Assembly: GCA_947626315.1 (NCBI GenBank)
Contig: CANQRQ010000015.1
Span: forward strand, 1 to 61,130
Length of the DNA: 61,130 bases
Reading direction: 5' to 3'
From: an uncultured Oscillospiraceae bacterium
GTDB lineage: Bacteria; Bacillota; Clostridia; Oscillospirales; Oscillospiraceae
A model generated the notes under the pieces. The model was not told where the DNA came from, ran no database searches, and was given only the letters and a program-made list of their open reading frames with translations. Below are positions 1 to 61,130 of the stretch, in pieces (the first letter of the stretch is position 1; the number at the start of each line of letters is the position of its first letter). Position numbers and translations under genes: made by a program.

Positions 1-123
1 GCCCAGGAAAGCGGCGAACTGCCGCAGGTCCCGGAGATACTTCTCCACCGTCCCCGCCGCCCGGTCCTCCGACCGCAGCGCCGCCTCAAAGCGCTTGATC
101 TCATCCTTATTAATAATGCTCAT
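1..123 (-). CDS. Tyrosine recombinase/integrase, N-terminal fragment (runs off the window)
   Basis: Only the first 41 codons are inside the window. They read MSIINKDEIKRFEAALRS and continue with a segment containing TVEKYLRDLRQF. This pattern is typical of the SAM-like N-terminal DNA-binding domain of phage-type tyrosine recombinases (XerC/D and integrases). The catalytic domain lies outside, so substrate and activity cannot be judged. The start is supported by a GGGGG ribosome site about 7 bases upstream, which sits inside the second arm of a perfect inverted repeat (131-173). Confidence 0.6.
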   Translation of the reverse strand, partial: MSIINKDEIKRFEAALRSEDRAAGTVEKYLRDLRQFAAFLG

Positions 124-130
124 AAAAATA

Positions 131-173
131 CCCCCTTGGATTTGGTATCCTCATTTTACCAAATCCAAGGGGG
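131..173 (-). repeat. Perfect 17-bp inverted repeat covering the ribosome site of the recombinase
   Basis: Arms 131-147 and 157-173 are perfect complements separated by 9 bases. On the minus strand the second arm ends in AAGGGGG, the ribosome site of the recombinase start at 123, and is followed by TATTTTT. The RNA hairpin could therefore hide the ribosome site, or act as a terminator/attenuator immediately before the gene. Confidence 0.7.
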
Positions 174-349
174 TCGCTGTGAGACATTCGGGAAAGCGGG
201 TTATCGCATTTATGTTGAAAATGCAGCATAAGCAGCCTGACGCGGAAAACTATCCCTTGCATCTGTCCGCCGTCCATGATAAAATCCATGTTGTCAGAGT
301 TATGTCCGGGAAACCGGGACTTCCGCGTAAGGAGAGACAGGGAGAAGCT

Positions 350-3289
350 ATGGATAAGGAAAAACGGAGCCGGCTGATCGAAGCCGCGTTTGTTGCCGCG
401 CTGCTGGTCTTTGTGGCGGTGTCCTTTGTCAATTTCCTGCGGGACAACCGGAGGCTGGTTCAGCAGCAGAACGACAGCTTTATCGAGGTCGCCACCACCC
501 AGACCGCCGAGCGGATCAACGATCTGCTGGACAACTCCCGGCTCGCCACGGAGATCATGGCCCAGCTCTACGGCGCAATCCTCACAGAGCCCAAGGTGGA
601 CATGGATCTGCTCCAGGACATGATCGAGCGCTCGCCCTTTGACTATGTGGAATTCATCTCTGCCGACGGCACGGACCTGACCTCCGACGGCCAGACGGCG
701 GACCTGTCCGACCGGGAGTATTTTCAGCGGGGCATGCAGGGCCTGAGCGGCAAGTGCGTCATTTACAATTCCCGCATCACCCACGAGACGCTGCTGATTT
801 TCTACAGTCCCTTCTATTATGAGGGGAAGATCATCGGCGTGCTCAGCTGCATCTACCGGGGAGACACGGTGGACAACGTCCTCTCCTCGGACTATTTCGG
901 CATCCAGGGCAGCACCTACCTGCTGGAGCGGGACGGCTCCGTGATCCTCTCCGCGGGGGAAGGCGAGACGCCGGAGAACCTGCTGGACTCTCTGCGGACA
1001 AACGACCGGCTGAGCCCGGAGGATCTGAAAAAGCTGGAGGACACGCTGGAACGCAACGACATCAACTATAACAGCTTCAACTACAAGGGCAGCAGCGGCG
1101 CGGGCAGCGCCTACGTAAAGGTTTTGACCGACGGGGAGTGGGTCCTGGTGGAGATGCTCCCCTCCTCCGTGACCTCGGGCATGGCAGTGGAGGCCAACGG
1201 CCTGGGGATCCAGCTGGAATTCCAGCTTTTTGCCGCTTTTCTGGCCTACGTGCTGTTCCTGGTGCTGAAAAACCAGGCCAAACAGCGGCAGCTGGTGCAT
1301 GAAAAGCAGGAGATCTCCCGTATTGTGGACGCCACCCTCCAGCTCTTTTCCAGCTTCATCCTGGTGGATTTTGAACGGGACCGCTATGAGTATCTGGAGG
1401 GCCGGAAGGGCCTGCTGCCGCAAAAGGGCGCCTATTCGCAGATGGTGCAGACCCTGGCCCCTCTGGGCAGCCTGGAGGGCGGGTGGAAAGAGGCCTTCGG
1501 CATCGTCCTTTCCCCGGAGCAGATCCAGGAGCGCCTCACAGAAGAGGTGCCCTATCTCCAGGTCGAATACCGTCTGGACACGGAGGAGCCCCACTGGGAG
1601 AACCTTTCTATCCTCTGCCTTCAGCGGAGAGCGGGCAAGCCCGTCCGCGTCCTCTTCGCCATCCAGGACGTTACCGCTCTGAAGGAGCGGGATTTTCAGA
1701 TCCGCCAGGCGCTGCAAAACGCCTCGGAGGCCGCTGAGGCCGCCAACCGGGCTAAGTCGGACTTTCTGGCCCGCATGAGCCACGATATCCGCACCCCTAT
1801 GAACGCCATCATGGGCATGACGGCGGTGGCCGCCATGCACCTGGACGACCCGGAGCGGCTGACGGACTGCCTGAGCAAGATTACCATCTCCAGCCGCCAT
1901 CTGCTGGCCCTGATCAACGACGTGCTGGACATGTCCAAAATCGAGAGTGGAAAAGTCACCCTTTCCGAGGAGCCCTTCAGCATGCCGGACATGGTGGAGA
2001 GCATCGTTACCATCATCCGCCCCCAGGTCAACGCCAAGCGGCAAAATCTGCGCGTCCACATCAGCCACGTGGAGCACGAGAACGTCCTGGGCGATACGCT
2101 GCGGCTGCGGCAGATTTTCGTGAACATTTTGGGCAACGCGGTTAAATTTACCCCCGATGGCGGGACCATCACCTTTTCCATCCGGGAGCTCAGCTCCCAG
2201 ATCCACGGCATGGCCTGCTATGAGTTCATCTGTGAGGACACCGGCGTGGGCATGGACGAGGAGTTCATCAAAACCATCTTTGACCCCTTCACCCGCTCCC
2301 GCCAGTCGGTGCAGGAAAAGATCGAGGGCACCGGCCTGGGCATGTCCATCACCCGGAACATCGTCCAGATGATGGACGGAGACATTCAGGTGGCCAGCCG
2401 CCCGGGCGAGGGCTCCACCTTTACGGTCCGGCTCCATCTGCGCCTGCGGGAGCAGCTGTCGGAGGGCGTGGAGGATCTGAAGGACCTGCGCGTCCTGGTG
2501 GCCGACGACGACGCGGACTCCTGTGCCAGCACCTGCGAGATCCTGCACAGCATCGGGATGCAGGCCCAGTGGGTCCTCAGCGGCGACGAGGCCATCCGGC
2601 GCACGACTGCCGCCCATGAGGCCGGGGAGGACTATGCCGCGCTGATCCTGGACTGGAAGATGCCCGGCCGGGACGGGGTGGAGACCGCCCGGGAGATCCG
2701 CCGCCTGATCGGGGACGAGCTGCCCATCATCATTCTCACCGCCTACGACTGGTCCGAGGTAGAGGCCCTGGCCAGAGACGCGGGCATTCAGGCCTTCATT
2801 GAAAAGCCCCTCTTCCGCTCCCGCCTGGTCTACGCCCTGAAGTCTGTCCTGGTCCAGGACAGCGGCAAGCCGAAGCTGGCCCCCGCGGAGCTGGCGAAGG
2901 ACAGCCACGAGGGGAAGCGGGTGCTTCTGGTGGAGGACAACGAGCTCAACCGGGAGATCGCCCAGGAGCTGCTCTCCTTTATCGGCGTCCAGGTGGAGAC
3001 CGCCGCCGACGGCCGGGAGGCGCTGCAACGGGTGGAGCAGAGCGCGCCGGGCAGCATTGACCTGATCTTTATGGATATCCAGATGCCCGTCATGGACGGC
3101 TATGAGGCGGCCCGGGCCATCCGTTCCCTGGACCGGCCGGACGCTTGGCGCATTCCCATCATTGCCATGACCGCCAACGCCTTTGCCGACGATATCCAGC
3201 GGGCCCATGAGGCGGGCATGAACGACCATGTGGCAAAGCCCGTGGAGGTAAACAAGCTCCAGGAGGCCCTGGACAAGTGGCTGCACTAA
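350..3289 (+). CDS. Membrane-bound hybrid histidine kinase with two receiver domains
   Basis: Sensor kinase of 979 residues. A first membrane helix lies near residues 9-30, followed by an extracytoplasmic region of about 250 residues that resembles a double-Cache sensor, then a second helix near 289-306. After a linker comes the HisKA box with SHDIRTPMNAIMGM (phospho-accepting His478), an HATPase domain with the N-box near 585 and G-boxes GTGLGMS, and two receiver domains with phospho-Asp at about 768 (LILDWKMPG) and 909 (FMDIQMPVMDG). ATG 350 is chosen because GGAG lies 5 bases upstream; the frame is open further 5' but without a ribosome site. No HPt domain or separate regulator is adjacent. 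The signal sensed is unknown. Confidence 0.9.
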   Translation: MDKEKRSRLIEAAFVAALLVFVAVSFVNFLRDNRRLVQQQNDSFIEVATTQTAERINDLLDNSRLATEIMAQLYGAILTEPKVDMDLLQDMIERSPFDYVEFISADGTDLTSDGQTADLSDREYFQRGMQGLSGKCVIYNSRITHETLLIFYSPFYYEGKIIGVLSCIYRGDTVDNVLSSDYFGIQGSTYLLERDGSVILSAGEGETPENLLDSLRTNDRLSPEDLKKLEDTLERNDINYNSFNYKGSSGAGSAYVKVLTDGEWVLVEMLPSSVTSGMAVEANGLGIQLEFQLFAAFLAYVLFLVLKNQAKQRQLVHEKQEISRIVDATLQLFSSFILVDFERDRYEYLEGRKGLLPQKGAYSQMVQTLAPLGSLEGGWKEAFGIVLSPEQIQERLTEEVPYLQVEYRLDTEEPHWENLSILCLQRRAGKPVRVLFAIQDVTALKERDFQIRQALQNASEAAEAANRAKSDFLARMSHDIRTPMNAIMGMTAVAAMHLDDPERLTDCLSKITISSRHLLALINDVLDMSKIESGKVTLSEEPFSMPDMVESIVTIIRPQVNAKRQNLRVHISHVEHENVLGDTLRLRQIFVNILGNAVKFTPDGGTITFSIRELSSQIHGMACYEFICEDTGVGMDEEFIKTIFDPFTRSRQSVQEKIEGTGLGMSITRNIVQMMDGDIQVASRPGEGSTFTVRLHLRLREQLSEGVEDLKDLRVLVADDDADSCASTCEILHSIGMQAQWVLSGDEAIRRTTAAHEAGEDYAALILDWKMPGRDGVETAREIRRLIGDELPIIILTAYDWSEVEALARDAGIQAFIEKPLFRSRLVYALKSVLVQDSGKPKLAPAELAKDSHEGKRVLLVEDNELNREIAQELLSFIGVQVETAADGREALQRVEQSAPGSIDLIFMDIQMPVMDGYEAARAIRSLDRPDAWRIPIIAMTANAFADDIQRAHEAGMNDHVAKPVEVNKLQEALDKWLH

Positions 3290-3313
3290 AGCTTTAAATG
3301 AAAAATTTTGCCT

Positions 3314-3350
3314 CACAGGATGGCTTCACCGGCCGTCCTGTGTGCTTTTT
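3314..3350 (+). terminator. Intrinsic terminator of the histidine kinase gene
   Basis: CACAGGA (3314-3320) pairs with TCCTGTG (3336-3342); the run TGCTTTTT follows directly. It lies 25 bases after the kinase stop codon. Confidence 0.75.
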
Positions 3351-3528
3351 ATTCCATTTTCTGCCGCTGGGGCGGATAGCTTTTTTCCTGCATCTGCTTT
3401 GAAAAATCACTGATTTTCATTCTGATTTTTGTCGAATTTCCAGGTTTATCCACGGTTTTTGTGCATAGTGCCCTTTTATCCGGTCTGTTTTTGCGCAATT
3501 TATATAGGTTTTTTCGCACTTTTGTCTG

Positions 3529-3557
3529 TTGACATTCGGAAAGCGGTCTGCTAGAAT
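3529..3557 (+). promoter_or_regulatory. Strong sigma-A promoter upstream of the leucine-rich ORF and liv genes
   Basis: TTGACA at 3529-3534 and TAGAAT at 3552-3557 are separated by exactly 17 bases. It is the only clear promoter before livJ, which begins about 350 bases downstream. Confidence 0.8.
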
Positions 3558-3589
3558 AAACCCACTTTCATCAAGGAGCTGCAGGACGC

Positions 3590-3820
3590 ATGTTTAACGC
3601 TATGGCAAATTCCATGTCCGCTGCCGCGGCCGCGTTTTTCGCGGGCGCCGTGTCCGTCTGCTCCTCTGTCAACTTCATTCTGCTTCTTTTGGGCGCCATT
3701 CTGCTGGCGTCCATTCTTCTTTCCCTGCTGGGCCTGTCCGGCATTATTCTGCCGCTTATCGCGGCCCTGCTGTTGCTTGCCCTCTCCTATTCCCCTGTCA
3801 GGCGATTGAACCGCGCATAA
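3590..3820 (+). CDS. Small leucine/isoleucine-rich hydrophobic protein; possible liv leader peptide
   Basis: A 76-residue ORF with no family that I recognise. Residues 28-68 hold about 18 Leu and 6 Ile, enough for two membrane helices, and the tail SPVRRLNRA is basic. AAGGAG lies 11 bases before the ATG. It sits between a near-consensus promoter and a strong terminator (3839-3871) that separates it from livJ, the binding protein of a branched-chain amino acid transporter. It may be a small membrane protein in its own right, or a leader peptide whose translation controls the terminator. The segment GCGGCC and neighbouring Ala codons are like the host in composition. Confidence 0.55.
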   Translation: MFNAMANSMSAAAAAFFAGAVSVCSSVNFILLLLGAILLASILLSLLGLSGIILPLIAALLLLALSYSPVRRLNRA

Positions 3821-3838
3821 CTGTCTTTGATACAGCTA

Positions 3839-3871
3839 AGCGGCTTCGCCTCCGGGCGGAGCCGCTTTTTT
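3839..3871 (+). terminator. Intrinsic terminator between leader ORF and livJ; candidate attenuator
   Basis: AGCGGCTTCGCC pairs with GGCGGAGCCGCT with a 4-base loop, followed by a T-run ending at 3871. livJ has its ribosome site only about 20 bases later and I see no promoter in between, so livJ transcripts seem to have to pass through this terminator. An alternative pairing, AGGCGA (3800-3805) with TCGCCT (3846-3851) plus CCGC (3811-3814) with GCGG (3840-3843), would disrupt it. Confidence 0.75.
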
Positions 3872-3903
3872 GTATAAATATGTATCCAAAAGGAGAACAC
3901 AAA

Positions 3904-5118
3904 ATGAAAAAGACTCTCGCACTCATGCTGGCCCTGGCAATGGTCTTTGCCCTGGCCGCCTGCGGCGGAAACAGCGCCCCCGCTGCTTCTGAGGCTCCCG
4001 CTGAGGAAGCCCCCGCCGCTGACGCTCCCGCTGCCGAGGCCCCCGCTGCCGGCGAAGCCTCCGGCACCTTCAAGATCGGCGGCATCGGCCCCATGACCGG
4101 TGACGCCGCCCAGTACGGTATCGCCGCCATGGGCGGCGCCCAGATCGCCGTTGACGAGATCAACGCCCTGGGCGGCCCTGTCCAGTTCGAGTTCCAGGCT
4201 GAGGACGACCAGGCCGTGGCCGACAACGCCGTGAACGCCTATAACACCCTGAAGGACTGGGGCATGCAGATCATGGTAGGCGCGGTAACCACCGGTTCCT
4301 GCGTGGCTGTGGCCTCCGAGGCCTATACCGACCGCATCTTCTCCCTGACTCCCTCTGCCTCCTCCACCGACGTGACCGCGGGCAAGGACAACATGTTCCA
4401 GATGTGCTTCACCGATCCCAACCAGGGCAAAGCCGGCGCTGAGTACATCACCTCCAATTTTCCCGAGGCCAAGATCGCCGTCATCTACCGCAGCGACGAC
4501 GCCTACTCTGTCGGCATCCGCGACGCCTTTGCCGACCAGGTAAAGGACTCCATCGTGTATGAGGGCACCTTCACCGTCGATACCCAGACCGACTTCTCCG
4601 TTCAGGTTGCCGCCGCGCAGGCCGCCGGCGCCGACGTGGTCTACCTGCCCATCTACTATCAGCCCGCCACTGTCATTCTGACCCAGGCCAAGTCCATCGG
4701 CTATGCTCCCACCTTCGTGGGCGTGGACGGCATGGACGGCATCCTGGATCAGGAGGGCTTTGATGCCTCCCTGGCTGAGGGCGTGCTGGTCATGTCCCCC
4801 TTCTCCGCCTCCTCCACCGACGATCTGACCGTCTCCTTTGTCAACAAGTTCCAGGAGGCCCACGGCCAGCTGCCCAACCAGTTCGCCGCGGACGGCTATG
4901 ACTGCGTGTATGCCATCTACAACGCCATCCAGGCTGCCGGCGTCACCGCCGACATGTCCAACGCGGAGATCTGCGACGCTCTGGTCGCTGCCTTCACCGC
5001 CGACGACTTCTCCTACTCCGGCCTGACCGGCGAGGGCATGACCTGGAGCACCGTTGGCGAAGTCACCAAGCTGCCCATGGCCTTCGTGATCACCGACGGC
5101 GTGTACGTGAAGCCGTAA
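3904..5118 (+). CDS. livJ: Branched-chain amino acid ABC transporter, substrate-binding lipoprotein
   Basis: Protein of 404 residues from ATG 3904 (AGGAG 8 bases upstream). A lipoprotein signal MKKTLALMLALAM leads to the lipobox LAAC with Cys20, so it is anchored outside the membrane. A low-complexity Ala/Glu/Pro linker (about 25-54) precedes a type I periplasmic-binding fold starting with FKIGGIGPMTGDAAQYG, typical of LivJ/LivK. It should capture Leu/Ile/Val or related ligands and pass them to LivHM. It is the first gene of livJHMGF. Two strong hairpins separate it from livH, which may let it be made in excess over the permeases. Exact ligand cannot be read from the sequence. Confidence 0.92.
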   Translation: MKKTLALMLALAMVFALAACGGNSAPAASEAPAEEAPAADAPAAEAPAAGEASGTFKIGGIGPMTGDAAQYGIAAMGGAQIAVDEINALGGPVQFEFQAEDDQAVADNAVNAYNTLKDWGMQIMVGAVTTGSCVAVASEAYTDRIFSLTPSASSTDVTAGKDNMFQMCFTDPNQGKAGAEYITSNFPEAKIAVIYRSDDAYSVGIRDAFADQVKDSIVYEGTFTVDTQTDFSVQVAAAQAAGADVVYLPIYYQPATVILTQAKSIGYAPTFVGVDGMDGILDQEGFDASLAEGVLVMSPFSASSTDDLTVSFVNKFQEAHGQLPNQFAADGYDCVYAIYNAIQAAGVTADMSNAEICDALVAAFTADDFSYSGLTGEGMTWSTVGEVTKLPMAFVITDGVYVKP

Positions 5119-5136
5119 TCCTATCCTTCACCGCAA

Positions 5137-5165
5137 GCTGCCGGGGAGAACCCCTCCCCGGCAGC
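5137..5165 (+). repeat. Stem-loop after livJ
   Basis: GCTGCCGGGG (5137-5146) pairs with CCCCGGCAGC (5156-5165). No T-run follows, so it looks like a 3-prime stabilising hairpin or processing site rather than a terminator. Confidence 0.6.
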
Positions 5166-5171
5166 CTTGCC

Positions 5172-5220
5172 CTATAGCAGAGACGCGCATGACCGGCCGT
5201 CATGCGGGTCTCTGCCATAG
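5172..5220 (+). repeat. Long stem-loop between livJ and livH
   Basis: GCAGAGAC (5177-5184) and CGCATGAC (5186-5193) pair with GTCATGCG (5199-5206) and GTCTCTGC (5208-5215); one G-G mismatch interrupts the stem, and CTAT/ATAG extends it. No T-run. Confidence 0.65.
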
Positions 5221-5247
5221 GCAGACAGAGAATCGCGAGGTGACCGT

Positions 5248-6126
5248 ATGGTATTCTTCTCCTATCTTTTCAGCGGTATCAGCCTGGGCAGCGTCTACGC
5301 CATCATCGCCCTGGGCTATACCATGGTCTACGGCATCGCCAAGATGCTGAATTTCGCCCACGGAGACATTATCATGGTGGGCGGCTATATCTGCTACTGC
5401 TCCATGAGCTACCTGGGCCTGCCGGTACTGCTGTCGGTCCTGCTGTCCATGGCCGTATGCACGGTTCTGGGCGTTGTGATCGAGGGCCTGGCCTACAAGC
5501 CCCTGCGGCAGGCGTCCTCCCTGGCGGTGCTGATCACCGCCATCGGCGTCAGCTACTTTCTCCAGAACGCGGCCCAGCTGATCTGGGGCGTGACACCTAA
5601 GATCTTTACCTCCGTGGCCTCCTTCCCCATGCCCGGAGACCTGAACTCCCTGGGGCTCAGCAGCGAGGCCGTCGTCACCATCGCCAGCTGCCTGATCATC
5701 ATGGTCGCCCTGACCCTCTTTGTGAACAAGACCAAGATGGGCAAGGCCATGCGGGCCTGCTCGGAAGACAAGGGGGCTGCCCAGCTCATGGGCATCAACG
5801 TCAACAAGACCATCTCCCTGACCTTCGCCATCGGCTCCGCCCTGGCAGCCGTGGCCGGGGTGCTGCTCTGCTCCAACTACAACACGCTGATCCCCACCAC
5901 CGGCTCCATGCCCGGCATCAAGGCCTTTACCGCCGCAGTGTTCGGCGGGATCGGCTCCATCCCCGGGGCTTTCCTGGGCGGGCTGCTGCTGGGCATCATC
6001 GAGTCCATGGCCAAGGCCTACATCTCCACCCAGCTGGCCAACGCCATCGTCTTCGCAGTGCTGATCGTGGTGCTGCTGGTGAAGCCTACGGGCCTGCTGG
6101 GCAAGGCTGTGCCCGAGAAAGTGTGA
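5248..6126 (+). CDS. livH: Branched-chain amino acid ABC transporter permease LivH
   Basis: Integral membrane permease of 292 residues, the usual LivH length, with about eight hydrophobic helices. The N-terminal motif YTMVYGIAKMLNFAHGD and the C-terminal FGGIGSIPGAFLGGLLLG are hallmarks of the LivH branch. GAGGTGA precedes the ATG. It forms the membrane channel with LivM. The next gene, livM, starts 10 bases after its stop, so the two are translated from one messenger. Confidence 0.93.
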   Translation: MVFFSYLFSGISLGSVYAIIALGYTMVYGIAKMLNFAHGDIIMVGGYICYCSMSYLGLPVLLSVLLSMAVCTVLGVVIEGLAYKPLRQASSLAVLITAIGVSYFLQNAAQLIWGVTPKIFTSVASFPMPGDLNSLGLSSEAVVTIASCLIIMVALTLFVNKTKMGKAMRACSEDKGAAQLMGINVNKTISLTFAIGSALAAVAGVLLCSNYNTLIPTTGSMPGIKAFTAAVFGGIGSIPGAFLGGLLLGIIESMAKAYISTQLANAIVFAVLIVVLLVKPTGLLGKAVPEKV

Positions 6127-6136
6127 GGCGGCGGCT

Positions 6137-7201
6137 ATGAAGAAACTGAAAACCACAACCAAGATCGATTTCGCCACATACGCCGGCGTCACCCTGGCCT
6201 TTCTGCTGGTCTACGCCCTGCAGCAGGGCGGCTCCCTGACCAACGCCATGAAGTCCTGGCTGGTCCCTATCTGCAGCTTTATCGTCATGGCCGTGAGCCT
6301 GAACCTGGTGGTGGGCATCTCTGGCGAGCTGAGCCTGGGCCACGCGGGCTTTATGAGCGTGGGGGCCTTCTCCGGCATCGTCACCGCCATGAGCCTGACC
6401 AACGCCATCCCCTCCGGCCCGGTGCGCCTGCTGCTGGCCATCCTGGTGGGGGCCGTCTTTGCCGCCGTGACCGGCGTGATCGTAGGCGTGCCCGTGCTGC
6501 GGCTCCGGGGGGACTATCTGGCCATCGTCACGCTGGCCTTCGGGCAGATCATCAAGGACCTGATCAACTGCCTGATCGTGGGCTATGACAGCCACGGCCT
6601 GCATATCATCTTCAACCTGGACGGGCTGCGCTCCGTCTCGGACCTGCACATGGAGGAGACCGGCGTGGCCATCATCAAGGGGGCCCAGGGGGCCGTGGGC
6701 GTGCCCAAGCTTTCCAGCTTCTTCGCCGGCTATCTCTTGGTGATGGTCGCCCTGGTGATCGTGCTGAACCTGGTGCGCAGCCGCACCGGCCGGGCCATTA
6801 TGGCCATCCGGGACAACCGCATCGCCGCCGAGAGCGTGGGCATCAACGTGACCAAGTACCGGCTGATCGCCTTTGTCACCTCCGCCGCCCTGGCGGGGGC
6901 CGCCGGGGCCCTCTTCGGCCTGAACTATGGCGGGCTCCTGTCCAGCCGCTTCGACTTCAACACCTCCATCCTGGTTCTGGTCTATGTGGTGCTGGGCGGC
7001 CTGGGCAACATCTGGGGCTCCGTCATTGCGGCCACGGTGCTGTATATCCTGCCCGAGGCGCTGCGGGGCTTCCAGGACTACCGGATGCTCCTCTACGCGG
7101 TGGTGCTGATCCTGGTCATGCTGGCCACCAACAACGAGCAGCTCAAGGCGCTCCTGGGCCGGCTCATTCCGAAACGGAAGGGGGCAAAATCCAATGGCTG
7201 A
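6137..7201 (+). CDS. livM: Branched-chain amino acid ABC transporter permease LivM
   Basis: Permease of 354 residues with many hydrophobic helices. It carries the LivM motifs LSLGHAGFMSVGAFSG near residue 70, the EAA-like loop GRAIMAIRDNRIAAESVGIN that contacts the ATPase, and the C-terminal LGGLGNIWGSVIAA. Its last codons overlap the start of livG by 8 bases, pointing to translational coupling. It is the partner of LivH in the channel. Confidence 0.93.
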   Translation: MKKLKTTTKIDFATYAGVTLAFLLVYALQQGGSLTNAMKSWLVPICSFIVMAVSLNLVVGISGELSLGHAGFMSVGAFSGIVTAMSLTNAIPSGPVRLLLAILVGAVFAAVTGVIVGVPVLRLRGDYLAIVTLAFGQIIKDLINCLIVGYDSHGLHIIFNLDGLRSVSDLHMEETGVAIIKGAQGAVGVPKLSSFFAGYLLVMVALVIVLNLVRSRTGRAIMAIRDNRIAAESVGINVTKYRLIAFVTSAALAGAAGALFGLNYGGLLSSRFDFNTSILVLVYVVLGGLGNIWGSVIAATVLYILPEALRGFQDYRMLLYAVVLILVMLATNNEQLKALLGRLIPKRKGAKSNG

Positions 7202-8042
7202 AAAGCGCGTGTTTGAAAAGGGCAAAATGGTGCCCGTCCCCAGCCAGGCCATCATCCCCGAGCGGGACAGCGACAAGTCCCCCATTCTGGAGTGCAGCCA
7301 CCTGGGCATTGACTTCGGCGGTCTGCGGGCGGTGGACGACTTCAACCTGACCCTGGGCCGCACGGAAATTGCCGGGCTCATCGGCCCCAACGGGGCCGGC
7401 AAGACCACGGTGTTCAACCTGCTGACCAAGGTCTACCAGCCCACCCGGGGCACCATCCTGCTGGACGGCTACGACACCGCCGGCAAGACCCCCGCCCAGA
7501 TCAACCGCATGGGCATCGCCCGCACCTTCCAGAACATCCGGCTTTTCTCCGCCCTGTCCGTGGAGGACAACGTGAAGATCGGCCTGCACAACCAGGAGCC
7601 CTACTCCATGTTCACCGGCATTCTCCGCCTGCCGAAGTATTGGCGCCAGGAGAAGGCCGCCCACGAGCGGGCCATGGAGCTGCTGAGCATCTTTGACATG
7701 CAGGACCTGGCCGCCCACGAGGCCGGTTCCCTGCCCTACGGGGCCCAGCGCCGGCTGGAGATCGTCCGGGCCCTGGCCACCAACCCCAGCCTCCTGCTGC
7801 TGGACGAGCCGGCGGCGGGCATGAACCCCTCCGAGACGGCGGAGCTCATGGAGAACATCGTGAAGATCCGGGACACCTTCCAGATCGCCGTCATGCTCAT
7901 TGAGCACGACATGAACCTGGTCATGGGCATCTGCGAGGGGATCTGCGTGCTGAACTTCGGCCAGGTGATTGCCAAGGGCACCGCCGAGGAAATTCAGTCC
8001 AACCCCACGGTGATCGAGGCCTATCTGGGCAAGAAGAAGTGA
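7194..8042 (+). CDS. livG: Branched-chain amino acid ABC transporter ATPase LivG
   Basis: ATPase of 282 residues. Walker A GPNGAGKTT, a signature motif in the diverged LivG form (LPYGAQRRLEI), Walker B LLLLDEPAAGM and the switch His in IEHDM are all present, followed by the LivG-type C-terminus GTAEEIQSNPTVIEAYLG. There is an extra N-terminal stretch of about 30 residues before the ATPase fold. It energises transport together with LivF. Confidence 0.93.
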   Translation: MAEKRVFEKGKMVPVPSQAIIPERDSDKSPILECSHLGIDFGGLRAVDDFNLTLGRTEIAGLIGPNGAGKTTVFNLLTKVYQPTRGTILLDGYDTAGKTPAQINRMGIARTFQNIRLFSALSVEDNVKIGLHNQEPYSMFTGILRLPKYWRQEKAAHERAMELLSIFDMQDLAAHEAGSLPYGAQRRLEIVRALATNPSLLLLDEPAAGMNPSETAELMENIVKIRDTFQIAVMLIEHDMNLVMGICEGICVLNFGQVIAKGTAEEIQSNPTVIEAYLGKKK

Positions 8043-8055
8043 GGAGGACAGGAGC

Positions 8056-8754
8056 ATGCTGAAAGTCAACGATCTCAATGTATATTACGGCGCCATCCAC
8101 GCCATCAAGGGCGTCTCCTTCCAGGTAAACGAGGGGGAGATCGTCACCCTGATCGGCGCCAACGGGGCAGGCAAATCCACCACCCTGAACACCGTCTCCG
8201 GCCTTCTGCGCAGCCGGAGCGGCTCCATCCTCTTTCAGGACGAGGACCTGAGCCATCTGCCGGCCTATAAAATCGTCTCCAAGGGCCTGGCCCTGGTGCC
8301 GGAAGGCCGCCGGGTCTTTCTCCAGATGACGGTGGAGGAGAACCTGGAGATGGGCGCCTTTACCCAGAGCGGCTCCCTGGACCCGGCGCTGGAGCAGGTA
8401 TACGCCCAGTTCCCCCGGCTGAAGGAGCGGCGCCGCCAGGTGGCGGGCACGCTCTCCGGCGGCGAGCAGCAGATGCTGGCCATGGGCCGGGCGCTGATGA
8501 GCAGCCCGAAGCTGCTGATGCTGGATGAGCCCTCCATGGGCCTGGCCCCTATTCTGGTGGAGCAGATCTTTGAGATCATCCAGAATCTGCACAGGGCCGG
8601 CACCACCATTCTGCTGGTGGAGCAGAACGCCCAGGCGGCCCTCAGCGTGGCCGACCGGGGCTACGTGCTGGAAACCGGGAAGGTCGTCAGCTCCGGCACC
8701 GGCGCGGAGCTGATGGCCTCCCCGGAGATCAAAAAAGCCTATTTAGGCGGCTAA
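8056..8754 (+). CDS. livF: Branched-chain amino acid ABC transporter ATPase LivF
   Basis: ATPase of 232 residues, the usual LivF size. Walker A GANGAGKST, signature LSGGEQQMLAMGRA, Walker B LLMLDEPSMGLAP and the typical LivF ending SPEIKKAYLGG are complete. A GAGGACAGGAGC ribosome region precedes the ATG. Last gene of the liv operon; a strong bidirectional terminator follows 9 bases after the stop. Confidence 0.93.
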   Translation: MLKVNDLNVYYGAIHAIKGVSFQVNEGEIVTLIGANGAGKSTTLNTVSGLLRSRSGSILFQDEDLSHLPAYKIVSKGLALVPEGRRVFLQMTVEENLEMGAFTQSGSLDPALEQVYAQFPRLKERRRQVAGTLSGGEQQMLAMGRALMSSPKLLMLDEPSMGLAPILVEQIFEIIQNLHRAGTTILLVEQNAQAALSVADRGYVLETGKVVSSGTGAELMASPEIKKAYLGG

Positions 8755-8762
8755 ACGGCCGC

Positions 8763-8800
8763 AAAAAACCTCCTGCTCATTCGCGAGCAGGAGGTTTTTT
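8763..8800. terminator. Bidirectional terminator between liv operon and the mgtC-like genes
   Basis: CCTCCTGCTC (8769-8778) pairs with GAGCAGGAGG (8785-8794). Six A residues lie before and six T residues after the stem, so it can stop transcription from both converging operons. Confidence 0.88.
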
Positions 8801-8810
8801 ATGGCCCGTT

Positions 8811-9509
8811 TTACAGCTCTTCCACCGTGTTGATGTCCTCCAGGGCGGCGATCAGGTTCACGATCTTCCGCGTCTGCTCCGGGCCGCCGCTCTTCAGGCT
8901 CAGCACCGCGCAGTACCGGTGGGGCAGGTCCCCATCCCGGGGTATACGGTTGATCTCCAGGCCGCCCATCTGGGCTCCGTTTTCCTTGATGACCCGGACA
9001 ATGGCCTCGATACAGGCCGAATGCCAGTACTCCACATACAGGTTCGTATCCCGCTTCATGCGGCTGTAGCGGTACTCGATCTTGACCAGCAGCAGCTCCG
9101 CCAGCAGCACCATGGCCGTGGCAAAGATGGCGCATTCAATATAGCCCGCGCCGCAGACCAGGCCGATGATGGCCGCGGTCCAGAGCCCGGCGGCGGTGGT
9201 CAGGCCCCGGACCCGCTGCCGGCGGGTGACCATGATGGTGCCCGCGCCGATGAAGCCGATGCCGGCGATTACCTGGGCCCCCAGACGGGAGATATCCGTA
9301 TACAGCTTCATCACCTGATAGAGATACAGGTTCGTCAGCATGGCGATGGCCGCGCCCAGACAGATCAGAATATGGGTCCGGAACCCGGCGGGCCGGCGCT
9401 TGAATTCCCGCTCGATGCCGATCACGCCGCCGCAGAGCACGGCGCTGACCAAGCGCACCGTGACGGCCAGAAGGGACATATTCCGGGCAAAATCAAAAAA
9501 GCTCAACAT
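8811..9509 (-). CDS. MgtC/SapB family membrane protein (downstream copy)
   Basis: A 232-residue protein with 4-5 helices in its first 150 residues, carrying the family motifs GGVIGIEREFKRRPAGFRTH, GFIGAGTIMV and VRGLTTAAGLWTAAIIG, and a cytoplasmic ACT-like C-terminal part. The family was first described as magnesium-linked virulence factors; in commensals the role is unclear. AGGAGG lies 7 bases upstream of the ATG, directly after the stop of the upstream paralogue (12-base gap), so both are co-transcribed. Confidence 0.85.
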   Translation of the reverse strand: MLSFFDFARNMSLLAVTVRLVSAVLCGGVIGIEREFKRRPAGFRTHILICLGAAIAMLTNLYLYQVMKLYTDISRLGAQVIAGIGFIGAGTIMVTRRQRVRGLTTAAGLWTAAIIGLVCGAGYIECAIFATAMVLLAELLLVKIEYRYSRMKRDTNLYVEYWHSACIEAIVRVIKENGAQMGGLEINRIPRDGDLPHRYCAVLSLKSGGPEQTRKIVNLIAALEDINTVEEL

Positions 9510-9521
9510 GGCCGCCCCTCC

Positions 9522-10250
9522 TTACACTTCCTCGATGGAGACAATGCCCTCCACCGCGCCCAGCATGGCCAGCACCTCTGTGTGGTGTTCCCGGCGGGGC
9601 AGGCGGATCAGGAACAGGCCGCCGATCTGAGCGCTCACCTGATTCCGGGTCTCCCGGCTGATCTCCACGTCATAGATGGTGTAGTCCGCGGCCTTCATCC
9701 TGCCCACGATCTCGCTGACATTCTCGATGCTGTCCATCTCCGCGTAGATGTTCATGTTCCGGGCGTTGGACATCACCGCCCGCTCTACATAGGGCAGCAG
9801 CTTGATGCACAGCAGCATCAGCACAAAGCTCACCAGCACACACTCATAAAAGCCCGCCCCTACGGCGATACCGATACAGGCGGAGGCCCAGAGGCCGGAG
9901 GCTGTGGTCAGGCCCTTTACCTCGTGCCGGGCGGTGACCAGGATCGTCCCCGTGCCGATAAAGCCGATGCCGCTGATCACACGGGCTCCTAACCGCACAA
10001 CATCCGTTCTTCTGCCCACCGCGTCATAGGCATCTGCCCAGAGGGTAGAAAGCATCAGATCCAAATACTGGCTGAGAATCATGGTGATCGCCGCGCCCAT
10101 AGCCACCAGCATATAGGTGCGAAAGCCCGCTGCCCGTCCCTTCCGCTCCCGGTCCAGGCCAATAACGCCGCCCACCAGCATGGCCAGAAAAATGCGCAGC
10201 ATCATGGACGCCATATTCAGTTCTCTCATGCTGCTTAGAAAATTGGCCAT
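9522..10250 (-). CDS. MgtC/SapB family membrane protein (upstream copy)
   Basis: A 242-residue paralogue of the next gene on the strand, with GGVIGLDRERKGRAAGFRTY, GFIGTGTILV and VKGLTTASGLWASACIG motifs and a similar C-terminal domain. The start is set at ATG 10250 because AGGAG lies 7 bases upstream; an in-frame ATG 24 bases earlier has no good site. The first of two tandem copies; the pair may work as a hetero-oligomer (inference). Confidence 0.85.
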   Translation of the reverse strand: MANFLSSMRELNMASMMLRIFLAMLVGGVIGLDRERKGRAAGFRTYMLVAMGAAITMILSQYLDLMLSTLWADAYDAVGRRTDVVRLGARVISGIGFIGTGTILVTARHEVKGLTTASGLWASACIGIAVGAGFYECVLVSFVLMLLCIKLLPYVERAVMSNARNMNIYAEMDSIENVSEIVGRMKAADYTIYDVEISRETRNQVSAQIGGLFLIRLPRREHHTEVLAMLGAVEGIVSIEEV

Positions 10251-10272
10251 GATCCATCTCCTTATAAAGGGC

Positions 10273-10297
10273 AAAGCGCCAAGTCATCTGGCGCTTT
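10273..10297 (-). repeat. Inverted repeat in the leader of the mgtC-like pair
   Basis: AAAGCGCCA (10273-10281) and TGGCGCTTT (10289-10297) are perfect complements with a 7-base loop, placed between the promoter and the ribosome site. No U-run follows on the minus strand. It could be an operator or RNA element. Confidence 0.55.
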
Positions 10298-10312
10298 ATG
10301 ACTTATTTACCA

Positions 10313-10340
10313 ATTATACCATGGTTTTCCAAGTTTTCAA
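10313..10340 (-). promoter_or_regulatory. Promoter of the mgtC-like pair
   Basis: On the minus strand TTGAAA (10340-10335) and TATAAT (10318-10313) are spaced by 16 bases. A second TATAAT lies at 10353-10348 without a clear -35. Confidence 0.6.
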
Positions 10341-10388
10341 TTAGCAAATTATACCAAAATGCTTTTATAATTTGTTCATTTTGCTTCT

Positions 10389-11102
10389 TCAGTCCGAGAA
10401 CAGCCGCTCCAGCAGGGCGGGCAGCTGCTCCAGCGCGCCGATCTCGTAGTCCGGCTTCAGGTCCGGCCGGGGCGCTTTCCCCCAGGGATTGAACCAGCAG
10501 CTCTTGATGCCGGCGTTGAGGCCGCCCCGGATATCGGAGGTCAGGCTGTCTCCCACGATCAGGGCCCGCTCCCGGTCAAAATCCGGCATCCGGGCAAAGC
10601 AGTGCTCAAAAAAGGCCCGGCTGGGCTTGTCAAAGCCGATTTCTTCGGAGATGAAAATCGCCTCAAAGTATCTGGCGATCCCGGAGCTGGCGATCCGCCC
10701 CTCCTGTACAGTCGCGGTCCCGTTGGAGACGATGTACAGGGCGTAGCGTCCGTACAAAGCCTCCAGCAGCTCCGGCGCGCCGGGGATAAAATAGTGCCCC
10801 AGGGCCAGATTCGCCTCATAGATGTCCCTGGCCTCCTCCCCGGAGCGGACTAATCCCAGCTCCGCGAAGAGGCATTCAAAGCGGCCGGTCAGCACCTGCT
10901 CCCGGCTGATCCGCCCCTCCTCCAGCAGCTCCCAATGCCGGGCGTTGATCTCGCTGTAGCGCCGCAGCGTCTCCGGCTTCGGCTCCACGCCCAGGCGCAG
11001 CAGGGTCTTGGTCAGGGCGACGGCCTCCGCCTTATGAAAGTCCAGCAGGGTATCGTCCAGGTCCAGCAGCACGGACGCCCTTTTCTTTTTCTCCTGTTCC
11101 AT
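10389..11102 (-). CDS. HAD-family phosphatase, YjjG-like (pyrimidine nucleotidase type)
   Basis: A 237-residue HAD hydrolase. Motif I LLDLDDTLLDF supplies the nucleophile and acid Asp, motif II is IVSNGT, the motif III lysine is in FDKPSRAFFEHCF, and motif IV is IVGDSLTSDIRGGLNAG. The LTSDIRGG pattern and length fit the YjjG/YfnB branch, which dephosphorylates non-canonical pyrimidine nucleotides. A GGGGAG site precedes the ATG. It follows murF by 14 bases and is probably co-transcribed with it. Confidence 0.8.
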   Translation of the reverse strand: MEQEKKKRASVLLDLDDTLLDFHKAEAVALTKTLLRLGVEPKPETLRRYSEINARHWELLEEGRISREQVLTGRFECLFAELGLVRSGEEARDIYEANLALGHYFIPGAPELLEALYGRYALYIVSNGTATVQEGRIASSGIARYFEAIFISEEIGFDKPSRAFFEHCFARMPDFDRERALIVGDSLTSDIRGGLNAGIKSCWFNPWGKAPRPDLKPDYEIGALEQLPALLERLFSD

Positions 11103-11116
11103 GGCCCTCTCCCCTT

Positions 11117-12466
11117 CTATTTTAAAAGCTTCAGCGCTTCCGCGATCTCTTCAAACTTCATGCCCCGGGAGGCCTTTACCAGCACCGCGTCCCCCGGGCA
11201 TATCAACTCCGGCAGCGCGGCGATCAGCGCCTCCCGGCTGTCAAAATGCCGGCCCAGCGCCCCGGCGCCCCGGCTGATCTCCGCCGCCAGGGGCCCGCAG
11301 CTGAGCACCAGAGAGGCCCCGGCTCGGACGGCCTCCTCCCCCAGCTCCCGGTGCATCTGCCCCGCCTCGGGGCCCATCTCCAGCATATCTCCCAGGATGC
11401 AGACCTTCCGGCCCGGCAGGTCCGCCAGAGAGGCCAGGGAGCTGCGCATAGAGTCGGGGTTTGCGTTGTAGCTGTCGTCCACCAGGGTGAGAAAGCCCGT
11501 GTCCTGCACCAGGCCCCGGCGGCCCACCGTCTCATAGGCGGCCACGCCCCGGGCGATCTCCCCGTCCGTCAGCCCCAGGGCCAGGCCCACGGCGGCCCCG
11601 CCCAGGGCGGCGTAGACCATGTGCCGCCCGAAGGCGGGAATACGCACCGGAACGCGCCGGTCCCCATAGACCAGCTCGCAGGCCGTCTCCCGGCTGCCGG
11701 TGAGGCGGATGTTCTCCGCCCGGAGCTCGCAGTCCTCCCCCAGCCCGAAGCGGAGCAGCCGCTGCCGGCAGGAGAGCTTTTTCAGCTTCGGATCGTCCCC
11801 GTTGACAAGCACCAGGGCGTCCTCGGACATAAGGTCCAGCATCTCCGTCTTGGCCTTCAAAACGCCATCCAGATCGTGGAGAAATTCCAGGTGGGCGTGG
11901 CCGATGACGGTATAGAGGGCGATATCCGGCCGGGCCATCAGGGCCAGGCGGCTCATCTCCCCAAAGCCGGAGATGCCCATCTCCACCACCGCCGCCTGAT
12001 GCCAAGGCTGAAGGCGGGAGAGGGTCAAAGGCACGCCGATCTGGTTGTTCAGATTCCCCTCCGTTTTCAGCACAGAGAGGCGGCTGCCCAGCACGGCGGC
12101 GCACATCTCCTTGGCGGAGGTCTTGCCCACGCTGCCGGTGATGCCGATGACAGGGATGTGGACATTCTGCCGGAAATCCCGGAGAATGGCCTCCAGCGCC
12201 TCCTGCACGTCCGGCACCAGGATCACCGGCCCCGTGACGCCCTCCGGCAGCCGCCGGGCCAGGCAGCAGGCCGCCCCGCCGGCAAAGGCGGCGGCCATAT
12301 AGTCGTGCCCGTCCACCCGTTCGCCCTCATAGGCGGCAAACAGGTCCCCCGGCTGGGCCTGCCGGCTGTCGATGATCACCCGGGAGAGCGCCGCCTCCGG
12401 CTCCGCCGCGTTCAGCAGCTTCCCGCCGCAGGCGGCCGCCGCACGGCCGACCGTCATGTCAAACAT
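11117..12466 (-). CDS. murF: UDP-N-acetylmuramoyl-tripeptide--D-alanyl-D-alanine ligase MurF
   Basis: Cytoplasmic ligase that adds D-Ala-D-Ala to the peptidoglycan precursor. The 449-residue protein has the MurF N-terminal domain (VIIDSRQAQPGDLFAAYEGE), the ATP-binding loop GITGSVGKTS, the central NNQIGVPLTLSRL motif, and the C-terminal DDSYNANPDSM signature specific to MurF. The start at 12466 follows GGGGG by 7 bases and gives the normal family length; the frame continues upstream without a site. murD lies elsewhere in this window (24.7 kb), so the mur genes are not in one cluster. Confidence 0.93.
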   Translation of the reverse strand: MFDMTVGRAAAACGGKLLNAAEPEAALSRVIIDSRQAQPGDLFAAYEGERVDGHDYMAAAFAGGAACCLARRLPEGVTGPVILVPDVQEALEAILRDFRQNVHIPVIGITGSVGKTSAKEMCAAVLGSRLSVLKTEGNLNNQIGVPLTLSRLQPWHQAAVVEMGISGFGEMSRLALMARPDIALYTVIGHAHLEFLHDLDGVLKAKTEMLDLMSEDALVLVNGDDPKLKKLSCRQRLLRFGLGEDCELRAENIRLTGSRETACELVYGDRRVPVRIPAFGRHMVYAALGGAAVGLALGLTDGEIARGVAAYETVGRRGLVQDTGFLTLVDDSYNANPDSMRSSLASLADLPGRKVCILGDMLEMGPEAGQMHRELGEEAVRAGASLVLSCGPLAAEISRGAGALGRHFDSREALIAALPELICPGDAVLVKASRGMKFEEIAEALKLLK

Positions 12467-12527
12467 TCCATCGCCCCCGTTTTCCCTTCCATGCTCCACC
12501 CGCTGGACAGCGCCCGCGGGCAGTTCC

Positions 12528-12556
12528 ACTATACCATATCGTTCCAGACTATGCAA
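12528..12556 (-). promoter_or_regulatory. Promoter of murF
   Basis: TTGCAT (12556-12551) and TATAGT (12533-12528) on the minus strand with a 17-base spacer, about 60 bases before the MurF start. Confidence 0.7.
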
Positions 12557-12608
12557 AGGGTTTTCTCCGGGTGCAGAGAGTGTTTATAATTATGTGAATT
12601 GATTTATG

Positions 12609-14693
12609 TTAACCTTGCTCTGCCATGTACACACCTGCACGGGACTGGATCAGCCGGGCAGTGTCCGCCGGGGTCTTGTCCCCCGCCAGCATGGCAGCTG
12701 TCTCCTCCCGGACGATCTGCATAACGGTCTCGTCCGGGAGCCTGGTGCTGCCAATGCCGGTGATCAGAGCCAGCAGGCGCTCCCCGTCCTCCTGCGTCAG
12801 ACGGATCGGCGCCGCATCCTCCGCTTGGGCCCGGCTGATCTTTTCCTTTAAAGCGGACAGAGCGGCAGGCAGGCTGAAGCCGTCATCCAGGTCCGCGTTT
12901 TCCAGCATGAACCGGATAAACGCCCAGCACCCCTCCTGATGGGGGCTCCGGGCCAGGATCCCCACCGGGTTTTTCAGCTCGATCTGGGAGCCGCAGCTGC
13001 CGTCCGGGGTGGGCCAGCCGATGGCGCTGAGCCGACACCCGGCCTGGGCCTCCGCCTGGGCCAGGACCGTCACGTTGTCCAGCAGGACCGCCGCGCCCAC
13101 CAAGCTGCCGTTGGCCACCTTCACCGGGCCGGGGGTGTAATCCATGTTGTTGGGGTCCTCCGGCGTCTCCCGGACGCGCAGCGCCGCCTCCAGTAGCGCC
13201 GTGAAGGCCGGGCTGTCAAAGGAGCAGGTCCTGCTCTCCCAATCCATGGCCGCGGGGAGCCAGCGGGCCGCCACCTCCTCCAAAAAGCTCTCCCGGGTCA
13301 GATTGTACAGGGTGCCCTCCCCCGGGCCCCGGGCGGCATCCAGCGCCAGGTACTCGTCCACGCTCCAGCCGGTCCGGTCCCCAAAGTCCGCGTACCGGGC
13401 CAAAACGGTGGGCACGGAAAAGGCGCTGCCAATGAAATAGATCCCTCCACCCACAGACAAGGCATGGGATATGGCGATGTCCTCCAGGCCGGGCCCGCCG
13501 TCCCGGCCGAAAAACGGCGTCAGATCCGTCAGCAGTCCCTTGCCGATATAGGCCAGCGGGGACAGAAAGCGAAAGCTCAGCATGTCCGGCGCTTTTCCGC
13601 TCAGGATCTCCGTATTCAGCCGGGCGAGGGCGGCGTCCTCACCATAGGCGCCTCCATCGGAATAGTCAAGCACTTCGATGTAATAGTCCGGGCTGGCACT
13701 GTTAAAGGCGGCGATATCCCGCTCCAGACCGTCTCCGCCGTGGAGGCCGGCCAGGGTCAGCCGGGTCTTGGGATGGAGCGCCGCCGGGTCCGCCGGTGCC
13801 AGAGCGCACAGGCCGGTGGAGAGCTGGAGCAGGAAGCGGCCGTCCTCCAAAGGGAGCGCGCCGGACAGGCCGTTGACCGGCAGGGCGCACTCCCGCCACA
13901 GCACGAGAGGTCTCTGTTCCCCCTCGGCCGTCAGCGCGTACAGGCCCTCGCCGTTGCTCAGGAGAAGGAAATTCCCTTCGCCGCCGTCAAAAACCGTGCC
14001 CTGGCTGCAGGAAAAGGCGGGCCGGAGGCTTTCGGAGACCGGGTCGACCAGATACAGCCGGTTTCCCTGCTCCGTCTCCTCCACCGCGTACACCTGGCCG
14101 CCCTCCGAGGCCACCGGGTAACAGGACGCCTCCGGGAGCGCAATTGTGCAGATGCTCTCCCCCGCCTCGCTCAGCACCAGCAGCGCCTCCCCGTCACAGG
14201 GGATAACCAGCTTCCCGCCGGCCTGGCAGAGAGAGCCGTAGCTCTCCGCCGGATACAGGGCACCCAGGTCCACGGTCCGCAGCTCTTCCCCCGAGGGGGA
14301 TATCAGAGACAGGATATGCTTGTACGCCCCGTCCACCGCCGCGTATTTGCACAGCCAGATCCCCTCCTCAGAGGGGGCTCCGCCGGTGACGATGTCCGCG
14401 GTGCTGTACACCTTTTCCCCGCCCCGCCAGAGGGAATAACCCATGAAGTTTTCGCTCAACTCCTGGGTCAGCGTGTAGAGCTCCCCCTGGCAGAGCACCG
14501 CCGCTAAACTGTCCTCCGGTATGTCCAGACTCTCCAGGGCATAACTGCCGCCCTGGCCGGTCCATTCCCCGGTGTTCTGATCGACGGCCAGGCCCCGCTC
14601 CTCCGCCGGGGCCGGGGCGGCGCCGGGCTTCTCCCGGCCGCAGCCGGTCAGCAGCAGCGCGGTGGCCAGCAGCAGGCACAGGCATTTTTTCAC
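12609..14693 (-). CDS. Propeller-like / solute-binding fusion lipoprotein (copy 1)
   Basis: A 694-residue lipoprotein starting at GTG 14693, with signal MKKCLCLLLATALLLTGC and Cys18. Residues of about 40-330 form repeated short beta-like blades (for example EEGIWLCKY, GNRLYLVDP, GEGLYALTAEG), suggesting a beta-propeller. From about 340 on, a bacterial extracellular solute-binding domain follows (GLERDIAAFNSASPDYYIEV, GKAPDMLSF). It is a paralogue of the upstream gene; both end in YMAE plus two residues. No ABC permease is adjacent, so ligand and partner are unknown. Confidence 0.75.
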   Translation of the reverse strand: MKKCLCLLLATALLLTGCGREKPGAAPAPAEERGLAVDQNTGEWTGQGGSYALESLDIPEDSLAAVLCQGELYTLTQELSENFMGYSLWRGGEKVYSTADIVTGGAPSEEGIWLCKYAAVDGAYKHILSLISPSGEELRTVDLGALYPAESYGSLCQAGGKLVIPCDGEALLVLSEAGESICTIALPEASCYPVASEGGQVYAVEETEQGNRLYLVDPVSESLRPAFSCSQGTVFDGGEGNFLLLSNGEGLYALTAEGEQRPLVLWRECALPVNGLSGALPLEDGRFLLQLSTGLCALAPADPAALHPKTRLTLAGLHGGDGLERDIAAFNSASPDYYIEVLDYSDGGAYGEDAALARLNTEILSGKAPDMLSFRFLSPLAYIGKGLLTDLTPFFGRDGGPGLEDIAISHALSVGGGIYFIGSAFSVPTVLARYADFGDRTGWSVDEYLALDAARGPGEGTLYNLTRESFLEEVAARWLPAAMDWESRTCSFDSPAFTALLEAALRVRETPEDPNNMDYTPGPVKVANGSLVGAAVLLDNVTVLAQAEAQAGCRLSAIGWPTPDGSCGSQIELKNPVGILARSPHQEGCWAFIRFMLENADLDDGFSLPAALSALKEKISRAQAEDAAPIRLTQEDGERLLALITGIGSTRLPDETVMQIVREETAAMLAGDKTPADTARLIQSRAGVYMAEQG

Positions 14694-14743
14694 GGCTTCT
14701 CCCCTCCTTCGGCGGTTTATATAATTATGTAAATTTATTTATG

Positions 14744-16969
14744 TTAACTTCTTTCCGCCATGTACAGGCTCAGGCGGCTCTGAATCTGTGCGGCGGCCTC
14801 CTGAGCGGTGTTCTGCCCGCTCAGGACCTCCTGCATGGCCGTGGTGAGCACGGTGAGCACCGCCTCGTCGGTCACCACCATGCCCTGGCTGTTCTCCACC
14901 AGCTGCCGCAGCGCCTCTGCATCTGCCTGGTTGAAGCTCTCATAGTCCAGGCCGGGGTCCCTCTCCCGGGCTACCTCATTGGCCAGGGCTTTTTCAAAGC
15001 TGTCCTTGCGCAGCGGGATGCCGGCGTAGATATAGGGCTCCTCCTCCCCCTGCATGAAGGTGCGCAGGAAGCGCCAGGCCCCGTCCCGGTTGGGCCCGGA
15101 GGCCAGGATGCCCAGGCTGGCGTTTTTGCCCATGGTCTTGCTGCCCCTGACGCTGTCTTCCTCCTCCAGGCGCATAAAATAGCTGCCGCTGGCCTGAGAG
15201 CCGGGGAAGCCCGGCAGGGCGTAGTCGCCGCCGGTGCGGGAGCGCATCTGATATCCCATGGTCCCGCACAGGTCCTGGCAGAGGTAAAACAGGTAGGGGT
15301 CCCGGCTGCTCTCGGTCTGCTCCGGGAACCGCTTCAGCAGCTCCAGCCAGGAGACAAAGACCGGGTTATCAAAATCGCAGCTCATGCTCTCCCAGTCCAT
15401 GAACTCCGCCGTGGCCGCGGCGGCAAAGCCGCCCAGGGCTCCCAGATCCCATAAGCTGGTGGATTCCATGGCGGGCAGGCGCAGCTGGGGGTTGCGGTCG
15501 ATCAGGTTCTCCATCGCCTCCGCCGTCCACTCCTGCCCGTCGTACATGGTGTGGGGCACGGCCAGGGTGAGCATGGTCACCTTGTCGGCAAACTCATAGA
15601 GCCCGCCCTTTTTCAGCAGCGCATTGAAGGGGGCGGCCAGGAAATCCTCCCGGCTCACCGTCTGGTCCGCGTCGATATAGGGCAGCAGGTCCACCAGCAG
15701 CTGGGCGTCCACCGCCCCGGAGGGCAGGCGGCTGGTGTCGATCAGGTCCGCCCCGCCGCCGGTTCCCAGCTCGATGAGCATCCGGGTCTTGTCCGCCTCG
15801 TCGGTATAGACCCTTGTCTCCAGCTCCACCCGGTACTCCGGGTCCGTGTTGTTGAAGCGCACAATGGCGTCCATGACGGAATCCGGGCAGGAGGTCCAAT
15901 TGCGGTAGCCCTGGGAGTCGTCCGCCTGCCGGAAGGCGATCATGGTCATGGTCTTTTTCACCGGCACCTGGCCCCGGCTGATTTTGATGAGCTTGTTGGT
16001 AAAGTGGTAGATGTCCCCCTGGGAGTTTTCCAGGCCGTCAAAGCCGTGCATATTCCGGTAGCTGAGGGCCACGTCCAGCCAGCTGAACAGCGCCGTCTCC
16101 TCTCCGGTGGCCGGGTCATAGCGGCAGAAAGCCTCATGGTCCACATAGAGGAAATTCCCCTGACAGCTGGCGTAGAGCATATGGTTTTGGAGCTCCGGGA
16201 GGGGTTCGCCCGCCGTCTGCATAGTCTCCCGGTCAAAGGGGACCAGCCCTTCCTCGCTGTCCATATACATCCTGTCCCCGATCCAGAGGGAGGAACTCAG
16301 CCAGAGCGTGGGGAACTTTGGCCGGTCCACCAGGTTCCCCGCCGCGTCCAGGAGCCAGGCCTCCCCTTCGCTGACACCGCCCAGCAGCACCCGTTCCCCG
16401 TCCAGGCCGACCATGCCGTAGAAATAGCCGTCCTTGCCCTCCTGCCAGAAGTCCAGCTTCCGGCAGTTCTGTTCGCCGGTGGTCCGGTCCACATGGGTCA
16501 GATAATAGGCGGGCCGCCGGGTGAACGGGACGCCGTTTTTGACCTCCTCGTCGGTATAGCCCTCCTGGAGCAGGGCCCAGACGGCCCCTTCGGTGACCTC
16601 CAGCTCGTCAATGCCGGGGACGTGGGCGTCGGCCGTGTCCAGGTCCGTCCGGGACCACTGGCCGGAGAGGGTGTCATAGGCGGCCACGGCAAGGCCGCCG
16701 TCCACGGTCTCCGCCTCCAGATAGATCGTGTCCCCCAGGGTGTCCCAGCCGGAGAGGCTCACGGCCCAGTCCGGGGCCTCGATCTCCGTGCTGATCCAGC
16801 CGTCCACGGTCTCCGTGGCGGCCTGGGGCTCCGGGATCACCACCGCCGGGGCCTTGTCCCCGCCGGATTTTTCGCTTTCAACGCTGCCGGCGGGCGCCTC
16901 GTCCCGCCCGCAGGCGCAGAGAGACAGGGCCAATGCCAGTACCAGCAGCAGACAAAGGGTCTTTTTCAT
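14744..16969 (-). CDS. Propeller-like / solute-binding fusion lipoprotein (copy 2)
   Basis: A 741-residue lipoprotein (lipobox LCAC, Cys20; GGAG 7 bases before ATG) with the same two-part architecture as its downstream neighbour: blade-like repeats up to about residue 350 and then a solute-binding domain (AIVRFNNTDPEYRVELETRV, GTGGGADLIDTSRLP). The end DFENPVF-like segment and the C-terminal AAQIQSRLSLYMAE are shared between the copies. Likely a surface receptor; ligand unknown. The short AT-rich stretch after its stop is almost repeated after the stop of copy 1, which suggests tandem duplication. Confidence 0.75.
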   Translation of the reverse strand: MKKTLCLLLVLALALSLCACGRDEAPAGSVESEKSGGDKAPAVVIPEPQAATETVDGWISTEIEAPDWAVSLSGWDTLGDTIYLEAETVDGGLAVAAYDTLSGQWSRTDLDTADAHVPGIDELEVTEGAVWALLQEGYTDEEVKNGVPFTRRPAYYLTHVDRTTGEQNCRKLDFWQEGKDGYFYGMVGLDGERVLLGGVSEGEAWLLDAAGNLVDRPKFPTLWLSSSLWIGDRMYMDSEEGLVPFDRETMQTAGEPLPELQNHMLYASCQGNFLYVDHEAFCRYDPATGEETALFSWLDVALSYRNMHGFDGLENSQGDIYHFTNKLIKISRGQVPVKKTMTMIAFRQADDSQGYRNWTSCPDSVMDAIVRFNNTDPEYRVELETRVYTDEADKTRMLIELGTGGGADLIDTSRLPSGAVDAQLLVDLLPYIDADQTVSREDFLAAPFNALLKKGGLYEFADKVTMLTLAVPHTMYDGQEWTAEAMENLIDRNPQLRLPAMESTSLWDLGALGGFAAAATAEFMDWESMSCDFDNPVFVSWLELLKRFPEQTESSRDPYLFYLCQDLCGTMGYQMRSRTGGDYALPGFPGSQASGSYFMRLEEEDSVRGSKTMGKNASLGILASGPNRDGAWRFLRTFMQGEEEPYIYAGIPLRKDSFEKALANEVARERDPGLDYESFNQADAEALRQLVENSQGMVVTDEAVLTVLTTAMQEVLSGQNTAQEAAAQIQSRLSLYMAERS

Positions 16970-17135
16970 GCCTATTCTCCTTTGCTTTTCTTTCAGCCAA
17001 GTTTAGCATTTCCGTGTATCGTTCCGGCATATTTTTTGTGAACAGGATATGAACAATTCACTTATCAAGAATGTTTAAGGAGGAACCGTCCTGCCCAGAC
17101 AGTCCCTCCTTAATACTACTATACAGTTTTCAGTG

Positions 17136-18332
17136 TCACCTGACGGAGAGCGAGCACTGCCCTTCCCCGTTGTATCCGGCAGCTATGGCCGTCCCGTCCT
17201 GCCGGAGGCCCACCACATGCCCGGCCTCAAAGCTGTCATAGACGGACAGCGCGACAATGTCTCTCCAGCTGCCCAGCTCGGACACGAAGTCCGCCGTGCC
17301 GAATTCTCCGCCGGTGGCCAGCAGCGTCCCGTCATAGCGCAGGCCGATGGTATAATTGGCCCCGCTGTAGAGCTGCTTTACGCCGCTCCAGCCGGAGACA
17401 TTCCATTCGCCGTACCGCTGGCCGTCGGCCTCCGTCACGGCCATTACTGTCCCGTCCGCGCAGAGGCCCAGGGGCAGATACCGGGGCGCCTCGTTGCTGC
17501 CGTCAAGACCCAGGGCCACAATATTGCGCCAGGCGGCGATCTCCTTCAGCGCGGGATGGTCCGGATAGCCCAGATCTGCCGCCACGGTGCCGTTGCTGCG
17601 CAGGCCGAAAATAGAGTCCAGCGCGATATAGACCTCCTTGATGCCGGACCAGGCATCATTCACCTCGCCCAGGCCCCTGCGCCCGATCATCTGCCCGTCG
17701 GCCATCAGACCCAGCAGCCCATAATAGGGGATCAGGCAGGTCAGATTTGCCCAGTCCGGTAAAATGCTCCCGCTGTTTTCCAGCCAGGCATAGTCCGTGG
17801 CCACAACGGTTCCGTCCGTCTTCAAGCCCAGCAGCGTATCGCCGAAGAAGTACAGCTCCTTAACATCCTTCCACGAGGACACGTCGGGGACGTCGCCTGA
17901 GAGAGTTTTCAAAAGCACCGTGCCGTCCGTCCGCAGCCCGGCCAGCTTATCATACTGAACCAGCAGGTCCTGGATCCCCTTCCAGCCGGAGACATCCGCT
18001 TGGGACCACTGGCAGTATTCGGCCAGCGGCGCCAGCATGACTGTCCCCTCCGCCGTATAGCCCACCAGGTATTCGCCTTGGAAGGCCAGCTCGATCCGGA
18101 TAACGTTTTTCCAGTTTTTCAGTGCTTTTATCTCCGCGGAGCTGTCGTTTGCCCCCGCGTACAAAACGCTGCCGTCCCAGCGCAGGCCTACCGTGCATTC
18201 TCTCCCCGCCAGTACCGTTCTCAGCCCGCTCCAGGACCCGGAGGAGCCCGTAAAAGCCGCGGCAGACAGCGCGAAAAGCAGCGCCAGCGCCGCGGCGGCC
18301 AGCCTGCCTGCCAGACGCCTGTATTTTCTCAT
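17136..18332 (-). CDS. Secreted RCC1-repeat beta-propeller protein
   Basis: A 398-residue protein with a Sec signal (basic start MRKYRRLAGR, then a hydrophobic core) and about nine repeats of the RCC1 type, each with a core like GLRxDGTV: VGLRWDGSV, AGLRTDGTV, LGLKTDGTV, FGLRSNGTV, LGLCADGTV, IGLRYDGTL and VGLRQDGTA. Between them runs a W-K-x-V/I element (NWKNVIRIEL, SWKDVKELYF, AWRNIVALGL). RCC1 propellers bind proteins; the partner here is unknown. There is no cell-wall anchor, so it is probably released or held by partners. A consensus promoter drives it. Confidence 0.82.
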   Translation of the reverse strand: MRKYRRLAGRLAAAALALLFALSAAAFTGSSGSWSGLRTVLAGRECTVGLRWDGSVLYAGANDSSAEIKALKNWKNVIRIELAFQGEYLVGYTAEGTVMLAPLAEYCQWSQADVSGWKGIQDLLVQYDKLAGLRTDGTVLLKTLSGDVPDVSSWKDVKELYFFGDTLLGLKTDGTVVATDYAWLENSGSILPDWANLTCLIPYYGLLGLMADGQMIGRRGLGEVNDAWSGIKEVYIALDSIFGLRSNGTVAADLGYPDHPALKEIAAWRNIVALGLDGSNEAPRYLPLGLCADGTVMAVTEADGQRYGEWNVSGWSGVKQLYSGANYTIGLRYDGTLLATGGEFGTADFVSELGSWRDIVALSVYDSFEAGHVVGLRQDGTAIAAGYNGEGQCSLSVR

Positions 18333-18363
18333 TTCTCTCCCCCCGGAACTTATCTTGATTTAT

Positions 18364-18392
18364 ATTATAGTATGCGCCGGAACCGCTGTCAA
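18364..18392 (-). promoter_or_regulatory. Consensus promoter of the RCC1-repeat gene
   Basis: On the minus strand TTGACA (18392-18387) and TATAAT (18369-18364), 17-base spacer: a perfect sigma-A promoter, implying high expression. Confidence 0.85.
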
Positions 18393-18438
18393 CGGGAAAG
18401 AGCCCGCCCTTGAGGCGGAACTTCTTTCACTTTTTCGA

Positions 18439-18467
18439 TTGCATAAGCCGGCGGACTGTGCTATAAT
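18439..18467 (+). promoter_or_regulatory. Promoter of the exonuclease gene
   Basis: TTGCAT (18439-18444) and TATAAT (18462-18467) with a 17-base spacer, 38 bases before the start codon. Confidence 0.75.
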
Positions 18468-18504
18468 TTTGTGTTGCAAAATCTATGGCAAAGGAACGGA
18501 CGAT

Positions 18505-19488
18505 ATGAACTATGTAGTGGTGGATTTAGAGTGGAACCAGGCCATGAGCTCCAAATCCTCCGTATTCAATAAACTGCCTATCCATCTGCGGGGGGAAATC
18601 ATCGAGATCGGCGCGGTAAAGCTGAAGGAGGACATGAGCCCCGGTGAGGAATTTACCATTGACGTAAAGCCGGTGTACTTCCGGCGGATGCACTATAAGG
18701 TCAAAAAAATCACCGGCTTTGACAAGGAGCGTCTGGCCCACGGGGTCTCTTTTTCCGACGCGCTGGATCAGTTTCGCGCCTGGTGCGGGGAGGACGTGAC
18801 CTTCATCACCTGGGGCTGCGACGACCAGGGCATTCTGGAGCAGAACATCATCATCCACGATCTGGACTGGGACTGGATCGCCGGCTGGATCAACCTGCAG
18901 CTGATCTACAATCTCCAGACCGGCGGGGACAAGAACCAAAAATCCCTGGCCAGCGCCATGGAGCACTTTGCAATCGAACAGACCCGGGTCGCCCATGACG
19001 CCCTGGGGGACGCGTACAACACTGCCCTGGTCTGCACCAAGCTGGACATGGAAGAGGGCCTGCGGCTCTACCCCGAGGCGAGCCGGATCCTGGCCGCCCG
19101 CATGCCCAACCACAAGGAGCCCCGGACCGACAACGGGCCGGAGCCTCTGCTGCACGAGAGCTTTGAGGATCTGGAGAGCAAAGCCGCCGCCTTTACGGAC
19201 CGGCAGATCGCCGGGCTGTGCTGCCCCGTCTGCGGGGCGGAGCTGGAGGGGCTCAAGTGGATCAACCAGGGGGACCAGCGGTATATGAACCTGTTCTCCT
19301 GTCCGGAGCACGGGCAGTTCCTGGCCCGGGCCCGCTTCCGCAAGAATAAGGACAGCAACACCTGGACCGCCAACAAGCTGGTGTATCAGGCGGATGAGGC
19401 CATGCTGGATTTCTATAAGGCCAAGTCCAACCAGTCCCGCCGCCGGGGCCGGGGCCACTCCCGGAAGAAAAACCGCCCCGCCAAGTAA
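18505..19488 (+). CDS. DEDDh 3'-5' exonuclease with C-terminal zinc ribbon
   Basis: A 327-residue protein. Exo I is at the very start (VVVDLEWN, Asp7 and Glu9), Exo II-like GCDDQGILEQN follows, and Exo III is VAHDALGDAYNTALV with the general-base His. This fits the DnaQ/KapD-like exonuclease superfamily, acting on DNA or RNA ends. A four-Cys-like element (CCPVCGAEL, then FSCPEHG) forms a zinc ribbon near residues 235-275, and the tail is strongly basic (RRRGRGHSRKKN), which suits nucleic-acid binding. AAGGA lies 10 bases upstream of ATG 18505. Substrate unknown. Confidence 0.83.
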   Translation: MNYVVVDLEWNQAMSSKSSVFNKLPIHLRGEIIEIGAVKLKEDMSPGEEFTIDVKPVYFRRMHYKVKKITGFDKERLAHGVSFSDALDQFRAWCGEDVTFITWGCDDQGILEQNIIIHDLDWDWIAGWINLQLIYNLQTGGDKNQKSLASAMEHFAIEQTRVAHDALGDAYNTALVCTKLDMEEGLRLYPEASRILAARMPNHKEPRTDNGPEPLLHESFEDLESKAAAFTDRQIAGLCCPVCGAELEGLKWINQGDQRYMNLFSCPEHGQFLARARFRKNKDSNTWTANKLVYQADEAMLDFYKAKSNQSRRRGRGHSRKKNRPAK

Positions 19489-19888
19489 GAAATGGCTGGC
19501 AGGTTGACATAAAATTTACAAATCTTTAAAATCTTTTTCAGCAAATTTTTACAGAGCTATGGTATTATAATAGGCAAGGAACGGAGGGGCGGATTCTTCC
19601 CCCGTTCGCGGCAGCCGCCGTTTTGCCTCTGACAAAATCGGCTATGCGCGCCGGCGATGCCATGGCAGTGCCTTGGATAAAGCCTACGTTGGCGCGCGTT
19701 TGCGAATAGCCCTGTGCGGCGTCATCCATACAAATTACTTGAGCGCGGTCCAAAATGGCGGACAGCGCTCAAGACAATTTTGGCCGCTTTTTCCCGGAAA
19801 GTAAAAAGATTCTCCCACCGCTTGACTGAGCCCGGGAAAACGGCGTATACTAGCAGCAGGCACAGATAGAAATAAAGGAGAAAGAAAG
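19489..19888 (+). other. 400-base intergenic region with structured middle part
   Basis: No credible gene. An extended -10 element (TG at 19560-19561, TATTAT at 19563-19568) reads into about 240 bases rich in inverted repeats, including TTGAGCGC (19739-19746) with GCGCTCAA (19765-19772). The trxA promoter occupies 19822-19851. The middle could be a small RNA or remnants of a palindromic element; I cannot decide. Confidence 0.4.
19822..19851 (+). promoter_or_regulatory. Promoter of trxA
   Basis: TTGACT (19822-19827) and TATACT (19846-19851), 18-base spacer, 37 bases before the ATG. Confidence 0.75.
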
Positions 19889-20200
19889 ATGGCTGAGATC
19901 ACCCTTACAGAACAGAATTTTGAAGAAGAGGTGCTGCGCTCCGACTTGCCGGTACTGGTGGATTTCTGGGCCAGCTGGTGCGGCCCCTGCCGGATGATCG
20001 CCCCCTTTGTGGAGGAGATCGCCGAGGAGAAGGCGGGGCTTGTGAAGGTAGGCAAGATCAACGTGGACGAGGAGCCGGGCCTGGCCGCCCGCTTCAAGGT
20101 CATGAGCATCCCCACCCTGATGGTCTTCCGGGACGGCGCGGCGGTCAAGACCTCCGTAGGCGCTATCCCCAAATCCATGATCGAGGCATTGCTGGATTAA
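19889..20200 (+). CDS. trxA: Thioredoxin
   Basis: A 103-residue thioredoxin with the redox motif WCGPC (Cys31 and Cys34), the cis-proline element SIPTLMVF and the FWASW approach, all at standard positions. It reduces protein disulfides in the cytoplasm. AAAGGAG lies 8-9 bases upstream of the ATG. It has its own promoter and is followed by a long stem-loop-rich gap, so it is probably monocistronic; no thioredoxin reductase is nearby. Confidence 0.93.
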   Translation: MAEITLTEQNFEEEVLRSDLPVLVDFWASWCGPCRMIAPFVEEIAEEKAGLVKVGKINVDEEPGLAARFKVMSIPTLMVFRDGAAVKTSVGAIPKSMIEALLD

Positions 20201-20627
20201 ACTCAAATGCGACCCACTTGTGCCCAAAGGGCACGGCGTTGGGCTCGCATTTGAAATGCTCGCGCTGATCGCAGGGGCTTCGCCCCGTTTGGTCGGCGCG
20301 GCGTCAGAACAAGGCTGTAGCGCCATTTTGCCGCGCAAACACGGCAAAATCGGCGGACAGCCTTGTTCTTCCTTAGCAAAACTAAAGCATTTGGCTTTGG
20401 TTTTGAGAGGAGGCAGAGCGGCATGAATGAGCTTTCGGCTTTAGCCGGAAGCGAAGGAATGGAGCTTCTGCCGACGTGGTTCGCCTTAGTGTGTTTTTGA
20501 GGCGGCAAAGCTGCCTCAAAAACGATTTAAATTCTTCTTCGCCGCGCTCTGCGGCAAAGGCAGTAAAACTTTGTCTACAGACTGAACCGGGCCGCGCAAA
20601 ATGCGCGGCCCGGCTTTTTACGCTTTT
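20201..20627 (+). other. Stem-loop-rich intergenic region between trxA and ligA
   Basis: No gene. I see four nested inverted repeats: TCAAATGCGA (20202-20211) with TCGCATTTGA (about 20244-20253) enclosing GTGCCC/GGGCAC; AGGGGC/GCCCC near 20273-20287; GAACAAGGCTGT (20307-20318) with ACAGCCTTGTTC (20357-20368) enclosing ATTTTGCCG/CGGCAAAAT; and TTTTTGAGGC with GCCTCAAAAA near 20493-20521. The terminator at 20587-20619 closes the region. Confidence 0.5.
20587..20619 (+). terminator. Strong intrinsic terminator facing ligA
   Basis: CCGGGCCGCGCA (20587-20598) pairs with TGCGCGGCCCGG (20602-20613), followed by CTTTTT. It stops rightward transcription before the convergent ligA end. The 16 bases before it (20570-20585) recur at 42851-42866. 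Confidence 0.85.
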
Positions 20628-23338
<2,711 letters not shown>

Positions 23339-23394
23339 GGAGACACCTCCCCATGCATTTTATGCTTCCCGCCGCCGAAACAGTCGAAAAGCGT

Positions 23395-24654
23395 TTACTC
23401 TCCGTCCAGCATGGCGCTGACCGCCATCATCACGCCCAGACGGCCGGACTCATAGGTGAGGCCCCCCTGGAGATAGACGGTGTAGGGCGGGCGCATGGGC
23501 CCATCCGCGGACAGCTCGATGGAGGAGCCCTGAATAAAGGACCCCGCCGCCATGATCACCGGGCAGTCGTAACCCGGCATCTGCCAGGGCTCCGGCGTCA
23601 CATAGGCATCCACCGGCGCGCCGGCCTGGATCCCCGCGCAAAAGCGCTTCATCCGCTCCGGCGAGCGGAGCTTCACCATCTGGATAATGTCGGAGCGCTC
23701 CTCGTCGATGCCGGGGGAGCTCTCGATCCCCAGCTGATCCATCATCGCCGCGCAGAACACGGCGGTTTTCAGGGCCTGGGCCGTCACATGGGGGGCCATA
23801 AACAGGCCCTGGAACAGCAGCCGGTTCTGGCCCAGGCTGGCGCCGCACTCCCCGCCGATGCCCGGCGTGGTCAGGCGCATGGCCGCCCGCTCCACCAGCT
23901 CCTTTTTCCCGGCCACATAGCCCCCCGTGGGGGCCAGGCCGCCGCCGGGGTTCTTGATCAGAGAGCCGGCCATCAGGTCCGCCCCCGCCTCCAGGGGCTC
24001 CGTCAGGCCGGTGAACTCCCCGTAGCAGTTGTCCACCATGATCCGGGCCTTCGGGTTGACAGACTTGACGGCCCGGCAGATCTCGCCGATCTCCTCCACT
24101 GTCAGGGCCTTCCGGTCCCCGTAGCCCCGGGAGCGCTGGATCAGCACCGCGGCAACCTTTTCTCTCGCCGCGGCGGCGCGGATGGCGGGCAGGTCCGGCC
24201 CGCCGTCCGGGCCCAGGTCCACCTGGGCATAGTCAATGCCGTAAAATTTCAGAGAGCCGAAGGCCGGCTCTTCCCCCAGGCCGATAGCGCTGCGCAGGGT
24301 GTCATAGGGCAGGCCGGTGACGGAGAGGACCGTCTCCCCCGGAGCCGCCAGGGCGAACAGGGCCGCCGTCAGGGCGTGGGTGCCGTTGACGAAGCTCAGC
24401 CGCACCAGAGCCGCCTCCGCGCCGAACACCTGGGCATAGACCCGGTCCAGGGTCTCCCGGCCCAAATCGTCATAGCCGTAGCCGGTGGTCCCGGCAAAGC
24501 AGCTGTCCGACACCCGGTTATCCTGAAAGGCCCGCATGACCTTCCCGGTGTTGATCTGGGCCCGGCAGTCGATCCGGGCAAAGGCCTCCCGGCAGCGCTC
24601 CTCCGCCCGCTCCGCCATCTCATAGACCTGGGGCTTGATCTCGCTTATCTTCAT
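23395..24654 (-). CDS. PLP-dependent enzyme, YnbB / methionine gamma-lyase-like family
   Basis: A 419-residue fold-type I PLP enzyme. FAGTTGYGYDDLGRETLDRVYAQVFGAE-type sequence, the phosphate-binding FVNGTHAL, the cofactor Asp in MVDNCYGEFTG, and the PLP lysine in GSLIKNPGGGLAPTGGYVAG identify the family annotated as methionine gamma-lyase or aluminium-resistance protein (Bacillus YnbB). Its true reaction is not established. The start lies 3 bases after the murD stop, so translation is probably coupled. Confidence 0.8.
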   Translation of the reverse strand: MKISEIKPQVYEMAERAEERCREAFARIDCRAQINTGKVMRAFQDNRVSDSCFAGTTGYGYDDLGRETLDRVYAQVFGAEAALVRLSFVNGTHALTAALFALAAPGETVLSVTGLPYDTLRSAIGLGEEPAFGSLKFYGIDYAQVDLGPDGGPDLPAIRAAAAREKVAAVLIQRSRGYGDRKALTVEEIGEICRAVKSVNPKARIMVDNCYGEFTGLTEPLEAGADLMAGSLIKNPGGGLAPTGGYVAGKKELVERAAMRLTTPGIGGECGASLGQNRLLFQGLFMAPHVTAQALKTAVFCAAMMDQLGIESSPGIDEERSDIIQMVKLRSPERMKRFCAGIQAGAPVDAYVTPEPWQMPGYDCPVIMAAGSFIQGSSIELSADGPMRPPYTVYLQGGLTYESGRLGVMMAVSAMLDGE

Positions 24655-24657
24655 GTT

Positions 24658-26040
24658 TTACGCCAGCTCCATTACAATCTGTTTAAAGGTTTTTCCCCGC
24701 TCCTCGAAGTTTTTAAACCGGTCAAAGGAGGCGCAGGCCGGGCTGAACAGCACGATGTCCCCGCTCTCCGCCGCGGCCGCGGCGGCCAGCACCGCCTCCC
24801 GGAAGTCCTCCACCGTCTCGATCTCCAGGCCGCTGCCCGGGTAGAGGGGGGAGCCGGTCACCGCGTCCCGGATCTTTTTCGCCGTGGCCCCGGTGAGGAC
24901 CAGCCTTTTGGCCCGCTGGCAGATCTCGTCCCCCAGCTCGTCAAAGGGGATCAGCTTGTCATAGCCTCCGGCGATGAGGATAGGCTTGATTTTCATGGCC
25001 CGCAGACCGGAGATGGTCCGGGTGGGGCTGCTGCCGATGGAGTCGTTGATGTACTCCACCCCCCGCAGGGTCCGCACATGCTCCAGCCGGTGCTCCACGC
25101 CTTTGAATTCCATGGCCACCCTCCGGCAGATCTCGTCCTCCACCAGGCCGTCCACCGCCTCAAAGGCGGCCATGTAGTTGAGCACATTATGCTCCCCGGG
25201 CAGGCGGATCTCCGAAGCCTTCATAACGGGCCGCCGCTCCTCCCCCCGGGTCCGGTAGATCACGCCGTCCTCGCAGTACACGCCCTTTTCCGGCCGGGCC
25301 TTGTCGGAGAAATAGCTGACCCGCCCCGGCGCCATCCCCCGGTAATAGCCGGTGTGGGCGTCGTCCAGGTTCAGCACCAGCCGGTCCTTGGGCCCCTGGT
25401 GCAGGAAAATATTCTCCTTGGCGTCGATATAGTCCTGATAGTCCTTGTGCTTATCCAGGTGGTTGGGGGAGATGTTGGTGATCACCGCCACGTCCGGCCG
25501 GCAGTTCATGCTGTGCAGCTGGAAGGAGCTGAGCTCCAGCACGGCGATATCGGTGGGGGCCATCTGGGGGACGTCGCACAGGAGGGGGTGGCCGATGTTG
25601 CCCCCCAGGCGCACGGTGTAGCCCGCCGCCTTCAGAAGCTCGGAGATTATGGTGGTGGTCGTCGTTTTCCCGTCGCTGCCGGTGACGGCAATGGTCCGGC
25701 AGGGGCAGAGTTCAAAGAACACCTCCATCTCCGAGGTAATGACGCTCCCCCGCTTTTTGGCCTCCTCCAGGTGCCGCTCAAAGGGCAGCAGGCCGGGGGT
25801 CCGGAAAATAATGTCCTGGTCCAGGCCCTCCAGATAGTCCTGCTCCAGCTGGAATTCCGCTCCCAGGTGCTCCAGCAGGGCCCCTTCTTCCCCCATTTCG
25901 GCCAGGCTGTGCCTGTCGCAGGCGGTCACATGGCAGCCGTGCCGCAGCAGCAGCTCCACCAAGGGGGAATTGCTCACGCCGATGCCGATGACGGCGATCC
26001 GTTTATCTTTAATGGAATCGATATACTCTTCTAATGTCAA
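24658..26040 (-). CDS. murD: UDP-N-acetylmuramoylalanine--D-glutamate ligase MurD
   Basis: A 460-residue Mur ligase. The N-terminal RIAVIGIGVSNSPLVELL binds UDP, the P-loop is AVTGSDGKTTTT, and the NISPNHLDKHKDYQDYIDAKENIF motif and C-terminal GSSPTRTISGLRAM, IAGGYDKLIPF and FSPACASFDRFKNFEERGK are typical MurD elements. It adds D-Glu to UDP-MurNAc-L-Ala in the cytoplasm. I place the start at TTG 26040, with GGGAG 9 bases upstream; the frame continues further 5' but runs into the promoter and body of divergent rnpB, which excludes those starts. Confidence 0.9.
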   Translation of the reverse strand: MTLEEYIDSIKDKRIAVIGIGVSNSPLVELLLRHGCHVTACDRHSLAEMGEEGALLEHLGAEFQLEQDYLEGLDQDIIFRTPGLLPFERHLEEAKKRGSVITSEMEVFFELCPCRTIAVTGSDGKTTTTTIISELLKAAGYTVRLGGNIGHPLLCDVPQMAPTDIAVLELSSFQLHSMNCRPDVAVITNISPNHLDKHKDYQDYIDAKENIFLHQGPKDRLVLNLDDAHTGYYRGMAPGRVSYFSDKARPEKGVYCEDGVIYRTRGEERRPVMKASEIRLPGEHNVLNYMAAFEAVDGLVEDEICRRVAMEFKGVEHRLEHVRTLRGVEYINDSIGSSPTRTISGLRAMKIKPILIAGGYDKLIPFDELGDEICQRAKRLVLTGATAKKIRDAVTGSPLYPGSGLEIETVEDFREAVLAAAAAAESGDIVLFSPACASFDRFKNFEERGKTFKQIVMELA

Positions 26041-26114
26041 GGCTGCACGCTCCCTGTTGCAATTTGTGGCTGCTTCATTATATAGCTTTTTCGCCCCGGT
26101 GACAAGAAATATTA

Positions 26115-26143
26115 TTGACTTGCGCCGGAAAAATGGGTAGAAT
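26115..26143 (+). promoter_or_regulatory. Promoter of rnpB
   Basis: TTGACT (26115-26120) and TAGAAT (26138-26143), 17-base spacer, 8 bases before the RNA start expected at about 26151. Confidence 0.85.
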
Positions 26144-26150
26144 AACACCC

Positions 26151-26615
26151 GTGAGCGGGCCGAACGGCCGCGGGCACGAGGCGAAAGCCTGTGCGTGAGG
26201 AAAGTCCGGGCTCCACAGGGCAAGGATAACGGGTAACACCCGCCAGGGGCGACCCTCGGACAAGTGCAACAGAGATATACCGCTTTGCGCAGCCAGACCG
26301 CTTCCCCTCTCCCGGCAAAGCCCATCGTCAGCGGGTTTGCCGGGAAACTGAGGAGTAGCGGCGTGAGCGAGCTTTCGCGACGCTTCGCGGAAGCGAGCGA
26401 ACGGAGCTTACGACGAAGTAAGGGTGGAAAAGTGAGGTAAGAGCTCACTCGCCGCCCTGGCAACAGGGCGGCGCTGTAAACTCTATCCGGAGCAACACCG
26501 CGGGAGGACATAGGGCTGGCCCGGCCGTCCTCAGGAGGTGGCTTGAGCCTGCCGGCAACGGCAGGCCTAGATAGATGGCCGTTTAAGACAGAACCCGGCT
26601 TATAGACGCGCTCAC
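26151..26615 (+). ncRNA. rnpB: RNase P RNA, bacterial type A
   Basis: Catalytic RNA that matures tRNA 5' ends. The universally conserved GAGGAAAGTCCGGGCTCC lies at about 26198-26215, AGGTAAGAGCTCAC near 26433, ACAGAGATATACCGC near 26268, and AGACAGAACCCGGCTTATAG at the 3' end. The first bases GTGAGCG pair with CGCTCAC at the end (P1). At about 465 bases it is longer than the usual 350-400; the extra sequence, with several nested hairpins (about 26290-26425), sits where the P12 arm is expected. Ends are approximate. Confidence 0.93.
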
Positions 26616-26618
26616 GTC

Positions 26619-26699
26619 AAAAGTTCCCTGAAGATGTCAAATCCTCGCATACCCATAGGGCACAGGCGCGAGGCTTCTCCATCGGTCAGGGAACTTTTT
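26619..26699 (+). terminator. Long-hairpin terminator of rnpB, shared with convergent rfbC
   Basis: AAAAGTTCCCTGA (26619-26631) pairs with TCAGGGAACTTTT, followed by T residues to 26699. Inside, an unpaired A faces GG, then GATG pairs with CATC and a further CCTCGC/GCGAGG stem follows. The same design appears at 60820-60884. Confidence 0.75.
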
Positions 26700-26728
26700 C
26701 CTTTTCCGGGGACCTTGGTCAGAGATTC

Positions 26729-27289
26729 TTATTTCAGCAGTTCCTCCCGGCAGGACCGGAAGCTCCGGTTGTGCCGGTCCTTTTCCGCCAGGATCGGCTC
26801 CGGCCCCATCAGCGGCCAGGCGATGGCCAGATCCGGATCGTTCCACATGAGGCCGTCCTCGTCGCCGGGGTAGTAAAAGTCCGTGCTTTTATAGAAGAAC
26901 TCCGCGCTCTCGCTGAGCACATAAAAGCCGTGGGCAAAGCCCTCCGGGATATAAAACTGCCGCTTGTTCTCCGCGCTCAGCTCCGCCCCGTGCCAGCGGC
27001 CGAAGGTGGCGGAATCCGGGCGCAGGTCCACCGCCACGTCGTACACCGCCCCGGAGAGCACCCGCACCAGCTTGCCCTGGGGGTGCTCCTTCTGAAAGTG
27101 CAGGCCCCGGAGCACGCCCTTGCGGGAGAGGGACTGGTTATCCTGAACAAAGCGCATGGTCAGCCCGGCCTCCTCCAGGTCCCGCTGGTTATAGGTCTCC
27201 ATGAAGTAGCCCCGCTCATCCCCATGTACCGCCGGTTCAAGGATGCACAGGCCCTGGATATCCAGCCAAGTCACCTTAATCTGTCCCAT
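26729..27289 (-). CDS. rfbC: dTDP-4-dehydrorhamnose 3,5-epimerase
   Basis: A 186-residue cupin-fold epimerase of dTDP-L-rhamnose synthesis. Family motifs are seen in order: FMETYNQRDLEEAGL, VQDNQSLSRKGVLRGLHFQ (catalytic His in GLHFQ), GKLVRVLSGAVYDVAVDLR, the Tyr-containing FYIPEGFAHGFYVLS, and YKSTDFYYPGDEDGLMWNDP. GGAGGGAGAG precedes the ATG. It overlaps rfbD by 14 bases. The other rhamnose genes (rfbA, rfbB) are not in this window. Confidence 0.92.
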   Translation of the reverse strand: MGQIKVTWLDIQGLCILEPAVHGDERGYFMETYNQRDLEEAGLTMRFVQDNQSLSRKGVLRGLHFQKEHPQGKLVRVLSGAVYDVAVDLRPDSATFGRWHGAELSAENKRQFYIPEGFAHGFYVLSESAEFFYKSTDFYYPGDEDGLMWNDPDLAIAWPLMGPEPILAEKDRHNRSFRSCREELLK

Positions 27290-28187
27290 CGCTCTCCCTC
27301 CACTCCTTTAAAAAGCGCTCCAGCGCGTCCTGCCAGGGCGGCAGCGGGGCAAAGCCCTTCTCCGTCAGCTTTCCCGTGTCCAGCCGGCTGTTCAGGGGCC
27401 GGACCGCCGCGGAAAGGCCGTACTCCGCCGTGCTCACCGGGATCACCCGGGCCGGCAGCCCCGCCCGCCGGAAGATCTCCCCGGCAAACGCCGCCCAGGA
27501 GAGGTAGGGCCCCTCGTTGGACGCGTGATAGATTCCGTAGGCTTCGCTCTCGATCAGGTCCGCCAGCAGCCGGGCCAGGTCCCTGATATAGGTGGGCCGG
27601 CCGATCTGGTCGTCCACCACCCGGACGCTCTCCCGCTCCCGGCCCAGGCGCAGCATGGTCTTGACGAAATTCCGGCCGTGCGGGCCAAAAAGCCCGCTGA
27701 TGCGGACAACAAAGCTCTTTTCCGCCAGGGCGAGGACCGCCCGCTCCCCCGCCAGCTTGCTCCGGCCATACTCGTTCAGCGGCCGGGGCTCCTGCCCGTC
27801 CGGCCGCCAGGGCTCCGTGCCCTGCCCGTCAAAGACATAGTCCGTGCTCAGGTAGAGCAGCTTGCAGCCCAGCTCGCCGCAGGCCCGGGCCAGCCGCTCC
27901 GTGCCTTCCGCGTTGATAGCCCAGACCCGGGACCGGTTTTCCGGCGCCTCCGCCGCGTCCACCGCCGTCCAGGCCGCGCAGTGGATCACCGCCTCCGGCC
28001 GCAGCCGGGCCAGAACAGCCGCCGTCTGGGCGCTGTCGGTCAGGTCCATTCGTACATAGGGCTGCTCTTCCGCTCCGCGCCAAAAGGGCGCGCTGCCGCT
28101 GCCCACCGCCTCATGCCCCCGGTCCAGCAGCTGCGGCAGCAGATCCTGCCCCAGCTGGCCGTTGGCGCCGGTCACCAGAATTTTCAC
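27276..28187 (-). CDS. rfbD: dTDP-4-dehydrorhamnose reductase
   Basis: A 303-residue extended SDR reductase that makes dTDP-L-rhamnose. Rossmann motif TGANGQLGQDL, STDYVFDG, the catalytic NEYGRSKLAGE and the RISGLFG and NEGPYLSW segments match RfbD/RmlD. It starts with GTG at 28187. Its end overlaps the start of rfbC, so the order rfbD-rfbC is co-transcribed. Likely supplies rhamnose for the surface glycan. Confidence 0.92.
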   Translation of the reverse strand: MKILVTGANGQLGQDLLPQLLDRGHEAVGSGSAPFWRGAEEQPYVRMDLTDSAQTAAVLARLRPEAVIHCAAWTAVDAAEAPENRSRVWAINAEGTERLARACGELGCKLLYLSTDYVFDGQGTEPWRPDGQEPRPLNEYGRSKLAGERAVLALAEKSFVVRISGLFGPHGRNFVKTMLRLGRERESVRVVDDQIGRPTYIRDLARLLADLIESEAYGIYHASNEGPYLSWAAFAGEIFRRAGLPARVIPVSTAEYGLSAAVRPLNSRLDTGKLTEKGFAPLPPWQDALERFLKEWRESDGTD

Positions 28188-28378
28188 GCTCCGTTCACGC
28201 CCTTACCTTCCGTCTCTGTGTCTTTTTGTATTATACACCCTTTTTCCCCTCTTGTCCTGCCAATATTGGCTTTTTTTCTTGCGGCGGAAAGAGGTCCTTT
28301 ATGTTCCGCATCTTTCATGATTTTAGTGGAAAATCCCTCTTTTTTTCGGTTATTTCGCTGAAAAGCGCAAGCTTCATC

Positions 28379-28407
28379 TTGTAAGCCTCTTTTGAATGCT
28401 GTATAAT
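28379..28407 (+). promoter_or_regulatory. Promoter of the MATE exporter gene
   Basis: TTGTAA (28379-28384) and TATAAT (28402-28407), 17-base spacer; AAGGAG follows before the ATG at 28445. Confidence 0.75.
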
Positions 28408-28444
28408 ACCTGCGTTTTGACGATTTCCAAGGAGTGAACGCTTT

Positions 28445-29830
28445 ATGTCTCAAGCACAAAACCGGCTGGATTCCAGCCGCATGGGCGAGGAGCCGGAGGG
28501 CCGGCTGCTGCTGAGCCTGGCTGTGCCGATGATGCTGTCCATGCTGGTACAGGCCCTCTACAACATCGTAGATAGTATCTATGTGGCCCAGGTGTCGGAG
28601 GACTGCCTGTCCGCCCTGTCTCTGGCCTTCCCCGCCCAGAACATTATGATCGGCCTGGGCACCGGCACCGGCGTGGGCGTCAGCACCCTGATCTCCCGGG
28701 CCCTGGGCAGCGGGGACCGGCGTCAAGCCAGCCGGGTGGCCGGGACGGCGGTAGCTCTGAGCGTCTGCTGCTGGGCGCTGATGGCCCTGTTCGGCGCCTT
28801 TGGCGTAGACGCCTTCATCCGCTCCCAGACGGATATCGAGAGCATCCGGCGCTACGCGGATTCCTATCTGCGGGTGGTGTGCTTCGGCTCCTTCTTCCTG
28901 TATATGCAGGTCTGCGTGGAGCGGCTGCTCCAGTCCACGGGGCTGACAAAGCTTTCCATGTGGACCCAGATCGTGGGCGCGGTCACCAACATCATTGTGG
29001 ACCCCTTCTTCATCTACGGCTGGTGCGGCCTGCCCGCCATGGGTCCCACCGGCGCCGCCATCGCCACCGTCTTCGGTCAGAGCCTGGCCACCGCTGTGGG
29101 CTTTGTGTTCCACTTTAAGCGTAACCGGGAGCTGGTCCTGCATCTGGCTGACATCCGCCTGCCCTGGTCCACCGTGCGGGAGATCTACCGCATCGGTTTC
29201 CCCTCTATTCTGATGGTTGGCATCAACTCGGTGACCAATTTCCTGATGAACGTCATCCTCATAGGCTTCACCTCCACCGCCGTGGCAGTGTACGGGGCCT
29301 ACTTCAAGGTGCAGAGCTTCTTCTTTATGCCGGTGTTCGGTCTGAACAACGGCCTTGTCCCCATCATCGGATACAACTATGGGGCGCGGAAAAAGGAGCG
29401 CATCTACCGGACCATCCGCTACGGCGTCTTCTATGCCTCCTGCTTTACGGTTTTGGGCTTTGTGGTCTTTCAGCTCTGCCCCGGGCTGTTGCTGGCCGTG
29501 TTCAATCCCTCTGAGGCCATGCTGGCCATCGGCGTCCCCGCCCTGCGGCGCATCAGTCTCAGCTTTCTGCTGGCCGGCTTCTGCATCGTGGCCGGTTCCG
29601 TCTGCCAGGCGCTGGACAAGAGTATGTTCTCCTTTTTCGTTTCCGTCATGCGGCAGATCGTGGCCCTAATCCCCGCCGCCTGGCTTCTGTCCCTGACCGG
29701 GGATGTGAACAACGTCTGGTGGTGCTTCCCCATTGCGGAGCTGTTCTCCCTGGCGGCCAGCGGCTTCTTCCTGCGTAAGGCCCTCCGGGATATGGAGCAG
29801 CGGCTCAGCCTGCTCGGCGGAGAAGGCTGA
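28445..29830 (+). CDS. MATE family efflux transporter
   Basis: A 461-residue membrane protein with about 12 helices in two related halves. The first half contains MMLSMLVQALYNIVDSIYV and the loop FPAQNIMIGLGTGTGVGVSTLISRALG, and the second half GLNNGLVPIIGYNYGARKKER, both hallmarks of the MATE (DinF/NorM) family. It exports drugs or metabolites using a cation gradient. It borders the bai-type cluster and is convergent with baiF, sharing a terminator. A role in exporting bile-acid products is possible but not shown. Confidence 0.9.
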   Translation: MSQAQNRLDSSRMGEEPEGRLLLSLAVPMMLSMLVQALYNIVDSIYVAQVSEDCLSALSLAFPAQNIMIGLGTGTGVGVSTLISRALGSGDRRQASRVAGTAVALSVCCWALMALFGAFGVDAFIRSQTDIESIRRYADSYLRVVCFGSFFLYMQVCVERLLQSTGLTKLSMWTQIVGAVTNIIVDPFFIYGWCGLPAMGPTGAAIATVFGQSLATAVGFVFHFKRNRELVLHLADIRLPWSTVREIYRIGFPSILMVGINSVTNFLMNVILIGFTSTAVAVYGAYFKVQSFFFMPVFGLNNGLVPIIGYNYGARKKERIYRTIRYGVFYASCFTVLGFVVFQLCPGLLLAVFNPSEAMLAIGVPALRRISLSFLLAGFCIVAGSVCQALDKSMFSFFVSVMRQIVALIPAAWLLSLTGDVNNVWWCFPIAELFSLAASGFFLRKALRDMEQRLSLLGGEG

Positions 29831-29854
29831 CAGCCAAGCGGTGAATGAAATAAA

Positions 29855-29895
29855 AAACGGGACCTGCTGCTTTTGCAACAGGCCCTGTTTCTTTT
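29855..29895. terminator. Bidirectional terminator between MATE gene and baiF
   Basis: A-rich run, then an imperfect stem formed by AACGGGACCTGCTGC and GCAACAGGCCCTGTT around a TTTT loop, then TTCTTTT. It separates two convergent genes. Confidence 0.75.
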
Positions 29896-29909
29896 ATTGG
29901 AAATAGGAT

Positions 29910-31268
29910 TTACTTCTTGGGGGGATACTCCAGGCCAATGCGCTTGCTCTGGCGCTCGGGATCCCAGAAGAAGTGCCACTGGACAAAGTTCTTGATCCGC
30001 GCGGTGTCGGCGGGAGTCCAGGTGTTCAGCTCGCCCTTCTTGTACAGGTCGTCGATCTCCTCGTCGGTGTAGCCGAAGGATTTGAGGACGTCCCGGTTGT
30101 GCTCGCCGAAGCAGGGAGCGGAAGCGACGATCTGAGAGGGGTTCTTCTTGAAGATGTTGACAACGCCGATGCCCTTCATCTTGCCGAAGCACTGATCCTC
30201 CCACTCCACGATGTTCTCGCGGGCCTCAAACTGCGGGTCCTTCTCGATGTCGGCGGGACCGTAGGCGCGCTGGCAGGGGATGCCGGCGGCGTTGAAGATC
30301 TCTTCCAGTTCATCGCAGGTACGCTCGGCGCAGAACTTGGCGCACAGCGCCTCGGCCTTCTGGCCGCGGGGGTCGAACAGCGGGAAGCCGGTGCACTCCT
30401 TGGGGATGTCCGGGTCCACGCCGGGCTTGCCCATGCCAATGATGGGATAGCCGCGGGTGACGGGGCCCTGGCCCACGATGGCGACGAACATGGCGCCGCC
30501 GTCCTTGGTGTCATAGAAGGAGAAGCAGGCAGCCTGGTCGCTCTTGTTGCCGGTGCGGTAGGGCACGGGCTCGCCGGGCTGGGGATAGCCCTTGTTGAAC
30601 CAGTTGGCCGGATAGTTGTCCAGCAGACGGAACATGGTGTCGTACTGGGCCACGTCGCAGGAGTCGCCCTCGCCGGTGTTCTTGGCCTTGATGTAACCGG
30701 CCATGGCGCAGATGCAGGCGTTGTAGGCGGTCACGTAGTCGGACAGATAGGGGTTGACCTTCAGGGGGCCGGAAGTGGGAGACACGCCGTTGAGGTACAT
30801 GTAGCCGCCCATGGCCTGGCCGGACACGTCATAGGAGGGCTTGTCCTTGGAGGGGCCGAACTGGCCGTAGCCGGAGACGTGGACGATGGACAGGGCCTTG
30901 TTGTGCTCCCAGCAGGCCTCGTCGGTCAGGCCGCGCTTCTTGTAGGTGCCGGGACGGCCGGCCTCGATCCAAATGTCGGCCCACTCGATGCACTTGAAGA
31001 AGATCTTCTTGCCCTTGGGGGAAGAGGTGTTGATGGTGATGGAAAACTCGTTACGGTGGTTCTGGGACCAGGACAGGGTGCCGCGGGTCTGGCAGGCGAT
31101 GTTGGGGGCCTCAGCCTGGATGACCTTCGCGCCCATCTCAGCCATCAGAGAACCGGCAAAGGGGCCGGCGATATTGGTGCCGGTAATGAAAACCTTCACG
31201 CCCTGGAGGACGCCGAATACAGGATACTCGTCAAACTTCTGAGTCAGCTTATTGTTGATCTCTTTCAT
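29910..31268 (-). CDS. baiF: Bile acid CoA-transferase, BaiF type (family III, CaiB-like)
   Basis: A 452-residue family III CoA-transferase. TNIAGPFAGSLMAEMGAKVI, QNHRNEFS, HVSGYGQFG, the catalytic Asp177 in VNPYLSDYV, SCDVAQYDTMFRLLD and RTGNKSDQAACFSFYD align in order with C. scindens BaiF as I recall it. BaiF moves CoA from finished secondary bile acid to incoming primary bile acid, saving ATP. It is about 25 residues longer than BaiF at the C-terminus. AAAGGA lies 8 bases before the ATG. It is the last gene of the minus-strand arm; a strong hairpin occupies the gap to the MFS gene. Confidence 0.87.
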   Translation of the reverse strand: MKEINNKLTQKFDEYPVFGVLQGVKVFITGTNIAGPFAGSLMAEMGAKVIQAEAPNIACQTRGTLSWSQNHRNEFSITINTSSPKGKKIFFKCIEWADIWIEAGRPGTYKKRGLTDEACWEHNKALSIVHVSGYGQFGPSKDKPSYDVSGQAMGGYMYLNGVSPTSGPLKVNPYLSDYVTAYNACICAMAGYIKAKNTGEGDSCDVAQYDTMFRLLDNYPANWFNKGYPQPGEPVPYRTGNKSDQAACFSFYDTKDGGAMFVAIVGQGPVTRGYPIIGMGKPGVDPDIPKECTGFPLFDPRGQKAEALCAKFCAERTCDELEEIFNAAGIPCQRAYGPADIEKDPQFEARENIVEWEDQCFGKMKGIGVVNIFKKNPSQIVASAPCFGEHNRDVLKSFGYTDEEIDDLYKKGELNTWTPADTARIKNFVQWHFFWDPERQSKRIGLEYPPKK

Positions 31269-31313
31269 TGAAACAATCCTTTCTTAACAAATTTTTTCGG
31301 TTGGCCGGTTTCG

Positions 31314-31338
31314 GCGGGACGCGGGCTCCGCGCCCCGC
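31314..31338 (-). repeat. GC-rich stem-loop between MFS gene and baiF
   Basis: GCGGG and CGCGG pair with CCGCG and CCCGC across a 3-base loop with one mismatch. No T-run on the minus strand, so a processing or stability element is more likely than a terminator. Confidence 0.55.
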
Positions 31339-31352
31339 TTATCAGGCATAAA

Positions 31353-32633
31353 TCAGTCGCCGTTGGGATACTGAGCCTTCAGCTTCTCGCCGCCCTTGAT
31401 GGCGCCGACGACGCAGAAGAAGAACAGAATGGCGATCACGATGTATACGACCCAGGTCATGCCGTAGCCCACGATGCCCTGGATGATGGAGGTCAGCACG
31501 GAGCCGAGAGCGGCGCCCACCAGGAAGAACAGGTTGGCCAGGGCGTAGATGCCGGCATAGTCCTTGGTGCCGAAGACCTGAGACATCAGCACAGAGGGGA
31601 GCAGCTTAGGCAGGCACATGGCAATGGCGAAGAAGATGGCGTAGCCGTAAGCAATGACGGCGTTGCCGTTGCTGGCATAGAGCACCAGGCTGCCCAGACC
31701 CAGGCAGACCAGGACCACCGCGATGAGCACGGTCTTCTTGATGCCGATCTTGTCCATCAGAGCGCCGCCGCCGACCAGGCCGACGATGGTGATCAGAGAG
31801 TAGACAGACAGAACAGTGCCGGACAGGGTGCCGCCGTCCTGGGCGACAGAGGTGATGAAGTTGGGCACGTGGGTGGTGACGCCGGCGGACAGGATACCGA
31901 CCAGCATCACGACGCCGACAATGCACCACCAGGCGCCGGACTTGGTGGCGACCTTCTTGGACACGCCGATCCAGGCGTTGTCACTGGCGGCCTTGTTGGC
32001 CTCGGCGGCCTTGGCGCCGCTGCCGTCACGGTAGGGCTCGGTGCCGTACTCGGCGGGGGAACGCTTGACCAGGAACAGGGCGCAGATCACCATCACGACG
32101 GTGACGACCGCGGCGGAGAACCACATAGCGGTCTTCCAGCCGGTGGCGCTGGCGGTGATGAACTTGGTCAGCACGGGGGACCAGACCAGGCCGCCCAGGC
32201 CGCCGCCGGCCATGGCGATGGACATCATGGTGCCGCGCTTGTCCTCAAACCAAGCGGTGACCAGCATGGAGATGGGAAGCTGGGTCAGGCCGGCCTGGAA
32301 CACGTTGGAAATACCGAAGATCAGGTAGAACTGCCAGATCGCGGTGCACAGAGGGGCGATGGCCCAGCAGATGCCGGTGCCCACGGTCACAATGATCAGC
32401 ATGACCTTCATGTTCTTCTTCTGGTAGAACCCGGCAATGATCATGGCGCCGATGGCGCTGGTGAAGGACGCGATCAGGTTCACCATGGACCAGGCGCTGT
32501 TGCCGAAGCCCAGGTCCGCGCAGACAGGGGCCATGTACAGCGAGAAGCAGTTGCCCATTATCGCCGTGGGGATAAAGGACATCAGAAACGCCGCTACAAG
32601 GACACCCCAGCCCTTGAACTGTTTCTTTTCCAT
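31353..32633 (-). CDS. MFS transporter, candidate bile acid importer
   Basis: A 426-residue major facilitator protein with about 12 helices. The loop 2-3 region YQKKNMKVMLII, the GISNVFQAGLTQLPISMLVTAWF helix and AGGGLGGLVWSPV recall the oxalate/formate-antiporter-like MFS branch. It sits between baiB and baiF, the place where C. scindens has the bile acid transporter BaiG, so import of the bile acid is the best guess. I did not recognise a close match to BaiG itself and therefore give no symbol. AAGGAG lies 7 bases before the ATG. Confidence 0.82.
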   Translation of the reverse strand: MEKKQFKGWGVLVAAFLMSFIPTAIMGNCFSLYMAPVCADLGFGNSAWSMVNLIASFTSAIGAMIIAGFYQKKNMKVMLIIVTVGTGICWAIAPLCTAIWQFYLIFGISNVFQAGLTQLPISMLVTAWFEDKRGTMMSIAMAGGGLGGLVWSPVLTKFITASATGWKTAMWFSAAVVTVVMVICALFLVKRSPAEYGTEPYRDGSGAKAAEANKAASDNAWIGVSKKVATKSGAWWCIVGVVMLVGILSAGVTTHVPNFITSVAQDGGTLSGTVLSVYSLITIVGLVGGGALMDKIGIKKTVLIAVVLVCLGLGSLVLYASNGNAVIAYGYAIFFAIAMCLPKLLPSVLMSQVFGTKDYAGIYALANLFFLVGAALGSVLTSIIQGIVGYGMTWVVYIVIAILFFFCVVGAIKGGEKLKAQYPNGD

Positions 32634-32737
32634 TTTTTTACTCCTTTTCTAAATTTTTTGTTCACTGCCGCCGACCGCTGTACACGCCCGGCGTCAGAGA
32701 AATTCCTTCTATTTCTCCAGCGGAGACTGATAAAAGT

Positions 32738-34264
32738 TCAGAAGCCCTTCCGCAGGCTCTCCTCAATGAGCGCCGGCCGGACCAGCTTGCCGCTCTCGTT
32801 GCGGGGGATCGTCTCTACGAACTCAAAGGACTTGGGCATTTTGTAGGGCGGAAGATAGTTCAGGGCGAACTTGATAAGCTCCTTGTCGCTCACCGGCCCG
32901 GAGCATTCCAAAATCGCGTGGATCCGGTGGCCCCAGTCCTTGTCGGGCAGGCCCACCACCACGGCGTCCGTCACCTTCCGGTGCTTCTTCAGCACCGCCT
33001 CCACCTCCGCCGCGAAAACATTTTCCCCGCCGGTGACGATCATATCGCTCCGCCGGTCGGCGAAATAGAGGTAGCCTTCCTCATCCAGCCAGCCCATATC
33101 GCCCACGCTGCGAAAGCCCTTGCCGTCAACCGCCAGGGGCGGCACGTTCTTATAGTTCACCCGCGGGCTGCCCGGGCCCCAGCTCATGAAGATCTCCCCG
33201 GTCTCCCGGGCCGGCAGTTCCCTGCCCCGCTCGTCCCGGATGGAGATGCTCCCGGAGAGCATTTTCCCCACGCTGCCCGGATGCCTGAGCCATTCGTCCC
33301 CCCGGATATGGGTCATGCCGACGCACTCTGTCATCGAGTAGATCTCATAGACCCGCTCCGGCGGCATGAGCTCCAGCCAGCGCAGCTTCAGGTCCCGGCT
33401 GCAGACGCCGCCCGTGTGGCACAGAGCCTTCAGGCTTCTGAGCTTTTCCGGGGAAAAATCCGGCAGCTCCAGAATTCTCTGCATCAGGGTGGGCACCATC
33501 TGGACATATTCTACCTGGTGCTTTTCAATGAGAGATAAAATCGTCTCCGCCTTCAGGCTTGCCGGCATGATCAGCAGGTTCCCCGCATACAGTCCATTAA
33601 ACGCCGCCGAATGGGGCGCCCCGTGAAACAGCGGGCCTGCCAGCAGCTGCCGCATTTCAAATCCCATGCCGGAGACGCTGAACCAGGCCCTCAGACCCTC
33701 GTCGCTCTCTCCGGCGGGCATATTCTGCTCGATCACCTTGGTCTGTCCCGTGCTGCCTCCGGAGCAGTTGGCCAGATTGGGGATCGCCTGCACATCCGGC
33801 GGCATGTGCCCCGGCATTGACCCGGCCAGCTCTCTCAGCTCTGCCGTGCTCATGCAGGTATACCCGTCCGGCCTGCCCCGGTTCGTCACCACCAGGGACG
33901 GGGCGACGCAGGCGCAGATCTCGTCCATATTGCGCTTGGGCGTCCGGTTGGAGACGGGCACATAACAGGCCCCCGTCTTCCAAATCCCAAAAGCCAGGGC
34001 AATATGGAGCGGCGTATTGGGCAGCGCCGCCATGACGCTGTTCCCCTTTCCGATCCCCCGGTCCAGCAAAAACCAGGCCAGCTGATTGGAAAGGACCTCC
34101 AGCTCGCGCCAGGTGGTCACGCTCTCCTTCCCCTCCGCGGAGACATACAGGATGGCGGCGGCGTCCGGCTTTACCCGGGCAATGCACGCCAGCTGTCTTC
34201 CGGCGGTAAAGCAGCTCTCTACGCCCTCGTTGAAGATATTGAAATGCTTGCCAGCGTTTGCCAT
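32738..34264 (-). CDS. baiB: Bile acid--CoA ligase BaiB
   Basis: A 508-residue ANL-family ligase that activates bile acids with ATP and CoA. Core motifs are SGGSTGQTK (A3), YSMTECVGM (A5), SVGDMGWLDEEGYLYFADRRSD (A7-A8) and the catalytic lysine in NESGKLVRPAL. The stretch SGMGFEMRQLLAGPLFHGAP, followed by HSAAFNGL, and RGDEWLRHPGSVGK match C. scindens BaiB closely, as I recall it. Start ATG 34264 has GAGG 8 bases upstream; a GTG 30 bases earlier is possible but has no site. Probably co-transcribed with the upstream SDR. Confidence 0.9.
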   Translation of the reverse strand: MANAGKHFNIFNEGVESCFTAGRQLACIARVKPDAAAILYVSAEGKESVTTWRELEVLSNQLAWFLLDRGIGKGNSVMAALPNTPLHIALAFGIWKTGACYVPVSNRTPKRNMDEICACVAPSLVVTNRGRPDGYTCMSTAELRELAGSMPGHMPPDVQAIPNLANCSGGSTGQTKVIEQNMPAGESDEGLRAWFSVSGMGFEMRQLLAGPLFHGAPHSAAFNGLYAGNLLIMPASLKAETILSLIEKHQVEYVQMVPTLMQRILELPDFSPEKLRSLKALCHTGGVCSRDLKLRWLELMPPERVYEIYSMTECVGMTHIRGDEWLRHPGSVGKMLSGSISIRDERGRELPARETGEIFMSWGPGSPRVNYKNVPPLAVDGKGFRSVGDMGWLDEEGYLYFADRRSDMIVTGGENVFAAEVEAVLKKHRKVTDAVVVGLPDKDWGHRIHAILECSGPVSDKELIKFALNYLPPYKMPKSFEFVETIPRNESGKLVRPALIEESLRKGF

Positions 34265-34294
34265 GACAAATGCCTCTGGACTTTCAAATTTCAC

Positions 34295-34330
34295 GAGAGG
34301 TCAGCGCACAGGGTCTGTGCGCTGACTCTC
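34295..34330 (-). repeat. Strong stem-loop between SDR and baiB
   Basis: TCAGCGCACAG (34301-34311) pairs with CTGTGCGCTGA (34315-34325), extended by GAGAG/CTCTC around a bulged G. No T-run on the minus strand. It lies about 30 bases before the baiB start and may protect or process the messenger. Confidence 0.6.
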
Positions 34331-34345
34331 CCGCGTAAATGGAAC

Positions 34346-35113
34346 TCAGGTGGTCAGGTTGGAGGGACGATAGCCGCCGTCTACCTGCAGGCAAACGCCG
34401 GTGATGTAGGAAGCGGCGGAGGAGGCCAGGAACAGCATCGCGTTGGCGATGTCTTCCGGCTGGCCCATGCGCTTCATGGGGATGGTGTCACCGATGCTGT
34501 CCTTGGCGAACTTGGGCAGATTCTTGACCAGATCAGTCTCCACAACGCCCGGGGCGATGGCATTGACGCGCACGCCGTTGGCGGCCATGCTGTAGGCCAG
34601 GGACTTGGTCATGGCAATGACAGCCGCCTTGGAGGCGGGATAGGGCAGGCCGGTGGGGGTGCCGTACACGCCGGCCACGGAGGCGGTGTTGATGATGCAG
34701 CCCTGGGTCTTGCGCAGATAGGGCAGCGCGTACTTGCTCATGTTGAAGTTGGCCTTCATGTTCAGGTCGGACACGTCGTCCCACTCAGACTGTTTCAGCT
34801 TGGTGATCCAAGTGCTGGAGTCCTTGCCGGCGTTGTTGATCAGGACGTCGATCTTGCCCCACTTGGCCTCGACCTCTTTGTACAGCTCCTGGGCGGCCTT
34901 GAAGTCGCACAGGTCGATGTGACGGGTGAACACCTCGTAGTCGGGGTTGATCTCCTTCAGCGCGGCCATAGCGGCGGCGCCGGTCTCCTCATAGTGGCTG
35001 AGGAAGCAGACCTTCGCTCCGCAGGCGAGAAAGGCCTTCACTGCGGCAAAGCCGATGCCGCGGCTGCCTCCGGTGATAACAACTACTTTGTCTTTGAATT
35101 CATTCTCAAACAT
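34346..35113 (-). CDS. Short-chain dehydrogenase, BaiA-like (hydroxysteroid dehydrogenase candidate)
   Basis: A 255-residue classical SDR. Cofactor motif TGGSRGIG at about 15-21, NNAG at 93-96, and the catalytic Ser145, Tyr158 and Lys162 (YPASK) are intact; the end ITGVCLQVDGGYRP is BaiA-like. Start ATG 35113 is preferred over ATG 35137, because GGAG with AAAGG lies between them at proper distance. There is no acidic residue at the end of strand beta-2 (AKVCFLSH), which would permit NADP rather than NAD. First gene of the SDR-baiB-MFS-baiF arm. It may oxidise or reduce the 3- or another hydroxyl of bile acids. Confidence 0.82.
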   Translation of the reverse strand: MFENEFKDKVVVITGGSRGIGFAAVKAFLACGAKVCFLSHYEETGAAAMAALKEINPDYEVFTRHIDLCDFKAAQELYKEVEAKWGKIDVLINNAGKDSSTWITKLKQSEWDDVSDLNMKANFNMSKYALPYLRKTQGCIINTASVAGVYGTPTGLPYPASKAAVIAMTKSLAYSMAANGVRVNAIAPGVVETDLVKNLPKFAKDSIGDTIPMKRMGQPEDIANAMLFLASSAASYITGVCLQVDGGYRPSNLTT

Positions 35114-35452
35114 GTGCTTTTTCCTTTCTCCATTCAATAGTTTTTAAGTCTTCTGCCTTGCCGGGGTCTTCCCAAAACCCCAACAATTCCCCAGTTAACC
35201 AGATGGATGTTACGCTAATATTTTAACAGTTGTCTGCCTCTGCATTTGTGCTAAATAACATTATTTTATGCAAATGGTCCAGACAAAATTTTATATTTTG
35301 CTACATTTTTGCAGGAACGCCAAGTTATGTAAATTAAACAAATTATGTGAGACTGTCTAAAGGCGACAGAAAGACTTGCTCTCCCCGGCATGCTTATTAG
35401 ATAGCCGGCATCCGCGCAAAACGGATGCCGGCTGATTTTTTGCCGTTTGCTC
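35114..35452 (-). other. Promoter region of the SDR-baiB-MFS-baiF arm
   Basis: About 340 AT-rich bases without a gene. On the minus strand I see possible -10 elements (TAAAAT near 35226, TATAAA near 35292) without good -35 boxes, as expected for an activator-dependent promoter, and AGACAAAATTTT (35281-35292) that recurs upstream of the second AraC gene (42646-42657). The hairpin at 35403-35433 ends the region. Confidence 0.45.
35403..35441 (+). terminator. Terminator-like hairpin after the second CoA-transferase gene
   Basis: AGCCGGCATCCG (35403-35414) pairs with CGGATGCCGGCT (35422-35433). The T-run (35436-35441) is on the plus strand; on the minus strand, the direction of the neighbouring gene, the stem is preceded by A residues but followed by no T-run. 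Confidence 0.6.
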
Positions 35453-36757
35453 TTATTTCTTGCTCAGGGCGGAGAAGACCATGTTGTAATAGGTGCCGGG
35501 CTTGTAGACATTGAACCGGTCAGGCTGGAACTGGTCGCCCTCGGAGAGCAGCTTCTTTTCCCGGAACTTGTCCACCTGCTCGTCGCTATAGCCCACCTTC
35601 TTCAGCTCCTCGCGGGTGTGCTCGCCCGCCTTGGAGATGGTGACGGAGGGGCTGCCGGCGTTGCGGAAGGTGCCGGGGGCCATGGGGATGCCGGTCTCGT
35701 AGGGATAATCCTCGGTGCCGGCCTCGTCGGGCTTCACCAGGAAGCCGGCGGCCCAGGCCTGCTCGTCCTTCTGGATGTCCTTGAAGTCGTTGACCACGTC
35801 GAAGGGGATGCGGGCGGTGGACAGCTTCTGGATCCAGTAATCCCGGTCATGGGAGGCAAACTCCGCGGCGAAGAGTGCGCTGATCTCTGCGTTGGCGGCC
35901 TTGGCGGCAAAGTAGTTGGGCCAGCGCTTCTCAGCGTCCGCCGGGAAGGAGGGCATGACCTTCTTGAACTCGGGCACAGAGATGTCCCAGTTGTTGCACA
36001 TGATGTAGATCCACTTGTGGTCGGCGCACTCATACATCCGGGCGGAGGGCATGGCGGCCTCCATGGGGGTGGGATACGGGTCGCCGTAGGGCGCGGCGCA
36101 GACGGGGATGCCGGCGGTCCAGATGGCGGAGCCGTACAGGGCGGTGGTGACCTCCTCGCCCTCGCCGGTCTTCAGCTTGTGGCAGTAGGCGGCCAGGATC
36201 GCGGCGGCCAGATAGGTGCCGGAGGGCACGTCGCCCAGGCCCATGAAGGGGATGTAGGGGGTGCCGTCGCTGCTGCAGCCGGTGATCATGCCGGAACGGG
36301 CGGCATACGCCACCGCGTCAAAGCCGGGGCGGTTCTTGTCGGGGCCCGTGTTGCCGTAGCCGTGGGTGCAGGCCACGATGATGCCGGGGTGCAGCTGGGA
36401 CAGGGTGTCATAGTCGATGCCCAGCTTTTTCTGGTCCGCTTTGCTGACGTGGTGAATGACGATGTCGGCGCTGGCGCAGAGCTTCTGCTGGATGATCTGG
36501 CCCTGCTTGGAGCGGGTGTCCAGGGCGACGGACTTCTTGTTGCCGTTGACAAACTGGTAGATGCAGGGATCGCCGTTCATGATGCCCCGGGCCAGGCCGG
36601 TACCGCGGATCTGGTCGCCGTCAAAGGGGGGATGGACCGTGTCGGGCTCGATCTTGATAACCTCCGCGCCCCAGTCGGCCAGGACGCGGCCGGCAATCGG
36701 CCCCATGACGAAGCTGGCGGTTTCCACTACGCGGACGCCTTCGAGCAATTTGATCAT
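35453..36757 (-). CDS. Second family III CoA-transferase (not of the BaiF branch)
   Basis: A 434-residue family III CoA-transferase. LLEGVRVVETASFVMGPIAG, ADWGAEVIKIEP, the HGYGNTGPDKNRPGFDAVAY segment and the catalytic Asp176 in GLGDVPSG are typical of the formyl-CoA / phenyllactate-CoA transferase type. It differs clearly from the neighbouring BaiF, so it probably serves another acid or another donor; in C. scindens a second transferase, BaiK, also exists but is BaiF-like. AGGAGG lies 7 bases before the ATG. Its promoter has a -10 (36851-36856) but a weak -35, and it is divergent from the first AraC gene. Confidence 0.83.
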   Translation of the reverse strand: MIKLLEGVRVVETASFVMGPIAGRVLADWGAEVIKIEPDTVHPPFDGDQIRGTGLARGIMNGDPCIYQFVNGNKKSVALDTRSKQGQIIQQKLCASADIVIHHVSKADQKKLGIDYDTLSQLHPGIIVACTHGYGNTGPDKNRPGFDAVAYAARSGMITGCSSDGTPYIPFMGLGDVPSGTYLAAAILAAYCHKLKTGEGEEVTTALYGSAIWTAGIPVCAAPYGDPYPTPMEAAMPSARMYECADHKWIYIMCNNWDISVPEFKKVMPSFPADAEKRWPNYFAAKAANAEISALFAAEFASHDRDYWIQKLSTARIPFDVVNDFKDIQKDEQAWAAGFLVKPDEAGTEDYPYETGIPMAPGTFRNAGSPSVTISKAGEHTREELKKVGYSDEQVDKFREKKLLSEGDQFQPDRFNVYKPGTYYNMVFSALSKK

Positions 36758-36850
36758 TTTTCAACCTCCTGTTTTTTATCATTCCTTTTTTTGATTGACT
36801 GTTCTGCTTGCCGGGTCTTGCCCATTGTATGAGGATTTCTATTTGATAAA

Positions 36851-36856
36851 ATTATA
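36851..36856 (-). promoter_or_regulatory. -10 element of the second CoA-transferase gene
   Basis: TATAAT on the minus strand; the position 17 bases upstream reads GGTAGA, far from TTGACA. This pattern suggests need for an activator, for example the neighbouring AraC protein. Confidence 0.5.
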
Positions 36857-36966
36857 GCATATGCGCTCCCCTCTCTACCGTCATTTTTCTAAACAATTTC
36901 TATAATTAAAGAGAGCAAATTAAAAATATTTACTTTCATATCGCGTTCAAAACCGTGATAATGCCG

Positions 36967-36996
36967 AAAATTTGCCGTTGAATTTAGGCAAAATTT
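36967..36996. promoter_or_regulatory. Candidate operator: inverted AAATTTGCC pair
   Basis: AAAATTTGCC (36967-36976) and GGCAAAATTT (36987-36996) form an inverted pair just upstream of the -35 of the first AraC gene. Single copies occur at 38940-38948, 42651-42660 and (ATTTTGCC) 46114-46121, each upstream of a gene of this cluster. Confidence 0.4.
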
Positions 36997-37006
36997 CTTC
37001 AAGCTG

Positions 37007-37035
37007 TTGAATCTTCACAATTTCCATGGTATACT
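37007..37035 (+). promoter_or_regulatory. Promoter of the first AraC regulator
   Basis: TTGAAT (37007-37012) and TATACT (37030-37035), 17-base spacer, about 48 bases before the GTG start. Confidence 0.7.
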
Positions 37036-37082
37036 GTTCGTAAACAAATTTTATGATTTGATGCCGGAAGGAGGGGAAGCGC

Positions 37083-38327
37083 GTGACGGAGACAAGGGTC
37101 CGGCCCCTGTGCGAGGCGCCGCGGGGCGGCGTGTTCTGCGGGCCGAAGAAATATCTGCTTCTGTTTAAGCACCGGATCGCGGAAAGCATGTTCCCCGTCC
37201 TGGAGGACGACAGCTATTTTCTGCTGGTCCGGGGCGGGCGCGGCCGCATGATCGTCAACGGCGTGCCCTTTGAGCTGCAGCCCGGCAGCGTCTGCTGGAT
37301 CCAGTGCACGGAAGTGATGACCATTGAGCCGGATCCGGGAGAGCCCCTGGAACTCTGGAGCATCGTGTTTGAATACGCCCTGTCCAATTACCTCATGTTC
37401 AAGGTCAGCTCCGGCAGCGAGCGCACGGAGGTGGTGACCGGGATACCGGTGATCGGGCCCGGGAGCGAGGCCGCGGCCCGGATGGGGCGGATCTTTCAGG
37501 ATTTTGAGAACATCAACGACCGGCGGGACTACGGCTCGGCCCTGGTCAAGGTCTCCCTTCTGGGCCAGCTGTCCCTGCTCTTCGGCAAGGAGGTGGCCCG
37601 GCTCCGGGAGAGCTTTTCCGGCCGCCGCCTGCCTCTGGGCTGGTGGGCCAGCATCTATATCGCCATGCACAGCCTGGAGAACATCAGCCCGGAGAGCGCC
37701 GCCCGGGAGCTGGGGACCACGGTGAGCAGCCTGAACCGGCAGCTGCGCATGGTGACCGGGCAGAGCTTTGACCAGATGCTCTGCCGCAGCCGCTGCATTC
37801 TGGCCGCCTCCTACTTTCTCTGCGAGAACCTGCCTCTGGACTACATCGCCAACCACGCCGGCTTCAAGTCGGAGGTCACCTTTTTCCGCTGCTTCAAGAA
37901 GGTCATGGGGACGACCCCCAGCCAGTACCGGGACCGGAGCCTGAGCAGCGGCCGGCGGAACCTGCCGTACCGGGGGATGATCATGGACGACCGGCTGCTG
38001 TCCGTGATGCGCTATCTGTACAACAACATCTCCGAGCCTATCAGCCTCTCCAGCATCGTCAAGGCCACCTTCATCTCCCCCAACATCATACGCAGCCTGA
38101 TTGACAAGGCCTTCGGCGTGGGCTATAAGGACATTCTGTCCCTCTTCCGCATCCGCTACGCCGAGTCTCTCCTCTCCGGCACGGACCTGTACCTGCTGGA
38201 TATCGCGGTGCTGGTGGGCTTCAACTCTGTCAGCACCTTCAGCCGGCGCTTCCGGGAGATCAACGGCGAATCCCCCAGCGAGTACCGAAAAAAGTGCCGG
38301 GAAAGGAGCCCTGACCATGAGCAATGA
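37083..38327 (+). CDS. AraC-type regulator with two tandem AraC DNA-binding domains (first)
   Basis: A 414-residue regulator starting with GTG 37083 (AGGAGG 8 bases upstream). Residues 1-110 form a cupin-like sensor (YFLLVRGGRGRMIVNGVPFE). Two complete AraC domains follow, at about 187-286 (ending FFRCFKKVMGTTPSQYRD) and 304-404 (ending FSRRFREINGESPSEYRK), so four HTH motifs in one chain instead of two. C. scindens also has AraC-type bai regulators (BarA, BarB) beside its bai operon, so this is the likely bile-acid-responsive activator. Its last 11 bases overlap the start of the cupin gene. Confidence 0.85.
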   Translation: MTETRVRPLCEAPRGGVFCGPKKYLLLFKHRIAESMFPVLEDDSYFLLVRGGRGRMIVNGVPFELQPGSVCWIQCTEVMTIEPDPGEPLELWSIVFEYALSNYLMFKVSSGSERTEVVTGIPVIGPGSEAAARMGRIFQDFENINDRRDYGSALVKVSLLGQLSLLFGKEVARLRESFSGRRLPLGWWASIYIAMHSLENISPESAARELGTTVSSLNRQLRMVTGQSFDQMLCRSRCILAASYFLCENLPLDYIANHAGFKSEVTFFRCFKKVMGTTPSQYRDRSLSSGRRNLPYRGMIMDDRLLSVMRYLYNNISEPISLSSIVKATFISPNIIRSLIDKAFGVGYKDILSLFRIRYAESLLSGTDLYLLDIAVLVGFNSVSTFSRRFREINGESPSEYRKKCRERSPDHEQ

Positions 38328-38898
38328 GCCCGCCTCTCCCCTGGGGGATTACTCGGTCCGCTTTGGGCTGAACGAATATTTTCAAAACAGCGTCACCGCC
38401 ATCGACCCCCGGGGCCATAAGATGACCGTCTCCAAGCCCACGCCCCGGACCCAGCTGGACAGCAACCTGCTGCTCCTGGTGCGCGCCGGGACCGGGCTTA
38501 TCAGCATCAACAACGAGACGATCCCGCTCAGGCGGGGCTGCTTTCTCTGCCTGGGCCCCTTCCATAATTACGCCATCACGCCGGACCCGGGCAGCGTCCT
38601 GGAGCTGTCCCTCTGCCGGATGGACTGCGGCGCTTACATGTACATTCTCTCCTGCCCCTATATCAAGGTGAAGGAATTCGTGGTGCCCCAGCCGCCGGCG
38701 GTGGCCCAGATCTCCGAGGCGGACACCCGGCGGATCGAAAAGATTTTTGAGGAGATGTGCGCCGAAGCGGAGCCCGGTTACTACAGTGAGAAGCTCCGCT
38801 TTCTCTACGTCATGGAGCTGATGGGCGTGCTCATGTCCAAAGCCGATATCTCCCGCATAAGCCGGGCCCGGTTGGCAGAATCTGAAACTGATTCTTAG
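38317..38898 (+). CDS. Stand-alone cupin sensor protein coupled to the first AraC regulator
   Basis: A 193-residue protein. The N-terminal 110 residues (LLLLVRAGTGLISINNETIP, then GCFLCLGPFHNYAI) resemble the cupin half of the neighbouring AraC proteins, followed by a helical C-terminal part, but there is no HTH. AAAGGAG lies 8 bases before ATG 38317, inside the AraC gene, which ends 11 bases later, so translation is coupled. It may bind the same steroid and pair with the AraC protein as co-sensor or brake (inference). A paralogue is coupled to the other AraC gene (40697-41287). Confidence 0.72.
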   Translation: MSNEPASPLGDYSVRFGLNEYFQNSVTAIDPRGHKMTVSKPTPRTQLDSNLLLLVRAGTGLISINNETIPLRRGCFLCLGPFHNYAITPDPGSVLELSLCRMDCGAYMYILSCPYIKVKEFVVPQPPAVAQISEADTRRIEKIFEEMCAEAEPGYYSEKLRFLYVMELMGVLMSKADISRISRARLAESETDS

Positions 38899-38929
38899 AT
38901 AATTTACTCAAAATCTGAAAGTGATTTTT
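38879..38929 (+). repeat. Direct repeat upstream of the second CoA ligase
   Basis: An 18-base unit starting AATCTGAAA at 38879-38896 and 38912-38929, two mismatches, spaced by 33 bases (about three helical turns). It overlaps the end of the cupin gene and precedes the ligase. This spacing is suited to an AraC-family activator. Confidence 0.5.
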
Positions 38930-39041
38930 GCTTTTTTGCAAATTTGCCTGCTTAACACTATGGTAAAATAAATTTTGTAAAATAAATAACAAGGCTGTGC
39001 CTTCAGGGCGCGGCCGCGCAGGTCAGGAGATGAAAAAAGCG

Positions 39042-40655
39042 ATGGATACCGCATCCCTTCCCCCTGTTTTTCAGGGTGAGACAAAGAGCATATACGGCTG
39101 GGTCGCCCACTGGGCGGCGGAAAAAGGCGGGGACAGCGCCATCGTCCTGGTGGACAAGGACGGCGGCGAGCGGGCCGTGAGTTGGGCGGAGCTTCTGTCC
39201 GCGGCGGACAGGACCGCCTGGTATTTCCGTGGGCTTGGGCTCCGGGAAGGGTCCCGGCTGGCGGTGGCGCTGCCCAACTCGCTGGCAGCCGTCGCGGCGG
39301 CTCTGGCCGGCTGGCATCTGGGCTGCTGTGTGTTTTTCCTGTCCCCGGAGCTGCCGGGCAAGGAGCTGGAGGCGCTGTTGGACCAGATCCAGCCCCAGCT
39401 GGTGGCCGCCGGCGGGAAGCTCTCCGGCTGGCCCGTCCAGAACCTGACGGACGCCTCGATCGCCGCCCTCCCCGCCGCCCAGGGTCCCCTGCCGGACCTC
39501 TGCCTCCTGCCCGCCCGGGCCACGGCCACCGGCGGCAGCACCGGCACGCCAAAGGTGATCATTGAGGACATGCCCATGCGCTACGGGCCCATAGATTTTT
39601 ATTCCTGGCAGATGCTCACCGGGGAGCACAGCGGCCAGCGGCTGCTGATCTGCGGCTCCCTGCACCACAGTCTCTTCGGCAACGCCTTTTACATCGCCAT
39701 GGCAATGGGCAACACCAGCATCGTCCTGAAGCAGTTCCGGGAGGAGCTGTTCCTGTCCCTGGTGGAGAAATACCGGGTCAGCGCCTTTGTCCTGGTGCCC
39801 ACCATGATGAGCCGGATCTCCCAGCTGCTGGAAACCCGGCCGGGGGACTTCAGCAGCGTGGAGTGCATGCACCACGCGGGGGCCTCCTGCCCGGTCTGGC
39901 TCAAGAAAAAATGGATCGCCCTGCTGGGCGGCGAAAAGATCTACGAGTTCTATTCCATGTCGGAAAAGGTGGGCGTCACCGCCGTGCGCGGGGACGAATG
40001 GCTGCTCCATGAGGGCACCGTGGGCCGTCCCTTCGGCTGCACGGTGGAGATCCTGGACGACGGAATGGCCCCGGTGGAGCCCGGCACGGTGGGCAATGTG
40101 TTCTTCAAAAACGAGCAGCCCGGCAGCTCCCACTATCTGCTGGGCAGTCAGAAGCTCAGCCAGGCCCCGGATGGGGCGGTCAGCGTGGGGGATCTGGGCT
40201 ATATGGACGCGGATGGCTATGTCTATCTGGTGGACCGGCGCAGCGATATGATCATCACCGGAGGCAAAAACGTGTACGCCTCCGAGGTGGAAAATGTCCT
40301 GAAGGAGTGCCCCCAGGTGGCAGACGCGCTGGTGTTCGGCCTGTCAGACGTGACCTGGGGCCGGCGCGTCCATGCGCTGATCGAGCCCAACTGCCCGCCG
40401 GAGGAATTCAAGCTCTATTCTTTCGCGGATTTCTGCTTCCGCCGGATCAGCAACTACAAGCTGCCCAAGAGCATCGAGCTGGTGGAGCGGATCCCCCGGG
40501 ACCAAAACGGCAAGGTGCACAAGAGCCGCCTGGCCGAGGAGCGGGAGGCGGCCGGAGAGGACGCCCAGCAGTTTAAATTTATCACCGTGCCCAACGGGCA
40601 TCAGATCTACGCCTGGCGGAAGAAAAAAGCAACTCAAAAGAAAGAAAACGGATAA
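39042..40655 (+). CDS. Second AMP-forming CoA ligase of the BaiB branch
   Basis: A 537-residue ANL ligase (from ATG 39042; AGGAG lies 12 bases upstream, while ATG 39030 directly touches AGGAG). Motifs TATGGSTGTPKV, YSMSEKVGVTAVRGDEWLLH, SVGDLGYMDADGYVYLVDRRSD and the catalytic lysine in DQNGKVHKSRL are complete. RGDEW and the VPTMMSRISQL region resemble BaiB, but the substrate-pocket stretch reads HHSLFGNAFYIAM where BaiB has HGAPHSAAFNGL, so another acid or bile-acid isomer may be used. It ends with a basic tail. It lies between the two regulator pairs and converges on the second. Confidence 0.82.
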   Translation: MDTASLPPVFQGETKSIYGWVAHWAAEKGGDSAIVLVDKDGGERAVSWAELLSAADRTAWYFRGLGLREGSRLAVALPNSLAAVAAALAGWHLGCCVFFLSPELPGKELEALLDQIQPQLVAAGGKLSGWPVQNLTDASIAALPAAQGPLPDLCLLPARATATGGSTGTPKVIIEDMPMRYGPIDFYSWQMLTGEHSGQRLLICGSLHHSLFGNAFYIAMAMGNTSIVLKQFREELFLSLVEKYRVSAFVLVPTMMSRISQLLETRPGDFSSVECMHHAGASCPVWLKKKWIALLGGEKIYEFYSMSEKVGVTAVRGDEWLLHEGTVGRPFGCTVEILDDGMAPVEPGTVGNVFFKNEQPGSSHYLLGSQKLSQAPDGAVSVGDLGYMDADGYVYLVDRRSDMIITGGKNVYASEVENVLKECPQVADALVFGLSDVTWGRRVHALIEPNCPPEEFKLYSFADFCFRRISNYKLPKSIELVERIPRDQNGKVHKSRLAEEREAAGEDAQQFKFITVPNGHQIYAWRKKKATQKKENG

Positions 40656-40658
40656 ACG

Positions 40659-40690
40659 TTTCCCCGGAAGGCGAGCCTTCCGGGGAAAAT
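40659..40690. terminator. Bidirectional terminator between ligase and second cupin gene
   Basis: TTTCCCCGGAAGGC (40659-40672) and GCCTTCCGGGGAAA (40675-40688) form a near-perfect palindrome; A/T-rich flanks on both sides serve two convergent genes. Confidence 0.75.
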
Positions 40691-40696
40691 CTTTTC

Positions 40697-41287
40697 CTAT
40701 TCTTCTTTTTCCTCTCTGCTGTCCCGGCCGTTTTTGCCCCGGTTTTTGAACATCTCGTCGGTGATGATGCCGAACAGCTCCGTCATATAGCAGAAGCAGA
40801 GGCTGTCCGCGTCCCATCTGCCCTCCCCGAATTCGGCCAGCAGCCCGTCCATGGCCGCGTAGGCGATATCCCTCGTCATGCCCTTCAGGTACGCGATGGG
40901 CGGCTCGGAGGGCACCGAGAAATTCTGCATCCGGAAATAGGGGTTGGAAATCAGGTACATATAGGTCCCGCTGTTCATCCGGCTCTCCACCACCTCCAGG
41001 GTCTGCCCCTCGTCGGGGAGGTAGCGGTAGATATGGAAGGGCGACAGGTTCACCAGGGTGCCAGGCCGCAGGGGATAGTCCAGGCCGTTGACGGTCAGCG
41101 TCCCGGTCCCCCGGCGGATCAGCAGAAAAGTCTGGTCCCGGTTGTGGATCATGGAACTGGGGTTGTGGACCGTGCGCTTGTAGGTCTGGATGTTTCTGGG
41201 CTGGACGTTCTCTATAAAATAATCGTGGGCCTCGCCGAAGGGGGAAGCGTTGAACTGTCCCTCGCCCGGTCTGTTTTTTTCCGTCAT
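40697..41287 (-). CDS. Stand-alone cupin sensor protein coupled to the second AraC regulator
   Basis: A 196-residue paralogue of the protein at 38317-38898, with cupin core TFLLIRRGTGTLTVNGLDYP, then GTLVNLSPFHIYRYLPDEGQ and TYMYLISNPYF, and a charged tail (GKNGRDSREEKEE). No HTH. The start overlaps the AraC stop by 4 bases (ATGA), so both are made from one messenger. The repeated linkage of a cupin-only protein with a double AraC protein suggests a two-component sensory pair; no such pair is known to me for bai systems. Confidence 0.72.
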   Translation of the reverse strand: MTEKNRPGEGQFNASPFGEAHDYFIENVQPRNIQTYKRTVHNPSSMIHNRDQTFLLIRRGTGTLTVNGLDYPLRPGTLVNLSPFHIYRYLPDEGQTLEVVESRMNSGTYMYLISNPYFRMQNFSVPSEPPIAYLKGMTRDIAYAAMDGLLAEFGEGRWDADSLCFCYMTELFGIITDEMFKNRGKNGRDSREEKEE

Positions 41288-42516
41288 GACCTGCCCTCCC
41301 TGCGCCGTTTTCTGAACTCACTGGGGGACATGCCGTTGATCTCCAGGAAGGTCCGGCTGAAGGTCCGGTCGGAACTGAAGCCGGACTCAATGGAGATGTC
41401 GATCACCGGCATGTCCGTGGTGGTCAGCAGAGCCTCGGCATAGCGCACCCGGAAGAGCGCCAGAATGTTTTTATAGCTGGTGTTCAGGCAGTCCTTGAAC
41501 TGGATCCGCAGCAGGCTGCCGGAGATGAACAGCGCCTTGGAGACCGTCTCCACGTCCAGAGGCTCCGAAAGATTTTCATAGAGGTAGTTGACCGTGGAGA
41601 TAATGTGCTCGCTGAAGATCATCTTCCGGTAGACCCGCTTCCCCTTCCCGTCGCTGAGCATGCTGTTGCGGTAGGTCTCCGGCGTCATGCCGGTGAGCTT
41701 TTTAAAGCGCCGGTAAAAGGTCACGTCAATGTCAAAGCCCACGGTGGAGGCGATGTAATCAAAGGGCAGGCTGTAATATAAAAAGTAGGACGCCGCCATC
41801 ACCAGGCGCAGCCGCACCAGGTACTGGTTGAAGTTCATCCCCGTGGTGACCAGCAGCGCGTGATTCACTGACGCGCCGCTGAGCTTCGGGGAGATGGCCT
41901 TGGCCACCGTGTCCGCCGTCAGCTTCTGGGTGCTGTGGGTGGCGATATAGAGGCTGGCCCGGCGGCCCAGGGGCATATCCTGCAGGCGGTACCGCTCCTT
42001 ATATTTCTGAGCCTCCCGGTTGTACAGCAGCTCGATCTGCCGCAGATAAGCGCTGCGGATCACGGCGGAGCCGTTGGAACGCAGCCCGTCCAGCTTTTCA
42101 AACTGGCAGAACAGGCGGATCAGGGTCTGGAGGATCTCCCCTTCCGGGCCGATCACCGGCACGCCGGTGACGATCTCCGTCTCCCTGTTCAGACTGACCG
42201 GCTCGAACATGAAATAATTCATCAGCTGATAGTCGTAAGCGACGACCCAGAGCTCCAGCTCTCCGCCGAACTCCGGCAGGATGGAGAGGACCTGGGAGGC
42301 CTGGATCCAGGCCACGCAGCCGGGCTCCGCCGGGAACTCCTCTCCGTTGATGATAAAGCTGCCCGTCCCCCGCCTGACCAGGATAAAGTAGCTGTCGAAC
42401 TCCAGCACGGGCGACATATGCTCGCCCACCACGAGCTTCTGCAAGCTCAGGTACTTGTCCGGGCCGGTAAACACATGCTCTTTCGCCTTCTCGTACAGGA
42501 CAACGCCCTGCTTCAT
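41284..42516 (-). CDS. AraC-type regulator with two tandem AraC DNA-binding domains (second)
   Basis: A 410-residue paralogue of the first regulator with the same layout: cupin sensor (YFILVRRGTGSFIINGEEFP), then AraC domains at about 188-284 (ending FYRRFKKLTGMTPETYRN) and 304-404 (ending FSRTFLEINGMSPSEFRK). The N-terminal core of its first HTH is more diverged (TVAKAISPKLSGASVNHALL). It is transcribed towards the first pair. Likely a BarA/BarB counterpart responding to a second steroid, or acting with the first as a heterodimer (inference). Confidence 0.84.
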   Translation of the reverse strand: MKQGVVLYEKAKEHVFTGPDKYLSLQKLVVGEHMSPVLEFDSYFILVRRGTGSFIINGEEFPAEPGCVAWIQASQVLSILPEFGGELELWVVAYDYQLMNYFMFEPVSLNRETEIVTGVPVIGPEGEILQTLIRLFCQFEKLDGLRSNGSAVIRSAYLRQIELLYNREAQKYKERYRLQDMPLGRRASLYIATHSTQKLTADTVAKAISPKLSGASVNHALLVTTGMNFNQYLVRLRLVMAASYFLYYSLPFDYIASTVGFDIDVTFYRRFKKLTGMTPETYRNSMLSDGKGKRVYRKMIFSEHIISTVNYLYENLSEPLDVETVSKALFISGSLLRIQFKDCLNTSYKNILALFRVRYAEALLTTTDMPVIDISIESGFSSDRTFSRTFLEINGMSPSEFRKRRREGRS

Positions 42517-42596
42517 ACGCGCTCCCTCCTGTCCCCGCGCCGCGGTGGAATGATCTTCAGCTATACTGAAAATACTTAAGAAAAATATTTTAAATT

Positions 42597-42625
42597 ACTT
42601 TACCATTTTTCCGGCCATTTTTCAA
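42597..42625 (-). promoter_or_regulatory. Promoter of the second AraC regulator
   Basis: On the minus strand TTGAAA (42625-42620) and TAAAGT (42602-42597), 17-base spacer, about 80 bases before the start codon. Confidence 0.65.
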
Positions 42626-42667
42626 GCCATCGCTTCTAAAATAACAGACAAAATTTTGCCAATTTTG

Positions 42668-42704
42668 AAAAAAAGCCCCTCCGGTCGTTATAACCGGAGG
42701 GGCT
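42668..42704 (-). terminator. Intrinsic terminator of the baiA-baiH transcript
   Basis: AGCCCCTCCGGT (42674-42685) pairs with ACCGGAGGGGCT (42693-42704), and on the minus strand a run of T follows. It isolates baiH from the AraC gene downstream. Confidence 0.8.
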
Positions 42705-42734
42705 CAAGGTGAAGACAAAGTGTCTTCACCTTGA
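42704..42734. repeat. Perfect 14-bp hairpin
   Basis: TCAAGGTGAAGACA (42704-42717) and TGTCTTCACCTTGA (42721-42734) are perfect complements with a 3-base loop. Confidence 0.75.
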
Positions 42735-42737
42735 AAG

Positions 42738-42773
42738 CTTATCCAAGAGCATTCAAAAATGCTCTTGGATAAG
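42738..42773. repeat. Perfect 16-bp hairpin
   Basis: CTTATCCAAGAGCATT (42738-42753) and AATGCTCTTGGATAAG (42758-42773) are perfect complements with a 4-base loop. Confidence 0.75.
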
Positions 42774-42865
42774 AGTAGATTGAACGCTGAAAGGGGGCTC
42801 CCGCCCCCTCTCTGCGCTCTCCCCCTGCATGTTTATACATGGTGCTTCTGTTTGTCTACAGTCTG

Positions 42866-42896
42866 AGCCCCTCCGGTCGTTATAACCGGAGGGGCT
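42866..42896. repeat. Second copy of the 31-base palindrome next to baiH
   Basis: Identical over 31 bases to 42674-42704, including the 7-base loop. No T-run here. It is preceded by TTTGTCTACAGTCTGA (42851-42866), which also precedes the terminator at 20587. Confidence 0.75.
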
Positions 42897-42928
42897 CCCC
42901 TACTATTTACAGATTTCCAACGCCTGGC

Positions 42929-44920
42929 TTACAGGTTGTAGCCCACCTCGAAGCCCTGGTGCATGGCGTCGCTGGACTGGCCCGGCTTGATGGCGTCGCC
43001 GATCACATGGATCTCGGGGACCACATCCTTCAGCGCCTCGGACAGCGGATCGTACTTCCGGGAGCCCAGGCCCAGGACGATGTAATCGAAGCCCTTCAGC
43101 CACTCCTCGCTGCCATCCTTGTGCTGGATCTTTACGTCGTGCTCGGTGACCTCCAGGACCTTGGAGTTGACGTGCATCTTCACGCCCTCCCGGCGGAGGC
43201 TGGCCAGGGCGATGTTCCGGTTGGGCAGGCACACGCCGGTCATCATCTGGGGCAGCATTTCCACCAGCTCTACTTCCACGTCGCCGATGCTGCCGGTGGT
43301 GGCGAAGGAGTTGGGCCGGGCGTCGGCCATGAGCATCTCGGCGGTCTCGCAGGCCACCTCGCCGCCGCCCAGGATGCAGACGCGGCCCTTGGGGATGGTG
43401 ATCTTGCGGCTGAGGATGTCATGGGTGGTGATGACGGGATACTGGCCCACGCCCTTGATAAAGGTGGGGATCAGCGGGGTGGCGCCGGTGGCCAGAACCA
43501 CCGCGTCGGGCGCGAACTCCTTCACGTTCTCCACCGTGGCTTCCTTCTTGAACTCGAACTTCACGCCGGCCTTTTTGGCCCGGTAGTTCAGGTGGACCAG
43601 CCACTTGCACATCTCCTGCTTGCCGGGGGAGACCACCGCCAGGTTCAGCTGGCCGCCGATCTGTCCACTCTTCTCCCACACGGTCACGTCATGCCCCCGC
43701 TCGGCGGCGGTGACGGCAGTGTACATGCCGCCGGGGCCGGCGCCCACGATGAGGATCTTCCGGGGCTTGTCCACCGGGTTGAAGGGGAAGTCATACTCGC
43801 GGCCCACCAGGGGGTTGATGTGGCACTTGCAGACCGGGTGCTGCGGGTCCTCCGGGGTGATGCAGCGTCCGCCGCAGGAGCCGCAGGGGGTAATATCGTC
43901 AAAGCGGTTCTCATAGGCCTTCTTGGGCAGGTCGGGATCGGCCAGCAGGGGGCGGCCCAGGCTGATGCCGTCCACCAGCCCCCGCTCCACCAGGTCGGCG
44001 CCGTAGCGGATGTCGTTGATCTTGCCCACCACGAACACGGGGATGTTGACCACCTTTTTGATCTCGGAGGCCTCATACACGTTCATGCCGATCTTCTGGC
44101 TGTGGGAGGGCAGGATGTTCTGCAGACCCTCGTACTGGACGCCGCCGGAGACCTCCAGCATGTCCACGCCGGCCGCCTCGAACTTGGGCGCCAGGTACAG
44201 CATCTCGTCCAGGCCGTTGCCGCCGGGCATACGCTCGGAGCCGGAGACGCGCAGGATGATGGGGAAATCCCGGCTCACGTTCCGCCGGCACTCCTCGATG
44301 ATCTCCAGGGTCAGGCGGGCCCGGTTGTCGATGCAGCCGCCGTACTCGTCCATGCGCTTGTTGCGCAGAGGGGACAGGAAGGCGCCGGGGAGCATATAGG
44401 CGTGGGCGCAGTGCAGGGCGATGCCGCCGCAGCCGGCCTCTTCGGCCCGGCGGGCCGCCTGGCCGTACTGCTTGACGATCTTGTGGATCTCCTCCACGCT
44501 GATGGCCCGGCTGACCGCGCCGTTGGCGTTGGTGTTCACGGAGGGGCCCAGAGGCTTGATGCCCTTCAGGGCGCAGATGGACTCAGGGCCCGGGTGGATG
44601 ATCTGGGGGATCAGGGTGCTGCCCGCGTCGCTGACGCGCTTGGCGAAATCCCGGAACTGGGGCACCAGCTTGTCCTTGTCCAGGGCGGTGGTCCGGCCGA
44701 TGTACCAGTACTTGTGGTCCACCGTGACCGCGTCAATGACCACGTAGCCCACGCCGCCCTCGGCTCTGCGCACGAAGATATCCGCCAGCTGCTTGGGTAC
44801 GGTGCCGTCGGAGGCCTCGTAGTGCATGCTCATGGGCGCCATGGCAATGCGGTTCTTCAGCGTGGTCCTGCCCAGCTGAAGCGGGGTGAAGAGCTTGGCT
44901 TTTTTCATGTCAGTAATCAT
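42929..44920 (-). CDS. baiH: Bile-acid NADH:flavin oxidoreductase BaiH
   Basis: A 663-residue flavoprotein of the old yellow enzyme / 2,4-dienoyl-CoA reductase type. An N-terminal TIM barrel (LFTPLQLGRTTLKNRIAMAP), the catalytic-region IALHCAHAYMLPGAFLSPLR, an iron-sulfur cysteine cluster starting at Cys346 (CGSCGGRC, then CKC), and an FAD/NAD domain (ILIVGAGPGGM) follow in order. Its sequence tracks C. scindens BaiH nearly end to end, as I recall (661 residues there). BaiH reduces or forms double bonds in 3-oxo-steroid CoA intermediates. AAGGAG lies 8 bases before the ATG. It follows the BaiA-like SDR. Confidence 0.92.
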   Translation of the reverse strand: MITDMKKAKLFTPLQLGRTTLKNRIAMAPMSMHYEASDGTVPKQLADIFVRRAEGGVGYVVIDAVTVDHKYWYIGRTTALDKDKLVPQFRDFAKRVSDAGSTLIPQIIHPGPESICALKGIKPLGPSVNTNANGAVSRAISVEEIHKIVKQYGQAARRAEEAGCGGIALHCAHAYMLPGAFLSPLRNKRMDEYGGCIDNRARLTLEIIEECRRNVSRDFPIILRVSGSERMPGGNGLDEMLYLAPKFEAAGVDMLEVSGGVQYEGLQNILPSHSQKIGMNVYEASEIKKVVNIPVFVVGKINDIRYGADLVERGLVDGISLGRPLLADPDLPKKAYENRFDDITPCGSCGGRCITPEDPQHPVCKCHINPLVGREYDFPFNPVDKPRKILIVGAGPGGMYTAVTAAERGHDVTVWEKSGQIGGQLNLAVVSPGKQEMCKWLVHLNYRAKKAGVKFEFKKEATVENVKEFAPDAVVLATGATPLIPTFIKGVGQYPVITTHDILSRKITIPKGRVCILGGGEVACETAEMLMADARPNSFATTGSIGDVEVELVEMLPQMMTGVCLPNRNIALASLRREGVKMHVNSKVLEVTEHDVKIQHKDGSEEWLKGFDYIVLGLGSRKYDPLSEALKDVVPEIHVIGDAIKPGQSSDAMHQGFEVGYNL

Positions 44921-44992
44921 GCTTCCATCTCCTTTTCGTTTCCTCTTTTTTGATTTATGGTGTAAAAATTGCTCTCAATAAACAGTCCCGGC

Positions 44993-45751
44993 TCAGGGGT
45001 TGACCGGGTTCGGGCGGTAGCCTCCGTCCACGCAGAGGACGGCCCCGGTGATGTACCGGGCCATGTCCGAGGCCAGGAACAAAATGGCGTCCGCCACGTC
45101 CTCCGCCTCCCCCATCCGCCGGAGGGGGATGCTGTCGGCAAAGGTCTTCCGGGCCCGGTCGCTGAGCATGCCCACCATTTCGGTGTTGATCACCCCGGGG
45201 GCCACGGAGTTGACCCGCACGTTCCAGGGGGCCAGCTCGCTGGCCAGGGACTTGGTGAGCCCGATCACCGCCGCCTTGGAAGCGGGATAGGGGCAGCCCA
45301 TGCCGGAGCCGTACAGCCCGGTGACTGAGGAAGTGTTGACGATTACGCCGTGCTTTTGCTTTTTGAAAACTGCCGCGGCAAATTTGCAGAAGTTGAAGGC
45401 CCCCTTGACATTGATATCCATCACCCGGTCAAACTCCTCGTCGCCGATGCGGGTGACCGGGCTGGAGCAGGAGACCCCCGCATTGTTCACCACGATATCC
45501 ACCTTGCCGAAGCGCGCCAGCGTCTGGTCGAACACGGCCTTCACATCCGCGGCGCTGCGCACGTCGCACTGGCAGCCCAGAAACTGGGAGCCGGCGGCCT
45601 CCACGAGCCTCTTCAGCTCCTCCATCCTGTCCACCCGGATGTCCACGCCCACGATTTTCGCCCCGTTCCGGCTGAACAGCTCCGCGGTTTTGCGGCCAAT
45701 GCCGGAATTGACCCCCGTAATGACCGCGACCTTATCCAGCAAAAGCTCCAT
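44993..45751 (-). CDS. baiA: BaiA-type 3alpha-hydroxysteroid dehydrogenase
   Basis: A 252-residue classical SDR. TGVNSGIG, NNAG, catalytic Ser142, Tyr155 and Lys159 (YPASK) are complete; Asp37 at the end of beta-2 (VGVDIR) predicts NAD use. INVKGAFNF, the NTSSVTGLYGS element, ASKAAVIGLTKSL and the ending DGGYRP are close to C. scindens BaiA2. Start ATG 45751 has GGAG 6 bases upstream; an earlier ATG is less well placed. Should oxidise the 3alpha-hydroxyl of CoA-activated bile acids and reduce it again at the end. Heads the baiA-baiH unit, divergent from baiCD-baiE. Confidence 0.84.
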   Translation of the reverse strand: MELLLDKVAVITGVNSGIGRKTAELFSRNGAKIVGVDIRVDRMEELKRLVEAAGSQFLGCQCDVRSAADVKAVFDQTLARFGKVDIVVNNAGVSCSSPVTRIGDEEFDRVMDINVKGAFNFCKFAAAVFKKQKHGVIVNTSSVTGLYGSGMGCPYPASKAAVIGLTKSLASELAPWNVRVNSVAPGVINTEMVGMLSDRARKTFADSIPLRRMGEAEDVADAILFLASDMARYITGAVLCVDGGYRPNPVNP

Positions 45752-45812
45752 GATACGCTCCATTCTGCCGCAAAAGCGGCCCAAGTTATCACATGACGTT
45801 CCTTATGATTTT

Positions 45813-45842
45813 ATTATAGGGCATGTGTGAATTTTATGTCAC
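45813..45842 (-). promoter_or_regulatory. Promoter of baiA-baiH
   Basis: On the minus strand GTGACA (45842-45837) and TATAAT (45818-45813), 18-base spacer. Confidence 0.6.
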
Positions 45843-46141
45843 TCAAATTCCCCTCTAAACAGTCATTACCCCCGCAAAAAAGCTGAATTTTTTATGCTAT
45901 GAAATCGGCCAAATATTCAGGATTTACTAACCGGTTTTCCCCCTCTGTCTGTGGAAAAAGCCTGATATTTCGGGAAAAAACGTCCTTCCGGGCGGGGAAG
46001 GAGCTCCCCTCCCCGCTCCCTTCTTCGCCCCTTTGCGCGCTTCCCTCTCCCGCGGTTCTGTTTTTCTACGTTTTTTTCAAGCTTCTCCGGGCTCCGGACC
46101 TCCCGTTTTATACATTTTGCCATAAGCCTTTCAACTTTTGA

Positions 46142-46163
46142 TACAAAAAATTCGTTTTTTGTA
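46142..46163 (+). repeat. Hairpin with TTCG loop in the bai control region
   Basis: TACAAAAAA (46142-46150) and TTTTTTGTA (46155-46163) are perfect complements around TTCG, about 60 bases upstream of the baiCD -10. Operator or weak terminator. Confidence 0.5.
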
Positions 46164-46219
46164 CATCGCATCTGCATAATATCGCAAAATTATTTCCAGC
46201 TGTTTGCCCCTCTACGTGT

Positions 46220-46225
46220 TAGAAT
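46220..46225 (+). promoter_or_regulatory. -10 element of baiCD-baiE
   Basis: TAGAAT with no recognisable -35 at the proper distance, about 100 bases before the start codon; consistent with activation by an AraC-type protein. Confidence 0.45.
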
Positions 46226-46324
46226 TTTGTCATGAAGTTTTCTGCCTTTCTATTCCCACTTATGGTTTTTCCCAAACCAACCAAAACAAACTAAAAAACG
46301 AAGAAAAGGAAGATGGTACAGCTT

Positions 46325-48241
46325 ATGAGTTACGATGCTCTGTTTAGCCCCATTAAGCTCCGCGGCCTGGAGCTGAAGAACCGCATTTTGCTGCCCGGCA
46401 TGAACACCAAGATGGTCAAAAACCGTCACGGTGTCGGCGAAGACGCGGTCGCTTACCATGCGGCCCGCGCGGCCGGCGGCTGCGGACTGAACATGGTGGA
46501 GATCGTCTCCGTCTGCCCCGAGTCCCACGCCCCCCTGTACTTCGGCATGTACACCGATGAAGACGTGGCCGGCATGAAGAAGGTCACCGACGCCATCCAC
46601 GCCGCCGGCGGCAAGGCCGGCGTGCAGGTCTGGCACGGCGGCTTTGTGCCCGAGCAGTTCTTTGACGAGACCAACAAGCTGGAGACCCCCGACACGCTGA
46701 GCGTAGAGGATATCCACCGGATCGTGCGCCAGTTCGGCGAGGCCGCCAAGCGGGTCGTGGACGCCGGCTTTGACACCATGGAGTATCACGCCGCCCACAC
46801 CTACCTGCCCCACGAGTTCCTCAACCCCTACCTGAACACCCGTACCGACGAGTACGGCGGGAGCTTTGAGAACCGCTGCCGCTTCCCCCTGGAGTGCATC
46901 AAGGCCATCCGCGCCAACATGCCCGAGGACATGCCCCTGTTCATGCGGCTGGACGCCATCGACGAGATGATGCCCAAGAACATGAGCGAGGACGAGATCG
47001 TTGAGTTCATCAACCAGGCCGCCGACGCCGGCGTTGACATCGTGGACCTGTCCCGCGGCAACGCCCGCAGCAACGCCACCGTGTACGAGGTCCCGCCCTA
47101 CAACCTGGAGCCCGGCTTCAACATGGAGATCATCGCCCGGGTCAAGGCCCGCGTGAAGATCCCCGTGGCCGGCGTGGGCCGCATCGTCACTCCCGATCTG
47201 GCCAACAAGCTGATCGAGGAGGGCAAGTGCGACATGGTGGCCATCGGCCGCGCCCAGATCACCGACCCCGAGTGGTGCAACAAGGCCAAGGAAGGCCGGG
47301 ACGACGAAATCCGTCAGTGCATCGGCTGCACCCAGGGCTGCTATGACAAGGTCATCGACCCCAACGCCACCCACATCACCTGCACCCGCAACCCCATGGC
47401 CTGCCTGGAGTACAAGGGCCTGAACAAGACCGACACGCCCAAGAACGTGATGATCATCGGCGGCGGCATCGGCGGCATGATGGCGGCCGAGTTCCTGAAG
47501 GCCCGGGGCCACAACCCCACCATTTACGAAGCCTCCGACCATCTGGGCGGCCGCTTCATTCTGGCCGGCAAGGCCCCCAAGAAGCAGGGCTTCACCGCCG
47601 CTGCCGAGTGGGAGGCTAAGGAGTGCGTGCGCATGGGCATCGAGATCAAGACCGGCGTCACCGTGACCCCCGAGATGATCGCCGAGGTCAAGCCCGACCA
47701 TGTGATCGTGGCCATCGGCGCCGAGTACAAAGCGCCCGACATCCCCGGCATTGACGGGGCGGACGTGTACTGCGTGGACGATATCCTCTCCGGCAAGGCC
47801 AAGGCCCACGGCGAGACCCTGGTTCTGGGGGGCGGCGGAGACGGCATCGAGGTCGCTCAGTTCCTGTATGAAGAGGGCTGCGACGTGCGCGTGATGGACA
47901 AGGTCCGCGTCGGCAACGGCACCGGCATGCTGCGCAACATGTTCCTGAATCTGGAGTACACCCCCGATCAGATCAAGCGCAGCAACAAGTCCAACATTCT
48001 CTCCATCGGCGACCACGAGGTTACCTACAAGTTCACCGACAAGTTCAAGAAGACCTCCACCAAGACCCGTCATTTTGACAGCCTGGTTGTGGCCATCGGC
48101 ATCACCTCCCGTCCCACCGAGGCCCTCACCGCCAAGTGCGCGGAGCTGGGCATCCCCTGCGACGTGATCGGCGACGCCAAGGAAGTCCGCATGGGCATCG
48201 ACGCCACCCGCGAGGCCTACGAAGTCGGCACCGCCATCTGA
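46325..48241 (+). CDS. baiCD: Bile-acid NADH:flavin oxidoreductase BaiCD (3-oxo-Delta4 forming)
   Basis: A 638-residue flavoprotein. MSYDALFSPIKLRGLELKNR, LPGMNTKM, WHGGFVPEQFFDETN, MEYHAAHTYLPHEFLNP, the iron-sulfur cysteines Cys332, Cys335, Cys339 and Cys353 (CIGCTQGCYD) and the FAD motif IGGGIGGMMAAEFLKARGHN align with C. scindens BaiCD over the whole length, as I recall. BaiCD oxidises the 3-oxo intermediate to the Delta4 compound and works on 7alpha-hydroxy bile acids. I chose ATG 46325 because BaiCD begins MSY; ATG 46313 is closer to AAAGGAAG and also possible. baiE follows after 37 bases. Confidence 0.92.
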   Translation: MSYDALFSPIKLRGLELKNRILLPGMNTKMVKNRHGVGEDAVAYHAARAAGGCGLNMVEIVSVCPESHAPLYFGMYTDEDVAGMKKVTDAIHAAGGKAGVQVWHGGFVPEQFFDETNKLETPDTLSVEDIHRIVRQFGEAAKRVVDAGFDTMEYHAAHTYLPHEFLNPYLNTRTDEYGGSFENRCRFPLECIKAIRANMPEDMPLFMRLDAIDEMMPKNMSEDEIVEFINQAADAGVDIVDLSRGNARSNATVYEVPPYNLEPGFNMEIIARVKARVKIPVAGVGRIVTPDLANKLIEEGKCDMVAIGRAQITDPEWCNKAKEGRDDEIRQCIGCTQGCYDKVIDPNATHITCTRNPMACLEYKGLNKTDTPKNVMIIGGGIGGMMAAEFLKARGHNPTIYEASDHLGGRFILAGKAPKKQGFTAAAEWEAKECVRMGIEIKTGVTVTPEMIAEVKPDHVIVAIGAEYKAPDIPGIDGADVYCVDDILSGKAKAHGETLVLGGGGDGIEVAQFLYEEGCDVRVMDKVRVGNGTGMLRNMFLNLEYTPDQIKRSNKSNILSIGDHEVTYKFTDKFKKTSTKTRHFDSLVVAIGITSRPTEALTAKCAELGIPCDVIGDAKEVRMGIDATREAYEVGTAI

Positions 48242-48278
48242 GCCATCTGAACCAAATTTCAGGAAAGGACGATTTACC

Positions 48279-48809
48279 ATGACTGTTGAAGAACGCCTGG
48301 AAGCTCTTGAAAAAGAAGTCCAGAGGATGAAGGACATCGAGGCCATCAAGGTCCTCAAGAGCCGCTACTTCCGCGCTCTGGACACCAAGGACTGGGACGC
48401 GCTGGAGAAAACCATGCACCCGGACATCTCCACCTCCTACTCCAACGGCAAGCTGGTGTTCCACGGCCCCAAGGAGATCACCGACTATTTCAAGGAGGTC
48501 CAGCCCCCCACGGAGATCACCCTGCACCAGGGCCACAACCCGGAGATCACCATCGTCAGCGACACCGAGGCTGTCGGCAAGTGGTACCTCCAGGACAACC
48601 TGATCTTTGCCGAGGGCAACCCCTATGAGGGCACTCAGATCCAGGGCTCCGCTATCTACACCGACAAGTATGTGAAGGTGGACGGCGAGTGGCTCATTAT
48701 GGAGACCGGCTATCTGCGGATCTACGAGGAGTCTTTCCAGCGGGACAAGACCCACCGGATCAGCATCAACATGTTCCGGCCCAAGAAAAAGAAAGTCGTA
48801 AAAAAATAA
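48279..48809 (+). CDS. baiE: Bile acid 7alpha-dehydratase BaiE
   Basis: A 176-residue SnoaL/NTF2-like enzyme, the rate-limiting step of 7alpha-dehydroxylation. MTVEERLEALEKEVQ, MKDIEAIKVLKSRYFRALD, TSYSNGKLVFHGPKEITDY and METGYLRIYEE follow C. scindens BaiE closely. Catalytic-site residues known from BaiE are at the same numbers: Tyr30, Asp35, Tyr54 and His83; the arginine of BaiE position 146 is Arg147 here after a one-residue insertion. The C-terminus carries an extra Lys-rich tail (KKKKVVKK). AAAGGA lies 9 bases before the ATG. It forms an operon with baiCD and is followed by a hairpin. Confidence 0.93.
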   Translation: MTVEERLEALEKEVQRMKDIEAIKVLKSRYFRALDTKDWDALEKTMHPDISTSYSNGKLVFHGPKEITDYFKEVQPPTEITLHQGHNPEITIVSDTEAVGKWYLQDNLIFAEGNPYEGTQIQGSAIYTDKYVKVDGEWLIMETGYLRIYEESFQRDKTHRISINMFRPKKKKVVKK

Positions 48810-48820
48810 TCCGCGCAGTC

Positions 48821-48849
48821 TGCCGCCATGCCTTTATGGCATGGCGGCA
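48821..48849 (+). terminator. Hairpin after baiE, probable terminator
   Basis: TGCCGCCATGCC (48821-48832) pairs with GGCATGGCGGCA (48838-48849), 5-base loop; only a weak T-rich tail follows. Confidence 0.65.
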
Positions 48850-48930
48850 TTTCTGCTGTTTGGCTGTTGACAAATTTCCCGTTTATTTTTATAATTTTAA
48901 CCAATTTAACCCTGTTTCGAGGTGTCTCGC

Positions 48931-50013
48931 GTGTTTCACAAGCTCTGTCTGAAAATCTATAAAAAGATCCGGTTCCAGACCTGGTACCGGAAGGCCTACT
49001 ACTATCACCGGCACCGGAAGGCCCTGTATGAGATCATGGCCCGCTTCCGCACGCCGGAGCAGATGGCGGACCGGCGGGCCGTCCGCGCCCTGCGGCGGGA
49101 CATGATCCGCTCCCTGTTCAAATTCGGCTCCTATTACGACGAGTATTTCCTCTTCGGCTATGAGGGGCGGGACGACGAATACCGCGCCTCCTTCATCACC
49201 GAGGGCATCCGCATGAGCTTTTACCCCCGCATGAACGATCCTAAGAACACAAACATGCTGGAAAACAAGTACCTGACCTATAAAAAGTTCCGGGACTGTT
49301 TCAAGCGTGAGATGATATGCGTCCGCGCCCGGGACGAGATCACGCCCCAGGCGGTGGAAGAGTACGCCGCCTTTGCCGCCCGGCATCCGGATTACATTGT
49401 CAAGCCCATTTACGCCGCCTTCGGCAAGGGCGTGCATCTGGACAGCCTGTCCAACTACGCCTCCCCGGAGGAGGCCTACGCGGCCCACCACGAGAAGGGC
49501 GCCGTGCTGGAGGAGATCATCCAACAGGGCGAAGGGATGGCCGTGCTCCATCCCCAGTCCGTCAACACCCTGCGCATCCCCACCGTGGTCCTGAAGGGGG
49601 CGGACGGGCAGCCGGAGGTCCGGCTGTTCCACCCCACCCTCCGGGTGGGCCGGCAGGACAGCCTGGTGGACAATTTCAGCGCCGGCGGCATCAGCGCCCT
49701 GATCGACCCGGAGACCGGCGTCATCTTCACCGACGGGGCGGACAAAAAGGGGCACCGCTACCAGCGCCACCCGGACAGCGGGGTGGTTTTCAAGGGCTTT
49801 CAAATCCCCCGCTGGGAAGAGGCGGCTGCCATGGTCAGGGAGGCCGCCCTCCAGGTCCCCGGGAACCACTACTGCGGCTGGGACCTGGCCCTCAGCCGGG
49901 ACCGGGGCTGGTGCATGGTGGAGGCCAACTGCACCGCCCAGATGGGCGGCATGCAGCTGGTGACCCGGACCGGCCGCCGGCAGGAGCTGGAAGAACTGAT
50001 TGCACAGATGTGA
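48931..50013 (+). CDS. Sugar-transfer-associated ATP-grasp protein (glycan locus, 1)
   Basis: A 360-residue ATP-grasp-like protein. LENKYLTYKKFRDCF, the nucleotide-binding YIVKPIYAAFGKGVHLDSL, VLEEIIQQGEGMAVLHPQSVNTLRIPTV, VDNFSAGGISALID and the metal-binding end CGWDLALSRDRGWCMVEANC match the ATP-grasp family linked to sugar transfer in capsule and wall-glycan loci; it may form amide or ester bonds on a glycan. Start GTG 48931 has GAGG 8 bases upstream. The next gene starts 13 bases after its stop. Three more members lie in this locus. Confidence 0.78.
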   Translation: MFHKLCLKIYKKIRFQTWYRKAYYYHRHRKALYEIMARFRTPEQMADRRAVRALRRDMIRSLFKFGSYYDEYFLFGYEGRDDEYRASFITEGIRMSFYPRMNDPKNTNMLENKYLTYKKFRDCFKREMICVRARDEITPQAVEEYAAFAARHPDYIVKPIYAAFGKGVHLDSLSNYASPEEAYAAHHEKGAVLEEIIQQGEGMAVLHPQSVNTLRIPTVVLKGADGQPEVRLFHPTLRVGRQDSLVDNFSAGGISALIDPETGVIFTDGADKKGHRYQRHPDSGVVFKGFQIPRWEEAAAMVREAALQVPGNHYCGWDLALSRDRGWCMVEANCTAQMGGMQLVTRTGRRQELEELIAQM

Positions 50014-50026
50014 GCGAGGGAAGCAT

Positions 50027-51085
50027 ATGAACGAACAGAAGAAAACACTCCACACCGCCGTGAAGGCCCGGCGGTACATTCGGGATTTCTCCCGGGACCT
50101 GGCGGGAAGGACCGGCCTGGAGCCCAAAGCTCTGGAGCGGGACATTCTCGCCGCGAAAAAGATCAACCATATCTCTCTCAACGAGTATGAGTGGACCGGG
50201 TACTACGCCCTCAGCGAGGCGCAAAAGCGCACGGTCTCCACCCTGTGGACCCGGGCCCAGTTCCGCAAGACCTTTACCGACCGGCGCTACATCTGCCTGC
50301 TGATGAACAAATTCATCTTCTCCCGGGTCTTTGCCGAGTACACCGGCCGCCGCTGCCAGCGCCTGGCGGGCATAACGGCGGAGGACCTGCGCCGCCTGGC
50401 CGGGGAGACGGGCAAGGTGGTGCTCAAGCCCCTCTGCAAGGGCCAGGGCGTTGGCGTCCGGGTCTTTCAGGTCTCCGGCCGGGAGGGGCTCCAGGCCGCC
50501 CTGGACTACGCCCGCCTTTTGGGGGACGGCGTGGCGGAGGAGTATATCCGGCAGCATCCGGTGATGGCCGGGCTGAACCCCGCCGCCGTCAACATCGTCC
50601 GCTTCTACTCCGTCTGCTCCCCTGCCGGGATGTATCTTTTCGCCCCGGTGCTCACGGTGGCCGACGGGCTGGACATCTCCAACGGCTCTCAGGACGCTTT
50701 GACCGCCATGGTGGATATCCGCAGCGGGCTCACTATTTCCGACGCGGTGGATCAGAACAACGTGGTGGACTATCCGGCCCACCCCCTCACCGGCGCGCCC
50801 TTTAAGGGGACCCAGATCCCCTTCTGGGAGGAGGCCCTGGCCCTGCTGGGGCAGGCCGTCCCCCTGGCCGGCAAGATCTCCAACGTGGGCTGGGACGTAG
50901 CCTTCACGGAGGAGGGGCCCCTGATCATCGAGGCCAACACCATTCCCGGCTTCAACACCGCCCAGTACCGGGGCTTCGGCTGGGTGACGGAGGGCTATGG
51001 CTATCAGCCGCTCTTTGACGAGGGCATGACCGGCCGCCCCTTCTCCCCGGAGCCCTATGAGCGGGTCCTGCTGAAGCTTTCATAA
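50027..51085 (+). CDS. Sugar-transfer-associated ATP-grasp protein (glycan locus, 2)
   Basis: A 352-residue paralogue. LMNKFIFSRVFAEYTGRRCQ, VVLKPLCKGQGVGVRVFQVS, VAEEYIRQHPVMAGLNPAAV followed by NIVRFYSV, VVDYPAHPLTGAPFKGTQIP and the terminal NVGWDVAFTEEGPLIIEANT with the acidic metal ligands are present. GAGGG lies 6 bases before ATG 50027. Part of a run of closely spaced genes (9 bases to the acetyltransferase). Substrate unknown; likely a surface-glycan modifier. Confidence 0.78.
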   Translation: MNEQKKTLHTAVKARRYIRDFSRDLAGRTGLEPKALERDILAAKKINHISLNEYEWTGYYALSEAQKRTVSTLWTRAQFRKTFTDRRYICLLMNKFIFSRVFAEYTGRRCQRLAGITAEDLRRLAGETGKVVLKPLCKGQGVGVRVFQVSGREGLQAALDYARLLGDGVAEEYIRQHPVMAGLNPAAVNIVRFYSVCSPAGMYLFAPVLTVADGLDISNGSQDALTAMVDIRSGLTISDAVDQNNVVDYPAHPLTGAPFKGTQIPFWEEALALLGQAVPLAGKISNVGWDVAFTEEGPLIIEANTIPGFNTAQYRGFGWVTEGYGYQPLFDEGMTGRPFSPEPYERVLLKLS

Positions 51086-51094
51086 GGAGACAGC

Positions 51095-51703
51095 ATGAAT
51101 CAAAAGGAAAGAATGCTCAGCGGCCTGCCCTACAAGGCCTGGGAGGACGGGCTGGACGCAGAGCGGGCCGCCTGCAAGGCGCGCATTTATGAATTTAACC
51201 TGCTGCGGCCGGAGGAACAGGACCGGATCCCGGAGCTGCTCAAAAAGCTGCTCGGGAAAACCGGAAAACGCCTCTGGATCGAGCCCCCCTTCCACTGCGA
51301 CTACGGCTGGAACATCGAGGTGGGAGAGAACTTCTACGCCAACTACGGCCTGACCATCCTGGACGTGGGCAAGGTGACTTTTGGCGACAACGTGATGCTC
51401 GCGCCGAACGTGTCCGTCTATGCCGCCGGGCATCCCGTTCACCCGGCCAGCCGGAATTCCGGCTACGAGTACGGGGCCCCCGTCACAGTGGGGAACAACG
51501 TCTGGATCGGCGGCAGCGCGGTGATCCTGCCGGGAGTGACCGTCGGGGACAACGCGGTGATCGGGGCGGGCAGCGTGGTCACGAAGGACGTTCCGGCCAA
51601 TGTGATCGCCGTGGGCAATCCCTGCCGGGTCATCCGGGAGATCACCGATGCGGACAGGAAATTTTACTTTAAGGACCGGGCGTTCGACGTGACGGACTAC
51701 TGA
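51095..51703 (+). CDS. Hexapeptide-repeat sugar O-acetyltransferase (Maa/LacA type)
   Basis: A 202-residue acetyltransferase. The N-terminal MLSGLPYKAWEDGLDAERAA is the maltose acetyltransferase (Mac) domain; left-handed beta-helix repeats follow (GWNIEVGENFYANYGLTILD, GDNVMLAPNVSVYAAGHPVH with the catalytic His, NNVWIGGSAVILPGVTVGDN). It uses acetyl-CoA to acetylate a sugar hydroxyl. AAGGAG lies 6 bases before the ATG. Located between ATP-grasp genes, it may acetylate a glycan unit. Confidence 0.88.
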   Translation: MNQKERMLSGLPYKAWEDGLDAERAACKARIYEFNLLRPEEQDRIPELLKKLLGKTGKRLWIEPPFHCDYGWNIEVGENFYANYGLTILDVGKVTFGDNVMLAPNVSVYAAGHPVHPASRNSGYEYGAPVTVGNNVWIGGSAVILPGVTVGDNAVIGAGSVVTKDVPANVIAVGNPCRVIREITDADRKFYFKDRAFDVTDY

Positions 51704-51745
51704 ATCTATTCTCCGATAAACGAAGGTCCACTTTGGAGTTGTGCT

Positions 51746-52084
51746 ATGAAAAAGCTTCTCTTCTGGCTGGCGGCGTCCGCGCTCGTCATGCTCCTGCTCC
51801 CCTGGCTTGCCGTCACCCTCCTGAAGGGCGTTAACGGCATGGCCGCCTGTCTCGTTTTGTTTTTTGCCCTGAACCCGCTCTATGCGCTTCTGGCCGGGGC
51901 CTGGGCAGGCCTGGACGCGAAGAAGCTGTGGTCTGTTCCGCTTCTCACGGCGCTGTTCTTCCTGGCGGGCACATGGCTGTTTTTTGATATGGGCGAGCCG
52001 GCCTTCATTCTCTACGCGTCGGTCTACCTGCTTCTCGGCGCCGCGGCGATGCTGCTCCCCCGGTTTATAAGGAAAAAACGCTGA
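51746..52084 (+). CDS. Small membrane protein, four helices
   Basis: A 112-residue protein with four predicted helices separated by short loops (LFWLAASALVMLLLPWLAV, ACLVLFFALNPLYALLAGAW, WSVPLLTALFFLAGTWLFF, FILYASVYLLLGAAAMLLP) and a basic end RFIRKKR. I do not recognise a function. It is AT-poorer than the genes that follow. It sits before the 110-bp tandem repeat. Confidence 0.65.
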   Translation: MKKLLFWLAASALVMLLLPWLAVTLLKGVNGMAACLVLFFALNPLYALLAGAWAGLDAKKLWSVPLLTALFFLAGTWLFFDMGEPAFILYASVYLLLGAAAMLLPRFIRKKR

Positions 52085-52406
52085 ATCGTCTCCCCCTGTT
52101 GCCCCGTCCCGGGGCCTGTAGTATAATAGCCGTAGGACGGCTATTATAGATTTTTAAGCCGTTTTTCTCGCCGCTTACGCGGCAACCGAAAAACATGGCT
52201 AAATTATACCATCCCCGCTTCGCGGTTATGGTATAATAGCCGTCAGACGGCTATTATAGATTTTTAAGCCGTTTTTCTCGCCGCTTACGCGGCAACCGAA
52301 AAACATGGCTAAATTATACCATCCCCGCTTCGCGGTTATGGTATAATAGGCTTTGTGAGGCTTTGTGTGTTATCCGCGCGGCAAATCGGGAGTTGTGAGG
52401 ACAAAT
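52085..52406. other. Intergenic region with 110-bp tandem repeat
   Basis: 322 bases without a gene, mostly occupied by the tandem repeat 52121-52350; a short GGCTTTGTG direct repeat (about 52349-52369) and the ribosome site of the next gene follow. Confidence 0.6.
52121..52350. repeat. Tandem 110-bp repeat with internal hairpins
   Basis: Unit 52121-52230 is repeated at 52231-52340 with only two changes (CGTAGGACGG versus CGTCAGACGG), and the first bases recur at 52341-52350. Each unit carries TATAATAGCCGT / ACGGCTATTATA, a TTTTTCTCGCCGC...CCGAAAAA stem, and AAATTATACCAT / ATGGTATAAT. Not CRISPR-like: the copies abut without spacers. Confidence 0.88.
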
Positions 52407-52637
52407 ATGAAAACTCTTAATTGGATTTTGAATATAATCATAGGCACAGCTGTTGGCGTTTTTATCGGGCACGGTATATATGTATTCTGGGATTATAAGG
52501 TGCATCCCGATTTGTATGCCGTGCAGTCTGCACCGTGGTACACAAGCATTTTAGCCGCCGGTATAGAAACGGCTGTCGTTTTGGTTATAGCAATTATCAT
52601 AAAGCTGATCATTCGACAGAAGTTTAAACAGCAATAA
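52407..52637 (+). CDS. Small membrane protein, two helices
   Basis: A 76-residue protein: MKTLNWILNIIIGTAVGVFI starts a first helix, then IYVFWDYKVHPDLYAVQSAP and a second helix (ILAAGIETAVVLVIAIIIKL) with a basic tail. Similar short proteins are widespread in Clostridia without known function. GAGG lies 6 bases before ATG 52407. Its codon usage is more AT-rich than that of neighbouring genes, hinting at acquisition. Confidence 0.72.
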   Translation: MKTLNWILNIIIGTAVGVFIGHGIYVFWDYKVHPDLYAVQSAPWYTSILAAGIETAVVLVIAIIIKLIIRQKFKQQ

Positions 52638-52691
52638 ATCCCCGTTTTTCGGGAAGCGGCTCAAATCGGCGTTTTATGGAGGAGTACAAAG

Positions 52692-52889
52692 GTGGGTAAA
52701 AAAGAAAGATTTGAAGTTGTTTATACAGATGGTTCTCAGCTGAAAGATGCCGGAATTCGTCAAATATTGGTAGATACAGAAACAGGTGTGAATTATCTCA
52801 TCTGGAAATCAGGGTACGCAGGAGGTATTACACCTCTTTTGGATTCGCAAGGCAAAGTGGTCGTCACAAAGGCATCTTCCCTTCTATAA
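52692..52889 (+). CDS. DUF6440-like small protein
   Basis: A 65-residue protein starting with GTG (GGAG 7 bases upstream). ERFEVVYTDGS, ILVDTETGVNYLIWKSGYAG and TPLLDSQGKVVV form the compact pattern of the DUF6440 family, whose function is unknown. AT-richer than its surroundings, like the previous gene. Confidence 0.7.
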   Translation: MGKKERFEVVYTDGSQLKDAGIRQILVDTETGVNYLIWKSGYAGGITPLLDSQGKVVVTKASSLL

Positions 52890-52923
52890 AAGCGTTCTCA
52901 GTCTGAAACCCAGGGAGGCGGCT

Positions 52924-53421
52924 ATGAAATCACTTCGTCTGCTGCAGGGCATCTTCGCCGTTTTGACCGTCCTTTCGCTGCTTTTTCTGGCGGCGGCAGT
53001 CTTTGGCTGCATGGAAAAAACGGCGGTCGTCCTGGCCGCCGTCTATACAGGCTGCGGCCTGGCCGGAAGCGCGGTCTGCGCCGCCGTCCGGCCCTGGCTC
53101 CGGTATGAAAAAGTCTTCGTCTATACCGAGGAGCAGGAGCGGGCCATCGACCGGCGGCTGGGCTATACGCAGATAGAGTACGACAGGCTCAGCCCCATCA
53201 AGCAGTGGCATCTGAGCTTCAGCCCGGAGGCGGTCAGAGAGCACCGCCGCCGGGCCAAAAGGACCGTCTGCCCCGCCTGCGGCGGACCGCTGACCTGGGT
53301 CCGGGAATGTACCTACATCGGCCTCCGGCATCCTGTCGGGGCCACCGGCGGGAGCTATGAAAAGACCTACGAGATCGTGCGTAAAAGATACTGCCCCGCC
53401 TGTCAAAGAATTTTTGATTAG
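52924..53421 (+). CDS. Membrane protein with C-terminal zinc-ribbon-like Cys pairs
   Basis: A 165-residue protein: two helices (about 10-28 and 33-52), a charged cytoplasmic middle (YTEEQERAIDRRLGYTQIEY) and two Cys pairs near the end (CPACGGPL and CPACQRIFD) that could hold one zinc. No family recognised. GGGAGG precedes the ATG by about 6 bases. Confidence 0.6.
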   Translation: MKSLRLLQGIFAVLTVLSLLFLAAAVFGCMEKTAVVLAAVYTGCGLAGSAVCAAVRPWLRYEKVFVYTEEQERAIDRRLGYTQIEYDRLSPIKQWHLSFSPEAVREHRRRAKRTVCPACGGPLTWVRECTYIGLRHPVGATGGSYEKTYEIVRKRYCPACQRIFD

Positions 53422-53440
53422 TCATAAGGGAGGCATACAT

Positions 53441-53539
53441 ATGGAACTGGTTCTCTCCATCGGCTTTGGCTTGTGGATCGTTTTCACGGCCTTTGTGTAC
53501 CGGGCCTTCTGCTCCGGCGGAAAGGGTGGAAAGAAATGA
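53441..53539 (+). CDS. 32-residue membrane microprotein overlapping a symporter gene
   Basis: A 32-residue ORF: MELVLSIGFGLWIVFTAFVY then RAFCSGGKGGKK, one helix with a Gly/Lys tail. GGGAGG lies 7 bases upstream, a better site than many genes here have. Its stop overlaps the start of the symporter by 4 bases (ATGA). Short single-helix accessory proteins encoded directly before sodium:solute symporters are known in other bacteria; this is probably one. Confidence 0.7.
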   Translation: MELVLSIGFGLWIVFTAFVYRAFCSGGKGGKK

Positions 53540-55137
53540 ACGTGTATCTGACCGGCATTCTCTTCTCCCTGGCCGTTTTCTTCATCATCGGCTTTTTCGC
53601 GGGCCGGAAGGTCAAGGACACGGACGATTACTACGTGGCCGGTCGCAACGCGCCGACCATCCTGGTGGTGGGCTCGCTGATCGCCTCCTTTCTGTCCACC
53701 GGCGCCTTTCTGGGGGACACCGGCGAGGTCTACTCCGGCTTTTTCATGGGCATCGTCATCGTGGGCGTTCTGCAGGCCAGCGGCTATATCTACGGCGCCG
53801 GGCTCTTCGGCCGCTACATCCGCCGCAGCGAGGCCTCCACCCTGCCGGAGTATTTCGGCGTCCGCTTCCAATCCGCCGGTCTGCGGCGGACGGCGTCCCT
53901 GATCCTGATCGTCTCCGTCAGCGCCTACCTGCTCTCAGCCATTCAGGGGGTCTCCACCCTGATCAGCAGCGTCACCGGCCTGGACTACTCCCTCTGCACG
54001 GTGATCGTCTGGCTGGCCTTCACCGCCTTCACCATCTATTCCGGCTCCCCCGGCGTCCTGCTGACGGACACCGTCATGTTCCTCATCTTCCTCATCGGCT
54101 CCCTGATTGCCATCCCCTTCATCGTCAGCGCCGCCGGCGGCTGGTTTTCCGGCATCGAGGCGCTGGCTGTGCAGCAGGAGCTGCCGGGCATGATCTCCTG
54201 GGCCGGCTGGTCTGGCTATCTCTATCCGGACGGGCTGAGCAATCTCTTCTGGGCCATCACCTACGGCCTGGTCTGGGCCCTGGTGGTCTCCGTCAGCCCC
54301 TGGCAGACCAGCCGCTACCTGATGGCCCGGGACGAGCATGTGGTGCTCCGCTCCTCCATCTGGTCCTCTATGGGGGTCATGGGGGTCACCATCTCTCTGT
54401 ACTTCATGGCGGCCTTCATCCGCCTGCTCAACGCCGGGCTGGAGGGCAGCCAGGCCGTGATCTGGGCGGCCACCCACATGCTGCCCACCCTGGTGGGGAT
54501 CGTCATGCTCTCGGGCATCGCCGCGGCGGGGATCTCCTCCGCCTCCACCTTCCTGTCCCTCATCGGCTTTTCCGCGGTGAACGACTTCTTCCCCGCCGCC
54601 GGCCAGGACGACCGGAAAAAGCTCCGTATCTCCCGTCTGGCCATGTTCCTGGCCGGGCTGGTGATCCTGGTGCTGGCCTATCTGAACCCGCCGCAGATCT
54701 TTGTCATCATGTATTTCGGCGGCACCGTCATCGCCAGCTCCTGGAGCGTGGCGGCCTTCGGCAGCATCTGGAGCAGGCGGCTCAGCCGAACGGGGGCGCT
54801 GCTCAGCATGGCACTGGGCTTCATCGGCTGCGCCGGGTCGAAGATCTTCTACTCGGTCCGGGGCATCACGCCCCCTGTGTATCTGGACTCCTTCTTTATC
54901 GGCATCATTCTGAGCCTGGCCGGAGCCGTTCTGGGCTCCGCGCTGCGCCCGCCCACCGGGGAGGAGCGGCGGCAGCGGGAGGCGCTGTTCAAGGCCCCCG
55001 CCTCCGCGCTGGACCCGGCGGAATGCCGGAAGGACCGGCGGATGTGGCTGGTGTATCTGGGCTTCGGCGTCGCGGTGGGGCTGTTCTTCGTGCTGCTCTA
55101 TGCCCTGCCCTATCTGCGGGCCGTGGGCGGGCTGTAA
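53536..55137 (+). CDS. Sodium:solute symporter (SSS family)
   Basis: A 533-residue transporter with about 13 helices. The start MNVYLTGILFSLAVFFIIGF, DDYYVAGRNAPTILVVGSLI, the sodium-site region STGAFLGDTGEVYSGF, SLCTVIVWLAFTAFTIYSGS and the helix-8 sodium-binding AAAGISSASTFLSLIGF fit the family. Substrate unknown; pantothenate, proline and organic-acid carriers belong here. ATG 53536 is taken because of the 4-base overlap with the microprotein. The next gene starts 10 bases after its stop. Confidence 0.88.
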   Translation: MNVYLTGILFSLAVFFIIGFFAGRKVKDTDDYYVAGRNAPTILVVGSLIASFLSTGAFLGDTGEVYSGFFMGIVIVGVLQASGYIYGAGLFGRYIRRSEASTLPEYFGVRFQSAGLRRTASLILIVSVSAYLLSAIQGVSTLISSVTGLDYSLCTVIVWLAFTAFTIYSGSPGVLLTDTVMFLIFLIGSLIAIPFIVSAAGGWFSGIEALAVQQELPGMISWAGWSGYLYPDGLSNLFWAITYGLVWALVVSVSPWQTSRYLMARDEHVVLRSSIWSSMGVMGVTISLYFMAAFIRLLNAGLEGSQAVIWAATHMLPTLVGIVMLSGIAAAGISSASTFLSLIGFSAVNDFFPAAGQDDRKKLRISRLAMFLAGLVILVLAYLNPPQIFVIMYFGGTVIASSWSVAAFGSIWSRRLSRTGALLSMALGFIGCAGSKIFYSVRGITPPVYLDSFFIGIILSLAGAVLGSALRPPTGEERRQREALFKAPASALDPAECRKDRRMWLVYLGFGVAVGLFFVLLYALPYLRAVGGL

Positions 55138-55147
55138 GGAGGCGCTT

Positions 55148-55984
55148 ATGGATCGCGCGGTTCCCTTTTATTACGCCAGGATCAACAACATGGGCGACCT
55201 GCTCAACCCCCTGATCGTGCGGCGCTGCTTCGGCCTGGAGACCCAGCGGCAGTCCTTCCTCACCGGCCAGCTCTGCGGCATCGGCAGCTGCCTGGTCCAA
55301 TACTGCTACCACGGCAATGCCGCCATGCGCCTGCAGCAGTTTATTAACGGCTTTCTCCGCCCCCAGGTCTATATCTGGGGCACGGGCTTCATCAACTATG
55401 ACGACTGCCAGGGCCGCTTTTTCAAGCGCCGGATGCGCTTTTGCGCCCTGCGGGGAGAGCTGACCCGCCAGCGGGTGGAGCGCATGACCGGCCGCAGCCT
55501 GGATATCCCCACCGGGGACGCGGGCATCCTGGCCTCCGCCCTTTTGGACGAGCTGCCAGAAAAGGCTTACGACGTGGGCATCATCCCCCACCTGTGCGAT
55601 CTGTCGGACCCGGCGGTCCAGGCCCTGGCGGAGAAGTACGGCAGCGCCCTGCTGATCGACGTGCGGGACGAACCCCTCGCCGTCCTGCGGCAGATCGCCC
55701 AGTGCCGGGCGGTCCTGTCCAGCAGCCTCCACGGCCTCATCGCGGCGGACAGCTTTGGCGTGCCCAACCTGCACGTGGTGTTCGGGGACCGGCTGCTGGG
55801 AGACGGGTATAAATTTGACGACTACTATTCCGCCTACGGCCTGCCCCATGTCTGCCGAGACCTGCGGCAGTCTCCCGCCCCGTCCCTGGAGGAGATCGCC
55901 TCCCAATACCCCATCACCCGGGAAATGGCAGAGGAAAAGAAACAATTGATGCTTGACAGCTTCCCGAAAGCGTGCTTACAATGA
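55148..55984 (+). CDS. Polysaccharide pyruvyl transferase-like protein
   Basis: A 278-residue protein. The opening YYARINNMGDLLNPLIVRR (the N-x-GD-x-L element), GIGSCLVQY, IWGTGFINYDD, ALRGELTRQRVE, GDAGILASAL and SSSLHGLIAADSFGVPN appear in the order of the polysaccharide pyruvyl transferase family, which adds pyruvyl ketals to exopolysaccharides and wall polymers using PEP. AAGGAGG lies 6 bases before ATG 55148; the frame is open upstream inside the symporter gene. Confidence 0.85.
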   Translation: MDRAVPFYYARINNMGDLLNPLIVRRCFGLETQRQSFLTGQLCGIGSCLVQYCYHGNAAMRLQQFINGFLRPQVYIWGTGFINYDDCQGRFFKRRMRFCALRGELTRQRVERMTGRSLDIPTGDAGILASALLDELPEKAYDVGIIPHLCDLSDPAVQALAEKYGSALLIDVRDEPLAVLRQIAQCRAVLSSSLHGLIAADSFGVPNLHVVFGDRLLGDGYKFDDYYSAYGLPHVCRDLRQSPAPSLEEIASQYPITREMAEEKKQLMLDSFPKACLQ

Positions 55985-56006
55985 GAATAAGGACCGGTCA
56001 TTTGTG

Positions 56007-56864
56007 ATGGAACAGCAAGAACTCATATCCGTTGTGATCCCCAGCTACAACCGAAGGGACAGCCTGCCGGCCTGCCTGGAGAGCGTGCTGGGGCAGCGTT
56101 ATGCCAATATAGAGGTCCTGGTGGTGGACGACGCCTCCACGGACGGCACCATGGACTATCTGCAAACCGTCCGGGACCCCCGGCTCCGCGCCCTGGGTTA
56201 CGGGGAAAACCGGGGGGCCTGCTATGCCCGGAATTACGGGGCGGCGCGGGCCCGGGGGACCTACCTGGCCTTTCAGGACAGCGACGACACCTGGGCCCCG
56301 GACAAGCTGGAAAAGCAGCTGGCCTGCCTGAGGGCCTCCGGCGCGGACCTTTGCTTTTGCGGGATGAACCGCATCCCTGTGGAGGGGAAGCCCTTCTACT
56401 ATCCGGTGCACGGTTTTCACCCGGAGCGGGCCCTGGAGGACTTTTTGGCGGAGAACCGGGCCGGGACGCAGACCATGCTGATGCGCCGGCAGGTCTGGGA
56501 GGAGCTCCGCTTTGACGAGAGCTTCCGCCGCTATCAGGACTGGGATTTTGCCATCCGGGCCGCGGCGCGCTTTTCCCTGGTCTATCTGCCCGAGGCCCTG
56601 GCGGACTCCGCCGTGGGCGAGGACAGCATTTCCGCCGCCGTCAAGTCCTATCCGGCGCTGGTCAAGCTCTACGCCAAGCACGCGGCCCTCTACGCGGCCC
56701 ACCCGGCCGCCGACGCGGTGATGAACCGGCGGATGGGGCTGCGGCTGCTGGCCTCTCAGCCCGCCGAAGCCGCGGAGCACTTCCGCAAAAGCCTCCGGCT
56801 GAGCCATAAATGGTACGATCTGGCCTATCTTATCCGGGCCAGGGTCCGTTCTCTGAGCAAATAA
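56007..56864 (+). CDS. Glycosyltransferase family 2 (first)
   Basis: A 285-residue GT-A fold enzyme: ISVVIPSYNRRDSLPACLES, VLVVDDASTDGTMDYL, ARNYGAARARGTYLAFQDSD with the DxD metal motif (DSDD), and the acceptor-side RYQDWDFAIRAAA. It transfers a sugar from a nucleotide donor to a growing glycan on the inner face of the membrane. ATG 56007 keeps AAGGA about 12 bases upstream; an earlier start would overlap the previous gene. Typical of capsule and wall-polysaccharide loci. Confidence 0.87.
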   Translation: MEQQELISVVIPSYNRRDSLPACLESVLGQRYANIEVLVVDDASTDGTMDYLQTVRDPRLRALGYGENRGACYARNYGAARARGTYLAFQDSDDTWAPDKLEKQLACLRASGADLCFCGMNRIPVEGKPFYYPVHGFHPERALEDFLAENRAGTQTMLMRRQVWEELRFDESFRRYQDWDFAIRAAARFSLVYLPEALADSAVGEDSISAAVKSYPALVKLYAKHAALYAAHPAADAVMNRRMGLRLLASQPAEAAEHFRKSLRLSHKWYDLAYLIRARVRSLSK

Positions 56865-56883
56865 ATAACGGAGAAGCAGTAAG

Positions 56884-57798
56884 ATGACAGCCTTTGTGAT
56901 CCTTCACTACCGCGCCATTGAGAGCACGGTCAAATGCGTCGAGAGCCTCCAGGCCCTGGCGGGCGACAACCGGATTTTGGTGGTGGATTCCGCCTCCCCT
57001 GACGGCAGCGGCGCCGTCCTGGCGGAGAAATACGCCGGGGACGAATCGGTGCAGGTCCTGCTCAGTCCGGAAAATCTGGGCTTTGCCCGGGGCAACAACC
57101 TGGGCATCCGCCGCGCCCTGGAGCTGTTTGACCCGGACTTTGTGGTGGCTCTGAACAACGACGTGGAGATCTTTCAGGAGGATTTCTCCCAGAGGATCTC
57201 CGCGCTCTACGAGGCCCGGCCCTTTGACCTGATGGGCCCGGACATTCTCTCCGTCTTCTCCGGGATCCACCAGAACCCGAAAAGCCTGGAGCCCTGCACC
57301 CTGGAGGCTGTCCGCAGAAAGATCGCCTATGTGCAGCGGAGCCAGAAGCCTGTGTGGATGCTCCTCAGCAGCGGCCAGAAGCACAGCCCCGCCATCTGGC
57401 GCCAGGTGCAGCGCAAGCGGCGGGCCAAGCAGCACATCGATTCCTCCGTTCCCATGGAGGACGTGGTCCTGCAGGGGGCCTGCGTGATTTTCTCCCGCCG
57501 GTATCTGGAGCGCCACCCGGAGCCCTTCTACCCCAAGACCTTCATGTATTACGAGATGGAGATCCTGAACTGGCTCTGCCGCCGGGAGGGCAGCGTGGTC
57601 CTCTATGAGCCCTCCCTCCAGATCGTACACTATCAGTATATGGCCACCAAGACTGAGTACCGCTCCATTCTGCGCCGTTCTCAGTTTGTCTGCGCCTGCT
57701 TGCTGGACTCTCTCCGGGCCGCGGAGGAGCTGATAGTCTCCGCCGGGGAAGAGGCGGCGCCTCTGCCGGAGCAGTCTCCTGTCCCGGCGAAACTGTAG
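56884..57798 (+). CDS. Glycosyltransferase family 2 (second, rhamnosyltransferase-like)
   Basis: A 304-residue GT2 enzyme: FVILHYRAIESTVKCVESLQ, ILVVDSASPDGSG, NLGFARGNNLGIRRALE and the metal site VVALNNDVEIF. The N-x-G-F-A-x-G-x-N segment is typical of the rhamnosyl/galactofuranosyl branch, which would agree with rfbCD and glf in this window. The C-terminal region FMYYEMEILNWLCRREGSVV is a membrane-associated acceptor side. GGAG lies 6 bases before the ATG. Confidence 0.86.
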   Translation: MTAFVILHYRAIESTVKCVESLQALAGDNRILVVDSASPDGSGAVLAEKYAGDESVQVLLSPENLGFARGNNLGIRRALELFDPDFVVALNNDVEIFQEDFSQRISALYEARPFDLMGPDILSVFSGIHQNPKSLEPCTLEAVRRKIAYVQRSQKPVWMLLSSGQKHSPAIWRQVQRKRRAKQHIDSSVPMEDVVLQGACVIFSRRYLERHPEPFYPKTFMYYEMEILNWLCRREGSVVLYEPSLQIVHYQYMATKTEYRSILRRSQFVCACLLDSLRAAEELIVSAGEEAAPLPEQSPVPAKL

Positions 57799-57807
57799 GG
57801 CGCGGCC

Positions 57808-58689
57808 ATGAAAAAGAAAAAGATTCGCCGGAGCACCCGGAACTTTTATGCCGCTCTGTCCTACCTGTCCCCCCGGCTGAATACCCGGCTGCTGTTTTAC
57901 CGGAAGTTCGGCCGCTTTCCGGACCTGGACCATCCCGCCACCCTCAACGAGAAGCTGCTGAAGCTGAAGCTGGAGCGCTACGGGACGGACCCGCTGGTGC
58001 GCCAGTGCGCGGACAAGCTTCTGGTGCGGGATTTTGTGGAGAGCCGGGGCTACGGGGCGCTGCTCAACCGGCTGCTGGCCGTCTATGACCGGCCGGCGGA
58101 CATCGACTGGGACGCGCTGCCGGAGCGCTTCGCCCTGAAGTGGAATTTCGGCTGCGGCTACAATCTGATCTGTCCGGACAAGGCCGCTCTGGACAGGGCC
58201 CAGGCCCTCCGGCAGCTGAAGGCCTGGGGGCGGGAGCCCTTCTGGGCCTACTATTCCGAGCTGCAATACCAGCATATGGAGAAGAAGCTGCTGGCCGAGG
58301 AATTTATCGGCGGAGCGGACGGCTCTCTGCCGGAGGATTATAAATTCTACTGCTTTGACGGTCACGCCCACTGCGTCCTGCTCTGCCAGGGCCGGGAGGA
58401 GGGCTGGCCTCGCTTCTATTTCTTTGACCGGAGCTTTACCCTGCTGCGCATCAACCCGGATTCTCAGGCCGCCCCGGCAGACTTCGCTCCGGAGAAGCCG
58501 GCGGGCCTGGACGAGGCCTTCCGGGTCGCGGACCGGCTCAGCGCCGGCTTTCCCTTCGTGCGGGTGGATCTGTATCTCACCCCCCAGGGCGTCCGCTTCG
58601 GGGAGATGACCTTTACCCCCAGCGCCGCCATGGACAACCGCCGCCTGCCGGAGACGGACCGGATGTTCGGCCAAATGCTTTCCTTATAG
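57808..58689 (+). CDS. TupA-like ATP-grasp protein
   Basis: A 293-residue protein. YRKFGRFPDLDHPATLNEKL, DKLLVRDFVESRGYG, PERFALKWNFGCGYNLIC, EEFIGGADGSLPEDYKFYCF and the terminal VRVDLYLTPQGVRFGEMTFT are the motifs of the TupA-like ATP-grasp family, named after a gene of teichuronopeptide synthesis in Bacillus. Probably ligates an amino acid or similar group to a surface polymer (inference). It starts 9 bases after the second GT2 gene; co-transcribed. Confidence 0.84.
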   Translation: MKKKKIRRSTRNFYAALSYLSPRLNTRLLFYRKFGRFPDLDHPATLNEKLLKLKLERYGTDPLVRQCADKLLVRDFVESRGYGALLNRLLAVYDRPADIDWDALPERFALKWNFGCGYNLICPDKAALDRAQALRQLKAWGREPFWAYYSELQYQHMEKKLLAEEFIGGADGSLPEDYKFYCFDGHAHCVLLCQGREEGWPRFYFFDRSFTLLRINPDSQAAPADFAPEKPAGLDEAFRVADRLSAGFPFVRVDLYLTPQGVRFGEMTFTPSAAMDNRRLPETDRMFGQMLSL

Positions 58690-58700
58690 GGAGGAGCCCC

Positions 58701-59687
58701 ATGTCACAGTGGACCGCGATACAAAAGACCTGGGCCATGTGCCGGCGCCTGGCGGACTGCCGGGGCGGCTCTCCCCTGCCCCTGTTTCCGGACGCGCTCT
58801 TCTGCCTCTTCCGGCACGGGGCCTCGCCGGAGAACTATTTCGTGCTCCGCTTTTTCCGGCTGCCGGAGCGGGAGCGGGCCCGCTATCTCACCTCCGGCCG
58901 CTCCAAAGCGGCGGACCGGGCCCTGAACCGGCAGGCCACGGCGGAGGACCGGCGGATCCTGGGGGACAAAGCCCTGTTTAACCGCCATTTCGCCGGCCTG
59001 GTCAAGCGGGAGAGCCTGTACGCTCCCGACGCCTCCTTCGCGGACTTCTCCGCCTTTCTGGACCGGCAGGAGGACCTGATCCTAAAGCCGGTCCGGGGGC
59101 TCCAGGGCCGGGGCATCGAGAAGCTCCGGGCCGGGGCCGTCCCGGACCGGGCGGCGCTGTACCGGCGCTGCCGGGAGGATAAGCTCCTGCTGGAATCCTG
59201 CATCCGGCAGCACCCGGCGCTGGACCGAATCAACGCCTCCAGCCTGAACTCCGTGCGCGTCAACGCCGCCCGGGACCGGGCCGGCCGCGTCCGGCTGATC
59301 GGCGCCTGCCTCAAGTGCGGCGCGCCGGGGGCAGTGACCGATAATTTTCACACCGGCGGCGTGGCCTACCCCCTGGAGCTGGCCACCGGCCGGGTCTCCG
59401 GCCCCGGCCGGAACAACCGGGACCTGAACGAGTATATCCACCACCCCGGCTCCCTCTGCTTCATGCCCGGCTTTCAGGTCCCCTTCTGGGACCGGGTGCT
59501 GGTCTGCGTCCGCCGGGGGATGGACGCCGTCCCCAGCGTGGGCTATGTGGGCTGGGACGTGGCGCTCACGCCGGAGGGGCCGGAGCTGATCGAGGGCAAC
59601 TTTAACTGGCCCGGCGGCAACATCATCCAGTTTGACAACCGGGGCAAATACCCTGAGCTTTTGGATTGTATAGGGAAGAGAAAATGA
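58701..59687 (+). CDS. Sugar-transfer-associated ATP-grasp protein (glycan locus, 3)
   Basis: A 328-residue member of the ATP-grasp family seen at 48.9 and 50.0 kb: LGDKALFNRHFAGLVKRESL, DLILKPVRGLQGRGIEKLRA, CIRQHPALDRINASSLNSVR, TDNFHTGGVAYPLEL and GWDVALTPEGPELIEGN. GGGAGGAG lies 6 bases before the ATG. Its stop overlaps the start of the next paralogue by 4 bases. Very high GC even for this genome. Confidence 0.8.
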   Translation: MSQWTAIQKTWAMCRRLADCRGGSPLPLFPDALFCLFRHGASPENYFVLRFFRLPERERARYLTSGRSKAADRALNRQATAEDRRILGDKALFNRHFAGLVKRESLYAPDASFADFSAFLDRQEDLILKPVRGLQGRGIEKLRAGAVPDRAALYRRCREDKLLLESCIRQHPALDRINASSLNSVRVNAARDRAGRVRLIGACLKCGAPGAVTDNFHTGGVAYPLELATGRVSGPGRNNRDLNEYIHHPGSLCFMPGFQVPFWDRVLVCVRRGMDAVPSVGYVGWDVALTPEGPELIEGNFNWPGGNIIQFDNRGKYPELLDCIGKRK

Positions 59688-60760
59688 GCAACATTTTGTG
59701 GGACAATATGCTGGTAAAGAGCATCCGGGTCTATCCCCGTCTGCGAAAGCGCTTCAAGACCTATATCGCCGGCGTGGAGCAGATGCCGGAGGGCTTCACG
59801 CCTGACAAGCTCTTTTTTGATTATCTGAAGGTCCGGCGGCAGCTGCCGGAAAAGCGGGTGTCCATATCCGAATACATGATTTTCGCCTTTTACCGGCTCA
59901 GCCTGGAGGAAAAGCGGGCCTATCTGACGGACACGGAGGCCACGCTGCTCATGCGCCCCTATAACGCCGCCTCCGAGCCCTATTTAAAGGACAAGGTCTG
60001 TTTTTTAAAGACCTTCTCGGACTTTGTCCGGCGGGACTGGCTGTATCTGCCGGAGGCCACGGCCGGGGAATTCGCCGGCTTTGTGCACCGGCACGGCTCC
60101 GTGGCCCTGAAGCCCCCTCTCTCCAGCTGGGGCATCGGCTTTCGCAAGCTGACGGCGGAGGAGCTGGCCGGGCAGGAGGAGCGCGTGTTTCAGGAGCTGG
60201 CCGAAGAGGGCTATCTGGCGGAGGAGTTTCTGCAGTCCGATCCGGCCCTGGCCAAGTACCACCCGGACTCTCTCAACACCCTGCGGGTCATCACCTTCCG
60301 CAACGGGGAGCGCTTCACCGTCTTCGGCGCGGGGCTCCGGGTGGGCAACAAGGGCCTGCATGTGGACAACGCCCACGGCGGCGGGATCTTCTGCGAGATC
60401 GACCCGGACACGGGCCTGATCATCACCGACGGCCTGGACGAGCACGGCAACGCCTATCTAAGCCACCCCATGACCGGCGTCCCCTTCCGGGGGCAGCAGA
60501 TCCCCTATTGGCCGGAGATCATTGATCTCTGCCGCCGGGCCTCCCTGACGCTCCCCTGCCTGCATGTGGTAGGCTGGGATGTGGCCATCCTCCCCGGCGG
60601 CCAGCTGGAGCTGATCGAGGGGAACCACAATCCGGGCATGAACATCATCCAGGCCGCCTACAAGCACGGCGTCTACCAAAAGTTTGCCGACCTGTTGCTG
60701 GACTTTTACGGTCCCCCGGAGCTCTGGGCCCAGCCCGAGGAGCCCGTTCCCGCGGTGTAA
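59684..60760 (+). CDS. Sugar-transfer-associated ATP-grasp protein (glycan locus, 4)
   Basis: A 358-residue paralogue: LKDKVCFLKTFSDFVRRDWL, SVALKPPLSSWGIGFRKLTA, LAEEFLQSDPALAKYHPDSL, VDNAHGGGIFCEIDPDTGLI and VGWDVAILPGGQLELIEGNH. ATG 59684 is favoured by the ATGA overlap with the previous stop and GGGAAGAG upstream. Last rightward gene of the locus; a long-hairpin terminator follows at 60820. Confidence 0.8.
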   Translation: MSNILWDNMLVKSIRVYPRLRKRFKTYIAGVEQMPEGFTPDKLFFDYLKVRRQLPEKRVSISEYMIFAFYRLSLEEKRAYLTDTEATLLMRPYNAASEPYLKDKVCFLKTFSDFVRRDWLYLPEATAGEFAGFVHRHGSVALKPPLSSWGIGFRKLTAEELAGQEERVFQELAEEGYLAEEFLQSDPALAKYHPDSLNTLRVITFRNGERFTVFGAGLRVGNKGLHVDNAHGGGIFCEIDPDTGLIITDGLDEHGNAYLSHPMTGVPFRGQQIPYWPEIIDLCRRASLTLPCLHVVGWDVAILPGGQLELIEGNHNPGMNIIQAAYKHGVYQKFADLLLDFYGPPELWAQPEEPVPAV

Positions 60761-60819
60761 CCGCCGCTCGTTTCGGATTCTGATTGATCATTTATATCCG
60801 GGCGGGCCGGGTCAGCGTC

Positions 60820-60884
60820 AAAAGACCTCTGAAGACGATATGACCGCATAAATGCGGCCATAAACGTCGGTCAGAGGTCTTTTT
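60820..60884 (+). terminator. Long-hairpin terminator of the glycan locus
   Basis: AAAAGACCTCTGA (60820-60832) pairs with TCAGAGGTCTTTT (60871-60883). An unpaired A faces GG, then GACG/CGTC and CCGCAT/ATGCGG stems. The design and flanks (GTCAAAAG before, CTTTTTCCTTT after) equal those of the rnpB terminator. Confidence 0.75.
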
Positions 60885-60965
60885 CCTTTCTCCATGAAGC
60901 CCGCTGCGCCGGGCTTTCATGGGACCCCCTACACCGCTCTCTTCGAGTCCCGTTCGATTGATATG

Positions 60966-61011
60966 AAAAAAGGGGTCGTAGCAAAACGTATGTTGCGCTA
61001 CAACTCCTTTT
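60966..61011 (-). terminator. Terminator of the glf gene
   Basis: On the minus strand AAAAGGAGTTGTAGC pairs (two imperfect positions) with GCTACGACCCCTTTT and is followed by T residues, about 40 bases after the stop of the leftward gene. Confidence 0.6.
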
Positions 61012-61050
61012 CGATTGCTCTATAAATTTCTTGTTTATCGAAGAATAGTA

Positions 61051-61130
61051 TTATTCCTCCTCCGCCCGGTTCAGAGCGGCGGCAATCACATCGTCCATGT
61101 CATAGTACCGGTATTCCCCCAGCCGGCCGC
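61051..61130 (-). CDS. glf: UDP-galactopyranose mutase, C-terminal fragment (runs off the window)
   Basis: Only the last 25 codons are inside: GRLGEYRYYDMDDVIAAALN then RAEEE and stop. The GRL-x-x-Y-x-Y-x-DMD element is the conserved C-terminal FAD-contact signature of Glf, which makes UDP-galactofuranose. It converges on the glycan locus, so a galactofuranose-containing surface polymer is plausible. Upstream parts are outside, so completeness cannot be checked. Confidence 0.72.
   Translation of the reverse strand, partial: GRLGEYRYYDMDDVIAAALNRAEEE

Follow-up and report, generated by a model that had tools for sequence, protein, structure and literature searches.

The stretch of DNA described here (the window; 61,130 nucleotides, contig C15 of a 2.68-Mb, 97.75% complete genome of an uncultured Oscillospiraceae bacterium) carries what is, judged by its sequence, a genuine split-type bai cluster for bile-acid 7-alpha-dehydroxylation. 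The overall reading favored here, with a probability of about 0.8, is that the cluster belongs to a Limivicinus-like Oscillospiraceae host and makes up the left half of a ~31-kb island (29910–60760), that it very probably serves the conversion of cholate to deoxycholate, that the right half of the island is concerned with a glycan, and that an insert in the left half is meant for another bile or steroid acid. Since the split layout has been described for strain c-25 (Song et al. 2021, PMC8623032) and for Oscillospiraceae (Kim et al. 2022, PMC9426597), the window adds one more example to a type already in print, and the novelty that an initial annotation of this DNA saw in the layout is not upheld.

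Intact open reading frames for baiF, a transporter, baiB, a baiA-type short-chain dehydrogenase (SDR), baiH, a second SDR, baiCD, and baiE occupy positions 29910–48809, where the bai genes lie on both strands in two arms around AraC regulators. All genes of the bai region are on the minus strand except baiCD, baiE, and three genes of the insert. Apart from the insert, the genes of this left half are as follows.

29910..31268, minus strand: baiF-type CoA transferase (PF02515; 97% identical to two congeners and 83–86% to three Lachnospiraceae split clusters; tree)
31353..32633, minus strand: MFS transporter occupying the BaiG slot, of the “BaiG-like” kind known from c-25 (71–75% identical to loci L099 and L103–L105)
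32738..34294, minus strand: baiB, bile acid-CoA ligase (NF038344 at 828 bits, cutoff 650; tree)
34346..35137, minus strand: SDR1, in the baiA slot, putative 3-alpha-HSDH (PDB 4is2; slot; 76% identical to CAG:103; YxxxK present)
40697..41287, minus strand: cup2, in the barB position (synteny; no Pfam match)
41284..42516, minus strand: AraC2, in the barA position (AraC-type HTH; synteny)
42929..44920, minus strand: baiH (tree; 68–74% identical to seven one-strand records)
44993..45784, minus strand: SDR2, a second BaiA-like SDR (43% identical to SDR1; tree)
46313..48241, plus strand: baiCD (NF041087 at 823 bits, two bits under the cutoff of 825; tree)
48279..48809, plus strand: baiE, 7-alpha-dehydratase (PDB matches; Y30, D35, H83, D106, and R147 present)

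In this arrangement, baiCD-baiE diverges from baiH-barA-barB-baiA-baiB-transporter-baiF, as in other clusters of the split type; the C. scindens-type layout, with all core genes on one strand, is not seen. The initial annotation had listed BaiB, BaiF, BaiH, BaiCD, BaiE, and a BaiA-type SDR as present and intact, and open frames, profile or PDB matches, and trees agree; the two arms on both strands around a central regulator region are likewise seen in the gene map. It had counted a single BaiA-type SDR where there are two (SDR1 and SDR2), and its three transcription units capture the split over both strands but understate the insert. The regulatory island that it placed in the middle exists and contains two AraC/barB pairs together with an additional CoA transferase and an additional BaiB-like ligase. 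Its bounds missed the extension of the conserved unit to 60760. The neighbors rnpB and murD were both identified as it had stated, and its statement that no baiI-like gene is seen also holds: a Sporofaciens BaiI-like query matches only BaiE (26%) in the window’s own genome.

BaiE is assigned by its position in the BaiE clade and by its active-site residues. Its top three hits in the PDB (E 4e-72 to 1e-64) are the three BaiE sequences with solved structures, and in an alignment of 34 rows (A1) Y30, D35, and H83 are invariant, with D106 and R147 nearly so; these five are the residues that we take to be catalytic. BaiCD and BaiB are recognized by profile and tree, and the name BaiH rests on its tree because the protein scores only 417 bits on the BaiCD model (NF041087). 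Tree, PDB match, and slot point to a BaiA 3-alpha-HSDH and a BaiF CoA transferase as well. For instance, SDR1 matches general SDR models in a profile search, its best PDB match is 4is2, a bile acid 3-alpha-HSDH (E 4e-56), and it occupies the same slot as the assayed BaiA of UBA11811, just as baiB sits where UBA11811 has its assayed BaiB. The transporter is not a BaiG by profile (184 bits on NF038246, under the cutoff of 400); it is the c-25-type BaiG-like protein that fills the slot here. Elsewhere, this slot holds a different frame of ~476 residues (L093 and others) or has no room for a transporter (L097, L100, and L101). A search for bai boxes returned a promoter-like TGTTARAATWTTGTC that precedes SDR1 and baiCD, but only in a subset of the congeners. 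Contig C16 carries an ORF that is 51–53% identical to one in L099 and that, by the style of its sequence, is a putative BaiJ/P-like gene.

The established route begins with uptake and proceeds through CoA ligation by BaiB, C3 oxidation by BaiA, oxidation by BaiCD, and dehydration by BaiE; BaiF then transfers the CoA, BaiH and BaiCD act as reductases, and a final reduction by BaiA closes the route. The gene content makes it very probable that the window organism converts cholate to deoxycholate by this route. Cholate would be taken up and ligated to CoA by BaiB, oxidized at C3 by BaiA and further by BaiCD, and dehydrated by BaiE, after which BaiF would transfer the CoA, BaiH and BaiCD would carry out the reduction, and BaiA would perform the last reductive step.

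The comparison was made by mapping the window proteins on the named loci L002–L031, then on 14 wider stretches and five earlier loci. The split layout was represented by 16 records (L002–L015, L024, and L025): CAG:103, RUG332, RUG13615, UBA1701, the Lapin, SRR, SUG, and BRZ MAGs, and Limivicinus, to which Lachnospiraceae contribute four, namely two MAGs, Sporofaciens musculi, and Claveliimonas bilis c-25. The clusters of Lapin-008 and Limivicinus are scattered over contigs, and their layout was pieced together. The one-strand layout was represented by seven records, namely Extibacter, CE91-St61, Dorea D27, Peptacetobacter, Proteocatella, Scatomorpha, and hRUG855, a sample without C. scindens itself.

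The cluster lies in an Oscillospiraceae chromosome, as the initial annotation had proposed: the nearest relatives are uncultured Oscillospiraceae records and, probably in the same genus, Candidatus Limivicinus sp. BaiE is 99% and 98% identical to its counterparts in the uncultured Oscillospiraceae isolates Lapin-032 and Lapin-008. BaiE is patchy in the genus, with 10 positives among 102 genomes, including the window’s, and 7 among 34 of good quality (E <= 1e-30). In the family, 11 of 400 sampled genomes are positive at E <= 1e-15, a looser cutoff that admits distant BaiE-like proteins. The layout itself was dropped as a sign of the host family, since four Lachnospiraceae records share the split form and hRUG855, apparently from the window’s own family, has the one-strand form.

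In trees, the bai proteins of the window group within bai clades with Claveliimonas bilis c-25 and CAG:103; BaiE, BaiCD, and BaiH thus do not fall outside them, an outcome that would have spoken against the initial annotation. The BaiCD, BaiB, and BaiF trees separate the split type from the one-strand type. In the BaiE tree, the one-strand rows are grouped and the split rows form an unresolved backbone. The BaiH tree does not separate the types, and it places the Lachnospiraceae split clusters nearer the one-strand type; SDR1 of these clusters groups with BRZ bin27. By these trees, split bai clusters are mosaics. The Lachnospiraceae clusters fall beside CAG:103/RUG332 in the trees of two ATP-grasp proteins, AG1 and AG2 (SH-aLRT 95), and four glycan proteins (99), as well as in those of BaiE (88/88), BaiB (93), and AraC2 (89), while the BaiCD, BaiF, and cup2 trees leave their placement unresolved. 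A single transfer into Lachnospiraceae would thus agree with the ATP-grasp, glycan, BaiE, BaiB, and AraC2 trees, but not with those of BaiH and SDR1.

Third-codon identity between congeners, wherever an orthologue is available, is 87–90% for baiF, baiH, baiCD, and baiE. For the right-half genes it is 63–77%, and for baiB 65%. It follows that the two halves share a recent history only in part, or that their codon bias differs. Recent gene exchange may underlie the high values of the four bai genes, although strong codon bias looks alike.

The right half follows baiE and continues to the end of the conserved island, with the following genes.

48922..50013, plus strand: AG1, ATP-grasp (PF14397; profile, synteny, model)
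50000..51085, plus strand: AG2, ATP-grasp (PF14397; a later start, 50027, was used in alignment)
53473..55137, plus strand: sodium:solute symporter (present in 8 of the 15 distinct loci, all eight outside Lachnospiraceae)
55100..55984, plus strand: polysaccharide pyruvyl transferase
55953..56864, plus strand: glycosyltransferase family 2 (GT2)
56884..57798, plus strand: second glycosyltransferase family 2
57808..58689, plus strand: TupA-like ATP-grasp
58701..59687, plus strand: AG3, ATP-grasp (PF14397)
59666..60760, plus strand: AG4, ATP-grasp (PF14397), the right end of the conserved island

AG1 follows baiE in all 16 split-layout records, from two families, as well as in Hespellia, at 60–89% identity. 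Fifteen of these 16 records, and Hespellia too, show both AG1 and AG2; the remaining locus, L006, ends before AG2. The pyruvyl transferase and the two GT2 genes each occur in 15 of 16 loci (Hespellia lacks them) and TupA in 14 of 16. AG3 and AG4 were found in 11 and 8 of 16, respectively, where loci end, and further stretches add three AG3 and four AG4. Gene order in the right half is common to both families, and the island stops at AG4 in Claveliimonas and Sporofaciens. Variations on this plan exist. For example, two SnoaL genes lie between AG1 and AG2 in CAG:103, while CAG:103 and RUG332 carry three more genes to the right of AG4: an SDR, another baiF, and a BaiJ-like ORF. In Hespellia, the order is baiCD-baiE-SDR-SDR-CoAT2-MFS, followed by AG1-AG2 without glycan genes. 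One of the CAG:103 SnoaL genes resembles, by eye, a Sporofaciens protein at the place where Song et al. 2021 (PMC8623032) put baiI.

None of AG1–AG4, the pyruvyl transferase, the two GT2 proteins, or TupA gave a match at E <= 1e-6 in the seven one-strand records. Since the one-strand operon itself takes up much of the flank, wide flanks were examined: ~30 kb on each side of baiE in Extibacter, Dorea D27, CE91-St61, Proteocatella, and hRUG855, 39 kb of the 41.7-kb contig in Peptacetobacter, and the 29.8-kb contig of Scatomorpha, which ends there. AG1 is also absent from the flanks examined in L023 and L026, and no AG1 relatives turned up in viral contigs among 93 stretches matching a pattern. 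This flank control favors an island, whereas the SDR1 and BaiH trees count against its having moved whole. The bai genes would be the left half of a unit whose two halves were mostly inherited, and moved between families, jointly, with some genes exchanged.

A terminator-like hairpin and a promoter match separate the two halves in the window.

48821..48849, plus strand: terminator-like hairpin between baiE and AG1 (folding)
48867..48895, plus strand: perfect TTGACA-17-TATAAT promoter match (12 of 12) before AG1

The baiE-AG1 spacer folds at −33 kcal/mol (shuffled sequences, −19.3, sd 2.5) and has no Rfam match. A scan of 15 other loci showed the TGCCGC...GGCGGCA hairpin, or one much like it, in eight, other stems in four, where SDR2 also lies within the spacer, and no hairpin in three (L004, L005, and L013); the 12-of-12 promoter recurs only in Lapin-008. 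Given the strong hairpin and the perfect promoter between baiE and AG1, the right half in the window is probably not bile-acid induced. A single bile-acid-inducible baiCDE–ATP-grasp operon was accordingly rejected for the window; L004, L005, and L013 are the loci lacking the hairpin.

The insert lies between SDR1 and cup2, and its place spans only 130–158 bp in both closest relatives. It comprises the following features.

35343..40727: insert of 5.3 kb, missing in both closest relatives
35453..36757, minus strand: CoAT2, a second CoA transferase, own subfamily (PF02515; 65% identical to Hespellia)
37083..38327, plus strand: AraC1 regulator (two AraC-type HTH matches; 45% identical to AraC2)
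38317..38898, plus strand: cup1, barB-like (32% identical to cup2; weak PF02311, just below cutoff)
38997..40655, plus strand: baiB2, BaiB-like ligase, own subfamily (NF038344 at 381 bits, cutoff 650)

Both enzymes stand apart from their paralogues. Among the 120 matches listed for each, CoAT2 homologues form 36 clusters at 43–92% identity, the others being at <=37%, and BaiB2 homologues form 23 clusters at 47–100%, the others being at <=42%. The only PDB match of the BaiB2 family profile at E <= 1e-60 is 4lgc, a bile acid-CoA ligase. Among 102 genomes of the genus, only the window’s own matches the CoAT2 profile; among 25 BaiE-positive genomes, two do, with a strong match in Hespellia and a weak one in Scatomorpha. 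In Hespellia, CoAT2 lies inside the bai operon. The BaiB2 profile finds 1 of 394 genomes of the order and 1 of 391 of the class, its own each time. Searched as a single protein in 400 genomes of the family, BaiB2 gave nine other matches and one in its own genome at 35–37% identity, and these sit at baiB places wherever the genome has a bai cluster. In metagenomes, among the longest contigs listed, contigs of the same size above 5 kb are common to BaiB2 and CoAT2 (5969, 6255, and 23796 bases), to CoAT2 and BaiE (16384, 18000, and 23796), and to BaiB2 and BaiE (23796, besides a short one of 3166). The 18000-base contig, read directly, is Hespellia. Far-homologue controls share only two sizes, both short (1853 and 1880), and none above 5 kb. 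These coincidences of length suggest, indirectly, that BaiB2 and CoAT2 co-occur with BaiE in metagenomes.

The insert brings in another pair of regulators along with a further CoA ligase and CoA transferase, whose substrate is most likely a different bile acid or a steroid acid. For the right half, the most likely role is the building or amidation of a surface glycan, which would aid life with the detergent acids made. Taken one step further, the whole might be a transferable bile-acid island, with a functional half led by the ATP-grasp pair (envelope armor or acid conjugation) and an insert module extending it to another bile acid; this is put forward tentatively, well short of even odds. The ATP-grasp/glycan block could instead be an old chromosomal neighbor that hitch-hiked with the bai genes and has no functional link to them, which comes fairly near to an even chance. 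The strong separate promoter before AG1 in the window and the different rates at which silent sites of the two halves diverge in the genus fit hitch-hiking, as do low-identity PF14397-family ATP-grasp genes in unrelated replicons (nine plasmid records, none covering 80%). It fits less well that the block stays next to bai through the move to Lachnospiraceae with an unchanged right border, that Hespellia has the AG pair, but not the glycan genes, behind a bai operon of another order, and that SnoaL genes lie between AG1 and AG2 in CAG:103. Direct action of AG1 and AG2 on the bile acid, as amide ligases giving amino-acid conjugates, is improbable. The models (pLDDT 79 and 84) do resemble ATP-grasp ligases that form peptide or amide bonds (ArgX, D-Ala-D-Ala ligase, PsnB, and RimK), both proteins accompany bai genes in two different arrangements, and a search of the window’s own genome for a bile salt hydrolase found none (0 of 1; control positive in 4 of 14); on the other hand, the Pfam name and the neighbors suggest glycans, no solved homologue of AG1 was found by sequence in the PDB, and the TM-scores reach only about 0.3–0.5.

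With respect to substrate, a cluster dedicated mainly to a steroid acid other than cholate is more improbable still. The extra ligase/transferase pair would suit such a role, and BaiF, BaiB, and BaiCD are only 43–61% identical to the one-strand type; yet the enzymes are 58–83% identical to those of the cultured deoxycholate producer c-25, in shared order, and BaiE keeps its active-site residues. A chance arrival of some unrelated CoA-thioester pathway as the source of the insert is unlikely, though less so. Its restriction to the window’s own genome in the genus (CoAT2), order, and class (BaiB2) surveys would be expected from a chance arrival, while the nearest relative of the BaiB2 family among solved structures is a bile acid-CoA ligase, the Hespellia bai operon has CoAT2, and the three, three, and one same-size contigs compare with none in controls. 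The preferred reading remains that of a cholate-converting split-type cluster with a glycan-related right half and an insert for a further bile or steroid acid. If the ATP-grasp/glycan block travels with bai genes, it could be what lets the cells tolerate their product, or the source of an unknown bile-acid conjugate; cultured strain c-25 carries the same block, and the block is a possible metagenomic marker of split-type versus one-strand producers.

Several known systems resemble the window in part. Song et al. 2021 (PMC8623032) describe a multi-cluster bai arrangement in Eubacterium sp. c-25, a deoxycholate producer in which baiB, baiCD, and baiH are induced 219-, 292-, and 14-fold on cholate and the BaiG-like transporter is 22% identical to BaiG. 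The corresponding locus, L025, is recorded as Claveliimonas bilis strain c-25, a cultured member of the Lachnospiraceae. Like the window, c-25 has baiH, barA/barB, a BaiG-like transporter, no baiI in the cluster, and the ATP-grasp/glycan block on the right (seen in L025), and its baiCDE genes lie on the strand opposite to baiA2-B-G-F. Only the window is from Oscillospiraceae, with SDR2 beside baiH and the 5.3-kb insert. The main text of Song et al. (PMC8623032) contains neither “glycosyl” nor “polysaccharide”, and “ATP-grasp” occurs in the main text of neither that paper nor Kim et al. 2022 (PMC9426597). Among open-licence PMC papers, none was found that joins a bai operon or gene cluster with ATP-grasp, and co-mentions of baiE are unrelated by title.

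Kim et al. 2022 (PMC9426597) report the split layout in uncultured Oscillospiraceae, argue that these uncultured strains are the main deoxycholate makers of the human gut, and present assays of two UBA11811 enzymes, BaiA and BaiB; UBA11811 and CAG:103 fall into one BaiE cluster (>97.2% identity). The cluster-1 operon of UBA11811/CAG:103 agrees with the window in gene order, host family, and barA/barB. The same paper lists a baiG-type transporter, two adjacent baiF genes, and, for all 41 MAGs, a bile salt hydrolase, whereas the window has a BaiG-like transporter, one baiF, and no bile salt hydrolase found, and it lacks the SnoaL genes that CAG:103 has between AG1 and AG2. The C. scindens-type baiBCDEA2FGHI operon shares the core enzyme set with the window, but lies on one strand, and the flanks of the seven such records hold none of the right-half block. 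Finally, clusters that combine PF14397 sugar-transfer ATP-grasp and PF14305 TupA proteins resemble the right half in domain content, in contrast to which AG1 is tied to bai genes here, in 17 named records plus the window.

Silent (third-codon-position) sites of the bai genes (29910–48809) are unevenly conserved among congeners: in comparison with loci L093, L121 and L122, baiF, baiH, baiCD and baiE are far closer than baiB, SDR2 (the second BaiA-like SDR) and the genes of the right half of the island, a pattern that could reflect either exchange or codon bias.

The rhamnose genes rmlC and rmlD (26729–28187) lie left of the island, and in the genome of a relative (G400) the matching region is found, inverted, to the right of AG4. 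These genes may be part of the glycan block.

The stretch separating AG2 from the symporter carries a pair of hairpins at 52122–52258 that are almost identical and spaced by 110 bp.

Outside the window, contig C16 of this genome carries a putative BaiJ/P-like flavoprotein ORF (28468–30165, L134; open frame of 586 aa). Its candidate roles are reduction of pathway intermediates or allo-bile acid formation.

In other genera of the family, distant BaiE-like genes (31–34%) adjoin SDRs at L143, L144 and L145, the first two also having a BaiCD-like gene (33–34%) and a ligase-like match. These loci possibly represent a further dehydroxylation cluster with a different substrate. At loci L027, L030 and L033–L079, BaiE-like proteins at 38–46% come from many Gammaproteobacteria (SAR86, Spongiibacter, Zhongshania) and Actinobacteria (Dietzia, Nocardioides, Gordonia).
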